Below, one piece after another: positions 1 to 64,000 of a DNA stretch of 64,000 bases; position 1 is the stretch's first letter, and every line of letters starts with the position of its first letter. A program made the position numbers and the translations under genes. The notes beneath the pieces were generated by a model, which was given only the letters and a program-made list of their open reading frames with translations, did no database searches and was not told where the DNA came from. The DNA is from Membranipora membranacea. Taxonomy: Eukaryota; Bryozoa; Gymnolaemata; Cheilostomatida; Membraniporidae. The stretch spans positions 3,968,001 to 4,032,000 of the forward strand of contig OU612073.1 of NCBI GenBank assembly GCA_914767715.1. The letters run 5' to 3'.

Positions 1-160
1 ATTGCCATTACGATTCAAGCATTCCAGGTCTACATGTTCTTACAATGTTATATAATCTTATAGATTGCTATCCAAAAGCCAAAAGCCTATGATCACTCTG
101 TCATGCTTCTCCAACAAATTTCTGTGTTTTCTATCAAAAATGGTATCTGTTTACTTTCAG

Positions 161-3100
161 TCGATAACAAGCTGATCTCGATTCTGGCTCTGAGAGTTGA
201 ACCAGAACCTCATGTCATCGACCAGACTTTCCGCTTCCATCAACCAGAACAAAGCTTCCTCAAGAAATCCATCCGTCTTCCTCCCTTCCAGAATATGATT
301 GGTAAGTATCACTAACTAAAAAATTCAAATCGAGTTCATCAAACTCTGTGAGCCTTTATATCAGGGTTGTACTTATTTTGTTGCCAAGCTTGATATGAAA
401 CTGTGGATCATTATAGAGAAATATTTAAACGAATATTTTGGGGACCAAGTTTTATCAGTGAAGCAGAGAGAGATGAATTCTAGCAGAAGACTCGAGCAAT
501 TTGCAGTGGTATGAGCACTACTGTATCATGTATCCGTCTCACCTAATTTGCTTAGTCTTTACTTCTCAGAAATCACCATTCTCCGTATCTCAGCTAATAT
601 TATATTTGACTATCTGACAGGTGGTATTGTAGTATAGTGGTATAATGTATGTTGTGTATTTATATGATGTTCCTACAGGTGGTATATTAGACAGGACAGG
701 TTACCAGCAGCTTGTAGTGAAGTGTAGTGACGATAATGTAGTGTGTGAAAGTTACAAGAGACAAACAGGAGAACCTCAGGACGTCTTCATCAAGGTTAGT
801 AATACTGCAGCTTGTGGAGTTTGACACAAGATAAGTTTGAGCTTACCTGTGAGCCTGGGGGGTCTTTCAAGAACGATGCTTTACTAAAGCAAGTTATCAC
901 AATCACATCGCTCAAAATTATCACTCACTTGGTCTTTCAACTAGACAAATTTGTTCCCTTATTGCTCACTCAGAAAGCTATAGTTCTTTCGATGCCTGAG
1001 CGATTTGAAAGCGAGAGCCTCAGTGAGTGAGCGATCAGATTGCAATTTTGGCTGTTTCTAATTGAAACCCCCCCCCTTGGTTGAATATCTTTTTTCGTTA
1101 TGAGGAGTTAAATGTACGGCCTTGGTTGAATAAAGTGCTGTTAAACCTGCGGTATTTAATCTAGCGATTGATGTAGGCTCAAATTACACATTGTGATGCA
1201 GTAATCTGTTCTAATACCATGATGACTAAGAGAAACTACAATTGGTATTAGTGAAAAAAGACTACAAAATAAACCTAATAAACAAAGTCTCCAGTAATCA
1301 GTATTCTCGTGAGCCCTCTATCCCACAATATTTGACGCCAAAACCGTTTTAACTTGTTGCACTAAAACTACTTGATATTAAATAACTAAATTGATTGGTA
1401 CTGTTCTCTTACCCTCTAATATTGATATCTTCACGCAGGCTGCCGTTGGCTCCTCACCTCAGCAGAAGAAGTTCTTTGTGTGTATCTACTCCGACCCTTA
1501 CATGAGTAAACCAGATCAGATATGGCAGTTCTATGTACACGCTCTGCAGAGAGTAGATGTCAACTGTGTTGAGGGTCAGAGCACCCGTCTCAGCCTAATA
1601 CTCAGGTACTAAGGCTAAGATTATCTCACTCAGGCTTGCCTTATTATAAAAAAATAACATTTTCAAATGTATTAAGACACTAACTAAGAACGAAATTATT
1701 CAAATTACTATCATTGTTAAACCCAGCATAATAATCTCTGAATTGATTCGAGACATGAAGAAACTTAATAAGTATATCTGCAGTAACATCTTTTGCATTT
1801 GATCAGAATTTAGCCCAACATTTCTGATTGGAAAACCTCTAGCCATCATTAAACTTCTGCAGTTAACCAGTGAAATCTGCTGCTTGATGTACATTGACCT
1901 GCTAAAAAAAATGGTTATCAACGGTAGTGGTACAAAATGTCTCTGATCTCTACAATAGTTTTTTATTCGTTTTGCTTTATCACTTTTTTTCATTGTAGAG
2001 GAACACAGTCTTCTCGTCTCGTGAGGTGTTTTACTTCACACTCAGCTCAGATGCAGGTCGTACCTAACGAAGCTTTCATGCTCGCAGCGGGAGCTGTACA
2101 TGAGCTTCATATAGGTGAGATACTCGAATTATCAAACAGTTTTCATATCAAATCTTGTATATATATTGGTACTATATATTTGTGCTATATATATACTGGT
2201 ACTATATATTGGTTACACTTTCTGACTTTTGTAGCATAATCCATAATATTTTTTATCCTATTTTACAATGTTATATAGCCGAATAACCATATACAGCAGC
2301 ATCAAACAGCATATAATATTTAGAAGATTTCCAGGTTGTAAAAATGATATCAGTTATTACTGATGAAACTCTTTTTGTAGACTCAGATAGCATATTGTTT
2401 AAGAAACAGTCATGTGATTTGAATCAGGGAGGTTGGTACTCAAACTCCCTGTTGGAATAGACCACTTATATGCCCACGATGTCTCAATATCTGTGTTCTC
2501 CTTGTAAGACAGAGGGCAACTCTTAATAGTAGGATTAATGTTACTATGGTGTACCAATCGATTGTTAGATCATTCATTAATCATTACAGCTGTGAGGCCC
2601 CTTCAGAGCGGTACTCAGTTCTTTTATCTCAATGTTGTGGATGTCGAGTGTCACCAACTTGTCAGGAACTGGCTGGTATGTGTCAGCTGTCAGCCACCTG
2701 TCATCAGTAAAACATTTGAACTTCAACTACCTGCTGGTGAGTGTCACAAAAAACTATCAGAGACTGTGTGTCATATGAAATGTAGAGTAGGTGTAACCAA
2801 CATTAAGGTTTTGTGCCTGTCATCGATAAAGCTTGTGTAGATAAACACTTAATTTGAAAAAGAATAAACTAACGCTGATATATTTAACCGAAGAACAGAG
2901 ACCTCAGTATGGGGATTTGTTGTCTCGACGATCAAAAAACGAAAAAAAGTCCACCCCTCACAAAATTTAATTTTAAGTGCCTCTTGAGACCACAGATGTA
3001 GAAAATTTATTTCAGTTTTTAAAAACAATTCACTAAAATTTTTTTGACTTTTTTTTAATCTTGACTGAACTCAAGAGATCTCTAGGTAGTTGCTACATGA

Positions 3101-4421
3101 GGCTGAGTTTTTCTTAAAACGCTTTATCATTTTTTATCAATTTATTATATTTGTTTGTCATTCATTTATTATATTTGTTTTATTTATGTATTTGTCATAT
3201 TTATATAGTTTTTAATCATATTCATATATTATTTATTATGTTTCAGGAGGAGGTAAAGGAAGTAACAAGAGAATTAGCTTCACTAATCCATACTCTCATC
3301 CTAAAGTCTTCCTTCTGACCAATAACAGAAATGATCTCCTACAGTTCAAGGAAAGCCGACTTGAGATGTACGCTAAGGAGACAAGAGTAATCGGACTCAG
3401 GTCAGTTATACTCACTAAATTCCTGTATAAATCAAATTAGGGATACACACTGATGACGTAATATACTTTTGCATGTATATCTCTGATCGATAGAGAGTGA
3501 ACTAATTCACCTAGTAAGACTACCATCACAATGAATTTTGTGTGACAACCCGAGTTCAATTTCATTAATTAGGGGCGGGTACATGTTAGGTACTCAATCT
3601 AAATTGACTCTAACGATCTGAGATACACATGATAATAGTGCAGTCTTGATGTCAGTGTGGCTGAGACCTACTTCTGTGCAAACTGTACTTATCATATTAT
3701 CTGTGTCATGATGTGACCAGTCCCTAATTGAATACTTCGGACCATGTTATAACTCTAAACCAGTTTTTCTTTCTCCTCACCCTGCTTGATATCTCCCCCA
3801 CAAACTTTATCTGGGAAGATGGTCAGAATTTATGGAAGGCAACTAAATTGCAAGATATTTTACATCACAAGCTCGCTTACATATAAGAATAGCTGCAATC
3901 ATGCATTGATCAATCTGATGATTTTTGTTTTGTCTTCAAAAATTGATCAGATAGTTGTTTGCTCTTAAAAAATTTTATTCTCCCTAATTGTATAACTAAG
4001 TACGTATGGTGTGATATTGACTAAATGTTATATGTTAGAATCATAAAGATATATAGTTCAGAGTTGATTGGTAATGGAAGCATAAGTTGTGTTATAAAAA
4101 AATTAGGTAGCTTAGTACCCTTACAGTTTTTCTGGACAAATCACCACCGCCCTAATATTCAGATATAATTCAGTGGTATCTTACCACTCCATAAGTGGAC
4201 GGCACACTCTTTCTAGGGTCGCAGTCTCTTACCAGCCTTACCAGGCATATCAGATTTTATTGTCACAATGCATCACGCCTTGTATTTTCTCTTACAGATT
4301 TATGCCAGCGCTGAACCAGGGAACAGCTGAGATTATGATATTTATAAACGATGATGAAGATAAGAATGAGGAGACCTTCTGTGTCAAGGTCAACTATATC
4401 TCAGAGAACGACGATGATTAG
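161..4421 (+). CDS. NPHP4: Nephrocystin-4, C-terminal 320 residues (5' part lies outside the window)
   Basis: Seven exons: 161-301, 679-794, 1439-1605, 1999-2114, 2590-2736, 3247-3400, 4298-4421, all with GT-AG borders and consistent phase. They encode 320 residues and a TAG stop. Recognised from segments typical of the nephrocystin-4 C-terminus: [19 protein letters not shown], a stretch around [40 protein letters not shown] and the end motif [16 protein letters not shown]. Known role: a scaffold of the ciliary transition zone that works with nephrocystin-1 and RPGRIP1L; this part folds into Ig/MSP-like beta domains. The gene enters from the left, so start and promoter are not visible. A transposon-like repeat sits in the intron after 794. 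Several fragments of this gene recur further right in the window. The family assignment is very firm; exact splice sites are inferred. Confidence 0.93.
854..1080. mobile_element. MITE-like element with G-rich terminal inverted repeats, copy 1
   Basis: This lies in a nephrocystin-4 intron. It begins CCTGGGGGGTCTTTCAA and ends with the near inverse (TTTCTAATTGAAACCCCCC followed by CCTTGG). The interior, with ACTCACTTGGT and AGTGAGTGAGCG, matches the copy at 63705-63971. No long open frame is present, so it is non-autonomous. No clear target-site duplication was seen. Confidence 0.7.
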
Positions 4422-6303
4422 CATCACATCATAACTGATCATGTGATATACTTTCACATTATATCTCTGAACACTAGAGAGTGAATTGATTCATGTAGCT
4501 TGACTATCACCAGGAGGGTTTGGTGCGGCGACTTATGTCAAATTTATTATAAGGGGCATGTAGATGTAAGGCTATCATACTAAATTGATCCTATCGATCA
4601 GAGATACACATGCTAAAAGTGTAGTGTTGATGTCTGTGCGGTTCACTGCCTCTGTAGCTCTAATAGATAGAGGATCATATTGTAGTGTCATCTTAACTAT
4701 GTGTGTCAGCAAATCAATTCTGATTCTACAATAATCAACTTTGACAATCCATGTGAATTTTCCACGTTTTAAGTATTATTTATGCAGTTATATGATATCA
4801 TTGAGTTGTTACTATAGGGTACATTAAGGCTATGATGCTTTAATTTTTCTACTCCGTCCTGGGATTTGTAAGTTTTCCGTAGTTGCCATAGGTTTTTATG
4901 TCTGTAGCAGTTGCAATTTTATGCAAGGTATGGTCCGTTTAAATGACCATATTATTTATATGTAGTTTACATAAAGCAAGTTGTTAAAATAAAACTACAG
5001 ACAGAAATAGTTAGTTGTTGAGTCGCCTCCCTACAAACCACAGCGATGAGGCCACAATTACTTTAATAAAGATGTATAGCCACTGAGCTTCAGAGGGTGA
5101 ACTATTGGCATTATTGGAAACGCTGCATCTCATCCACACAGAGCATTCAGTGGCATATGAACTTTTATGAGGGACTGTCTGGTATATTTGAATGCTGTAT
5201 GCAAATTGATGTCCTGGATTGATCTTTCTAATCTTCTCCTAAATTAACTCTATCATAAAATATTAGAAGTACGTGACTTGGTCTTGTCCCAAGAGAGACT
5301 GATTATGTCTGCTTTATTCGTTTGTCACTGTGATCCACCCACTGACCTACGTGAGATATGCATAACAGTGGAATGTCACAATCAGTAAATCTCCTTCCCC
5401 AGACAAAAAGTTGAAGCTTTATCAACTTGTTGTTTTGGAATTCGACCAGTCTGGGAACAATTAAAAATGTTCCTCAAGTATTTGGAGAGATGCTGATTTA
5501 AGTAGACCTGACACAATTTTAAGTGATTGACCTGATGATTTTACAAGATTCTCATTGAGGTGATTGACATCAACAGCTTGTTATGATGTACTTTAAGGTT
5601 TCAGGGTATGCCTCATAGACATGATAATGTGACTTATATCTACAACCTGCATACTGCCATGGACGAAATGCTAGCAAAGGTCAACATAGAGGGCTAACCG
5701 AGAAATTAGGCGATGCAATAAAATGAGAGGAAAAAAATCATTATAACCCTAGCACCAAGATCTTGGCAAAACTATAACTGCACAACAATCATTAACTAGT
5801 TCATCTATCACTAAATTTAGAAATTTATCACCACTCAATGTAAAATCTGTTCAAACAATTTGATTGCATAGGATGGGATACCTACCCAGTCCAAAAAACT
5901 GAAGTTTTTACCAAAATTTTGATCTCAAATTAGAGGGGTACAGTAACATCAAGACAAATAGAGTCAGTCATAAGACGCGGACATAGGATATGAATGGGTG
6001 ATAGGGGCCGAAAATATCAACCTTGATAGCTCCCCATGTGGGGCTTGAACCTACAGCTTCTGCGTCTCACAAACCGCAACCTAAAAATCTTATCTTTTTT
6101 AAAGCAAATGGGCCTGACTTTCTAAGAAGGCTTCTGAATCAAAGTGAAAACTGATACGCTTTCTCACCAAATAATCCATAAGCAATATATACATAGACAT
6201 GTTAGAAGTATTTTTTTCTTTCTTATAATGTAACATATTATAGGGGAAAAAATATGGGACGCTTCACGCATTTGTAACCGAAAGTGACGATCAACGCCAC
6301 TGT

Positions 6304-6573
6304 ATATGTTGTTTGGCAGACAGGGTACTTGCCATAGTATTAGATGTTGTTAAATATGGTGCAGAATTGACGAACAAATGAACACCATCACCAGGAAATT
6401 GTTAGCATTTCCACAATGGACGACATTAGGTTAGTGATAGGGAGGTGGGAGGGAAATTGACAGACTTATTCTCTTTCAAGACCAGCGTGGTGACCGGATG
6501 TAGATTGAAAGAAAGAATATGTTGTTTGGCAGACAGGGTACTTGCCATAGTATTAGATGTTGTTAAATATGGT
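6304..6573 (+). repeat. Perfect 57-bp direct repeat
   Basis: The 57 bp at 6304-6360 (from ATATGTTGTTTGGCAGACAG to TTAAATATGGT) recur without change at 6517-6573, 156 bp apart. Perfect identity inside AT-rich non-coding DNA points to a recent local duplication. Confidence 0.85.
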
Positions 6574-6887
6574 AATAGAATAATTAAACCAAATAAACGT
6601 AGAATAATTAAACCAAAATATAGGACTAAATATGGTAAAACAAGATTTTTAAACCAATTCATTTCATTTAGTAAATCGTAATAATATATATCAATCAATC
6701 ACATACTGTAAAAAATTTTCTCCCAACTGATTATCATTTCTGTCCATATCTATAAATATTTTTCTTTCTTTTTTGTTTTGTTTATGAGGTCAAAAAGTTG
6801 TTATTTTCCTTTGTTTATGACATACTTATGCATATGAAAACCTCAATAAAAACATTATAATAATAAAAAAATAATGTGAGTAGCTGT

Positions 6888-6973
6888 GAACAGTAGTTCT
6901 AAGAAAGCCTATCATTGGCTGAGAACAGTAGTTCTAAGCAAGCCTATCATTGGCTGAGAACAGTAGTTCTAAG
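6888..6973 (+). repeat. 35-bp tandem repeat, about 2.5 units
   Basis: The unit begins GAACAGTAGTTCTAAG and continues AAGCCTATCATTGGCTGA. Unit starts are at 6888, 6923 and 6958, and the last unit is partial. Confidence 0.85.
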
Positions 6974-7708
6974 TTTTCCTTACCAATAAGTTGTCCTTAG
7001 TTGGTTGAGGGAGGGCAACTTTTTATTCAGTTGACCTGGATTATTTGTCATGTCTTGGGACTGATTGCCAAGACAAGGGAGGTGTTATAAGGGCAGAAAA
7101 AAATCTTTTTTGTACCAAAAACTTTATTTTTTTTTTAAATTGGAAATTGGTAACCACACAGACGACTGTTTTCTCTTGCTTCTCTTGCTCCTGCAACTTA
7201 ATTGTTTCATATATTATTATAATAAAATACGCATATATTCATACATAATATGCATAATCATACTATAAAATAATATTACATGTTATGTATAATTTGTTAA
7301 GATATGAAGCGGTTAGTGAAGTGATGATTTATCGTACTATATCTGCAAGGTCTGTTAGGGTCATGAGATTGAAAAGTAGTGATGAATGGAACTGGCAAGA
7401 TTCCGTGTTTTGATAACCAAAAACTTCTGAGCGTTTGTCTAAATCCACATAAAATAGTTTTTGCCGACAATGCACTTTTCAATTCAATGGTGGTTGAAGT
7501 TTGGCAGCTTTCCAAGGTCAAAACATCAGACTAATAGACGGGCGTAATTATTTGTGTGCAAGTTTACGTGACTGCATTCGAGGGGAACTATTTATTTTTC
7601 TATCATAAAACGCTTATTCAAAAATTCTGCTTGTTGCTGCCAATTCAGCGTCAATAATCATCATGTTTCAACATACTTCAGAACAAGACAGCAAGACCTC
7701 AAATTTCA

Positions 7709-7716
7709 TATAAAAG
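7709..7716 (+). promoter_or_regulatory. TATA box of BRICHOS precursor A
   Basis: TATAAAAG inside TTTCATATAAAAGCTGAACAC, a block also found upstream of precursors B and C. It stands about 100 bp before the ATG. A single GGATCATTGTATCCTGACACAG segment follows about 25 bp downstream, where transcription would start; B has this unit twice and C about five times. Confidence 0.75.
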
Positions 7717-7807
7717 CTGAACACTTGCTAGTCAGGATCATTGTATCCTGACACAGCAGACAGACAGACACACAGAGAAGACGATAAATCACATCTTCAG
7801 CTACAAA

Positions 7808-10503
7808 ATGAAGGTAAGGTCTGCAGATGTTTGAAGAACAATTTCAATGTTATTAAAAACCACATCAAGTTTCTGATATATGAACTGTATCGAATAAAGT
7901 TTAATGGGATTTAAATGTTTCATTAGAAAAAAACATCATAAAAATTAAATGCATTCGATCGATTATTCGATTCGATATTCTGGATCCAGTAATAAATATC
8001 AATAGATTATTACTTTTCTATCATACAGGTTGTTTCAGCTCAGACCGTTTTCCTTGCTGCCTTATTGGCTAATGCTGCAGCTGTTCCAACTCAGACCTTA
8101 CATGAGAAAGCTGATCCCAAGGAGGTGGTTCATGATGTCATTTTGTTGGACCCAAAAGGAACGGTAGGTATTGTGTAAATCCTTCTTCGGGGACTTAAAC
8201 AACTGATGAAGGATGAATAGCCTTGTAACGCCTGGCCTGTAATTGATGATTTTCTATATTTCCATTAATATAACTCAGTTACAATGAAAATGTTTTTATA
8301 TTACAGATAGTTTCAGCTCAGACTGCTTTCCTTGCTGCCATATTGGCTTATGCTGCTGCCGTGCCCCGTGTCCCGACTCCAGCCTTATGTGAGAAACTAA
8401 AACATGAGGAGGTCGTCCATGATACCATTGTATTGAACCCTAAAGGAACGGTAAGTTTTAGCAGTTCTCTGCAATCTTTTGATAAAGGATGGAGAGAGTT
8501 TGGGCTATGTCCCACACTCCACAGATAATAGCTTTGTATAAGAACCATAAGAGGGGGTTTCATCTCTCTTTATGTTTTGAAATTTTATATATTCATATGT
8601 AAAGGTTTTGTAAAAGTATAAACTAAAACATATCAAAAATAAATTACAATAATATGTCTTTCGGGAAGAAATTACAAAATCCTTTGAATCCCCAGGCAAT
8701 AATAAGTTTTTCAATCGGTTCTGTTCTCAATTATAGGATTTCTCTAAGGCAGTAGACCTGACTTTCACTGATGGTAATGTCTGGATAATGGAAGGAACTG
8801 GTGGAGCTGTGGATATACATGACTACAATACGGTAAATCTGTAACCAAATGTACAAAATTCCAAAATTCAAAATTATGATCAACTAATAATATTCTACGC
8901 GATATCTATACACACACATATATATATATATATATATATGGATCATGCTGCTCCTAATTAATCACAATAATATGATTGTCTCGTGGCTCAAACCAGGTTC
9001 TGTATAGCCTTTGTTATTTCAGATTACATCGTGGTATGCTTGATCATAGACCTATCAATGATTTCATCCCTACACCATAATTATTAGCTTTTGGTTACTT
9101 GGTTGGCTCTAGTCAAATTTAATGTTTTTTTCAACAGGGTCTACACTTCGTTAGAGGTAACGAGACAGCTCCTTGCTATGTCTACCCAACCATGCACTCC
9201 TTCCAAGATGGCATCAAGCTTGAGGCAGTTCTGAAGGATGGGCTGAGGCAATTTGAAAATGTAGATATTGCTCAAGTTGTGCCACTCTCTGCTAATATGA
9301 TCGTTGATGCCAGCTTCGCACCAGTCGAGTCAGCTAAATACTGTGACATATACCAGTGGGCTCGCATTGATCACTATGTTATTGGTGAGTACATTTATAA
9401 TCGTTTATACATGAGTGCTAAAACTGGGTTTTGTTACTCCACAGGGGCTTTTTGTAACTTTATATATTGTAGAGAACAAATTTACCTTACCTTACATACC
9501 GCCGGAAATTTTGTTGTCTCAAAAGCCAGTATTGGTTGATTGTTCATATAAAAAAACAAAACAAAAAAAGCCTCAAGTTCAATACAGTATGGCATCCCAC
9601 ATTGCCATTCATCTGAGCAACAAGTAAAGAAAAAGTAATAATAAAAAGTTTTGAACTAGAGAACATTCCTTTATTTGCAGGTCTTCGGTTTTGTATAAAT
9701 GATAAATGCGTATGTATGTTAACTCATATCCAGTGTCCCATAACACATTTTCAAAAAGTATCTTAAAAAAATTGAAGAAATGGCTGAATCACAGTCCTGT
9801 CTTCAACCACACATATGAAGTAAAACCAGTAGTGGGTGCGCTAATTATATATTTTTACACTTCATTTGCCTTATATATGCCATTCCTGCCATGAAAGCTT
9901 CGAATCAATTGTGGGTAAAATGAAAATGAAAAAATTAAGTAAAAAACCAATAGCTATCTTTACCCATTGATCTCCAATTTATTTGTGATTAAGTGGTTTT
10001 AGAATTTTGTGAGCCTCATGGTCATTAGACAAAACAGAATGTTGTTATCAGGTAACACAAAAGCAGAAAATCTGAATCTGAAGAGAGTAATTTTCCTAAC
10101 AGAGGCTAAGTCCAAAGGAGTATTGCATTTGCCGACTTCGGGCTTTGTGGTCCCAAAGTCAGGAAATTCAGTAGTGCGGAATCTACCACCCCAAACCTAT
10201 AGCCTACTGGAGGATCCATTCAACCTTTTGTTCCACACAACACAACTCAATCGCCAATTAAACTATTATTATAAAATAATGAGTATGTCAGCCATTCCCC
10301 TGAAGTTGTGTGGTATGTATTCCGGTCACATTTCTAGTAATTAGTGGTAAAATTGTTATGTGTACATCGGCATAGCTTTCTCTATTTCAGCCCACAACGA
10401 TATGTCCAGCGAGGAAGATGCTCACATGGTCGTAAAGCGGGGAGCTCCTGGTAATGATGGTCAGCCTGGTAGTTGCACATCAAACTGTGTCTACTGCCCA
10501 TGA
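7808..10503 (+). CDS. Secreted BRICHOS-domain precursor A with C-terminal Cys-rich peptide
   Basis: Exons 7808-7813, 8029-8163, 8737-8832, 9138-9384 and 10391-10503 give 198 residues. Residues 1 to about 22 are a signal peptide (MKVVSAQTVFLAALL...). The BRICHOS domain spans about 48-162. Asp76 (in DIHDYNT) lies 16 residues before Cys92 (APCYVYP), the same spacing as the conserved Asp and first Cys of surfactant protein C precursor, and Cys148 (AKYC) is the second conserved Cys. An acidic linker then leads to Lys177-Arg178, a furin-type site, and a 20-residue tail that begins GAPGNDGQPG and ends CTSNCVYCP. In polychaete antimicrobial precursors BRICHOS acts as a chaperone for such a tail; that this tail is antimicrobial is not shown, since it is slightly acidic. 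A second version of exon 2 lies at 8307-8450. A candidate AATAAA is at 10827. B and C are paralogues. The fold assignment rests on motif spacing only. Confidence 0.85.
8307..8450 (+). CDS. Duplicate exon 2 of precursor A (alternative signal-peptide exon)
   Basis: This has an acceptor (TTATATTACAG) and a donor (GTAAGT) and encodes 48 in-frame residues starting IVSAQTAFLAAILAYAAAVP and ending NPKGT, parallel to exon 2 at 8029-8163. Both exons are phase 0 on both sides, so either alone gives an intact precursor (198 or 201 residues). Inclusion of both would place a second hydrophobic segment inside the protein. The frame is open and the splice sites are sound, which argues against decay. It adds a Cys (PALCEK) that the other exon lacks. 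Use as a mutually exclusive exon is inferred. Confidence 0.75.
8919..8940. repeat. TA microsatellite in the intron of precursor A
   Basis: About ten TA units after CACACACATA, in the intron between exons 3 and 4. Confidence 0.9.
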
Positions 10504-11840
10504 GGAGTTCATCATTAATATCATTATATCTCCTTCTGCCTTTGAATTATTGTACTTTTTCTACATTATAGAAGAATCATTCGATTGACATATAACATGA
10601 ATTTAACAGCTAATCTTATATCAGAATTACTTGTACGTTCCTTTTTACAGCAAAATGGCATGCATATATGTATGTGTATATGTTTCAAATTACATGGTTA
10701 ATAATCGGCAACTGCCAATAACCAAAATTAGCAACTATGTGTCTTGTTAAAGTTAATCCAAATCATACTATATTATCAACTTTTGCAGCTCCATGTTACA
10801 ATATGATATTTACAGGAAAATACACGAATAAAATAATATTTGCACAAATATAAAAATAGTTACTAAAATGGATCTTTGCAAAGTTAACCAAAAACCAGAA
10901 TTTTTTTACAAATAATGAAAGCTCTCACTTGGAGTTTTGGAGGATTTCGGATATCACATTTCTGCGTCAGCTCAAACAGAAACCTTCACTTTGTCATGGG
11001 CATTGTGTAGAAAACTACAATTTAGTAAACAACTGTTCTGAGCAGGGAGGGAAGGACATATCCCACCCTCAAACCTCAAAGCATTATTGTGCTTGCTTCT
11101 ATTGGTAACTACAAGATATTGTGATGCAAATATAATATCTTAGTATTATTACAGTAATAGGATGTTAAATTATATACACAGTGTAAGGTATGTGACTTTT
11201 TTTGCATCATATGGACCTCAATGGAGAATAACCTGAGCAGTTGTTGTCCAATTTAGACGTTATGAACTATCATTTGGCAGGTTTTCAATGGGTCAATGTA
11301 CATTTTGTCTTTCATGAGGGCTGACCCAAAATGTTGGTCACTTTTGGGGAAAGGGTATTTTCAGGGTGACAACATGCCTCTGTTTTCTTTGCTCGATGTG
11401 AGATAACGGCTTGATAAATTAGTTCACGCAAGACTCTCCACAAATGAAGGTACTTTCACAACTTCCTTTTTTACCATGCCTTCCTTATTTGCAGACCATT
11501 GATATGAATAAATTATAATATATATACCTCAGTGTTGCAGACACTTGTCGGATCGAGAAAGATCACGACAGTTCACTGCTGGCAGAGTTCATATGAGATT
11601 TCTTTACAATACTGAATGCAGTTTTTCGGCAGTTTGATGATTTTATTACTGAACTACACCCTGGGGCAAATGCCCCAGGCAACTGATGAATTGCAACGCC
11701 AAGTTGTAACTGAATCTTCAGAGCAAAAACCACTGTTCTTTATACTGACCTGTATAAATAGGTCGTAAAAATAGAAACAGGTGGGATGATACGTCATTAT
11801 TTTGATGGCCAACCTCCGCATTTAGATAGGGTACGTAGAT

Positions 11841-11913
11841 GGTCCAAGTGGCGTGATGGTAGCGTCGTTGCCTATTGGTATTGGGACCCGGGTTCGATTC
11901 CCAACCAGGTCCG
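11841..11913 (+). repeat. Degenerate tRNA-derived sequence (SINE head or tRNA remnant)
   Basis: It shows an A-box-like TGGCGTGATGGTAGC and a B-box GGTTCGATTCC at normal tRNA spacing. The acceptor ends (GGTCCAA and CAGGTCC) do not pair and the T stem has mismatches, so it is not a functional tRNA. Confidence 0.5.
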
Positions 11914-12691
11914 AATATTGATCAAGACCTTATCTTTGTGATTAATAGTGTATCAACTAATAACTCATAATGTCTATGTCACATGTCTATGGTTGTGACA
12001 TACCCCAGGGGAAACATCCGCTTATTCCCAATGCCGATTGAAGGCAATCACCCTGGAAGTTTGAGAGGCCATAACTTCCTCAATATTTGGATTCTAAAGC
12101 TGAAAATCGCTCACATGATAGAATAAAATATGGAGAATAAGATGTGATACAAAAGAGCAGCCTCAAACAAAGTCTTTAACAAGCTTTGTTTATAGGGGGG
12201 GGGGGGGGGCTATTTTCCATCCATTCACTAGTCGTGACGAGTCGTGTAATGCCAAAAGATTTGCTGTGCATAAAATTGAAAGAAACCAAGGTGAATGCAA
12301 ACTTAAAATAAATAATTTAATGAGAAGAATATAAAGAATTGTCCGTGCTTATGCAAAATTAGCCAATCATGTAAAGAATCAAGCAAATAGTAGTCTGAGA
12401 AATTCTGTTCAGCTGTTCAGTCTGTTCAGCCTGTTCAGCAATTTACAGTTACCCGCTAAAAGCATTTCATTTTTCAACCCTCTGTCAAGGTTGAATCAAC
12501 TCCTCACTAGCCTTAGAAACAGAGTTGATTCAAAGGGAAATTGCCGGCTGGGATGAGGCATGCAACTTATAGTTCATGTGGTGAAATGAATGAATGATTC
12601 TTAGCAGTCCAAGCACTAGCAGAACAAACGGCCACAGGCAGTTCCTAGTGTTCCATTTCATCACACTATCCTTCATAAGGTTGGTTGGTCT

Positions 12692-12733
12692 GACCAATGA
12701 ACTTCCTCTCCCTCAAGAGGGAGTTCATTGGTC
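12692..12733. repeat. Short inverted repeat (hairpin)
   Basis: GACCAATGAACT is inverted as AGTTCATTGGTC, and part of the interior (CTCT/AGAG) also pairs. No T-run follows. Its function is unknown; it could be the fused ends of a small DNA transposon. Confidence 0.6.
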
Positions 12734-13960
12734 TGAGCTAGTATGCTAAGACAGGCTGCTACTATGTCTGGCAATGGTCCTATTCAGTCACACCAAAAGG
12801 TATGTTTTTCCATCTTGACAAATCTCCAAAAAGACTGATCGCTGCAACTGAAGTAGTCTTCCATTAGTAATTGAGTATATGTTACTCCTTGGTTGCTAAT
12901 GATTGTGACTAAGGTAAGGTATTTTTGCTGCAAACCTCTGTGTGATTATGAGCAGCTGGCTATGTAAGGGTGTGCAGTACCTTAGTCAACCTTAACAGCA
13001 ACGTTTATCGTTGTCATTGAAGGTGGAAGGTTTGGGCAGAATCTCAATCTCGTTTGTTGTCAGCTTCCAACAATTATAGCGATCATACAATTGTGTATTC
13101 ATGTTAAGTCTAGTCACTTATGAGTAAAGGGTATATGTACCCATCGTCCCCAGGACCACTCTAAATTTCTCATAATCAATTCTTTGACAGTCTTTCATTA
13201 GCATGGCATGCCTGCCAGCTTGTAACATAGCCATGCGAATGGCCTGATAAATACAATCAGGTGGGGACGTTAGCTCGGTGAAAAGCCGAGGGGTTCTGGC
13301 AGGTACTATTGCATAAGTGTTGTTCTTTTTTCTAGCCTACTGTTGATGACCATCATATGACTGTTGTAAGTAAACTTTGTTTTTTTATTATTAATGGCAA
13401 TGTTTAACACTTGTCTTGAATTCATTACAGTTATTTTTGCACTTCTCACTTCTATTCACTCGCGGTGAAATAAAAATCACCATGGTGGCAAAGTCGAGTT
13501 CTCATTTTACTTTATTTTCTTTCATGCTCACACTACTCTCCCTGTATTATCGGTAAGTTATCAGGTGGCAAACCTACACATGAGCTGCTAGGAGTATGTG
13601 ATCAGCAATAAGCAGCTCGGGACCTTGACAGTCTAGCCTCAATCACTGTTGAAGGATACAATGTGTATACCCTACCCTACCCTGGTCTCACTAGCTTATT
13701 TTTTAGAAAGTTGTCTTCCCACAGTGTAAAAGAAGGCAACTCACTGGCTTTTATTTGGGTAATCAAGTGATGTGAATGTTATAGTGATCAGTGACAAAAG
13801 TATCAAAGTCTGTAGAACTCTTATGCTAACAATCATGAGACCAGCTACACCTTTCAAAGTTAGCAGTGAAGCTACCCTGCTGTTGTATTTTTTCAAGCAA
13901 CTGTATAAGAAATATAAATCACAAACCATATCTGTATTCATTTAAAATACATTCACACAG

Positions 13961-16409
13961 GAAAAAGGAGTCATGTGTGAGATAATAGGTCGTGAGATCG
14001 CTGGATGTGAGCATGATTATGCTAAGGTTCCACCGCCTGCTGCCATCGTACCACCACCTAAGGAGCAGCCAGCAACATCTACGCCAGCAGCACAACCCTG
14101 TATCAGTTCTGTCTTGTCAGATTCCAGGACAACATCTGATTACTGTATGTCATTTCTGGAAAAAATAGACAAAATTACACTTTTAAGAATGAGATTGATG
14201 TGTTTAGTGATTCACTTGCAAGGACAGTCAGCAATACATATCTTGAAGCAAGGAGTTGCCCAGTCTTTATTAATAAGCTCCTAGAGTGTTTGTCTGACAA
14301 AAAAGAGAACACAACTGGCAACAGGAAAATTGTATCATTAGATTTAGCATTTTTATTGGCGGTTTTATATGCCATCTATCAGTTCAATAATTTTTTTAGC
14401 TTGGCGGCCAACGGATGAGGAGGTGGATGACATATCATTCTCCCTCCAGCAGACTCAGCTCGACGAGTTCAATGGGAGCTTAGCTCATGTCGTTTTTAAC
14501 GAAAAACTGGAAGAGCTAATAAAGCTAAAGAAATGCAGTTTATGTGGAGAGCGCATGTCTGCCACTCCACGAGAGGATGGCTCAGCACTGGTCGTGAGCT
14601 ACCGCTGCATATGCGATGGCTCTGATCGGTGGGAAAGCCAGCCTCGAGTGGGTGGTAAGTTTGTGGGAAATGTCCTTACGGTGACATCAACTTTCATGAG
14701 GCAGGTCTCATCATGTTAATCTTGTTTTTAATGATCTCTTGTGATTCCTAGCTCCCATAAATGTTTGATCCAAGAACATTAAACTTTATTATCTAAATTT
14801 AGCAGAATTTCATTCCTGAAAAATGCATATAAAACATTGAGATGTGTAAATATGAGGCGATGTTGCCTATACATTGATGTCTTGCGGATAATAAGTCCAT
14901 AAGACGATCAATATCTCTTAATTACAGTTGGTCAACCTACAATGTTGTACAAGGCTTACTAGATTCGTTTGGAGTTGCACCTGTATCGTCAGAGACTTTC
15001 TACAGGTTCCAGGCACAGTTTATGATTCCAACTGTAGACAGGATGTACAGTGAGCAGGAACAGGAGATACTGAAAAATATGAAAGAGAGAGGTAAGGCAT
15101 TAACCAGTAACAAAATAAATTATTGTTTGAAGTATAAATCTCCCTTGGACGTATTTGCAGTATATATATATATACTACACTGTCGATTCATTTGGAACAA
15201 CGTTCCATATAACAAAGCAAGCTCTTCACTCTTGCAATGGAAACCATGTCTTATTTAATCACTCATTAATTCTAATAATTTCTAATAACTATTTCTTAGA
15301 TGAACGTGTAGTTGTGACAGGTGATGGTCGATTCGACTCACCCGGACCTTCGGCCAGATACTGCCACTATCTGTTCGTAGACTATGTAAGTAGAGCAGCC
15401 TTTGCTGGTCATGAGAGCATTGATTCCAACCAAGAATGAAGGCGATTACCAACAGTCAGCAGCGCTTGTTTGTACCAGGCTTATCGATATACTCTAACAT
15501 CTTCACTGCACCTAAGAAGAGAAATAACAACCAAAACATTTATATTTTAAACTATTAATAATTCAATCTAAATTGTATATGCAGGAAACATGAAAAGTGT
15601 GTAAAAGTATAGTAACACAGAGCAGCACAGTTGGAAGCGCAACTGCCGCTGAGAAAGCCGGTTTCATCGAGGGCTTGGAGGAGATCACCTCCGCAGGTGT
15701 CGAAGTAGGCTGTGTTGCCACTGATGGGCACACAGGTAAAATAACACTACACATGTGATTCATTCAATGGAAAAGGGATATATACATTGTTAGCTTATGA
15801 GTAGTTAATTGTGAAATTTTATGGATTTTCCATGAAAAATTGGTTTGTAGATCCACACCGAACACAAAGCGACCCATATAATAACGATGATAATAATTTG
15901 CTATCATTTGTTCTTCATAGGAATAGGTGCCTACACAAGAACGGTCCATCCAGACAAGAACCACCAACTAGATGCGTGACACGTATGCAAGGGTTTCGTA
16001 AAGAAACTCATTGCTGGTGCCACAAATGAGGTAAGAACTTAGGTCAATATAAATAACTTTCATGCATTTTCCTACTGGGAGAAAGGTCTTATATAGAAGC
16101 TGTCATAGCATATTTTGATGCAAGCTCATGCCAAGTGGAATCAAAATTCAGGTCGTGTCTTGCCATGAGAATAGAGATAAATACAGATTTATTTCAGATG
16201 TATATATTGTTGGTTTTGTAGAACAAGAAGAAACTCCTCCCCTGGATCAAACACATTACCCACCACATGTGGTATACCGCTTCAAACTGTGGTGGAGACC
16301 CGGACCTGCTAGTTCAGATTTTTGACTCTTGCCGGTTTCATGTGGTGAACAAGCATGAGTTTTAGGGGTATGATACTATCAAACGGTGCCTACACGACCC
16401 CATGTCCAG
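13961..16409 (+). pseudogene. Broken transposase-like gene (possibly Kolobok-related)
   Basis: Exon-like pieces lie at 13961-14284, about 14180-14655, 14928-15091, 15300-15385, 15621-15735, 15921-16030 and 16222-16409. Recognisable stretches include CSLCGERMSA (zinc-knuckle-like), TGDGRFDSPGPSARYCHY, AEKAGFIEGLEE, VATDGHTGIGAY and LLPWIKHITHHMWY. These resemble a family of transposon-derived animal proteins with a GDGR-DSPG catalytic-type motif; the Kolobok link is from memory. Damage: a TGA at 15977-15979 where the family has Trp before a His, a TAG at 16363-16365, and frame breaks near 14180 and at the 14655/14928 junction. The coding part stops at a splice donor (16410), directly followed by nephrocystin-4-derived DNA, so the 3' end is gone. 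The gene is dead unless alternative splicing rescues it. Confidence 0.7.
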
Positions 16410-17890
16410 GTAAGAGAAATTTTACTAATTAGAGGCGGGTACATGTTATGTACTCCATCTAAACCGAGTCTAACAATCAGAGATACACAAGTTAATGGTG
16501 TTGTCTCGATGTCAGTGAGGCTGAGACGTTCATCTGTGCATACTCTTTGAAACATTTTATCTGCGTTATGATAGGACACATCCTCTAATGGATTACGTTA
16601 GCCCCTCTACTCAGTATCTTTCCGACAAACTTGAAATGGGCAGCTTGCTCAGAATTTATAGCAGGCAACGTTTATAAGAAGTAGGACATTTCATATTACA
16701 AACTTTCTTATATGTATTGTAAGTATAGCTGCAATCTTGCATCAATCAATCAATCTTCCGTCGTCATTCAAATATGTCCTTCAGACTTTATTACCACAAG
16801 TCATCACACCTCGTATATTTTCTACTTTACAGATTTATGCCATCGCTGAATCAGGGAACAGCTGAAATTATGATATTTATAAACGATGATGAAGATAAGA
16901 ATGAGGAAACCTTCTGTGTCAAGGTCAACTATATCTCAGAGAACAACGATGATTAATTAGCCTAAGCTTCACATCCAAACTGATCATGTGATATATTATC
17001 ACATTATAACTCTGAACAATATAGCTTGAGTATCACCAGAAAGAATTTAGATTTGGCGACCTGATGTCAAATTTATTTATTGGGGGCATGTAGATGTTAG
17101 GTTATCATACTAAATTGACTCTAAGATACACATGCTAAAAGTGTGGTCTTGATGCCTGTGTGGTCACTGCCTCTGTAGCTCTGGTAGATAGAGGATCGTT
17201 TCGTAGTGTTACCTTAACTATGTGTGTCAGCAAATCAATTCTGATAGTCCAATAATCAATTTTGACAATTTATGTGAATTTTTCAAGTTTTGAATCTTAT
17301 TTATGCAGTTAGATGATATTGTTAAGTTGTTACTATAGGGTACATTAAGGCTATGATGCTTTGATTTTTTATTCCGTCCTGGGATTTGTAAGTTTTCAGT
17401 AATTTCCATAGGTTTTTATGTCTGTAGCAGTTGCAATTTGATGCAAGATATGGTCAGTTTAAATAACCTTACAATTTATAAATTTAGTTTACATATAGCA
17501 AGTTAAAATTAAACTACAGACAGAAATAGTGAGTTGTAGAGTCGCCTCCCTACAAACCACAGTGATGACGCCACGACTCCTTTACTATAGCTGTTTAGCC
17601 ACTGTGTTTCAGAGGGTGAGCTAATGGCAACATTGAAAATGCTGCATCCCATCCACACAGTAAAGTTTAGCAGCATTCAGTTATGTTAGAACTTTTAGAC
17701 TGTCTGATATATCAGAATACTGAATGCATATCAAACCCTCTCCTTGAATTAACTATAACATAACATATGAGAATCAGAAGTAGCTGGGGGAGAAGAAAAG
17801 TGACTCATCATGACCGCTTCATTTGTCACATTGATATAATTCCACTTCCCTGCATGGGTAATGTTTGGCAATGGAATGCCACAAAAGGTA
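16410..17890 (+). pseudogene. Duplicated 3' end of nephrocystin-4 (last intron part, last exon, downstream flank)
   Basis: This matches about 3560-5380. The intron part starts with GGCGGGTACATGTTA. The last exon copy at 16833-16956 keeps its acceptor, open frame and stop, and differs from the parent at 2 of 40 residues (Ala to Ser near the start, Asp to Asn near the end). By eye the exon differs at about 7 of 124 bases, while the flanking intron differs at roughly 17 per 100. No other nephrocystin-4 exon precedes it here, so alone it is a fragment; use as a distant alternative last exon is possible but unsupported. Confidence 0.85.
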
Positions 17891-18106
17891 AAACCCTTTC
17901 ATGTACAAAGGTTTAATGTTGTTGTCATGTATTTCAGATTCAGACTCCCTAAGATAGGTCAATGTCCTCTTATTCGACATGTTGTAGGTTATGCACAGCT
18001 GCATAGGTCATATGAAAAGGCTCTGTAAACTACTCATTTGCTCGAAAACCGATTTTTTTAGAGGGTTAATTTCAAGTTGTCTTCCTTTTGTCAAAGTAAA
18101 GACAAT

Positions 18107-19316
18107 CCTGAACAAAAACTTGATTCAATGATGTTGTGTCATTTTAGGGAGAAAATGAGGCAGAAAACGCTGTTTTTGTCAAAGCAGATGGAGGAGTCAA
18201 ATTAAATGCAAGAAATTTCAAACCAGGTGGAATGCATACTTAGAGATTGAGTTCATCGTAAAATTTGATTTTCTTTGATATATGACTAGTCTAAACTGAC
18301 TTTTTACGTCATGCCATACAACGCATTTTTTATTGTGAAGCCGTGAAAATATGTGAAATTTCAATCATTAATTCAGAACAGATCATAGGCTCGAAACAAA
18401 ATTAATTATGATTTTCCCTTAGAGTACACTTCAAATGTCATACATTGTGACTTTCAACAAATTAGCTTGCTTATTGCGAAAACAGTGGACTCTCGAATAC
18501 ACCTGATATTTTTCGCAACTTTTGCATAACGTCAAATGTGCTGTTCAAATGACCATTATTGTGGCCAAACAAAGTTTTTTTGGAAGTTCTCACACACGAA
18601 GCCGCTTTTATTACCCATGGTGCACACAGGAAATGCCAACAGCTATTTCACTGCATCTTTGTTTTTCTTGAATTTAACGCAAAAGAATGGCCAAAAACAC
18701 CTCAAAAGTCCCAAAAAATAGCTGTTTTTTGGCATTCTTTTGCGTTAAATTCAAGAAAAACGAAGATGCAGGGAAAAAGTCTTTTGGCATTTCCTGTGTG
18801 CTCCATGGCTAATGAAAGCGGCTTCGTATGTGAGAACTTTCAAAAAAACTTTGTTTGGCCACAATAATGGTCATTTGGACAGCACATTTGATGTTATGCA
18901 AAAGTTGCAAAAAATTTTGGCTGTATTCGAGAGTCCACTGTTTTGGCAATATGCAAGCTAATTTGTTGAAAGTTAATAGGTATGGCATTTGAAGTGTACT
19001 CTAAAGGAAAATCATAATTAATTTTGTTTCGAGCCTATGATCTGTTCTGAATTAATGATTGAAATTTCACATATTTTCACGGCTTCACAAAAAAAAATGC
19101 ATTGTATGGCGTGACGTAAAAAGTCAGTTTAGACTAGTCATATATCAAAGAAAATCAAATTTTACGATGAACGCAATCTCTAAGTATGCATTCCACCTGG
19201 TTTGAAATTAATTGCATTTAATTTGACTCCTCCATCTGCTTTGACAAAAACAGCGTTTTCTGCCTCATTTCCTCCCTAAAATGACACAACGTCATTGAAT
19301 CAAGTTTTTGTTCAGG
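18107..19316. mobile_element. Foldback element: two arms of about 590 bp around a 25-bp spacer
   Basis: The left arm 18107-18698 is almost the exact reverse complement of the right arm 18724-19316. The ends read CCTGAACAAAAACTTGATTC and its inverse. The arms carry matching landmarks, for example GAGCCTATGATCTGTTCTGA with its inverse, and GGCCACAATAATGGTCATTT. Open frames inside are by-products of the symmetry. No target-site duplication is evident. A transcript would form a long double-stranded RNA. A decayed partial relative lies near 33030-33200. Confidence 0.85.
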
Positions 19317-19504
19317 TATTCATTTTCAGTAGCTTGGCAGCTTTCCAACGGTATATGATATGTTGATATTCGGATCGGTCTTTGACATTACCTTACACTT
19401 TCTTTTATCAGAATCTTCTTAATTGACAACTGTCATATTCCTATTGGCTGGGGGATGAAAGCTTTCACATTTTCAGTCAGTTGCATGCAGCTTGCTAGTG
19501 CACT

Positions 19505-19750
19505 GATCTTTCTGAATTTGGGTCACAGCCTGTGAAAAATACCACTGAACTATATCTGAATCTTAGCGCGGTGGTGATTTGTTCACCAAAACTGTCGGGG
19601 TACTATGTTCCCCAATCCTTTTATAACACAACTTATGTTTTCATTACCAATCAACTCTGAGCTGTATATCTCTATGATTCAAACATATAAAATATACTCA
19701 ATCTCACACCATTCGTATTGTTGTTATATAATTAGGGAGAACAAAAATGC
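19505..19750 (-). repeat. Inverted copy of part of the last nephrocystin-4 intron
   Basis: The reverse complement reads TCTCCCTAATTATATAAC, then TCAGAGTTGATTGGTAATG, CATAAGTTGTGTTATAAAA, CAAATCACCACCGC and GATATAGTTCAGTGGTAT. All of these occur in the same order at about 3980-4180. No exon is included. Confidence 0.8.
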
Positions 19751-20193
19751 AGGATTTTATCATCAGGTATTCTATTTTTCAATATGCAAACCTTTAGTCA
19801 GGATTGATTGTTTGTGTCACAATATATCACACTTTGGTCTTATGGTGGTTACACTATAAACTTTCATTCTTACGTTTTCTACAAATATTTATTGTATTCA
19901 TACTTGTTCTTGCACACATAGTATATTGTAGCATTTAGCTTAAAGCATAATATGTTTGAAATGAAATGGTATTTGGGCTAGCTCTATACTTAGTTGGGAA
20001 TGAGTGATGCTTTACTCACAAAAGTTTGCACTATCTATCAATGTTGAAAATCAACAGTAATTCTTTTGAAAAGCAAAAAAATATCCATAATATCGGTGAG
20101 GCATACAACACCATTTAAATGTTTCTATTGAATGACAATAAACAAATCAAAGGATTGTTTATTCCAAGGAGGCCATTCAACTCTGATACCTTA

Positions 20194-22470
20194 TTATCCA
20201 CAGAATAAACAGAACCCTCTGCAATCTCGCTTTGCAAACTCAGAGCTCCTCTTTACCATAGTGTGGCTATCTTCATCGTTGGAGATGTCATTGTGGGCTA
20301 CAATATAGACAGCGCTTTACTGATGTACACATGATGGTGATGATTGTTTATGAAGGTTTATGAGTAATCTAGGTCTAATTCTTATTAAATCCAAATTCTT
20401 GTGATCATATAATAAACAGTTCTATCAATAATGGGGTCATGCTTGGATAATTCATTGCAAAGGTTGCCCTTTGATGTCGCCCTATGTAAAACTTCCCTCT
20501 ACAGAGTATGCAATATAAGTTATTTTACAATTGTGGTAATAAAAATATTATTTCAGCGTTGTAAATTATCAGGTATAAAATGTTAAAACAGTATTATTAA
20601 CCCATACCAGTATATATATTGTAGGATCAACTTGCGGATTATAGACTTGTCGTAGACACAGCTCGGCGGGCTAATTTTTGTTTTGTTGGGCTGCAGCGAT
20701 AAGATAAGATAAGATAAAGTAAGTAGAAAATGAGATCATGTATACTCACAGATAATGTAGTGATCAATGTGAGCCCACTGATACATGTTACAGTATTTAG
20801 CTGACTCGTCTGGTGCGAAGCTGGCATCACTTATCATGTTAGCAGAGAGTGGCACAACCTGAGCAATATCTACGTTCTCAAAGATCCTCATACCATCCTT
20901 CAGTGCTGCCTGAAGCTTGATGCCATCTTGGAATGAGTGATACGTTGGGTAGACATAACAAGGAGCTGTTTCGTTAGCTCTAACGAAATGTAGACCCTGT
21001 TGAAAAATCGTTGAAAAAAACTCAAATTGTATTTTAAAAAACCTAAAAGAACATCAGTAGCTGCAAGCTGTAAGATTATGGTGAGAGATTCTTTATACAT
21101 AGTTCATACCTTATTACCTTCGTATAATCTGGAGTATGTTAGACTTATTAAAAAAATTTAAAAACCAGATGTCTTATCATCCCGAAGCATGTGCGGCGAA
21201 ATATCTGTGCAAGTTTGCTCTCTGTTTGCAGGCAGGTCGGAGCACACCTGGGGGCCAACCAAACCCCAGTATTCGATGGACCGCAGTGGGATTCGCACCA
21301 ACGATATTCAACATTTGTATGCTGAAGGACCGGCGCTCTAACCAACTGAGCCACCTCCTACTCCATCAATCGTATTTTCATTATAATTAATTTATTGACT
21401 GCCACATACATACTTTATATATATAACTTATATATAAATGAATACCAGCAAGAATAATATCGCCAAGTAAAAAATTTCATCTTATTTTTTAACATTGGAT
21501 AACAACATTGCATATAGTGGATTTTGCCATCGCTGTTGAGTACTTACCGTATTGTAGTCATGTATGTCCACATGTCCTCCACTTGATTCCATTATCCAGA
21601 TATTATCATCATTAAATATCATATCTACTGCTTTAGAAAAATCCTTGAAAAACACAAAGGATACAACAGAAATTGATATTGCCTGGTGACACAAAAGATT
21701 GTGCCAACTCTTTGTCAAAAATCTTATCATTTTATTTATGTATATTTACTGCAAACTTTCAATAATCCTCTACAAATAAAGGAATGAACAATAATGATAA
21801 TGAAAATAATAATAATAACAATAAAACAAGGGTACGTCATCCTTTATCAGCTGCTTTAGTCATAAAAGAACAATTTATAATAAAAACTTACCGTTCCTTT
21901 TGGGCTCAATAGAATGGTATCATGAACCACCTCCTGAGGGTAGGGTTTCTCATGTATGGTTTGAGTTGGAACAGCTGCAGCATAAGTCAATATGGCAGCA
22001 AGGAAGACGGTCTGAGGAGAAACTACCTGTGCAGTATAAACATAATAATAACCGATTGATATTCATAAATTAAATATAAATAATAATAATAATAAAGTTT
22101 ATTTATGAAACGCTTAATAAAATTGTTTAAAAACAGTGATTTCTAAGCGTTGTACATGTGATAAAAGATTGAAATAGAAACATATACTATGAAATAAGCC
22201 TGTGGCTGGTAAAATTAATAAAATTGATTAAAATTATTAATGAGATGAGAAAATATGATGAAAGATAAGATAATTAAAACCTACAAGTGGCAAATAAGTA
22301 AAATAAGTATAAATAAAATGCTGCAATAACCCATTTGACCACTTTAAATTTTTTTTCATGATTTTTTGGTAAGAAAACGATCCATATAAACTTCATGCAT
22401 CTGAAATTGAATTCGATTTTTAATAGAATATTGATGCTGTCCATCAACCATCTGCAGACCCTACCTTCAT
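20194..22470 (-). CDS. Secreted BRICHOS-domain precursor B with C-terminal Cys-rich peptide
   Basis: Exons on the minus strand: 22465-22470, 21892-22026, 21548-21643, 20750-20996, 20194-20297; 195 residues. The signal peptide, BRICHOS Asp76, Cys92 and Cys148 and the Lys177-Arg178 site are as in precursor A. The exon 4/5 junction yields Ser162 where A and C have Ala. The tail is SSEFAKRDCRGFCLFCG, with a second Lys-Arg (184-185), so a 10-residue product DCRGFCLFCG is possible. Exon 3 encodes the same 32 residues as in precursor C. The exon 3 to 4 intron carries a SINE that C lacks. A TATA box lies at 22572-22579 and an AATAAA at 20158-20163. The frame is intact throughout. It is likely co-regulated with C, whose promoter is nearly the same. 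Activity of the peptide is unknown. Confidence 0.86.
21150..21358 (-). mobile_element. tRNA-derived SINE in an intron of precursor B
   Basis: On the minus strand it starts GGAGGTGGCTCAGTTGGTTA (A box), with a B-box-like GGTGCGAATCCC about 45 bp later, then an unrelated body and an A/T-rich tail ending near TTTAAATTTTTTTAATAAG. The matching intron of precursor C (28147-28464) lacks it and is about 230 bp shorter, so it was inserted after the duplication. The SINE family was not recognised. Confidence 0.75.
22075..22170. repeat. AATAAT-rich dispersed-repeat-like stretch in intron 1 of precursor B
   Basis: TAATAATAATAATAAAG is followed by TTTATTTATGAAACGCTTAA and an ACGCTTA/TAAGCGT inverted pair. 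It is absent from intron 1 of precursor C. It resembles short non-autonomous elements of marine invertebrates but was not identified. Confidence 0.4.
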
Positions 22471-22571
22471 TTTGAAGCTGAAGCTGTGATTTATTGTCTT
22501 CTCTTTGTTTCTGTCTGCTGTGTCAGAATACAATGATCAGGATACAATGATCAGTAATGGCTAGTGTTCAG

Positions 22572-22579
22572 CTTTTATA
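22572..22579 (-). promoter_or_regulatory. TATA box of BRICHOS precursor B
   Basis: On the minus strand it reads TATAAAAG within TTTCATATAAAAGCTGAACAC. Downstream the presumed start region holds two copies of a GATCATTGTATCCT-like unit before CTGACACAGCAGACAG. Confidence 0.75.
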
Positions 22580-24277
22580 TGAAATGTGTGACCTTGCAGT
22601 CTTGTTTTGAATATGTTGAAGCATAGCAGTTGTTGATTGGTGTTTTGACAGCAACATGCATGAGGAATTTATGATTAATTATAAACAAGGAAATAGTGAC
22701 CTTAGAATGCTGTCACCGAAACCACAAACACTGCACACATAATATTGCAACCTCTAATGGTCTGTGGTTTTGGGTGAGATGCTGCCAAACTACAACAAAG
22801 TGATTGAAATTGAATTTGTTTGCTGTCCAGAAAAATGCTTAATCCAGTTAGGTTTTGGCTCTTTGAAATATAAATCATCTGATTTCCCTTTTTGAAACTC
22901 AAGAGATTATAGTCATTATATACTATAGAGTGTAGGGTATAGAGCTTATTATCACTCAAATCTCAAGACCTAGGATAGGTTAGGTAAGGTTTATTATTAC
23001 AATCCATGTACAAACAGGTGATAAAATTGGATTTGTACATGGAAATTTGAAATTTGAACTCTGTTGGGAGCAGACAGGTAGTATGGAGAAAATTAATAAC
23101 TTTAAACGCTTTTGTGTCCTGCTCTTTGGTGGGCGATGGATGGCATGTAAGCAAGAGGATTCCTTTGCACATTTAAAAACAACACGACTAAAAAGACGTT
23201 ATATTGTCAAAAAACAGTTTTAAACATCTTGGAAATAAAATCACAGAGGAGGCAGCTCTAAAAATTCAAGTCTTTCAGCATAATCCATGTCTGGCTTGAT
23301 TATTTTAGTGGCTGATTACTGTATATGTTCCAACTTGAGCTTTGGTGTGGGATAACAAATTGGAAAATTACAGGGGATGCATAGGATAAAACAGAACATA
23401 TAATCGTACAATAGTACAATCAGTAGAGCAAAGATTGCTTGATAGCTGGAGGTTTGCAGGTGTTGCCTGTATACATGGGACCCGGCCAAATTTGTGAGCA
23501 ATTCTTTTTTTTTATTGTATTCTGCTATAAACAAACATAGAAAATAAAGAGTAATAAATGTTCAAAAGAGAGTAAATAAAATCATGGGTCAGCCAGATAG
23601 TCTGTGACTAGAGTGGCGGCCAACCCTCAAACTAATAACAAAAAACACCAAACAATCATCATGAAAAGCCCAGACAAGACATGCCCACCGTACCCGCTAT
23701 CCACCACAAGACCAGAGACACCCCACCAGCCGAACTGTGAGATTGCACCCTGGTCCTGCCTAAACTCCGAAAAGGTACTTGTTGAACGAGGCTATGCCAT
23801 TGCTCAACAAAGATCTCTCTCTTCGCTTGTTGTTGGTTTTAATGTTGGATGTAGTGTTGTATTCATGGTTTGGTTTCATATTTTAAATATTTTGAATTGA
23901 GTATGATTTTAGTAGAAGTTTTAAAGTTCTGTATATAAAAAGCATTTGCAATGGCATGATTTATTAGGCTTTTAAAATGCACATGGAAAGTTATGTTGGT
24001 GTCTAGCTCATGTCCTAAAAATTTGGTGTGGTTCCATTTATACTTTTAAAATAGAGTTCCTGAATCTGAGCTTGTAATCTTCAGGGTTATAAATGTTTAT
24101 AATTACCGCTGAGTGTACAAATTTTTGAATGAAAATCTCCGAGATAAGATAAGGCATCAGCAAACACGATTGGGATAGTTTTGTCACGCTGCAATCCTGC
24201 ACAGTACATGAGGAGCGACACGATCATTTATTGCTGAGGTGCCCAAATGCGAACTTGTAGCAGAAAGTGATCAGTGA

Positions 24278-24387
24278 AATGATCTCCTACAGTTCAATGA
24301 GAGTTGACTTGAGATGTACGCTAAGGTAATGAGAGTTGACTTGAGATGTACGCTAAGGAGACCAGAGTAATCTGACTCAGGTCAGTT
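24278..24387 (+). pseudogene. Fragment of nephrocystin-4 exon (donor side), copy 1
   Basis: AATGATCTCCTACAGTTCAA and CTTGAGATGTACGCTAAGGA, then GACTCAGGTCAGTT, match the end of exon 3247-3400 and its donor. This copy has an internal tandem duplication of about 35 bp (GAGAGTTGACTTGAGATGTA twice) and reads as a remnant. Confidence 0.85.
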
Positions 24388-25013
24388 GAACTTCAACTTC
24401 GGTAGGGTATAGCGTACGGTTTTTTAAAACCAAAGTCAATAATACTTTATTCCAATGCTGCTTGTTATTCATGCGCAGGTGCTGATCATAAAAAATGCTG
24501 CACTGGATGCACATGATGCCAGAGTGAAATCATACTGATAAGATGTGAAAATGTTTATCTGTGAAATGAAATGGCAGTCAGAAATTCTTTGTAAAACAAG
24601 ATTTATCAATGTTAGAGGCTTGTAGTTTGGAGTTTAATCGATCTAAAGAAAAACAAAATGTTCCTGAAATCTGTATGTTTGTTTCAGCTGCTGCCAACTT
24701 TGGTTAACCGCAAAGACTGAACAAGATTTGAAGCCGATTTATACGTTTTTGAAGGGTTCTTGTGGAGTTGATTCACATGGGAAGCTTGTTAAGATATACT
24801 TTTGAGTGCCAAATTTAGCTTTTTAAATAAAACAAGCTTATTATGTTACCCAAATGTCCGTACAAATCATGGCAACAAGAACCCTGCACAAAAACATGAC
24901 TCAAAACCACAGTCTGTTAGATGGCGCAATATTATGTGTGCAGTCCTTGCAGTGACCACATTCTCAGGTCACTATTAAAAAACCGTACGCTATACCCTAC
25001 CGAAGTTGAAGTT

Positions 25014-25124
25014 CAACTGACCTGGGTCAGATTACTCTGGTCTCCCTAGCGTACATTTCAAGTCAACTCTCATTGCCTCAGCGTACATCTCAAGTCAACT
25101 TTCATTGAACTGTAGGAGATCATT
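25014..25124 (-). pseudogene. Fragment of nephrocystin-4 exon, copy 2 (inverted)
   Basis: This is the reverse complement of the same exon end, including the internal duplication seen in copy 1, so it derives from copy 1 or its immediate ancestor. Confidence 0.8.
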
Positions 25125-26302
25125 TCACTGATCACTTTCTGCTACAAGTTCGCATTTGCGCACCTCAGCAATAAATGATCGTGTCGCTCCTAATGTACTG
25201 TGCAGGATTACAGCGTGACAAAACTAACCCAATCATGTTTGCTGATGCCTTATCTTATCATTGAGATTTTCATTCAAAAATTTGTACACTCAGCCGTAAT
25301 TGTAAACATTTATAACCCTGAAGATTACAAGCTCAGATTCAGGAACTCTATTTTAAAAGTATAAATGGAACCACACCAAAATCTTAGGACTTGAGCGAGA
25401 CACCAACATAAATTTCCATGTGCATTTTAAAAGCCTAATAAATCATGCCATTGCAAATGCTTTTTATATACAGAACTTTTTAAATAAAACAAGCTTATTA
25501 TGTTACTCAAATGTCCGTACGAATCATGGCAACAAGAATTCTGCAAAAACACTACTTTCTATCCCTTCAAATTTTGTTCGGTCAGAATTTGCATGTTGCA
25601 CAGGAAAAAAAGTTAATTGAAAAGTTTGTTTTGAATTTGTTGAAGCATTGAGATTGTTGCTGCCGGTTATTGACAGCAACATGCATGATGGTTAATGGAA
25701 TTTATGATTAATTATAAACGAGGAAATAGTGACCTTAGAATGTGGTCACTGCAAGGACTGCACACATAATATTGCGCCATCTGACAGTCTGCGGTTTTTT
25801 GTTATGTGTTTTTGCAGGGTTCTTGTTTGGGACATTTGGGTAACGTAATAAGCTTGTTTTATTTAAAAAGCTAAATTTGGCACTCAAAAGTATATCTTAA
25901 CAAGCTTCCCATGTGAATCAACGCCACAAGAACCCTTTAAAAACATCGTTTAAATGGGCTTCAAATCTTGTTCAGTCTTTGCGGTTAACCAAAGTTGGCA
26001 GCAGCTGAAACAAACATACAGATTTCAGGAACATTTTGTTTTTCTTTAGATCGATTAAACTCCAAACTACAAGCCTCTAACATTGATACATTTTGTTTAA
26101 CAAAGAATTTCTGACTGCAATTTCATTTCACAGATAAACATTTTCACATCTTATCAGTATGATTTCACTCAGGCATCATGTGCATCCAGGGCAGTATTTT
26201 CTATGATCAGCACCTGCGCATGAATAACGTGCAGCATTGGAATAAAGTATTATTGACTTTGGTTTTAAAAAACTGTACGCTATACCCCATCGAAGTTAAA
26301 GT

Positions 26303-26384
26303 TCAATTGACCTGGGTCCGATTACTCTGGTCTCCCTAGCGTACATTTCAAGTCTGCTCTCATTGAACTGTAGCAGATCATTTC
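26303..26384 (-). pseudogene. Fragment of nephrocystin-4 exon, copy 3 (inverted)
   Basis: This is the same exon end in inverted orientation but without the internal tandem duplication, so it represents an earlier state of the captured piece. Confidence 0.8.
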
Positions 26385-27287
26385 ACTGATCACTTTCTGC
26401 TACAAGTTCGCATTTGGGCACCTCAGCAATAAATGATCGTGTCGCTCCTCATTTACTGTGCAGGATTACAGCGTGACAGAACTAACCCAATCATGTTTGC
26501 TGATGCCTTATCTTATCATGGAGATTTTCATTCAAAAATTTGTACACTCAGCTGTAATTGCCCAGAAACTTGGCTGTTGACACTGCTAGGACAAAAGGCT
26601 TCCGGTAAGCAATTGCCAAGAAATTATGTAGGCAGCAAATTTTTGACCGGGTCCAATGTATACAGGCAACACCTGCAAACCTTAAGCTATCAAGCAATCT
26701 TAGTCCTACTGATTTTCCCTTTCAAGGTGTCGTGTGAGGACTTTATATCTTTTGACAATTGCCCTGCTTAAAATGCAGCGACGTATTTTTCCTGCAACTT
26801 CTGACACCACCAAAGATTTTAACTTGTCTGAAAACCTAAAGTGACATGTCTCCTAATATTTGAGAATTAACAGACAGTTACGGAAATAGTCCTGATTTGC
26901 CATAGGAATTCGGTATATTTACTGTTTCTGCAGGTCTCGAGATTTGAGTTATTATAATACTCTATACCCTATACTCTATAGCAAAAGTAAGGAGATCAGA
27001 TCATTTATTTTTCAAAACCAAGGAGTAAGCATTTTTCTGGACAGCAAACAAATTCAATTTCGATCACTTTGTTGTAGTTTGGCAGCATCTCACCAAAAAC
27101 CACAGACCGTAAGAGGTTGCAATATTATGCGTGCAGTGTTTGTGGCTTCGGTGACAGCATTCTAAGGTCACTATTTCTTTGTTTATTATTAATCATAAAT
27201 TTCTCATGCATGTTGCTGTCAAAACGCCAATCAACAACTGCTATGCTTCAACATATTCAAAACAAGACAGCAAGGTCACACATTTCA

Positions 27288-27295
27288 TATAAAAG
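27288..27295 (+). promoter_or_regulatory. TATA box of BRICHOS precursor C
   Basis: TATAAAAG in the same context as in A and B (TTTCATATAAAAGCTGAACAC). Upstream, both B and C share a GGTCACTATTTC and ATTAATCATAAATT block, a likely common regulatory region. Confidence 0.75.
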
Positions 27296-27310
27296 CTGAA
27301 CACTAGCCGG

Positions 27311-27393
27311 TCCTGATAATATTGTATCCTGATAATATTGTATCCTGATAACATTGTATCCTGATCATTGTATCCTGATCATTGTATCCTGAC
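27311..27393 (+). repeat. Tandem repeat at the presumed transcription start of precursor C
   Basis: There are about five units of TCCTGATAATATTGTA or the shorter TCCTGATCATTGTA between the TATA box and CTGACACAGCAGACAG. Precursor A has one and B has two. The unit carries a TGATCA palindrome in its short form. Confidence 0.85.
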
Positions 27394-27444
27394 ACAGCAG
27401 ACAGACACAGAGGGGAGACAAAAAATCACATCCTCAGCTTCAAA

Positions 27445-29274
27445 ATGAAGGTAGGGCCTGCATATGTTTGAAGAACAGTGTTGATATTCTATTAAAAATC
27501 AAATTCACTTTCAGATAAATAAACGATATTGAAATGTTTCTCGACAAACAAATCATAAAGTGTAAGCCGCTCAAGTAAGATCTGGGTACGTTTTACCATC
27601 TAAATATATTGTCATATTCAATCCAGTAATAAACATCAAAGGTGTTAATTACTTTTTTATACAACAGGTTGTTTCAGCTCAGATTGTATTCCTTGCTGCC
27701 ATACTGACTTATGCTGCAGCTGTTCCAACTCAAACCATACATGAGAAACCCTACCCTGAGGAGGTCGTTCATGATACCATTCTATTGAGCCCAAAAGGAA
27801 CGGTAAGCTTTTATTATAAATTGTTCTTATATGACTAAAGCAGCTGATAAAGGATGACGTACCCTTGTTTTATTGTTATCATTATTATTTTCATTATCAC
27901 TATTGTTCATTCCTTTATTTGTAGAGGATTATTGAAAGTTTGCAGTAAATATACATAAATAAAATGATAAGATTTTTGACAAAGAGTTGGCACAATCTTT
28001 TGTGTCACCAGGCAATAACAATTTCTGTTGTATCCTTTGTGTTTTTCAAGGATTTTTCTAAAGCAGTAGATATGATATTTAATGATGATAATATCTGGAT
28101 AATGGAATCAAGTGGAGGACATGTGGACATACATGACTACAATACGGTAAGTACTCAACAGTGATGGCAAAATCCACTATATGCAATGTTGTTATCCAAT
28201 GAAATAATATGTTATCCAATGAATTAATTATCCAATCGATTAATATGAAATTTTATAAATTTTATACTTGGTGATATTATTCTTGTTGGTAATTATTTAT
28301 ATATGTATATAATGTATTGTTTCACAAGATTATAAGAATGTAATAAGGTATGCTCTATGCATAATTAATAACTAACCCATAATCTTGCAGCTTGCAGCTA
28401 CTGATGTTCTTTTAGTACTTTTAAAATACATTTTCAGTTTTAAATTTCAACGATTTTTCAACAGGGTCTACATTTTGTTAGAGCTAACGAGACAGCTCCT
28501 TGTTATGTCTACCCAACGTATCACTCATTCCAAGATGGCATCAAGCTTCAGGCAGCACTGAAGGATGGTATGAGGATCTTTGAGAACGTAGATATTGCTC
28601 AGGTGGTGCCACTCTCTGCTAATATGATCGTTGATGCCAGCTTCGCGCCAGCTGAGTCAGCTAAATACTGTGACAGATACCAGTGGGCTCGCATTGATCA
28701 CTATATCATTGGTGAGTGTATTTATAATATTTTCTACTAACTTTACCTTAGCTTATCGCTGCAGCCCAACAAAACAAAAATTAGCACGCCGAGCTCAGCC
28801 TGAGCTGTGTCTACGACAAGTCTATAATCCGCAAGTTGATACTAAAATATATATACTGGTATGGGTTAATAATACTGTTTTAACATTTTATACTTTATGA
28901 TTTATAACGCAGATTTAATATTTTTATTACCACATCTGTAAAATTACTTATCTTGCAAACTCTGTTAAGAGGGAAGTTTTACATAGGGCAACATCGAAAG
29001 GCAACCATTGCAAAGTATTATCCAAGCATGACCCCATTATTGATAGAACTGTTTATTATATGATCACAAGAATTTGGATTTAATAAGAATTAGACCTAGA
29101 TTACTCATAAACCTTCTCAAACAATCATCACCATCATGTGTACATCAGTAAAGCGCTGTCTATATTGTAGCCCACAATGACATCCCCAACGATGAAGATA
29201 GCCACACTATGGTAAAGAGGAGTTCCGAGCTTGCAGGGCGATATTGCCATGTGTTCTGTCTAATCTGTCCATGA
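27445..29274 (+). CDS. Secreted BRICHOS-domain precursor C with C-terminal Cys-rich peptide
   Basis: Exons 27445-27450, 27668-27802, 28051-28146, 28465-28711 and 29171-29274; 195 residues. The plan is that of A and B: signal peptide to about residue 22, BRICHOS domain with Asp76, Cys92 and Cys148, acidic linker, Lys177-Arg178. The tail is SSELAGRYCHVFCLICP, again ending Cys-x3-Cys-x2-Cys-Pro. It differs from B at about 10 of the first 178 residues but at 7 of the 17 tail residues. TATA box at 27288, start-site repeat at 27311-27393, AATAAA at 29310. A decayed second terminal exon lies 0.45 kb further on. Expected product: a secreted or granule-stored short disulfide- or metal-binding peptide released at Lys-Arg; that function is inferred from the layout of polychaete precursors. 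Confidence 0.87.
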
Positions 29275-29631
29275 TAAGGTATCAGAGTCAAATGGCCTCC
29301 TTGAAATCAAATAAAATTTGTTTACTGTCATTCGATAGAAACATTTAAATGGTGTTGTATGCCTCACCGATATTATGGATATTTTTTTCATTTTTAAATA
29401 TAATTACTGTTGATTTTCAGCATTGATAGATAATACAAGCTTTTGTGAGTGAAGTATCGACCCGAACTAAGTAGAGCTAGCCCAAATACCATTTCATTTC
29501 AAACATATTATGTTTTTGGCTCAATGCTACAATATACTATGAGTGCAAGAATAAGTATGAATAAAATAAATATTTTGTAGAAAACGTAAAAATAAAAATT
29601 TATAGAGTAACCACCATAAGACCAAAGTGTG

Positions 29632-29850
29632 ACCCCATCAATGATAGCACTGTTCATTTCCAAACTATATGATTGCCAAAAATTTTGATTCAGTAAGAAA
29701 TAGACCTAGATTATTTCATCATCATTCCTCCATGACATATCCAACGATGAAGAGGGCATTACTTTGGTAAAGCGGAATTCTAATCTTGCAGGGCGATGCA
29801 ATTGGTTTTGTTTAATTTCAATCTGCGAACGATATGATAGAGGCGAATGA
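29632..29850 (+). pseudogene. Decayed second terminal exon of precursor C
   Basis: 29731-29850 reads HDISNDEEGITLVKRNSNL and then a tail with CNWFCLISIC before a stop, clearly related to exon 5. The preceding intron piece (29632-29710) repeats 29030-29110. A deletion has removed the acceptor and the first codons. Spacing in the tail is Cys-x3-Cys-x4-Cys. Confidence 0.75.
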
Positions 29851-30130
29851 ACTCTGTGAAATAAACAAGCCTTTAAAATATTGTTTTTTTTGTTATCATT
29901 CAGTAGAAATATCCAATTAAAATTTAATTTATATGCCTCTATGCATTGGTAGATAGTACAATCAGACCATAGCCAGAATTGTCAACTCTTGTAATTGAAA
30001 CAGCGCTGACAATAGAGAATATTTTTTAAATTATTGTGAAATAATTTAGAGAGACAGCCTGCATATGTGAACAATATTTTAGTCAAAAATGTCCATCCGC
30101 TTATGCTTGCTTTTGCCACTGAGTCTATAT

Positions 30131-30240
30131 ACAGTCTGTTAGTTGTTCGGAAGCTATATAGGTGTAGAAATCCATTTGTGTCAAGTGTGTTTTAAAAAAA
30201 CTCATCATAGCCAACTTCTCTTTATTTATTTCTTAAATAG
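30131..30240 (-). pseudogene. Decayed copy of the last D2HGDH exon
   Basis: The stretch CTGTTAGTTGTTCGGAAGCT, then ATCCATTTGTGTCAAGTGTG and CATCATAGCCA, aligns with 39610-39700 (CTGTTAGTCATCCGGCAGAT and so on). The reading frame is disrupted by substitutions and small deletions. Confidence 0.75.
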
Positions 30241-31353
30241 GAGAAAACCACAAAACATGTTTGGTCACCTTGCATATTTTGCCTTGCATAATGCTGAAAT
30301 TAATCTCGTTAGTTCTAATCAGCACTGTGTAGTCAGATATGACTTAGATCACAAGGCCCACTCAGGCTAGCGGGGTGAGCTGGTGGTCTCAAATTTGGTT
30401 AGAGTAGCTGAGATATTTTTGCATCCTCCAGTTTCATTTTCCAAACATGTTTTTGTGTCTGGCAACATGAAATATATACGCTTGAATGGGAAAATGTCCA
30501 ACATTGTGGGTACTTTTGCATTTTTCTGTGCAGCAATAAGTGTTGTCCCTTTAATCCTTATTTTAATCATAAGCAGACATGTTTGCACATTTGTAATTTT
30601 GTTATTAATTTCATGATCTAGGGGAGTTGCAGGGAAAGGCATGGAATTTGACACGCCAGACCCACATTAGGAAAATCATTCGGACAATAATATTTGTCTC
30701 CCCTTGACAGATCAAACCTTATCAATCAAACCTGATTATTGATAGCAAGTGTATTCTAACACTCTCTCTACTGGGTTCAGTTGGTATTTTAGAAAGTCTG
30801 AATTAAGATTTACTTCCCATTATAATGGTGACATAGTGATTTCGATTTGTTTACCGAGCATGGCCGCCACTTGAATACCGAATAACAGCCAGGCAACTAT
30901 CACAGTTCTTCCATTTGTTATTTGATTCTCATTCTTTCTGCGTGAAAGGACTGAGGCAATCTATATGTAAGCCTACACCTAGATAAATAACTGGTAAATT
31001 TGCTTACTAGAATGTTTTGAGCATTGGTAAATAGTATTCTTGGTACAGGTTTTGAATCCTATTGAATCCGGACAAAATCCATCGATGATATCCAGTTTTA
31101 AAAACAAACCAAGGAGTGAATGCAAAACTTGGATTAATAAAAAAGATATGACCACCGGTGCTGTACATATTTATATCATATGACCTTGCCTCATCTTCGG
31201 TAATGCCTATTACATTCAGCAGGATCTAAGGCCGCACTTTCTTATTTGAACCACTCACCGTAGCCCTCTAACCAGGGAGAATGGCTCTAACTCAGTAAAC
31301 TTTTCATGGTCATAGTCAGCTCTACTGCCTATGCCTATGCTTATTTACTGTAG

Positions 31354-31454
31354 AGGACCCAAGTCATCTCGTCGAGTATATCACCTCACACTGCAGGTCA
31401 TACCAGTAAAGCCTTTATGCTTCCCCCAGGAGTTGGTCATGATCCACATATGGT
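31354..31454 (+). pseudogene. Decayed copy of nephrocystin-4 exon 1999-2114
   Basis: AAGTCATCTCGTCGAGTATA, CTCACACTGCAGGTCATACC and GTTGGTCATGATCCACATAT match the parent exon in order, with indels. Intron-like sequence about 100 bp downstream (CTCCTTGTAAGACAGAGG) matches about 2498-2515. Confidence 0.75.
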
Positions 31455-31889
31455 TGAGATATATTATGTATATTTGTTCTTGTTAGCGAACATTCATGTC
31501 AAATTTCTAGTCGCGTTCCGAACCATGGTCTGTGATAGTTGAAATTGAAGTAGTTGTGTACTCCTTGTAAGACAGAGGATGACTCTTGGTTGTGGGATCA
31601 CTCTGCCTGCATGATAGCCTTGTGACATAGTCTATCTCTGCAGCACAGCAATAGTGGCGCTGCCTTCCATCAAGAAAGACAACTCCCAGAGTTCAAGGTT
31701 ATAAGATATCAAAGCCAGTGTTCTATTTTGGCCCAAATATTTCTAAATTATGGGTTTACATTGTTTCTCCAATTTAGGTTCTTGGTTTAGGTGAATTAAT
31801 TCAAGCCCTATGCTGCAGAGCCGAACGTATGCCTCAACAGTTCCCACATGCGCAGAGTGTTGTGGGATTGTTATTATTATACCATTGAA

Positions 31890-31990
31890 AAGAGTCGTTT
31901 TATCGAATGATGCTTTGACTTGCTTGTATTTTTAAGTTTTTCATAGTTGCCATAAGTTTTTATGCAAAATATGGTCTGTTTATATGTCCT
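31890..31990 (+). repeat. Remnant of the nephrocystin-4 downstream flank
   Basis: CATAGTTGCCATAAGTTTTT followed by ATGCAAAATATGGTCTGTTT matches 4875-4945 with a deletion. Confidence 0.65.
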
Positions 31991-31998
31991 TCCCAACA

Positions 31999-32348
31999 AC
32001 ATGTACGTGTGTATGTGTATATGTGTGTACGTGTATATGTGTGTATGTGTTTATGTGTATATGTATGTATGTGTATATGTGTGTACGTGTTAATGTGTGT
32101 ACGTGTATATGTGTGTATGTGTATATGTATGTATGTGTATAGGTGTGTACGTGTATATGTGTGTATGTGTATATGTGTATATGTATGTATGTGTATATGT
32201 GTGTACGTGTATATGTGTGTACGTGTATATGTGTGTATGTGTATATGTATATATGTGTATATGTGTGTACGTGTATATGTGTACGTGATTATGTGTGTAT
32301 GTGTATATGTGTATGTGTTTATGTGTGTATGTGATATGTGTGTACGTG
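31999..32348. repeat. TG-rich minisatellite of about 350 bp
   Basis: Interleaved units of TGTGTGTATGTGTATATG and TGTGTGTACGTGTATATG. All frames on both strands stay open (Val/Tyr/Cys/Met or His/Thr/Tyr repeats) only because of the repeat. The alternating purine-pyrimidine sequence can adopt left-handed DNA. Confidence 0.92.
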
Positions 32349-33029
32349 AATAACATATAGTTTATTCGGCAGTCAACACTGCAGGGCATGCAACCTTTTT
32401 GTTATTCATGATGATTAAATCTCTCACTAAATTCCAGAAATTAAAAGGGGGTAAGAGGTTATCTAGGATATCGCACATGACAAAATGGTATACTCAGGAC
32501 TCTGAAAACATTCCGACTGATATACAGGCATTTACCATCTCTTTTAGGATGTTCTTTTTTTTCTTCCAAGAATGAGATTAAAAGAAGGTTTACATTAATT
32601 TTGATGTATTAATCTAGTTTTTAACAAGTTTGCATATTAGATGGCGTCTACAATGCCCAGCCGAAGGATTGGCCTTTCCAGCTTGAAACCCCTGTTTGCC
32701 TTTAACAAAGCAAAACCCGACCCGTTCCTGACCCACAGGGAGACAAAAACCTCCAGATCAGGATCAAGTTTGTAACCTGTTCAAGCCCTAGGCAGAGCGG
32801 TCATGACTCATCAAGGGAATACGTGTGAATTGAATAAAAGCCATGGCTAGTTTATCATTTTAAAACCACCTTCCTTCATAGATATATCGGTATGAGATAT
32901 TACAGTAAAATGATAACGTCAATATAGTTCTTTTCCATGGTATGAGCAAACTAAAAGTAATATGATCGGTGATCAGTGAACATTGATCAGTTACACGGAG
33001 CCTGTTAGCCTAAAATATTATAGCCTTTA

Positions 33030-33200
33030 TATTCTTGAATTTGTCGCAACAGTATGCCTAAAAACAAAAGTTTTCGAGCATTCTGTTGTGTCAAATTCAG
33101 TAAACTGGATATGCATCGCTATACAATCATAGGTGAGAACCTCCTCCTCAAAGTTGTGTTGCCACAACAATGGTCTTTTGGACAGCATGATATAAGGTCC
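33030..33200. repeat. Decayed relative of the foldback element
   Basis: TTCTTGAATTTG, CAAAAGTTTTCGAGCATTCT and GTGAGAACC, then GCCACAACAATGGTCTTTTG and GGACAGCA, follow the order seen around 18670-18880. Confidence 0.55.
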
Positions 33201-33947
33201 AAAAGATCGATATGCTACATATGAAGTATAAAATTGATTGAGCTGGTGCTCAAAAATTCAAGTGCATTATAATAATTTATCTTCCTTCCCTCACAACAAT
33301 ATCAAGGAGGAAAGTTGCATAAGTGCAATAACTGCAAATGAACAAGTCAATTGTGATATTAAGCCTACCGGGATGTAATTGCTGCATTGTCTTCTTTTTG
33401 CTTTGTCACTATATATGAAGTCAAATAACACAATTACTCTCACTTATTGATAGTAATAAGGATAATAATATTTTGTCGTTGATAGCAATGAAGCAATGAC
33501 TTTCAATTATTGGTAGCAATTTTGCCCTGACACTGTTTTAAACACGATGATCTGCCATCACTCAATGCTTCAACAAAAGAATTGACCAACGTTTTATATA
33601 CCACCTCTAGGCATAATCCTGATGTATGACTATGAGCTACCACAACTCTACTCATTTTTTGCAAAAAGCTTTAAAACCCTCAATCCTCTCATAATGTTTT
33701 GTTCAACCTAAAATTAAGAATTCTGATTGGGTATACCAGCACTCAGTTTCAGTATTTTGGTTTTAACATTATCTAGATTTGCCTTTTACCCCGTTCAGTA
33801 ACCTCATACGGCAATGATGCCAAAATCATGACACGAAATAACCATGTAAGGTGGAGTAACTCATCGTTTATAAGGGTATGTTATCAAAGACTTTTTCTAG
33901 GAGGGAACCTTTATTTTAGTCAAACATGATTTTTAAAGAAACCCAGT

Positions 33948-36829
33948 TTAATCCCAACAAAACCAAGCATCTCTTTTGCATGAATCGATGGCGGATAGCC
34001 TCACTTTTGGAAACCTGCTCCCGAAAGCACAGACTACACTCTTCTTTCCCCCGCCTGTAAATAGAATATGCAATGTATTATTAACAATAGTATAAATATA
34101 TTTATGAACTTATTACATCAACAAGCCTGCAAACTAGTTCAGTTTATGTTCTATCAAATTTTAGAAATCAAACCAAGGAAGCTATGTATGGTGAGATTCT
34201 GATTTTGAATGTTGCCTATAGGTAAATTGGGCTTATAATGAAAGGTCATAAATAGCCATGCAATGGTCAATTTACATTTACAACAAATTCTATCAATAGC
34301 TTACTGCGGTGCTTGATGAGTCTGAAGTCACCAATACTGCCGACGCTGATAAACTTTTTGCCATAATCATGGATTCTTTGCAGCTCAAAAATGTTATCAT
34401 CGCACATTGATACAGTTGGCAAAGGCTTATCTCGGCTTGGCTGAAAATAAAATTTATTTCATAATGTATGATTTCTGTGTTACTAGCCTTTTTTTAATCA
34501 TCACAACAATGGCTGATGAATCTAACCAAATATTGGTATTCCCAAAGTTGGTATATCACTTCTAGAATTTCAGATTGAAAGGAAGGAGAATAGAAACTCC
34601 CAGTTGTATAATTTTGAGCTGATCTATTTCTGATTGGTCAGAAGAATGGAATTCCAGGGTGAGCTGCAAAACCTTTTCCAAGGTTATTAACAAGGGAGAA
34701 CAATTGCTATGTTACGTGGTAAGGACTAAATAGCTGATAGATTAACTTACAATAAATTTTAAGGATACATAAAGGAACTACAATAATAAAATAACTTTAG
34801 AGGATCAGCAATGAGGATACTATAATGACAATAAAAATAAGTTTTCATGGGGATGACAAACTTTAATGTTTCCCTTGTATACTTTTATTTCAATTTTTAT
34901 ATCTAAATCTACAAAAAAGGGACAGCTCCTTTTTTAAGGGAAATAGGAGAAACTATTCTTGAGGCTTACCGTCGCATAAACAGTGTAACCGGATGGAGCT
35001 GCTGTCAATTGACCACGAGAGTACATTGAATATCCACCAACCCATTTTTCATTGTAAATGTGTATGATGAAGAATTGTCTGTTCTCACCGGGTAAATCGT
35101 AGACATCAAAGCTTGCAAATTCATATTCATGCTCTAAAACAAGAGGTATAAATAACAAATTGAAATTGTAAGTCAGAAGAAACTTAGCTTACCATGAAGG
35201 GTAAAGACATACTGTGAATGAAACAAAATATAGTTAGAAAGCTTTTCTCTCTGGATAATGTACTCTCTGAGACTCCTAGTGTATTATGTTATATGTCATG
35301 TGAAATTTATCTACAATTTTCTCTTGTCGGTGTTAAAAGTGGACAATATGAGGTAGGGGGATGCCCACCAGGCAGGGTGGGGTCTAGACTGGGGGTGGGG
35401 TGGGGTGGAGGCCCGGCCGCCGCAGCCCGGTGGTGATTACAAATGAAAATACATCAATTTTAGCCATATTTCGGAGAACAAATGGTTATGATATATGGGG
35501 GGATGCTGACTCTTGTAGCCTACAAGACTGTGTTAAAATGATGCTGAATTAATGACTTTTGCAGCATGAGAGGCAGGAACTAGACAAGAGTTGATAGGTC
35601 CTCATGTATCAGTTATTTTGATGTTTGCGTTGGTCTGTAGTAAATTATCGTCAGAAAATGATTTGTTTTATTTACCGTATCTCTGATTGTGAGTTCTTGT
35701 CAACAATATGAACTCTTTTGATACTTCATCAAAGGTCACAGGGTCACTCGGATGATCGTCATCCCATTTCCGCATCCGCCGATAGTTTGTTACTCTTTCT
35801 TCTGTTATTCTTAGCTGGGGGCAGGCATCAGACAGGGCTGTCAATGAACACAACAGTAATAATACAAATTATGTGACAGAGACTGTGTCAAACACTGTCT
35901 ACATTGTACTTTTTATCAGTCCGAATCCCTCCATCCCTTAGAAGGGCAGTCTTCAAGGCTCTTTGATTGTCCATCCATCAACATCATGTTAATTATTCAC
36001 AATGGCATTCATTATTACATGATTGCAGAATAGTTTAGTTTTGCCTCAACCAATTTTTCAGCAAACGTTCACAGCAACAGAAGTTGAGCTATGATTTTGC
36101 TCTGTTTTTGCCCATTGCTGTTGTTTTGCAAGAAAACCTAACAAATGGTGCATGGCGCATGCTCTGATTGCGCATGACTTTTACTCAAAAAGATACAATG
36201 TTTTAATAGTGCACCGGTTAATACGGCCTGGCGATTGAAGGTAATATGAACATCAATGGTTATAAAGCTTGAATAGAATTTAACCCCTATATCAACACTG
36301 TTGGAATTGCTGAGACCGGAAAGCTCTGAAAGTCATTTCTAGATAAAATAGTAGAGCGACAATTATGTTCACAACAAGCCATTGGTAACATTTTATTTTG
36401 CACCACCTTTTTTTGTTAGCCAATAGATTAAATGAGATTGACAGGGATTTAACAAGGAATTCCTTGTGAGATTATGACAGAGAGTATTGTTTTGTGACTC
36501 ATGGAAGTGTAGAACTAAGTAATAACGGAGCTTGGGCTTGCTTTCAATGATGTAATAAATACATCCTGGAGCTGAGCCATTTCTTGATCTCACCACCTCA
36601 ATCCAGATCCTCCAAGCATCTCAGATATAACAAGTTAAGAATGAAAAATCATGATGCTGGCATAAACAAGCCAAATGCAACTAAGATAATCAATGTTTAG
36701 TGGTAATCAAAATCTGCAACCTGTTTGGACAGTCTAAAAAGAATTATACATATACTTGCTTTATCAAAAACGTACTAGCTTACCTGTTATTGCTATATAG
36801 TATAGAAGAAATTCTCTCATAGTAGACAT
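33948..36829 (-). CDS. Predicted secreted protein of unknown family (204 residues)
   Basis: Minus-strand exons 36784-36829, 35676-35837, 34970-35133, 34305-34440 and 33948-34054 join in phase to 204 residues. Residues 1 to about 20 (MSTMREFLLYYIAITG...) look like a signal peptide cut near DACPQ. The mature part has a basic/acidic helix-like stretch (NYRRMRKWDDDHP), then beta-rich segments (FFIIHIYNEKWVGGYSMY, SGYTVYAT, KKFISVGSIGDFRLIKH) and ends SCKRDAWFCWD. Cysteines are at 21, 137, 178, 195 and 202. Each exon has GT-AG borders and no internal stop, which makes a real gene likely. I recognise no family. The beta-strand pattern could fit a trefoil- or lipocalin-like fold, but that is a guess. 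Neighbours give no functional hint. Confidence 0.7.
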
Positions 36830-39614
36830 TTTAAATAGCTCTGTTTGTGGACTGGCTGAATTGGGTTGAACCGTTAAAATGTAGCAGGTAGCTTAAATTC
36901 GAAGTATCAATTCGTTATAATAAAGGGTGATAAAAATTCATTGCCCTTTCTTGAAGAACATCATCGCATATGGTGAGTTATAAATAAGGTATGAATGAGG
37001 CTTTGATAGGAACTTTTCTTGTTTTAGTATCCTTTGTTAACGTTTGAAGTGATTAAGAACATGTTGAGGTCTGTAGCTTCTGGCAACATCAGAGAAATTT
37101 CTTTGATGTTTTCTTTGCAGTTGGCCAAGGTAATGTTTCAACAAACGGTAGTAAAACTCGAAAAGGAAATGTTTCAAGTAATTTGGTAAAAATTTGGAAT
37201 GTTTTTTATAAATGGCTTGTTTTATCATTATTTTTTTTTTCAACACTTTATTGGCATAATTTTCATTCTCAAAGAATGTTTTACAATATTAGCCATGTAA
37301 AGAAAAAAAAAACATTAATAGTTGATTGACATGGTTGATAGCAGAAAAAGTGAACTCCACTGTAATATTGATTGTATCTTTATAACCTGTCAAGAATTTA
37401 GTAATCACAGGTAAAACAGAAAAAAAACTTCATCTATATCTGATTCACATAAAGGAATTGATTGGAAGCTTAGGAGCTTGTGGCCTGACAGATGGGAGCA
37501 TTGCTGTTTTTGCCAGGATTTCATAACAAAGGGCAGGTGAGTTGTAACCATGAGCTTTATTGGGTAGACCTTGTGAAGGACACAAAAGTACATTCTGAAG
37601 ATTGAATGTTTCTCAATAACTCAAAATACTCTCAACATCTGCATACAACACGTAGTGGTGGTACCGCTGCACAACACACAAGTCATCGCAGCTAATAACC
37701 ATAAGTCATGCATTGTTTATGCTTAGTTGTAATTTCTCTCTTTATTATTATTTTCTTGCAGTTAGTAACCAACATTCAACAAATTAAATTACTGACATAG
37801 GCGTACAAAATTACAAAATTCCTATAAAGCTGTGCCTATCAGGATAAATAGATGAACAGTTTCTATCTAAATAAGTGAGTGATAAAGAAACAAGAATAGA
37901 TTGACATGTCATAGGGCTACATCAGCAGCATTTGTAGTTTAGATTAAACTCTGGTATCACATATTATTTTTTTTAACAGTTGTTTTGGTGCTCCATCTTT
38001 ATCCACGGTCATTTCACACCTGATCTCATCAAATGTTATTATTAGGGCGGCATAGCCTTTGATGTATTGTCGTGCGTCGTGTCGTGTTTTTGAACTGAAC
38101 CAGTACAAAAAAATATTGTGCATGGACAAATATAACTGCCGCCATTCCTTCGCTTTAATTCACTGCAAGTGAAAGTTTTTTTTGCTCAGAGATTAATGAC
38201 AAATTAATCCTCAAAGATTAAGCTGCTTTTCAAGACACAGTGCATCGTTAAAAGCAGTTTTTTGCTAGTAGACTTAGCCAAATGCAGGTGAATATTGTAC
38301 ATGCCCTCCCATTGGGTAATTCTCATTCCCAAAGACAAAGGGTTTGTCATCAAAGATTTTTCATTTCACAATTAATCCTCTATTTAACATCTGCCATTAC
38401 GTAAATGCTTCTTCCCACTTCCTCCTTATTCATTGTTTACCTGAATATCTTAATACTCCCACTTAGCTGTTGTTGTTGCTTCATGAAACATTTTTTTGCA
38501 TTTATGTCACATCTGCTCCAGGTACTAGGACGTGATTTCTCATTCATGTCCAGCGTATTTTATGAGTGTACTTGCGCATATTTTAGTATGTTTGCGATTG
38601 CGACATAAACTCATTTTGGTTCAATTTCGCATACATCCCAAGCCGAATAGGGTCTAATGGGACTGGTCCATCATTAATCCATAGTACAATTTCAAATTTA
38701 TATCATCAACCTTCTGTTTGTTTAGAGTGTGACAGCCAAAAGAAATATGCGTGTAAAGTCACCCCAAAAGGCTGGTGGTAGTAGAGAGGACACTCCACTG
38801 ATAGCTCTGTACTGAGAGGATCTTGCTTGAGAGTATTACACTAAACTACGCTGTTCTAGGATACCTGTAGCACAACATCATACATACATTAGTTTAAGCG
38901 CTCAAACGGCGGCGAGATGCTGGTAGAGGAATTTCATTATCAACCACTTTCAAGAAAGTGGTTGATAATGAAATGCCTCTACCAGCATCTCGGTCACCTA
39001 TATAACTCCCAGTGGATAGGAAAAATTGTCTGCCTTGGACAGTTTTTGTTAAAATAGTAGTTGAGGCTTTGTTGTGAAAATTTTCATAAAATATTTCAGG
39101 GTAGTATAAGTACACAAGGAAACTAGCCCCGAAGTGTGGTGTATTTTCATCGGTGGAATTGTTAATACTCAGACATTGGTCATTGGCTCAACCGTTATTG
39201 GAGGAAGATTGGCTCAAGGAGTTTATTTTACAAGCACCGTAAATTTTCCATATATAATTTAAGCCTTATACTACAATCATAAACATCTGAATAGTCTTTA
39301 TATGTTTATGACTAGAAATAAAATGTATACCCGGAATAATAAATCTTTGTAGAAAATATAAAAATGGAAATTTATGGTGTAATAACCATATTTATGATAT
39401 GTGAAAATAACAACCAAGCCTGAGTTAAGGTATTATTATTCATATAATAAAACCCCATGTTTTAATTAATGTGAAATAGTATAGAAAGACAGATTGGGTG
39501 GTCTGTTTAGCAAAATTTTCTAAATTTTTGATAACTAAGTATTAATTAGATTACATATATTTCCCACCACCTGCCCTATCTTGCTTTCCCAGATGTGTTC
39601 ATATCATTGCTCTG
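36830..39614. other. Gap between the unknown secreted gene and D2HGDH
   Basis: Mostly AT-rich non-coding DNA. A minus-strand open stretch at about 37962-38110 reads YIKGYAALIITFDEIRCEMT and onward, protein-like and slightly reminiscent of the C-terminal end of tartrate-resistant acid phosphatases, but no partner exons were found. The hairpin at 38914 is listed separately. Confidence 0.45.
38914..38991. repeat. 38-bp inverted repeat with a 2-base loop
   Basis: GAGATGCTGGTAGAGGAATT to CACTTTC at 38914-38951 is mirrored at 38954-38991 with a single mismatch and only AA between. It is long enough to form a stable hairpin RNA or a DNA cruciform. No homologous copy was noticed in the window. Confidence 0.9.
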
Positions 39615-42600
39615 TTAGTCATCCGGCAGATACTTGTATGGGTTCAGAATTCCATTTGGGTCAAATGTGTTTTTGAGAACTTTCATCATGGCCACCATCT
39701 CTTTGGATTTACTGTGATAAATATACTGGCTTTTCTTAAATCCTAAAATGAAATATTCAGATCATAAATTATGATTGACAGCATCTTGATTCCAAACAAT
39801 ACAAATTGTTGCAAATAAGACAGGACTCAGAATTTGGGAGTTGCTTTCTTTTTCACTTGTTTTTTCAAAAACATTGCATGATATCTGATGTAAAATTAAA
39901 AAAAGGTTTTGCTAGTCAGCTCATTAACAGTCACAATGACCAAATACCTTCCCTAACAAAAAGAGTTTCTCATTCACAATGATGAGTCTCTTAGTTGGAA
40001 AACTACAAAATTCAATTGCAATGCCACTGCAACATACATACATACATACATACATATGGCACGATTCTGAGTGTTGGCTTTTGAATCAATGAATCAAGGG
40101 CGGTTATTTTAGTCGGTACAGATAGATTTAAACCATAAACATATAAATATTTATATGTTTATGATTTAAACTCTTATATAAAGTTTCTTACCAAGTCCAT
40201 GTTCAGCACTAACACTCCCTCCATTAGCCGCTGTCCAATCATATATAAAAGGCTCAATCAGCTTAGCCACTTCCTCGCTATATACTGGAGTAGTTACATT
40301 AACATGAACATTTCCTACAAGTATAAGTTGGTATGAAAGTATGAAATGACAATTGATGAATAAATTAAAGTGTTTTTGAGTAATACATGACAATATTATG
40401 ACTGACTCCAAGATGTATTATTACTCTTTACTGAGACTGATACGTATTATCTTTTGGTATACTGTCAGATACCAACACATGCTCTTCTCTCAGTTGATAA
40501 TGTTTTTGTGTTTGAACCTTTAACAGCTGAAGAAAGTTTGTTTTAAATTATTGATGATGCATTGTGATGGGATGAAAAGATCAACAATCAATCAACAAAG
40601 AAAATTAGGAATGTGTTGTGATAGATGTAGATAATGTATATTTTCCAATAAGACATAACTGCTATTTAAAGGGCAACCAAGGTTTCGCAGCAATGAATTA
40701 ATGGGTAGCAAATAATGTGCTGGGCAGCATCAGCTTTGTGCATTACGCGATGCAAAACTCAAAGTAGTTGCTGACTCTAAGCTGGGTAACACTTCAGTTT
40801 AGGGGAGGTTCCAAGACTTTGCTGTAATAATTATAGAGCACATGCTAAATAATAACAGGAACAGGAAACTGCTATGTGGTATTCTATTTTAGCTGAGTTT
40901 GAGTACCTGATGGAAGAAATGTTTCACAAGAATTCTGGCTGAATAATCATCCGAATTATATTTTGTCTTTTTCCCCATGCAGAAGGTGCAATCTGCTATT
41001 AATCAATGGCCATCAATGAGAAGTTGTTTGAAACCTTGGTTGCCCTTTAATGCTGATGGCAGAGTAGATGGTTCCGGCGGACAAGGTAAAAGGCCACTGC
41101 TCCGATATATGTGGCAGTCAAATAAGTCCTAATGTGAGACAAGACAAAAATTTTTAAACAGTTCTGATCTTACCATCACCAAGATGACCATAGCCGACAA
41201 CTCTGATCACATCAGTACCCTTCGTTCTCGCTCGAAGCTCTTCAACAATTCTGTACCATGAGTCATAGGGCAGAGATATGTCATACTTAAAACAATACCC
41301 GTCTCCCAACAAGCCCTCCGCTACCCGCTCACGTAGTGACCACATGTGCTGTAAAATTCAACAGTCAAATTATGTGAAATGTGAGATTCTCATGACAGGC
41401 AAAATAAGCTAGGCACTGACAGGATACTTTTACAGAAATTAATTCTGATAATCAAGATAATGCATTACCATTTCAGTTCTATAGCCCGGCCCTTCAATTC
41501 TCAAAGCTGAATCTTTGAATAGAGCAACGGGGAGGGGAGAGGAAGGGGAGAGGAAGGGGAGAGGAAGGGGAGAGGAAGGGGAGAGGAAGGGGAGAGGAAG
41601 GGGAGAGGAAGGGGAGAGGAAGGGGAGAGGAAGGGGAGAGGAAGGGGAGAGGAAGGGGAGAGGAAGGGGAGAGGGAGGGGAGAGGGAGGGGAGAGAGAGG
41701 GGAGAGGAAGGGGAGAGGAGAGGGAGGGGAGAGGGAGTTCAATGAATAGAGTGTAGATCAAGTTTTGAGCTTCTATCCAAATAAAATTCTAAAGTTCCAT
41801 ACGAAGAGACAACTCAATGTTAAGAGGTCAGAAGTTGGTATAGTGTCATGACATCTTAAACTCATGAGCTTATTGATATTAAAATACATACCTTGAGCTG
41901 AGTATGATCTCTGGCTACTGTACCATCAGTGATGAGATCGGTCTCCATCAGATTCTCTAACAGTCTGTCTAGTTTCTCTTTATCATGGTCTTCGTTTGAG
42001 CCTAAATCAATCAAAGGTTAGATTTAGATTTTGGTTTTATTTTTATTTGCTTTAATATCCTGTCTGTATATGTTCAATGGTAATAGTTTAGTGACACCAC
42101 TGCTTAGTGCACCAGGATTAGGTCTATATACATCAAAAGTAATGTCAAAGTTTTATTCATACTAAAAAACTATCCTGGGTTGGTTATTTTTACAAATTAA
42201 AAGGCATTTATTGACGGTACTGATCCGATAATATATAGTGGAAGCATCACTAAATTTGAACTCCAGTCTAGGCCCAATGAACTCATTGCTCATTGCTTGA
42301 CCTGAGGATAGGTTTAATACCTTATCAAAACCTGTAGGGCCTATCTACCATACAGAATTACTAATCCCACCGAAAAACCGATAGGTTTGGAGGTGGTATT
42401 AAGGTAATGCCCATGAAGCAACTCTCATAGGGGACTTCTGACAACTTATGTGGCAGCTGAGCCCTATTTTTGCACACAATAAACACCTACAGTTTTGCCT
42501 ATCCATCCTCAATTATTGTCAAGATAACTAGATTCATACCTGATCTTCTCTTTGGGACTAGTATGAAAAACAGCAGGTGATGCTATGACATAGAAAACTT

Positions 42601-45600
42601 GCAACAGCCAGCACAGGTTTTTTGGCTTTTTCTGGCCATTTTTATTCAATCCCATAGACATAGTTTTGTCTATGTCTATGAGGTTGCATAAAAATGTTTT
42701 GTCTATGTGCAATCCTCAATCAATCATCAGTGCAACTTAATAAAGCCTAAGTGCCTGGGCAAAATGTGTAAAATCTGCTTCAATAGAAATGTTGATGGTT
42801 AAAATTTGCTCAAATAGAAATTTCTATGGCTCAAAGGCTAATATCTAAACGAACAGTCTTACCTGAGCAAATCATTTAAGCCTTAGTGCCTGGTCAAAGC
42901 TTTTAAAATCTGCTTTAATAGTAGTATCAATGGTTCAAAGCCACCTGCTTTGATAGAAATTTCCAAGGTTCAAAGGTTAATCACTAAAGCACCAGGTCAT
43001 ATCAAAGCCAGGCTGAATAGCTCAGTGTGTAGAGCCTTGTACTCACTGTATAATAAGAATGTTGTGGGTTCGAGTCTCAACAAGGTCAGATTTTTTTCCA
43101 AATGGGTGTTTTATAACTGGAGCATTTTTACCGTAATCTTCTACTGCTATTGAGTTGTTTTCTGCAAGTACCCAACATCTCAGTGGGCTATCGAAATACC
43201 TCTCTGCTTGCACTATTTTGCTACCGATATGCAAAGATTTCTGTGGTGAGAGGGCGCTAAAGCGCCCCTCCCACACCCTCCCCGCCACGCCTACGGCATG
43301 TGGATCGGGCTGCGCCCGATCATTATGCTCATCTCTAAAAAGTCAGTGAGTGAAATTTTTTAGAATATACGGCCCTGGATAAACCCATTGTTAAACTCTG
43401 TGCTCCTAGGAGTTATCTTATAAAATAATTGTCATGTAATCTGCTTTACACTTCTCCCATGTGAGTTTAAATAACAGCAGCTATTGCTATGATTTCTTAA
43501 TTATTTTCATTCATTCATGCAAACTTGTCACAGATTATACTATTATTCAATTCTCTTATAGTAGCTGCCCATGTACGGCCTGTCATAAGTTCAGATAGCG
43601 GCAATTGCAATCTCCTTATTATGTTCATTTTTTATCTAGACCAAATCGCCTGTAAAATTTGTTGTGTCGTTGTATGGGCTGCAAAAATGGGCTGCAAAAA
43701 AAGCTGTGGGTTTAATTCTCAGACATAGTTGTGTTTGTGAGATATTGTCGGATTTTAGAATTTTACACCGCTAATTCCTATTGGGTGGAAGTAAAAGTCC
43801 TACATACCTCTAGATCAGCTGTTGGAAACCTGGTCTATTTTCCAGTGCGGCCTAATAAACAATATTTTGCGGGCTGATTGTGGCCTTATGCCTAAAAAGA
43901 TATATATTACACATTAATTTCGATCCCCATCTCGCATTTTGTAATCTTGATATTCAAGTATGTAGGCACAATATATTTCAAAATAGTGGCCATTCAGCAT
44001 TAAGCATGTAGCTTCCAAAGCCATTTCTAGACATAATCATCTTAACTGTATTGGTGTTAACTCCTTTTTCAAGTGCTTTATTTTCAAAATAACCCAGAAC
44101 GGTGACCTTTGGAAATTTGAATAAAAATTTTCGTTAATATCATAGTAATTAGTTTTTTTAGCAAATCTGTCACCTTGAACAAGAAATGCAGATGAGTATC
44201 AACAAGTTTACATGTTACAAATGCTCCTGCTTTATCGCTGAAATGTTCCAGATTGCATCTAATTTTACAGGCATTCGCAAAAAACTTCCCCGTTGCGGAG
44301 GGGTGCCAGCACCCCTCTCACACCCACCCTGCCCTTTTCCATACACATGCAAAACTTCACAAGATTTTTTAAATTAAATTAGTATTTCTGTTGAGCTGAA
44401 GTTCCTTGCAACATACCACAGCTTTTACAAATAAATCTGTTTTAGTTTGTACATAGTTGTTACTCCGGTTCCGATTTTTTACCTGAAAGATATGTTGCGC
44501 CTTATTGTGTTGAGCCTGTGTAAAATGTGGAATTTTTTTAGAAAAAGGTTGCCCACCCATGCTTTAGATCAGCTGTGGGCAACCTGCGGCCTTTTTTCCA
44601 GTGCGGCCTAATGGGTAATCTTTTGCGGCCTAATTGTGGCCTTAAGCCTGTAAAATTTATTACACATTAATTGATTACTCCTTCGTTATGAGGAGAACCA
44701 AGTTTGCATAGCACTCTGTAAGCACAAGATATATCAAAATAGTGGCCATTCTGTATTATGCATGTAGCTAGGCTTCCCCAGCCACTCTCACATAATAGTA
44801 AGTATTATTTTTTTGCAAAACCGCCTTTTTGGACTTGAGAAAGACTTTTATCAAAAAGTCTTTCTGTTGCAAGTGCTCCTGCATTATGGCTGCATTATAG
44901 CTGAAATGTTCCATATTGCCTTTCATTTCACAATCATTTGCAAAAAAATTCCCCCTTGCGGGAGGTCGGGCGCTGTAAGATGAAAATTATGACAAACCGC
45001 GAAAAATATTCAAAAATCTTTTTCGCTGCGCTTCTCCATCATAACTGACCCCGTATGAAATTTTTCACAATTTAACCCCTGGGAGGGCGCAACAGCACCC
45101 TTCCCACACAAACCTGCCCATTGCAATACACATGAAACACAGGGTTACAGACTTGTACACAATCAAATCATGAGGTAAAATGGCGTCACAAAACTACAGA
45201 AGATTAGATAAAGCGGTATTTCTGCTGAGTTGATGTTTCTTGCAACATACTGCAGTTTTTTACACAAATCTCTTTTAGTTTTTTACAAAATAGGAAGTGC
45301 CAAAATTGCTGCTCCAGTTCTAATTTCATCCCTGAAAGATATGTTGCGGCCTTTTGAGTTGAGCCTGCGTGAATTGTGGCCTTTTTCAAGAAAAGGTTGC
45401 CCACCCATGCTCTAGATCAATATTGATCTATTTGCTTAAATTCGGAGTTGTTTTTCCTCCAATGGACAGGGGAGCAACTCCAAATACAGACAAATGAATC
45501 GTATATATGTTCACTCTGACCAGTGAACCATGAGTGAACTAAGCTATGATCTGTCCAACTGAGCCGAATAGTTTTGCTCCTTTTCGGTGGTCTCTGATCT

Positions 45601-48600
45601 TATCAGTTCTAGTTATATACAGAACTGAGAATAATCGACGGGCATTTTTATGAGAACAACATGCCTAACCTGTTGACAAGAACCATAGAATAATCAGAAT
45701 TCAGGCAGAACATTCCAGATGTTAGGAGTTATCTGCTCATAATGATTATCTAATAGCGAAACAATTTGAAAACTGACTTTTTTATGGACTAGTAGAAACA
45801 AGAGGCTACAATCACGTTAAATGGTGGAGCATATTCCACCTGATTTGCAGTCTGAGCACCAAGACTAATGAATAGAGTTTACCTGAAGTTTCGACAAGAA
45901 GATGGAATGGACTTTCCTCCTCCAGCGGGTAGGCCTGCTCAAGATTGTTAACTACGACTCTCCTTGCCTCTTGGTCTAACACCTCAAACGCTGACAGTAT
46001 CTCACCTAACAACTGTTTAGTTTGTGATAAAACCTTGAGGCAATCTGAGAAGGTCCTTACAGCTGAAATAAACACAAATCAATATGTCTCACCTATAGTC
46101 ACAGCCGTTTCATGATCATCCTATCCTATGCTTAATGATTACATAATTACATGTTACGTGTGCAATGTGTCACCTTACTAATCTATTTTTAGTTTCATGA
46201 TTTTTCTTGTGGCCGAGCATTTTTTGTCAAGCTTTTTCTACAAACTACTCCATTTCAACGATTTTCCTGAGATTGTTCTGTAGAGGGTTTTAAAATAAAT
46301 GTTATATTTTCTTAACTATTTATCCTATTACCATGAATGTCCCTACAATGATAATTCACAAAATTCTTAAAAAGTTTGTGATATCTTCGGCTCGGCTCGT
46401 TGGAGTACTCATGTTTCACTACTAAATCACTTACACACCTACCATATCCAGTAACTAAAAAACCTCACTGACTTCATTCCTGGATGGACATGTTTGTCAA
46501 ATTGTAAACAATCTGATGATTTGTTATGGCGTTTGTTTGCAAAATCCCAGCGAGCAAAAACTGCATGATATAAATGATAGGTAGCATTGAAGAGTTACTG
46601 TTACTGAGTGGCATATTAAAATACTAAGCTATAGATACTGGATGTTTCATTCTACAATCTAAGCCCAACACAACGGCTACCTTGTCCAACTCAAAACTCA
46701 GATATCCCTATCAGCATTCTAAATAATATCTAGCAGAGTGCTGTTGACCACCAAACAATAACTCTTTAGTCGGAGAATGCACTCAGCAGCCTTCTATGTG
46801 ACAAGCTCACTTACATATCATGGCAGCGTTGATTGAGTTTGGTTTAGTCGGGCACTTGATTGTGGCAGCAGTGACTATCCCCAGTGTTCCCTCACCACCG
46901 ATAAACAAGTGCTTCAGATCGTAACCTGTGTTATCTTTTATCAGCGGGTTCAGGTTCTCTAAGATTGTGCCATTAGCCAGCACCTACAAGTATATATCAG
47001 AGATTAACAAAATAAACTGACAAAAAAGTAATGATGGGAGGGAATAGATGCCAAACTCCCAAAACAAAACTCAACTCAAACAACAAAACTCAAACATTGG
47101 TCAATTTTTGAAAGTTTTCCAATATTGGCTGTTTATTAATGACTACACTGCTGTCAAAAAGCTGGGATGAAAATGCCAGAACGTAGAAAGTCACACTAGC
47201 TACGAAATTACATCCTCTATCCGCCAGGGCAGAATTCATGCGATGGCCTTATCTATGAGATCTCATTTCTAGTCCTTATGAGGGAAGAGTGCATAAATCT
47301 AATCTAATTCGAAGACGGAGCACTTTACTCAGTAATATCCTGCAGTAAGACACCATGGGGCTTTTACCTTGAGCAACTGCTGTTATTAATCTCAACACTC
47401 ATCTCCGTTATTATAACAATAACCCGCATATCAAGGAACAGACTCAATGTGATCATACAGTATTTTTACTCCATCATACCCATGTGGTACCGGTAACACA
47501 TTTGTGAACACAACAATAATCCACTCACTGTTTGCAGACCAAGTACTGTGCCGTGTAGCGATCCGTATCTGAGTAGTCTGATACCTCCTGCGTTAGTAGA
47601 TACATTACCTCCTATATTACAGCTGCCCTTGGCTCCGAGGTCCAGGGGCATCATAAGGTTATGTGAGGCGAGCTGCTGATCTAAACTCTCCAACACACAA
47701 CCAGCCTCACACGTCAGCACACCTGAGATATTGTGGGACAAAATAACACTTCATTTTCGGGACATGTTTGGTGCCTCACTAAAATAGTTTATTCTCGGCA
47801 GTGGGCAAATGAAAGAGCCATTGGACAGACTGCAAGCATGGGCTTTATTTTACTTCCGGAGGATAGCATCTACTAGAGAAGTTGGACTGTCAAAGAGAAC
47901 GAGTGAGACATTTGCTGTCAAACTCTCAGACAGATACACAACCTCGATCAGGGAGAAATATTATTTACTGACGCAAACATTCACTCAATAGATTAGATGT
48001 TTTAGACAAGTAATAAAGAGACGCGACAGATCAGACTTTTGGTTACCAGCATTTGCTACCCACTTTAATTTGGAATTAAATTGTGGGTAACAAATGCCTT
48101 ATATTCTTTGGATCTATCTATGAGGGCAAAGAGAACTTCCATTCCATGAGGCAGATCATTGCCGACACCGACAACAAAGAAAACAAAACAACAAAGGAAA
48201 CGGGAGAATATTTCTGCGACAAAAATAGAAGATCTGAATAGGCATTGCCTCAAATACGTATTATATTATTAGACCTTACCGAGTGTGTCGTCGATGCTGA
48301 TGATTTTATTCATACGTGATGTTGAGATAATAACTTCATCAAACACTGGATTACTGCCACCAACTAAACCTGAGAGTAACAGCCACAAAGTTATCTTATT
48401 ATAAATACAGGATGGTAACCCAGCTAAATCCAGGAGAGATACTCGTCCTGGGACAAGGTTAATGAAGTTATCCTTATTCCGCACTTCGGAGCTTGCCAGG
48501 CGAATTTGTGTCACCAATTTCATACTGGGGAAACAGTGAAACTACATATAACATATCCTAAAATGTCTAATCTGTACTTTTAGGCAATAAGAACAGCCTT

Positions 48601-49813
48601 GTGATTCCTAACTCAATGAATTTATATCGTTGGCCACAATATTCGAAGCCAAGATGTTCTCAGTTTACAAACAAAAAAACACAGCAAGTTGCGTGAAACC
48701 AACACATCCAAGTGGGTGATATAGGGCAGGCAGTCGAACAACCTGAGCTACCTTCTAATGCGATCATATCAGTGATTATGGTATTAATATCTCACCAGTA
48801 TTACCGCCCTGAGGACAGACTGCTATCTTTCTCTCATTACAATGTCTGAGTAGAGCGGAGACCTGCTCCACACTGTCAGGTCTCAGTACCACACTGCTCT
48901 GTCCTGAGGAAAAGTACCAAAATAAAGTTTCAGTTTGCCGATCCCATCACAATTTACATAAAGTGAGGACCAGTAAATCTTTTACACAATTCTATCCAGT
49001 ATTTAAAAAAAATCAGACAACATAGCCAATCTTATAACCACTTTGTAATAATGGCCATGAAAATAAATTAATAAAATAAATAAATTTCTTGGTCCGCATG
49101 TTGATAATTGTTCTAAGGCATAAATAAGAAATTATATAAGTCAGCAAAAACAACAAATTGTAGTGCTGTGTGTCTACTGGATGATCATCTTCTCAATGCA
49201 TTTTTGGCTTTTTTGATGATACAAGGCGGATTCTTCAAATATCTGAGGGTATGACAGTGTTGACTTTTTTCTAACACTTGACATATTTACTTCTGGCATG
49301 TAGACTGCAATACAGTGGAGAATTGCAGCATTTACCCCTGTTTCCTATAATCCAACAACATCAAATTTATGAGTGTGAAAACTTGGGAGTGTCACACTTG
49401 TGAAAAAAACTGCAATGCTGGTTGAAGTAACTTGCAATATCAATGCACAAGATGATCGGCAGTGTTTGAACCTGGGTATTTTCTTCAATTCTCAATAACC
49501 ATAATTTCAATTAAGATAAAATGTGGTCTGTTATTACAGCACAGTACCCCCCACCAGAAATAACGATAAACAACAAACCTCTAACAGTATTAAGCCAGTC
49601 AGTGTTGAAACCGTCCAGATCGCCTTGTATTACATTCCCACTACCGACAATCGACTCAAAATGGCTGACATCCTGATCATTGATGACAGCAAAGTCTTTT
49701 CTGGTCAAATTTGGATAACGAGTGGTGGTGAGGGGAACAGCGCTTGACATCCATCGCTTCACTAAATTGGAAGCCCTGTGTGAGCGAATCTGGATCAGAG
49801 ATCTGGTCAACAT
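39615..49813 (-). CDS. D2HGDH: D-2-hydroxyglutarate dehydrogenase, mitochondrial (complete)
   Basis: Ten minus-strand exons: 49579-49813, 48796-48903, 48280-48369, 47529-47722, 46815-46983, 45883-46062, 41892-42001, 41174-41348, 40192-40314, 39615-39742; 1512 bases, 503 residues, near the usual family length of about 520. The enzyme oxidises D-2-hydroxyglutarate to 2-oxoglutarate with FAD and passes electrons to the electron-transfer flavoprotein. The N-terminus ([20 protein letters not shown]) is a mitochondrial presequence. FAD-domain motifs are [48 protein letters not shown] and [19 protein letters not shown]. The C-terminal domain carries [14 protein letters not shown] and SVSAEHGLG with the metal-binding His and Glu, and ends NPYKYLPDD. 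The start Met is the first in frame and gives a good presequence. Introns contain hAT-like repeats and a G-rich minisatellite. It is divergently paired with transaldolase. Confidence 0.97.
40034..40056. repeat. CATA tetranucleotide microsatellite
   Basis: Five CATA units followed by CATATGG, in the last intron of D2HGDH. Confidence 0.9.
41528..41737. repeat. GGGGAGAGGAA minisatellite in a D2HGDH intron
   Basis: About 19 units, mostly the 11-base GGGGAGAGGAA with a few variant units at the right end, pure purine on the plus strand (pyrimidine on the coding strand). It begins some 180 bp upstream (plus-strand right) of exon 41174-41348. Such tracts can form triplex or G-quadruplex structures. 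The proline/leucine-rich or glycine/arginine-rich open frames across it are not genes. Confidence 0.93.
43011..43089 (+). repeat. tRNA-like sequence (SINE head or tRNA pseudogene)
   Basis: The A box (TAGCTCAGTGTGTAGAGC) and B box (GGTTCGAGTC) are good. A 5-bp stem TTGTA/TATAA encloses a 7-base loop with CAC in the anticodon place. The acceptor stem pairs only partly (GGCTGAA against CAAGGTC), and a T-run follows at once. It is more likely tRNA-derived repeat than a working tRNA. Confidence 0.55.
43811..44570. mobile_element. Non-autonomous hAT-like element, copy 1
   Basis: The left end TAGATCAGCTGTTGGAAACC and the right end GGTTGCCCACCCATGCTTTA (inverse TAAAGCATGGGTGGGCAACC) resemble the usual hAT-type GGGCAACCT termini, with GCGGCC-rich subterminal parts. 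The interior lacks an intact transposase. Confidence 0.65.
44564..45419. mobile_element. Non-autonomous hAT-like element, copy 2 (tandem to copy 1)
   Basis: It starts TTAGATCAGCTGTGGGCAAC within the end of copy 1 and ends GGTTGCCCACCCATGCTCTA. The same internal landmarks (CAGTGCGGCCTAAT, ATTACACATTAAT, ATAGTGGCCATTC) occur in the same order. An extra stretch near 44965-45115 is absent from copy 1. The two copies share one junction, so they arose by tandem duplication or insertion into the target end. Confidence 0.65.
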
Positions 49814-50719
49814 ATTTCTATTTCAGTTCACATAGGCTGCAGCAGATATGACTATGAGGTCGGTTATATGCACATAGCTGCCATAATCTGCAATTTGAAA
49901 AAAAATTAAACATAGTGTGCAATATATTTTTGTATGGAAACTATTGAATGTTTTTGTAAATGTTGCAAACAAGAAAAATTTTGAATGTCTTAGGGCCCCT
50001 GTGACAGTGTCGTTACACTTGCACACCTGTACTCACATTGTTCAAGATAAACCATTGGTCTATCCTTGGTGGTTGTTACTTGGTGATCAAAGAAAAGCTA
50101 GCCAGGCACAATGTCCTGTTTTCTGATAATCACAAGAGTCAATGTATTAGTTAAGCTAGCATATGCTTGCAAGCAACTGAGCTCAAGCCATACATACCAT
50201 AAGATTCTAGCAAGGATTCTTACACCACCTACCAGCACTGATTTATATATAATAGTAATAATCATAGGACTGCCGCATTTCCTAACTTTGGGCTTTGACT
50301 TGGTGTGGGTTATGTAAGTAAGGATATGCAGAAGTCTCATGGTAATAGAAATATCTAATTTGGTAAGTATACTACAATCAAAGAGTAACTGGGTTACTTC
50401 GTACTCTAGTCTTTGCTACATTGAATTTGCAAAAGTGAGTGAAGGTGCAGTGAAACTGAAACTACTACCCTGCAGTTTCAAAACGAAACTACTTGAACAT
50501 TGACATCTATGATGATTATCTCTGATAGGCTTATTGCTGTTAGTTTGTCTATTTACAATTTCCTGTGTAGCCCATGATCCCCTAGGAATAAAATGATTTG
50601 GGACGGAAACTTCATCCCTAACTCAATCATAAAACTCAGACTAATTTTAGTTCCTTTTAGCCCATTCATTTCTCTTTGAAAGTTGTATAAAAGTGAAGCA
50701 CCATCCTAATTAGCTCATA
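49814..50719. promoter_or_regulatory. Shared 0.9-kb region between D2HGDH and transaldolase start codons
   Basis: The two genes face away from each other with 906 bp between start codons, a layout typical of bidirectional promoters. I see no clear TATA box at the expected distance on either side and no further gene in between. Divergent control is inferred from position only. Confidence 0.5.
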
Positions 50720-53700
50720 ATGTCAGAACAACCAGCAGCTAAACAATCAAAAATGGCAACTGCTCTAGACCAACTAAAGACTTTCACCACTGTCGTGGCT
50801 GATACTGGGGATTTTGAAGGTAAGGCTGTCACCAGTAGGATAAGAATTGTTAGCCTAGTCAGTGACTAGCAGACAACAAACAAATTTATTACAACAATCT
50901 ATCTATCTTACTCTTAATAAGTCGGATTTGTTATCTATCTTCTAATTGTTACTGTTGCAGGTACTTACTAAATTCACTTCTGTAACTGAAATAATAATTT
51001 GCTGATTGATCAGATCAAGTTGAACATATATCACCCTTCTTTCGATGTTGTTGATAAGTTTTTCTGGGTCTTGGATGGTGTCTCCTCCTCCACTATCTGA
51101 ATGCTGCATTTTCCATACAAAGCCTTGATGGTATAAAGTTACTACCATACAGGATTTGATGTTCGCTTTCAATCTATCACTATTATTAGCATGTTCTACA
51201 GCACACGTGATTGGTATCAAATACAGTGTAAGCTGGTTAATTCAGACTTTATAATTCAGATCTCCTGTTATTCAGACAAGGAAAACTGGTCTCTTCAGCC
51301 AGATCTCAATGCATTCTTATGTCGCTTAATTCAAACTCTGCTTAATTAGAACAAATTTTTGTGCTCCCCAGAGGTTTGAATTAAGTGAACTGTACTGTAG
51401 AAGCAAACTGATTCACTAATGTAAAAAACATGATCCAAATCATTGATCGATTGACTGTGTGCGAGTTACGAAGCTGAAATTATATATATATATGTAATGG
51501 TGTGGTAAAGACACCGGAGATACTCTACCATTCTTGTGTCCATATTGAATATATAATAATTCTTGAAAACTAGGCAAGGACCAGGTATTTAATCCTGGGT
51601 TTGGTGGAAGTCAACGTCTCACAATCCACTTTACTGTAACATGTGTCACCCTGGAGATTAGATACCTATCGGTAGACCTAAAACAAATCATCAAACCATT
51701 ATATATCATCACCATTTTCTATTGCAGCTATGAAACAATTCCGGCCTACTGATGCCACAACAAACCCCTCACTAGTGCTCCAGGCTGCCCAACTTCCACA
51801 GTATAAACATCTTGTTGATGAGGCAATCAAGTATGCTAAGTCCAACGCTAGGTGAGTGAGAAACACATAGGAAAGCTCTTTCGCCTCAACTGTTTTCATC
51901 CGATTCAATGCACACACAAAACAGAGAGGGCCGCCATTCTATCATTTCATACTGGACATGGATTTAAGATAGCTGATCAAACAGTAATAATCTGCTAGCA
52001 GCTGTGGCATAGTAACATATCAAAATATCATCAATCACTAATTAATCCAGAAACAGAAAATCCACACGATTGTCACACGACTACAAAGGCTAAGATATCC
52101 TAGGCTCGTTCTAAAAGGGTAGCCGTTCTAACGCTATAATAATGCTTGTCATGTCACTTCCTTTTTCACAAACACTACTTCCCTGTTGTAATAGATATGG
52201 TTGTGAATAAGTGCTAACTAGTGAGCTTTTCAAGTAGGCATACTGTATGTCTTAAGAGGAAGCTGTGATCATTCTGTTACAAAAATATTGTTGTCTGTAA
52301 TGTACTGTACAGTGTTGCAATGATAACAAAATACTCATAATCTAATCATCCGTAATTGCAACGCAGAACTTTATACGGATACCGGTGATATTTCATGGCT
52401 AAGATGTAGGATGATGCATTTCCTCTTTCTCACTGAAACAAGGATCATTCATCCTGTTTTTGTCGTATTACATTGCAATAAATAACATGATAAGACATCA
52501 TGATCATGATCATTTTTTTTAAACCTTATTCTTATTTTTTTGCTGCACAGTGACTTGAAGAAGCAGGTAGAGCTGGCTTTTGATAAGCTGTGCGTCCTGT
52601 TCGGATGTGAGATTCTGAAGATTGTACCAGGAAGAGTCTCTACTGAAGTCGACGCAGGGTGAGTGCCACGAAGAATGGCTGGCATCATCAGAATATTATA
52701 TATTTGTATCATTTTATAGCTAGCTATCCTTGCAGTATAACAAAATTTTCTGAGTTCACACAGTATATTGGCAGTGCAGTGTCATATTCTGGTTAACCTG
52801 CTTTTGCAAACTGAGAAAATAGCAATGTGCAAGTTGGTGTGGTCGGATCAGGATAAGTTAATGTGGAACTAGCGGGTAAATAATATGATAATATAACTAA
52901 TGTCTGCAACCCTAAACAATTATCTCTAGACCCATCTTACCAAAACTGCGGGTGCTTCTACTAAACTACTGCACAAGAAATTGCACTTAAAAGTAAGGGT
53001 GGGTTGGAGCTGCGGTGTACTTTGTAGGGTTGATTTAGTGCTGAGGTAATCTGGTGTATTACGATGTCTCCACACTAGACTCTGAGAGGTTGTAAGGGAG
53101 TTTAGATCCTGAGCTGTGTAATTTGAGCACCCCATTTTCTACTACCCCTATTTTTTCGACGAAGCAATGCTTGATGGGGAATCTGTGTATAAATAAACCT
53201 TACCATACATAAAATACAGGCAAAGGTTCGTAGGCCAACCAGTTGAAATCAGGCCGGTCTGGTAGAAATTCTTGCAAAAAATTGTCACACTTTATAGAAT
53301 GCCACTCGCAGCAACCCAGGCAAAGTTTAAGCAACATGACTAGTTTCTAAGCTACATCAATGTCAGGAATTCTAGGGGTCTACATACTGTCGAAAGTTAA
53401 TATGACTTTTGAAGTTGCCAAATCAAACCAATAGGTTTCTCATTAGTTATATTTAAAAGAGAGGTTGGAAAGATGAAATATGCCAATAATGCAAGGTGAA
53501 ATTATTATTGCGGTAGTACAATCATGCTGGCATTTTGCTTGCTTCATCACAATGACTTGACACAATATTTGATCAATGTTGACTGAAAGCTGACTTGCAC
53601 ATTCTTAGCTAGCCTTTTTAATGTGTATTAATACTATAATTGAATCATACGCGATGGAATCTTGGCAAAAAATGTTCGATTCTGATTGTTGGTATTTCTG

Positions 53701-56700
53701 TCGACACGAGCTCACAGTTTCTTGCGGGCCAAGGCGCAATATTTAGATCAACACCAGAGTCTATAATAGACAATCCATATCCATAGTCTCTGTAAGCACT
53801 GCTGGTAATGTTTTTCCCATTTTTTATCAATTTGTCACCAATATTTATTACAGCCTGTCGTTTGATAAAGAAGCCTCCATACAGAAAGCCTTGAAGCTGA
53901 TCTCATTATACAAAGAGGCTGGTATTCCTAAAGAGAGAATACTTATCAAACTAGCTAGTACCTGGGAGGGAATACAAGCCGGCAAGGTGTTAGAATCTCA
54001 ACATGGCATCCACTGTAATCTCACTCTGCTCTTCTCATTCTGTCAGGTACAGTCAACACCTCCATACAGCAGCCAGTATGGAGTGAAGTTATATGATGTT
54101 TACCTATGAGGCATATTGTCAATGAAAAAAAGTGCAAACCATCCCCTACAGCAAAAAGTAGAGCATTATTGTAATATTTTGCGGCAATAACTAGGCCTAC
54201 CGTCCTAAAGTGTTCTACATGATCATCAGAGAGCTAGACCTCGGACAAAAGAAATACTTTGTTATCAATGAAATAGTTTGTACAGTTCCTCAGTGACTGT
54301 TAGACATTTTAGACTGTCCCAACTAGACGATGGAAGTGATAGTGTCTACCAGTATAAAACCTCTTCCGCATCTCCATTCATGACAGAACTACTAAATTTG
54401 TCTCCATTCCCTATAAATAACCCGCCAAGCGGTAGGTTATATCGTGCGGAGAACTGAAATATTCTAATTGCATTTACATCATCCGTAAAACGACATGTTA
54501 GCTTCGTGTTGTGTAGAGGCTATAGCATATTATCTACTAGTACAAATTAATGCTAGATTTCACTTAGCCTTGTATGCTAAACTAAATGTTAGGTACAGTG
54601 TGCATAGGATTAAAAGATGATGAGCACACTTGCTTGCTACAGCAGTGCCAGAAATCCTGGAAACCAATTGCATTACAACAACTAGAGATCTTGTGAGCAG
54701 TGAGCTAATGGAATAATCATGATTTAGTTGTCAAGGCACTCCAATGTGCATTTGCTGATACACATTAATTTGAATCAGTTTGCTTTGGTATGAGGTTGAG
54801 ATCTAATTCTAAAAGCGATTCTTTATGGACCTGAATTCTTCAATAATCAAAAGCAGGTCCAGCCAGGACATTTATATTAGTCGATTATCAATTCCGAATG
54901 TGAAGATTTGTCATGAGGCCAAATCGATTTTGTGTTGATAAAAAATGCAACTTATTATCTCGTTCAGTCAACATCAACCCGAATTCTCCCACCTGATTTT
55001 GTCCCTAGTAGTGTGCATATTATTCCACATTCCTCTCCCGTTTTCTTACCCAGTGCGGAAGGCACATACACACCATTCATTTCATATAACTACTTTGAGA
55101 GTTTTCCCCATTATCCTTCTGGTGGCAGGCCTTTTTCTGATGGTATGACCACCATTATTTTCACTATACAGGATGAGGTGGGCAAAACTATTCATTTGAG
55201 CATATGATGGGACTGACAGGAGCGGCTGGATAGTCAGTTGTGATTAATTTCGTCATGATATTGAAGTTGTCTCCTTTTTATTTTAGGCCGTGGCTTGTTG
55301 TGAGGCTGGAGTCACATTGATCTCTCCGTTTGTTGGACGTATTTATGATTGGTACGTGAAGAGAGGACAGAAGGAGTTCTCAATGCTCGAGGATCCAGGT
55401 TAGTAACTGATTTTATTGTATGACTTTATTACGAGAGAAGTTTTCATTTTTATAATATAAGGTTACACACCATCTAACACGACGATAAGTACTTGTGCAT
55501 CTAAGCCTGGGCCATACTGTGAAGCTTTATACTACCATTTCTGGTGCCTATCAAAAGGAATCAGGCGTAATACTATCATTTCTGGTGCCGATCATATGAA
55601 ATCAGGTTGCCTTGAATTACTGAGAGATCTTGGTCGCCACCCTGGATAGTACAAAAGACTGTCAACACATAAAGGTTTTCCGCGTAACTCATTTATGTGA
55701 AGGTCGATGCCCTATGATTGATATCATCGATCTGATGCCAATCACTTTTATAACCCCTTAAGGAGAGAAACACCTGGATGAAATTACTCATCTATCCGTT
55801 TATCCTGTGTACAGGTGCTTTTAATGTTTATACGCCTCTTAAATTGTTAACTCATCTGATTAATAGGTTATATAACCCACTGCTGTTTATTGTGAGTTAT
55901 TCTCTCCCGCTTACAGGTGTGCAAAGTGTCACTAGAATCTATAACTACTATAAGAAGTTTGGTTATAAGACAGTAGTTATGGGCGCCTCGTTCAGAAACA
56001 CCGATCAGATTCTCGGCCTGTCTGGATGTGATCTGCTCACAATCTCACCCTCACTGCTGGGTAAACTGGACGGTATGAGTGACAAACTGCCCAGAATCCT
56101 CGACGCTGAGAAAGGTATACTAAGTTAATATGTGTTTGTATAGCCTTGTGTAATGAACATTGACTCTATAAGCAATAAGCTATGCTAGATAAAAATTGCC
56201 TCGATGTCAAATCCATAAACAAAACACAATACTTAATTTTGCGGTAGGTGCTATTATTTTTAAAACTTGCACTCTTGTTTTCTGACACTCAAGCAGTACA
56301 AAAAAGGACGAAAACACAATGAAAAGTGCAAGATCATGATCAAAAGTTATAGAGCCACGTTAAAATTCAGGCCCATAAAATTACCGAATGTCAAAACAAT
56401 GATAAGTTGTCTGCTCGTTACACATAAGAAGGCAACTACCGTCACAATTCCAGAGGCACAAGTTATATCTAAAGTGTCAACATTGTCTATCGGTGAAGAC
56501 ATTTTTAAAATGCCATATTTTCTTCTAAGGTGCGAGTAGAATCCAATTATTGGTGATCGAATGGCATATATGCGACACCAAAAAGCAGTACAAAAAAATG
56601 TGGAATTTTCAAATTTTTATGTTTAATCAAGATATGACCGGGTATCTATCATCTTGGAGTTGTGTCAGTGTCTGATTAATGAGGATTAGATTGCACTTAT

Positions 56701-57057
56701 CCCTCATTAATAAACAGTGTCTAACCTTGACTTTAATTCCTACAGGCCGTCCATCTCCTCATATAATAACACGTAGAGCTTTATACTATCACTGTGACAC
56801 AAATAGGTCTGTCCATTTCTTGAATTAAATCCCACGGTATATCTCTAGATAATCCGAGTTTAGGATCATTGACGGTTGGTGGCAGGTGGTTACAGCGGTC
56901 AATGACAGCGCCGATTCCCTGTTATTGCTCATATGGTGGCAGATATTCATGAACGGCCCAAGGATGGTCATGCAGTATGTGAAATGATCACAATGTTATG
57001 TGTATATATAGTATATGTATATAAATAGTACATTTAAATACAGTATATGTATATAAG

Positions 57058-57100
<43 letters not shown>

Positions 57101-57299
57101 TATATATATATGTATATATCATGTATATGTTTCAGCCGCGTCTATGGATATAGAGAAGATAGAGATGAACGAGCAGGTATTCAGATGGATGCTCAATGAG
57201 GACGAGATGTCTACCGAGAAACTGAGCGAAGGTATCAGAAAGTTCAAGGCTGACGGCAGAAAACTAGAGAAAATGCTACAAGAGAAACTACAGCAGTAA
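50720..57299 (+). CDS. TALDO1: Transaldolase (complete)
   Basis: Exons 50720-50819, 51728-51851, 52551-52658, 53854-54046, 55287-55398, 55917-56114, 57136-57299; 999 bases, 332 residues, matching the usual animal length of about 337. Cytosolic enzyme of the non-oxidative pentose phosphate pathway: moves a dihydroxyacetone unit between sedoheptulose 7-phosphate and glyceraldehyde 3-phosphate. The N-terminal [11 protein letters not shown] is the family signature, DATTNPSL follows, and Lys143 in [17 protein letters not shown] is the Schiff-base residue. Further conserved parts are [36 protein letters not shown] and [12 protein letters not shown]. The Met at 50720 gives the normal N-terminus. AATAAA lies at 57381. 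Intron six carries a TA microsatellite. All motifs are present, so the enzyme should be active. Confidence 0.98.
57003..57120. repeat. TA-rich microsatellite before the last transaldolase exon
   Basis: A run of about 15 TA units at 57066-57097 with flanking TATATGTATA variants. It ends about 15 bp before the acceptor at 57135. Confidence 0.9.
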
Positions 57300-58287
57300 A
57301 CATTGATTAATAATTACGTAGTTATCTACACTACGAGGTCAAGGTGAGTCATAACATCAGCCAATAAGCTGATCTGTAAAAATAAACCTCAGTATCCTGT
57401 TCATAGTTATGACTTATTTTAAACTACTCCTACTGCATTTAATGGTACTGTTAGTAAATTGAAATCCTGGGATTTTTTTACTGTTATATCCATATTTTGT
57501 GTCAGAACTCTTTCTCATTATTGTAGAATTACACCATTTGTTTTGTAATACTGTCAGAACGTAGATTAATATCTGTGCACTGTCAGCATATCTCGACTAT
57601 TGATTGGCCGACGATTTCGTGACCTCCCAGTGATTAGTTTGATCAGTTTGTGTCTATTTTTGATTATATTATGAGCAGTCTTTTCTTCTCTTTGTTATAA
57701 AATATCTCTCTTCCTTTTCTCTCACAATTATTCCATTATTTGTTGATTCTTTACTAAGACAATGTTGACTGTACCTAGCAATTGTGTAGCAAGATAATTA
57801 AAAAAGCAAACGAAATACAATACATTATCGATATTTGATGTTCATTAGGTGTTCATCTTAATTCTGATTATTGAGTAAATATCTGACAGCGAGATTTCTG
57901 TTAACAGCGCCTGCGGAATGTTCTCAATAGAATGCACTCTATGAAGTTTTATTTCAGCCAAATCAAACCAAATTTAAAAAAATAAACAACAATATATCTA
58001 GAAGGGATTATTTAGATATGAGAGATTATCTCTTTACAGGGCAGGATTAAAACATTAATAGGGTGATAACATGTTAATTGTTAGCATAATAGCAGCGATA
58101 TCCTCCATAATGTTCCATAAGCCTCAATTAATGGATTATGTTGAACTATAATGTCTTAGTATTAAATGCACATTTATATTTATGATTGAGACTGGAGACA
58201 GATGGCAAAAAATAGCTTCTATGTCAACCACTAATCCAGCACACTCCACCTCTGTTTGGACTGTTTGAAGTGTGTCCTCACCCGCCC
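57300..58287. other. Convergent gap between transaldolase and the Gln-rich protein gene
   Basis: It holds the transaldolase 3' UTR with AATAAA at 57381-57386, then AT-rich DNA without an evident exon. On the minus strand the 3' UTR of the Gln-rich gene would lie at its right end. Confidence 0.5.
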
Positions 58288-60084
58288 CTAATTTCCTGGT
58301 TCCGTTCTTGTTATCGTCGTCACACAGGCTGTAAGTTATTAAGTAGAGGGAATGTTACTCATTAAAGTATGAAACAAAATTAGAATAATTTGAGTTTAAA
58401 AGAATACATAATCATGATAATCATATCATATGCACTTTAGCAAGATGTCCAAATAATTTTACTGTGAGGATTAGGACATATTTAGTCTAGTTGGTAAAAG
58501 TTGATGGAAATACTATCCATCAGTGCTCTATGAGTGCTCTATTAGTCATTGATATACATACACTATGAATTCATATTAATGCTAATAGTGCTCTACCAGT
58601 GTTCTATCAGTGCTATATCAATGCTATATCAGTGCTATTATAATGTCATTTCAGTGCTATAATAATGCTTTAACAGAGCTAGTTACTTGTTACTTACTGC
58701 CATTGGTGTCACAATTTCTTGTTGTGCTAGTCGAGACTGAAGACATATCGTTGATGTTATTATTATTATTTACTTGTCTCCCGTTGTTCTGCAATTAAAT
58801 TTAATCATTAGGCTTATTTGAGGCCATAATATTTGTAACAAATAGCAGATAAATCAATTCAAGAGTCTCATTGGGCTTTTATCTATTCTATCATCATGGT
58901 TTTTTCTGCTAATCAAAGACCTTATTTGCAGATATAAAATTGGGTGTTATATAGCTTACATTGAGATCACCAACTCATACTGTGGAATGTTAAAGAATTG
59001 ATAAACAGGCAAAACAAGTACATACCCCATTATTGAGTGCTGCGGCTCCTCCGAATATGGGGTTACCAAAGAGTGCACTGTTTGCGATCGGGTCCGGGAC
59101 ATTGTTGCTTGTTGTGAAAGTCTGTGTACTTGTCACTGGTCCGGTCTCTACATTATTCCTCCGAGAATTTCTCCTCTGGCCAATTTTCTGTTGATTATTT
59201 CTGTTGGCCCTATTATTTTGGGCTTGATTTATTGGTTGTTGCAGTATTGACTGTTGTGGTGTTTGTTGTTGTTGTCCGTTTTGTCTTTGTCCTTGTCCGT
59301 TTTGTCTACGCCCATTTTGTCCTTGACCCTGCTTTGTTGTTCGCTGTTGTATTGGTTGTTCTGATTGCTGTTGCTGTCTGTTTTGTCTTTGTCTATTTTG
59401 TATTTGCCCGTTTTGTCTTTGCCCCTGCTGTGTTTTTTGCTGTTGTATCGGTTGTTCTGTTTGTTGTAGTTGCTGTTGCCTGTTTTGTCTTTGCCCCTGC
59501 TGTATTGTTTGCTGTTGTACTGGTTGTTCTGGTTGTTGCTGTTGCTGCTGCTGTTGTCCATTTTGTCTCTGTCTATTTTGTCTTTGCCCCTGTTGTGTTG
59601 GCTGTTGTTGTATTTGCTGCTGGAAAGAGAATGGTTGGAATGGTTGCTGCTGTAATTGTTGCTGAGGTGGGAACTGCTGGAATGTAAATTGTTGTGGCTG
59701 TTGTTGTACAGGTTGTTGTACTGGTTGTTGCTGCTGTTGTCTTAGTTGATTTTGTTGCTGCTTTTCTTGCTGCTGTTGATGCACTGCAACAAAGTCTGGG
59801 AATTCTTGGTCAAATCCTGTGGAATCTGCACCAAAACCAACTCCCTGCTCAGAGAAATCTCGGATTGGGCCAAACTGTTGATTTTGTCTACCGAGTGTGC
59901 CGCCATTCGAGAAAAATTCTTTTCTAAATCCTTCAGGTGGCTCACCAGCGAAGAACTCTGCATTTTGTATGCCAGTTCCGGTGCTCACTGAGTTGGCGAC
60001 TCCATCAGTTCCAGTTACTGATGTTTCCTGAGCTTTGGTTTGTACTGCCAGCAGTAAAATCACAACCAATGCTTTCTCCATCAT
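58288..60084 (-). CDS. Secreted Gln/Asn-rich repetitive protein
   Basis: The main exon 59026-60084 encodes 353 residues, starting with a signal peptide (MMEKALVVILLLAVQTKAQ). After a Gly/Phe-rich part comes a low-complexity stretch (about residues 95-305) with repeated QQGQRQNRQ, QPVQQQ and QRQNGQ units, then a basic NRRNSRRNN-like part and a hydrophobic end (LFGNPIFGGAAALNNG). Good splice signals support two further small exons, 58698-58788 (Asn/Ser/Thr-rich) and 58288-58328, giving about 396 residues. Without splicing the frame would end at 58990 as CTCFACLSIL. The composition suggests a structural secreted product such as an adhesive, tube or matrix protein, but no family was recognised. 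A spliced leader exon and TATA box lie upstream. The 3' exons are tentative. Confidence 0.75.
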
Positions 60085-60258
60085 CTTATCTGTAACAATA
60101 ATCGAAAATAGAAATTTTAAAGTTTTGGCTGAAATTGTGAATCTGTACGCTGTGTTTTGATTGTTTGTTTATATCCCTACCTTTTTAAAAATATAAAATT
60201 ATTCAAAAAAATTCTGAAATTGAAAAATTAAGAATAAGATGAGTAACTGATGTCATAC

Positions 60259-60342
60259 CTGATCCAGCAGATTTTGAAGGTGTTGACAGGAGTGCGCTCT
60301 GAGATGTACTGAGATTAGCGTGGATTAGTGCTAATTTTTATA
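60259..60342 (-). promoter_or_regulatory. TATA box and 5' leader exon of the Gln-rich protein gene
   Basis: On the minus strand TATAAAAA lies at 60335-60342. A leader exon from about 60310 to 60259 ends at a donor (CAG then GTATGA) and would join an acceptor at 60090-60092, five bases before the start codon. Confidence 0.6.
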
Positions 60343-61353
60343 CCTGTTATTTGAGTCATTTTTGCCAGTAATTGGGACATAACCCTTGGTTATCATGATA
60401 TATATGGGGATGAAACCCCTTTGATGGGCTAATCTGCGAGTGGTGAAATGTTCGGATACTGGTATTGGGTGGTACGGATGGTTGTGTCACAGCACGTTCA
60501 ATGGTTCCGTGCTGTCAAAATAAATTATGGTACCCTTCTGTCCCTTTTATGTATTTAAGTGATGTCGTATCTAATTCTGAACTCAAATATTCAGTACTAA
60601 TAATTCATCACAGTACGTCTGTTAAATGTTAGAATGACGCCTGTTTTCATCATGTAGATACAAAAAATTGCCGATTATGCCATTTCTAGACAAATTAATT
60701 CAGCACATCACTTTCTGACATCAAACTTTTAGCAAAATGACTTTCTTTCAATGATAAAATGGCCAGACAAACATAGAAAGTGTACCGTGTTTTCTAAATC
60801 TAAAAATCTCCCCCAATGATACATGCTCTGAAGTCTGAATGCAGTAACCGAAAGCTTACTATAACTCTTTCAATCTGAACCTCCAAATAATGGATCTGCA
60901 AACATCAAATTCTTTTTCACAATCATCTATATGTGCATTATAATTACTGCTTCTTCAAATTCAGTTGCAGCTTTAAACCTGTGGCAGAAAGGAATCGCCG
61001 ATGACCATTTTCCAGAGTCTCCTAATGACAAGGGAAGAGAAATCAAAACATTATGCAGACATTTCTTCTCTCTTCTCCAACTTGATACAGTAGGATTGAT
61101 CGCACTTCATGACATCTTGCTTCGATGACCAGATTTTATTGCCAATAAACAAACATAATAATAGTATTTATACTTAATTTGTGATGATTTACGTAAGAAT
61201 CCATTGTTTTTTTGTTTTGTTTTAGATAATATTGATTTTGACATGACCTATGTATTGATTGTGATCCCCTGATCATTTTCTCTCTGACGACGGTGCCTTT
61301 CGGCACCTAGATAGAATCACCACCGTAGATAGAGAGCGTAAAGTTTGTAGAAG
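60343..61353. other. Gap between the Gln-rich protein and the C-type lectin gene
   Basis: The two genes diverge here, so both promoters should lie in this kilobase. A 65-codon plus-strand open stretch at 60931 has no features of a gene. A small hairpin GGTGCCTTTCGGCACC occurs near 61291-61306. Confidence 0.5.
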
Positions 61354-62787
61354 ATGGGATCTCAACTCACGATCTTAGCTTTTATGGTAAGCAAATTCAT
61401 TCCAGTTCGTTTCTGAATCAATGGTACTTGAACTAGTTTCATCGCTGCAAATCTCACACGGAAATTATCTAATGTATCCAACATTTTAGAGTCTTTTGAA
61501 TGACATAAAACCATCAAAAGATTTTAGCTGTAAGCTTGTTGTTCTACACCTGAGGTAGCAGCGCTTGTGAAACCTCAACTATTCCATTTTTCCTGTTTTT
61601 TTAACCAAATAATATACTCGAAAATAAAATAAAAATGTATGAAATGAATATCTGAAACGGCACTTCTCACAAATATAGGCAGGCGACTGGCGTGGCGTAA
61701 ACATAACTCCAGTAAATCACGCATTTTGAGGTGACTTATAGGACATAAGAATGGATCATCACATTCATCTGTGATTAAACCAAGGAGTCTCTAACTCCTT
61801 GATTAAACATCAAACTTTTTATACCAGCCATTCTACAACACTTCGCCTATACCCCCGCCCTCCATATATTTTGTCACTGAATTGTATCATTGTACCTGAA
61901 ACCTTATCCGCCATCCCGCTCATCCGCCAGTGAGTTTCTACATTTTTTTTATACATATACATATCTTCTGAGGGTATATCTCCACTTTCATATCACTCAG
62001 ACTCAACATAGATTTTCTCCAAGGGACACATATTTGCTAGGATACACTAGATAATCTCAGTAGTACTTCCTGTATTTTAATATTGATATCTTTATTGGAA
62101 CCGCTCTCCCTATCTTATTACTGATAAATGCCACCAAAGACAGAGGCATACAGAAACTTGATTTCTTATAACAATTTATTGATTTATATTTCAGATACTG
62201 GCTGGTTACGTTGCCACACAATATAATGGTAAGAATCTCTCTGAATCAGTATACTCAGAAATCAAACTAATGTGCAACTAAACTGCAATATACAATGATA
62301 ATAAGTATTATTATCCTAATGATTATAAATTTACACCATCAGGGATTCTTTTCCGCAGGGATGATGCCTTTATATATTATTGATATGCTGAAATCAAACA
62401 GCGATTGGAACCACGGACATCGATTGTGTTATTAAATTGAAAAGCCCAGAAATCTTTATCGAGCTATCCCACATTTCATTCTATTTTTTTCAGCTGAAGC
62501 ACAACTTTAATTTTAACTTTTAATTTTACCTTTCAATTTTAATTTTCAATTTTAACCAGTTCACGTACCACATGAAAGGAACTGCGAGGATAGCTCATGG
62601 AAGTATTGGAGCTTTAAATGTTATAAGATGACACCATCTAGCGGGTCGTATGACTCGATGAGAGATTGGTGTAGAAGTTACGGTGCTGATCTGACAGTCT
62701 ATGATACGAGGGATGAGTATTTCATGTATCAGCATCTGTTTGGTAACCACGAGCTAAAAATTGGACTTATCATGCGGGATGGAGACT
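61354..62787 (+). CDS. C-type lectin-like secreted protein, 5' exons (3' end outside the window)
   Basis: Exons 61354-61386, 62195-62228 and 62560-62787 join in phase to 98 residues plus one base. Residues 1 to about 19 are a signal peptide (MGSQLTILAFMILAGYVAT), split by an intron. Exon 3 opens a C-type lectin domain: NCEDSSWKYWSFKCYKM, then DWCRSYGADLTVYDTRDEY and IGLIMRDGD, which fit the first Cys pair, the first alpha helix and the start of the WIGL strand (here KIGLIM). The next exons with the Ca-binding and last Cys residues are not found before 64000. Likely an extracellular carbohydrate- or protein-binding lectin; ligand unknown. Confidence 0.8.
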
Positions 62788-62899
62788 GTGAGTAAACAAC
62801 ACAAGACCATTATATTATTTTATTTATTGAGGTTTTTATAAAAGTTGTTAGTCAATTAAAAATAACTTGGTGGTGATATACATTAATGATGCTTCTGCA

Positions 62900-63364
62900 C
62901 ACACATTTATGGTTTAAATTATGCCTAGGTGGATTTAGGATAACACGAGATTAACAGAATATAAAGAGGTGAAGCAACAATAATCTCTTATTTGATCTCA
63001 GGCTCCTTTTTTGCTTCCTTGAGGCTCCAGAGGATATCAGGATAAAAAATTCTCCTCTCGATTTTGTTTATTTGCTTTGATGGTTCCCTGCAGGTCAAAT
63101 TACTTGCCACAACGCAACTTTTTTTCAGTATAATAAAAAGTATTGGCTGTTGTGATAATAGCTTTTATGGTAGCAATGAAGATAGCTTAGGAAATTAATC
63201 TTGAGCTAATTTACACACTTCATGGATTACCATGTACAATTCATCCATCTGCGTAACACACACATATATGGCTTATATGATGCGTAGGTGGATTTAGGAT
63301 AACATGAGATTAACAGAATATAATGAGGTGAAGCAACAATAATCTCTTATTTGATCCCAGACTC
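62900..63364 (+). repeat. Direct repeat of about 95 bp, 360 bp apart
   Basis: GTGGATTTAGGATAACACGA, then GAGGTGAAGCAACAATAATC and TCTTATTTGATC at about 62910-63004 recur with few changes at about 63269-63364. Confidence 0.85.
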
Positions 63365-63704
63365 CTTTTTTTTGTCGCCTTGAGGTTCCAGAATATTTCA
63401 CCTGCAACTTTTCATCAGATTCAAGGAAAGACAGGTATATGATGAAGGAATCACATTTTATAATTCTTCTTTTAAATCATCATTTCATTCAGTAGTCTGA
63501 ATAAAACCTAACAATGCCTCTCGCTGTTGTTATAATAAATGAAAACTAACATAGTTTTTTTCTGTTATTATACCAAGGCGTCCTTGATTATACCGATAAA
63601 GCCTAACATAGCCTCTTGATGTTATCTATCCCCGGCTGGGAGAGCTGTTAGGCGGGGGGGGGGGAGGGCAAGACTCTGGGGGCTCAGACTAGGTGTTATT
63701 ATAC

Positions 63705-63971
63705 CCAGGGGGGGGGGGTCTTTCAATTAGAAAGAGTGATCCTTTACTAAAGCAAGTTATAACTATCACGTCACTATCACATCGCTCAAAATTATCACTC
63801 ACTTGGTGTTTCAATTAGAGAAAATCGCTCCCAAATCGCGCACTCAGAATGTATGTAGTTCCATCAAGTGACTGAGCGATCTGAAAGCGAGACCCCTAGC
63901 AGGTATCGCTCACTCAGTGAGTGAGCGTTAAGATTGCGATTTTGGCTGTTCCTTATTGAAAGACCCCCTGG
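63705..63971. mobile_element. MITE-like element with G-rich terminal inverted repeats, copy 2
   Basis: It starts CCAGGGGGG...TCTTTCAATTAGAA and ends TTCCTTATTGAAAGACCCCCTGG, an inverted repeat of about 22 bp. The interior has ATCGCTCAAAATTATCACTC and AGTGAGTGAGCG as in copy 1 at 854-1080. About 267 bp, non-coding. Confidence 0.8.
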
Positions 63972-64000
63972 CTGTGTAAATGTACAAAGAAGTGAATAGT

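Follow-up and report, generated by a model that had tools for sequence, protein, structure and literature searches.

The window, by which we mean the whole stretch of 64,000 nucleotides of Membranipora membranacea DNA that was analysed, holds three neighbouring genes, A, B and C (Table 1). Splicing and translation of the window gave products of 198 residues for A and 195 for both B and C. All three genes are intact, with five exons, GT-AG at every exon junction, open spliced frames and intron phases 0,0,0,1, as an earlier note on this DNA had described (three intact five-exon genes, 195-198 residues). The products follow one plan: an N-terminus judged by eye to be hydrophobic and signal-peptide-like (MK[VI]VS[AP]Q[TI].FLAA; read more fully, MKVVS[AP]Q[TI]VFLAA[LI]L..AAA), an acidic linker, Lys-Arg and a cysteine tail. 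The earlier note had likened this plan to that of polychaete antimicrobial precursors, and these four features were all seen. Exon 2 of gene A is duplicated (2a and 2b), with splice sites on both copies and the frame kept with either; the exon-2a form contains five cysteine residues and exon 2b adds one.

Alignment of the upstream regions revealed a TATA-type block common to A, B and C, with an identical CATATAAAAGCTGAACAC. Counted from the first stop-codon base, AATAAA follows at 33 bases in B and 38 bases in C, and the first AATAAA of gene A within the 500 bases examined is at 326. That the tails are translation artefacts was rejected, since the splice sites, the frame and the promoter block are concordant in the three genes.

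Genes B and C lie on the arms of an inverted duplication, between which five inverted block pairs, 79-96% identical, were listed. The protein identity of exon 4 to that of C was 94% for B and 89% for A. In comparisons with A at the DNA level, exons 2-4 (82-89% identity) were better kept than the introns (45-62%), and exon 5 (60-64%) hardly so. Introns 2 and 4 of B resembled those of C (98% and 93%) as closely as the exons did, which points to recent duplication rather than constraint. Behind C lies a decayed fourth tail exon, in which the linker and Lys-Arg are legible and the first two cysteine residues are retained, with AATAAA near its end. Its use as a working alternative end was rejected, because the position corresponding to the acceptor of C has no AG and the third cysteine is displaced (x4, not x2), the frame continuing to 29850.

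Table 1. Features of genes A, B and C and of the surrounding locus (positions within the window)
Feature	Position	Strand	Remarks
Gene A TATA box	7709..7714	+	99 bases 5' of ATG; from aligned upstream regions
Gene A exon 1	7808..7813	+	ATG AAG
Gene A exon 2a	8029..8163	+	Putative signal peptide and start of pro-region
Gene A exon 2b	8307..8450	+	Second, alternative putative signal-peptide exon; extra Cys (ALCEK); in frame
Gene A exon 3	8737..8832	+	Ends in DIHDYNT (conserved Asp)
Gene A exon 4	9138..9384	+	Bulk of BRICHOS-like domain, both conserved Cys; followed by phase-1 intron
Gene A exon 5	10391..10503	+	Acidic linker, KR 10435-10440, tail GAPGNDGQPGSCTSNCVYCP 10441-10500, stop
Inverted duplication	19827..29632		Arms carry B and C (~19.8-29.6 kb)
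Gene B TATA block	22579	-	109 bases 5' of ATG
Gene B exon 1	22465..22470	-	ATG AAG
Gene B exon 2	21892..22026	-	Putative signal peptide
Gene B exon 3	21548..21643	-	
Gene B exon 4	20750..20996	-	BRICHOS-like domain
Gene B exon 5	20194..20297	-	Acidic linker, KR 20248-20253, tail SSEFAKRDCRGFCLFCG 20197-20247 with internal second KR, stop
Gene C TATA block	27288		157 bases 5' of ATG
Gene C exon 1	27445..27450	+	ATG AAG
Gene C exon 2	27668..27802	+	Putative signal peptide
Gene C exon 3	28051..28146	+	
Gene C exon 4	28465..28711	+	BRICHOS-like domain
Gene C exon 5	29171..29274	+	Acidic linker, KR 29215-29220, tail SSELAGRYCHVFCLICP 29221-29271, stop
Decayed fourth tail exon	29734..29817	+	Behind C

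The BRICHOS-like domain

Two conserved cysteine residues and one aspartate are the hallmark of BRICHOS domains (PMC6265681). The fold, as described for BRI2, has a sheet of strands 1-5, an extra strand 4' and two helices, with the aspartate at the end of strand 2 and the cysteine pair between strand 4 and helix 2 (PMC9714404). In A-C and in a further paralogue, D, the aspartate of IHDY is encoded in exon 3 and two cysteine residues in exon 4 (Cys92 and Cys148 in the case of A and C), and another paralogue, E, has QDY and two cysteine residues. The phase pattern of alvinellacin was found not only in A-C but also in D and E (0,0,1 from exon 2). An N-terminal signal peptide or membrane helix, a feature of BRICHOS domain proteins, was recognized by eye at the start of A-C and as a hydrophobic helix in E.

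Profile searches gave a mixed picture. When PF04089 was run on A, B and C, a check that the earlier note itself had named, there was no match, and A, B, C and E had no Pfam match at E≤10 in a search run without a known annelid BRICHOS precursor as positive control. For D, BRICHOS was the only Pfam family listed, with a sub-threshold 12.7 bits (E 0.15) against a cut-off of 25 bits, and a whole-genome scan with the BRICHOS profile gave no match in any genome, controls included. Similarity of the family to human BRICHOS proteins was weak or none. A profile of ten family sequences, namely A-E and five of the nine P proteins (P0001, P0002, P0003, P0005 and P0008; P0004, a near copy of D, the short P0006, P0007 and P0009, and F were left out), aligned IHDYNTGL...CYVYP to VHDFNKKL...CYVIP of human ITM2B, a score equalled in 1 of 100 shuffles.

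AlphaFold2 prediction of exon 4 alone (mean pLDDT 77.4) gave the order E2-5 E13-17 H22-33 E45-49 H63-67 E72-80. This model is consistent with BRICHOS strands 3, 4, 4' and 5 plus two helices, the first helix being matched at what we take to be its place in the BRICHOS strand order. Foldseek and VIA-align searches with two exon-4 models, which cover part of the domain and omit exon 3, where the first strands are expected, returned no BRICHOS chain; P0006 was left out of the alignment for the second model. Among other candidates, PDB sequence matches of C and the family profile to designed PPR/Tako8 repeat proteins were discarded, as no single repeat was significant and summed repeats had inflated the score; an endoglucanase match of the same queries was rejected at E 0.6-0.9, and matches of exon-4 pieces to DpnI_C and Dynein_IC2 reached E 0.056 at best and occurred in one and two, respectively, of the 14 members.

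The missing Pfam matches of A-C, the fold searches and the faint similarity to the human proteins would suit a lineage-specific pro-domain that merely shares the precursor plan. We consider this very unlikely, as the register of aspartate and cysteine residues, the strand order, the phase-1 last intron and the sub-threshold match of D all agree with BRICHOS. The domain assignment made in the earlier note stands on residues, gene structure, exon-4 strand order and D, and lacks the backing of Pfam and fold searches for A-C. We hold with considerable confidence that the domain is a BRICHOS homologue, a membership that the sequences make likely, short of proof.

Cysteine tails and their possible function

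The spliced A, B and C end in CTSNCVYCP, CRGFCLFCG and CHVFCLICP respectively (C-x3-C-x2-C-[PG]), with Lys-Arg ahead, exactly as first reported, and the tails are nearly neutral (net side-chain charge -1, +1 and 0) with fixed cysteine spacing. Within the last nine residues the three cysteine residues are the sole positions common to A, B and C; the chance of these three being picked is 1/84. Between B and C, 7 of 17 tail codons are nonsynonymous as against 5 of 82 in exon 4; the tails are changing faster than exon 4 while the three cysteine residues stay. The tails are neither cationic, as are the peptides of annelid BRICHOS antimicrobial precursors, nor spaced for a disulfide-closed hairpin within one chain: with three cysteine residues and gaps of 3 and 2, a nested pair of bridges in a single chain is impossible. 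A search of one protein collection yielded no candidate tail homologue, and pattern scans gave 24 matches in genome contigs and 8 in viral contigs, among which no relative was confirmed. We did not meet such three-cysteine tails in a literature search of papers available outside subscription, supplements aside.

The genome (339,339,785 bases in 18 contigs) carries at least three further relatives, D, E and F, a lower bound on family size; local tblastn (E≤0.5) found no further copy in the seven stretches flanking the window, D and E/F. D ends in GYCGICLCLCVWC, an uncharged tail with five cysteine residues in 13 (C-x2-C-x-C-x-C-x2-C; gaps 2,1,1,2, symmetric around the central one). E and F have an N-terminal hydrophobic helix, by which they look membrane-anchored, and eight cysteine residues in mirror spacing (3,3,1,4,1,3,3), with tail net charges of +2 and +1 respectively. 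This spacing is as expected for an extended disulfide hairpin, and closure within a single chain would fit it. Lys-Arg directly precedes the C-terminal peptide in A, B, C, E and F; D has only a single-basic LKAR.

These features suggest, with a probability of roughly one in two, that A-C are paralogous BRICHOS-type precursors which are secreted and release small defence peptides. The signal peptide would direct the precursor into the secretory pathway, where the BRICHOS-like domain, with its aspartate and cysteine pair, may hold the cysteine tail until it is folded and oxidized, by analogy with known BRICHOS proteins. A furin-type convertase would then cut after the Lys-Arg observed, freeing a peptide of 17-20 residues (10 for B, should cleavage occur at its second Lys-Arg). 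Release of the tail is probable. Alternatively, the tail may be retained, or its release be secondary, with the three cysteine residues linking precursors covalently or forming a CxxC redox site on a secreted BRICHOS protein. The CxxC pairs (CVYC in A, CLFC in B and CLIC in C), the odd number of tail cysteine residues, which favours interchain links, the one more that exon 2b of A brings to its five, and the single-basic site of D are in line with retention. We nevertheless regard it as unlikely, given that Lys-Arg is invariant in position across A, B and C and is legible in the decayed fourth exon, that E and F carry it too, and that an acidic linker ahead of the site suits a pro-region.

The released peptide would most likely serve host defence or keep surface bacteria in check, as other marine-worm BRICHOS peptides do; taken by itself, this role has a little less than an even chance. 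Signalling peptides are often small, neutral and dibasic-cleaved, with a fixed cysteine frame, and a hormone or neuropeptide would agree with tail charges of -1 to +1. A signalling role is decidedly unlikely, since most non-cysteine tail residues differ among neighbouring paralogues, which is unusual for a receptor ligand, and the cysteine spacing of E and F is hairpin-peptide-like. The tails might instead be thiolate ligands that bind metal or sulfide extracellularly. Radical SAM enzymes have the same spacing, CX3CX2C, in their [4Fe-4S] motif, and the uncharged, cysteine-dense tail of D would suit such a role; the secretory route, however, is oxidizing, and the likeness is one of spacing only, as the residues around the cysteines vary. 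We consider this reading highly improbable.

For the favoured defence peptides, three cysteine residues per chain make full internal pairing of the free peptide impossible. We think that it acts oxidized: one chain may close into a small ring and keep a free thiol, or two chains may join through disulfides into a dimer; a covalent dimer is doubtful. In a more speculative form, which we think unlikely, the tails are 'half hairpins', each chain supplying one C-x3-C strand of alvinellacin or capitellacin, with the ladder closed only by antiparallel pairing (C1-C2', C2-C1') and the chaperone also controlling dimerization. The D tail, symmetric about its central cysteine, would then be the extreme form, and the tails an intermolecular version of BRICHOS hairpin peptides in which mixed A/B/C pairs are allowed.

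Comparison with known BRICHOS systems

If our reading is true, BRICHOS pro-domains carry not only cationic closed hairpins but also short neutral peptides with three (and five) cysteine residues, and one genome allows likely eight-cysteine hairpins (E and F) to be compared with the open three-cysteine tails of A-C. Mining by cationic charge or Pfam BRICHOS alone would miss A, B and C.

The nearest systems are the polychaete BRICHOS antimicrobial peptides alvinellacin, capitellacin and arenicin (PMC4002450, PMC7761999, PMC6780910), whose precursors consist of a signal peptide, BRICHOS pro-region, dibasic site and C-terminal cysteine peptide; A-C have the like, with a putative signal peptide and a BRICHOS-like domain. 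The alvinellacin introns are in phase 0 except the last, before the peptide exon, which is in phase 1 (PMC4002450), as is the last intron of A-C; alvinellacin has five introns, whereas four were found in A-C. A tandem arrangement is seen for some paralogues of alvinellacin (PMC5431198), comparable with the neighbouring A-C. However, alvinellacin and arenicin-1 peptides carry a charge of +6 as against -1 to +1 for the A-C tails, and the polychaete peptides have two or four cysteine residues in a closed hairpin rather than three. Alvinellacin keeps its peptide constant and its BRICHOS part diversifies (PMC5431198); in A-C it is the tail that diversifies and exon 4 that is better kept, a reversal that makes ideas on arms races of BRICHOS peptides testable. 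The cysteine ladder of capitellacin is 3,4,3 (from Cys5/9/14/18; PMC7761999), and the eight-cysteine spacing of E and F resembles an extended form of it.

A study on Heteromastus filiformis describes HfBRI-75 and HfBRI-91, which like the A-C tails are cysteine-rich C-terminal BRICHOS-related peptides without a pronounced cationic property (PMC10745061). They are longer (75 and 91 residues with 11 cysteine residues, as against 17-20 with three). As these peptides had already been reported, the 'undescribed class' proposed at first was too strong a term, and A-C are better seen as a variant.

Among human proteins, BRI2/ITM2B, proSP-C and OAF share with A-C the aspartate, the cysteine pair, a convertase site and a C-terminal cysteine peptide, except that the peptide of proSP-C is N-terminal, unlike that of BRI2, OAF and A-C (PMC9714404). 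The same paper gives one disulfide for the BRI2 peptide and four nested disulfides for that of OAF (PMC9714404); the three-cysteine tails of A-C match neither, and four is the number that E and F could match.

Three precursor genes and their locus

We re-derived the models of A, B and C, three five-exon genes encoding a BRICHOS-like domain followed by Lys-Arg and a Cys-containing tail, directly from the DNA. Every junction was GT-AG. The first four exons measured 6, 135, 96 and 247 bases in each gene, the fifth 113 bases in A and 104 in B and C; intron phases were 0,0,0,1 throughout, and the spliced products had 198 (A), 195 (B) and 195 (C) residues. The tails after Lys-Arg were GAPGNDGQPGSCTSNCVYCP, SSEFAKRDCRGFCLFCG and SSELAGRYCHVFCLICP respectively, and only the three Cys were common to their last nine residues. 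The earlier note had described the five exons, product lengths, Lys-Arg and Cys tails correctly. A–C have the same gene structure, a signal-peptide-like start, a dibasic site and fixed Cys; the products would be secreted, chaperoned, cleaved and oxidized, and may serve in defence. The N-glycosylation sequon NET (residue 87) of A–C lies in exon 4, the main part of the domain, just ahead of the first conserved Cys.

Features in the window, and relatives D, E and F in the same genome (L, locus handles; C9, the contig that carries the window at 3968001-4032000, and C10, contig handles)
Feature	Position	Strand	Remarks
Gene A	7808-10503	+	model rebuilt from DNA
Gene B	20194-22470	-	model rebuilt from DNA
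Gene C	27445-29274	+	model rebuilt from DNA
A signal-peptide exon, first copy	8029-8163	+	splice sites present, in frame
A signal-peptide exon, second copy	8307-8450	+	splice sites present, in frame
B/C inverted duplication	~19.8-29.6 kb
Core of duplication	23923-26560
Fourth tail exon	29734-29817		linker, Lys-Arg and first two Cys kept
Transaldolase frames	53747-56128	+	two open frames
Gln-rich frame	58990-60168	-	392 aa, stop to stop
D	C10, L004; tail region 796-920	-	exon 3, 96 bases; exon 4, 250 bases; exon 1 not located
E	C9, L005 975-1153	-	244-residue protein
F	L006, C9:15612823-15616056		gene model spliced in part

A conserved block with identical CATATAAAAGCTGAACAC precedes all three genes. 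The signal-peptide exon of A is duplicated in tandem (8029-8450, +). As each copy keeps the frame, a transcript could include one of them or the two together; the second contributes one extra Cys. B and C lie within an inverted duplication of five inverted block pairs (79–96% identical), whose core, with two inverted pairs (96% and 90%) and one direct pair (86%), is a recent palindrome-like rearrangement. In the fourth tail exon the homologous acceptor position lacks AG and the third Cys is displaced.

Elsewhere in the window, two frames matching transaldolase (PF00923; E 6.9e-19 and 7.6e-16) are probably exons of a single gene. Another frame, with a signal-peptide-like Met start and a Gln-rich repeat body, gave zero Pfam matches at E<=0.1; its Cys-rich end, VCTCFACLSIL, is reminiscent of the A–C tails in a different spacing.

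Relatives and gene structure

A six-frame search of the genome (339,339,785 bases, 18 contigs) with exon 4 of C matched in 6/6 scored candidates, namely A, B, C and the relatives D, E and F. D ends SLKAR-GYCGICLCLCVWC (Cys gaps 2,1,1,2). Its terminal peptide has 13 residues, five Cys in mirror spacing and zero charged residues, and its sequon NGT (residue 75 of the partial model) is likewise just ahead of the first conserved Cys. E has an N-terminal hydrophobic helix and reads KR-DRACVTACIRGCVCGFGYCACAQACATVCVG... (Cys gaps 3,3,1,4,1,3,3); the tail exon of F reads KR-DSACVTGCIRGCVCGFGYCACAQACATICVG... and its N-terminal exon is similar to that of E. E and F are paralogous: both have the helix, and the eight Cys of each follow the mirror pattern 3,3,1,4,1,3,3. 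The scanned flanks of the window, D and E/F contained no additional family copy.

For exon 4, sequences from beyond this genome yielded nine relatives of exon size (P0001–P0009), all without a tail; P0004 was 99% identical to exon 4 of D, and P0008 resembled that of E. Sequons at the corresponding place also occur in P0001–P0003 (NES, NHT, NES) and are absent from E, P0005 and P0007. Tail exons found no relatives in a protein collection.

Intron phases of D and E, numbered from exon 2, were 0,0,1, and in A, B, C, D and E the Cys peptide always lies 3' of the phase-1 intron. Gene structure is the strongest argument for homology: in alvinellacin, too, every intron is in phase 0 except the last, which is in phase 1 and precedes the peptide exon (PMC4002450). 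A–C yielded four introns, one less than alvinellacin has.

Divergence of the tails

Between B and C, dN and dS were 0.034 and 0.264 in exon 4 vs 0.323 and 0.414 in the tail, with nonsynonymous codons at 5/82 and 7/17 (Fisher p 0.0006). The corresponding counts were 9/82 and 13/17 for A–C, and 12/82 and 14/17 for A–B. The nonsynonymous:synonymous contrast was significant for A–C (p 0.009) and A–B (p 0.003) and not for B–C (p 0.11). Because of this last result and the high dS of tail comparisons involving A (1.74 and 0.80), constraint between the tail Cys may be relaxed. For alvinellacin, PMC5431198 describes a monomorphic peptide in A. pompejana alongside a diversifying BRICHOS part; here the pattern is reversed, with variable tails and a better kept exon 4.

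Comparison with known BRICHOS peptides

The comparison drew on PMC10745061, PMC6265681, PMC5431198, PMC9714404, PMC4002450, PMC6780910, PMC9410094, PMC13001179 and PMC7761999. No neutral three-Cys tail of 17–20 residues was met in these papers or in literature searches, supplements and subscription journals aside. The earlier suggestion of an undescribed class is too strong, since PMC10745061 already describes BRICHOS peptides that are rich in Cys and not markedly cationic (HfBRI-75 and HfBRI-91); membrane-anchored precursors are also known (PMC10745061, PMC9410094).

By length and Cys number, the A–C tails appear insufficient for a closed nested hairpin. Their C-x3-C is the same as in one strand of the alvinellacin/capitellacin ladder. 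Two chains lying antiparallel could therefore restore that ladder, and in a pair of D chains all five symmetric Cys would fall in register, both modelled on spacing. The E/F tails are a candidate four-disulfide hairpin peptide: the turn of four residues at their centre and the x3 gaps on the outside match the capitellacin ladder (Cys5-Cys18 and Cys9-Cys14; PMC7761999), and their Cys number equals that of the four nested disulfides of OAF (PMC9714404). A–C would work like the annelid precursors; as their tails are neither cationic nor, by Cys spacing, closed hairpins, we file these genes as a new variant of BRICHOS-type precursors and not as BRICHOS antimicrobial peptides.
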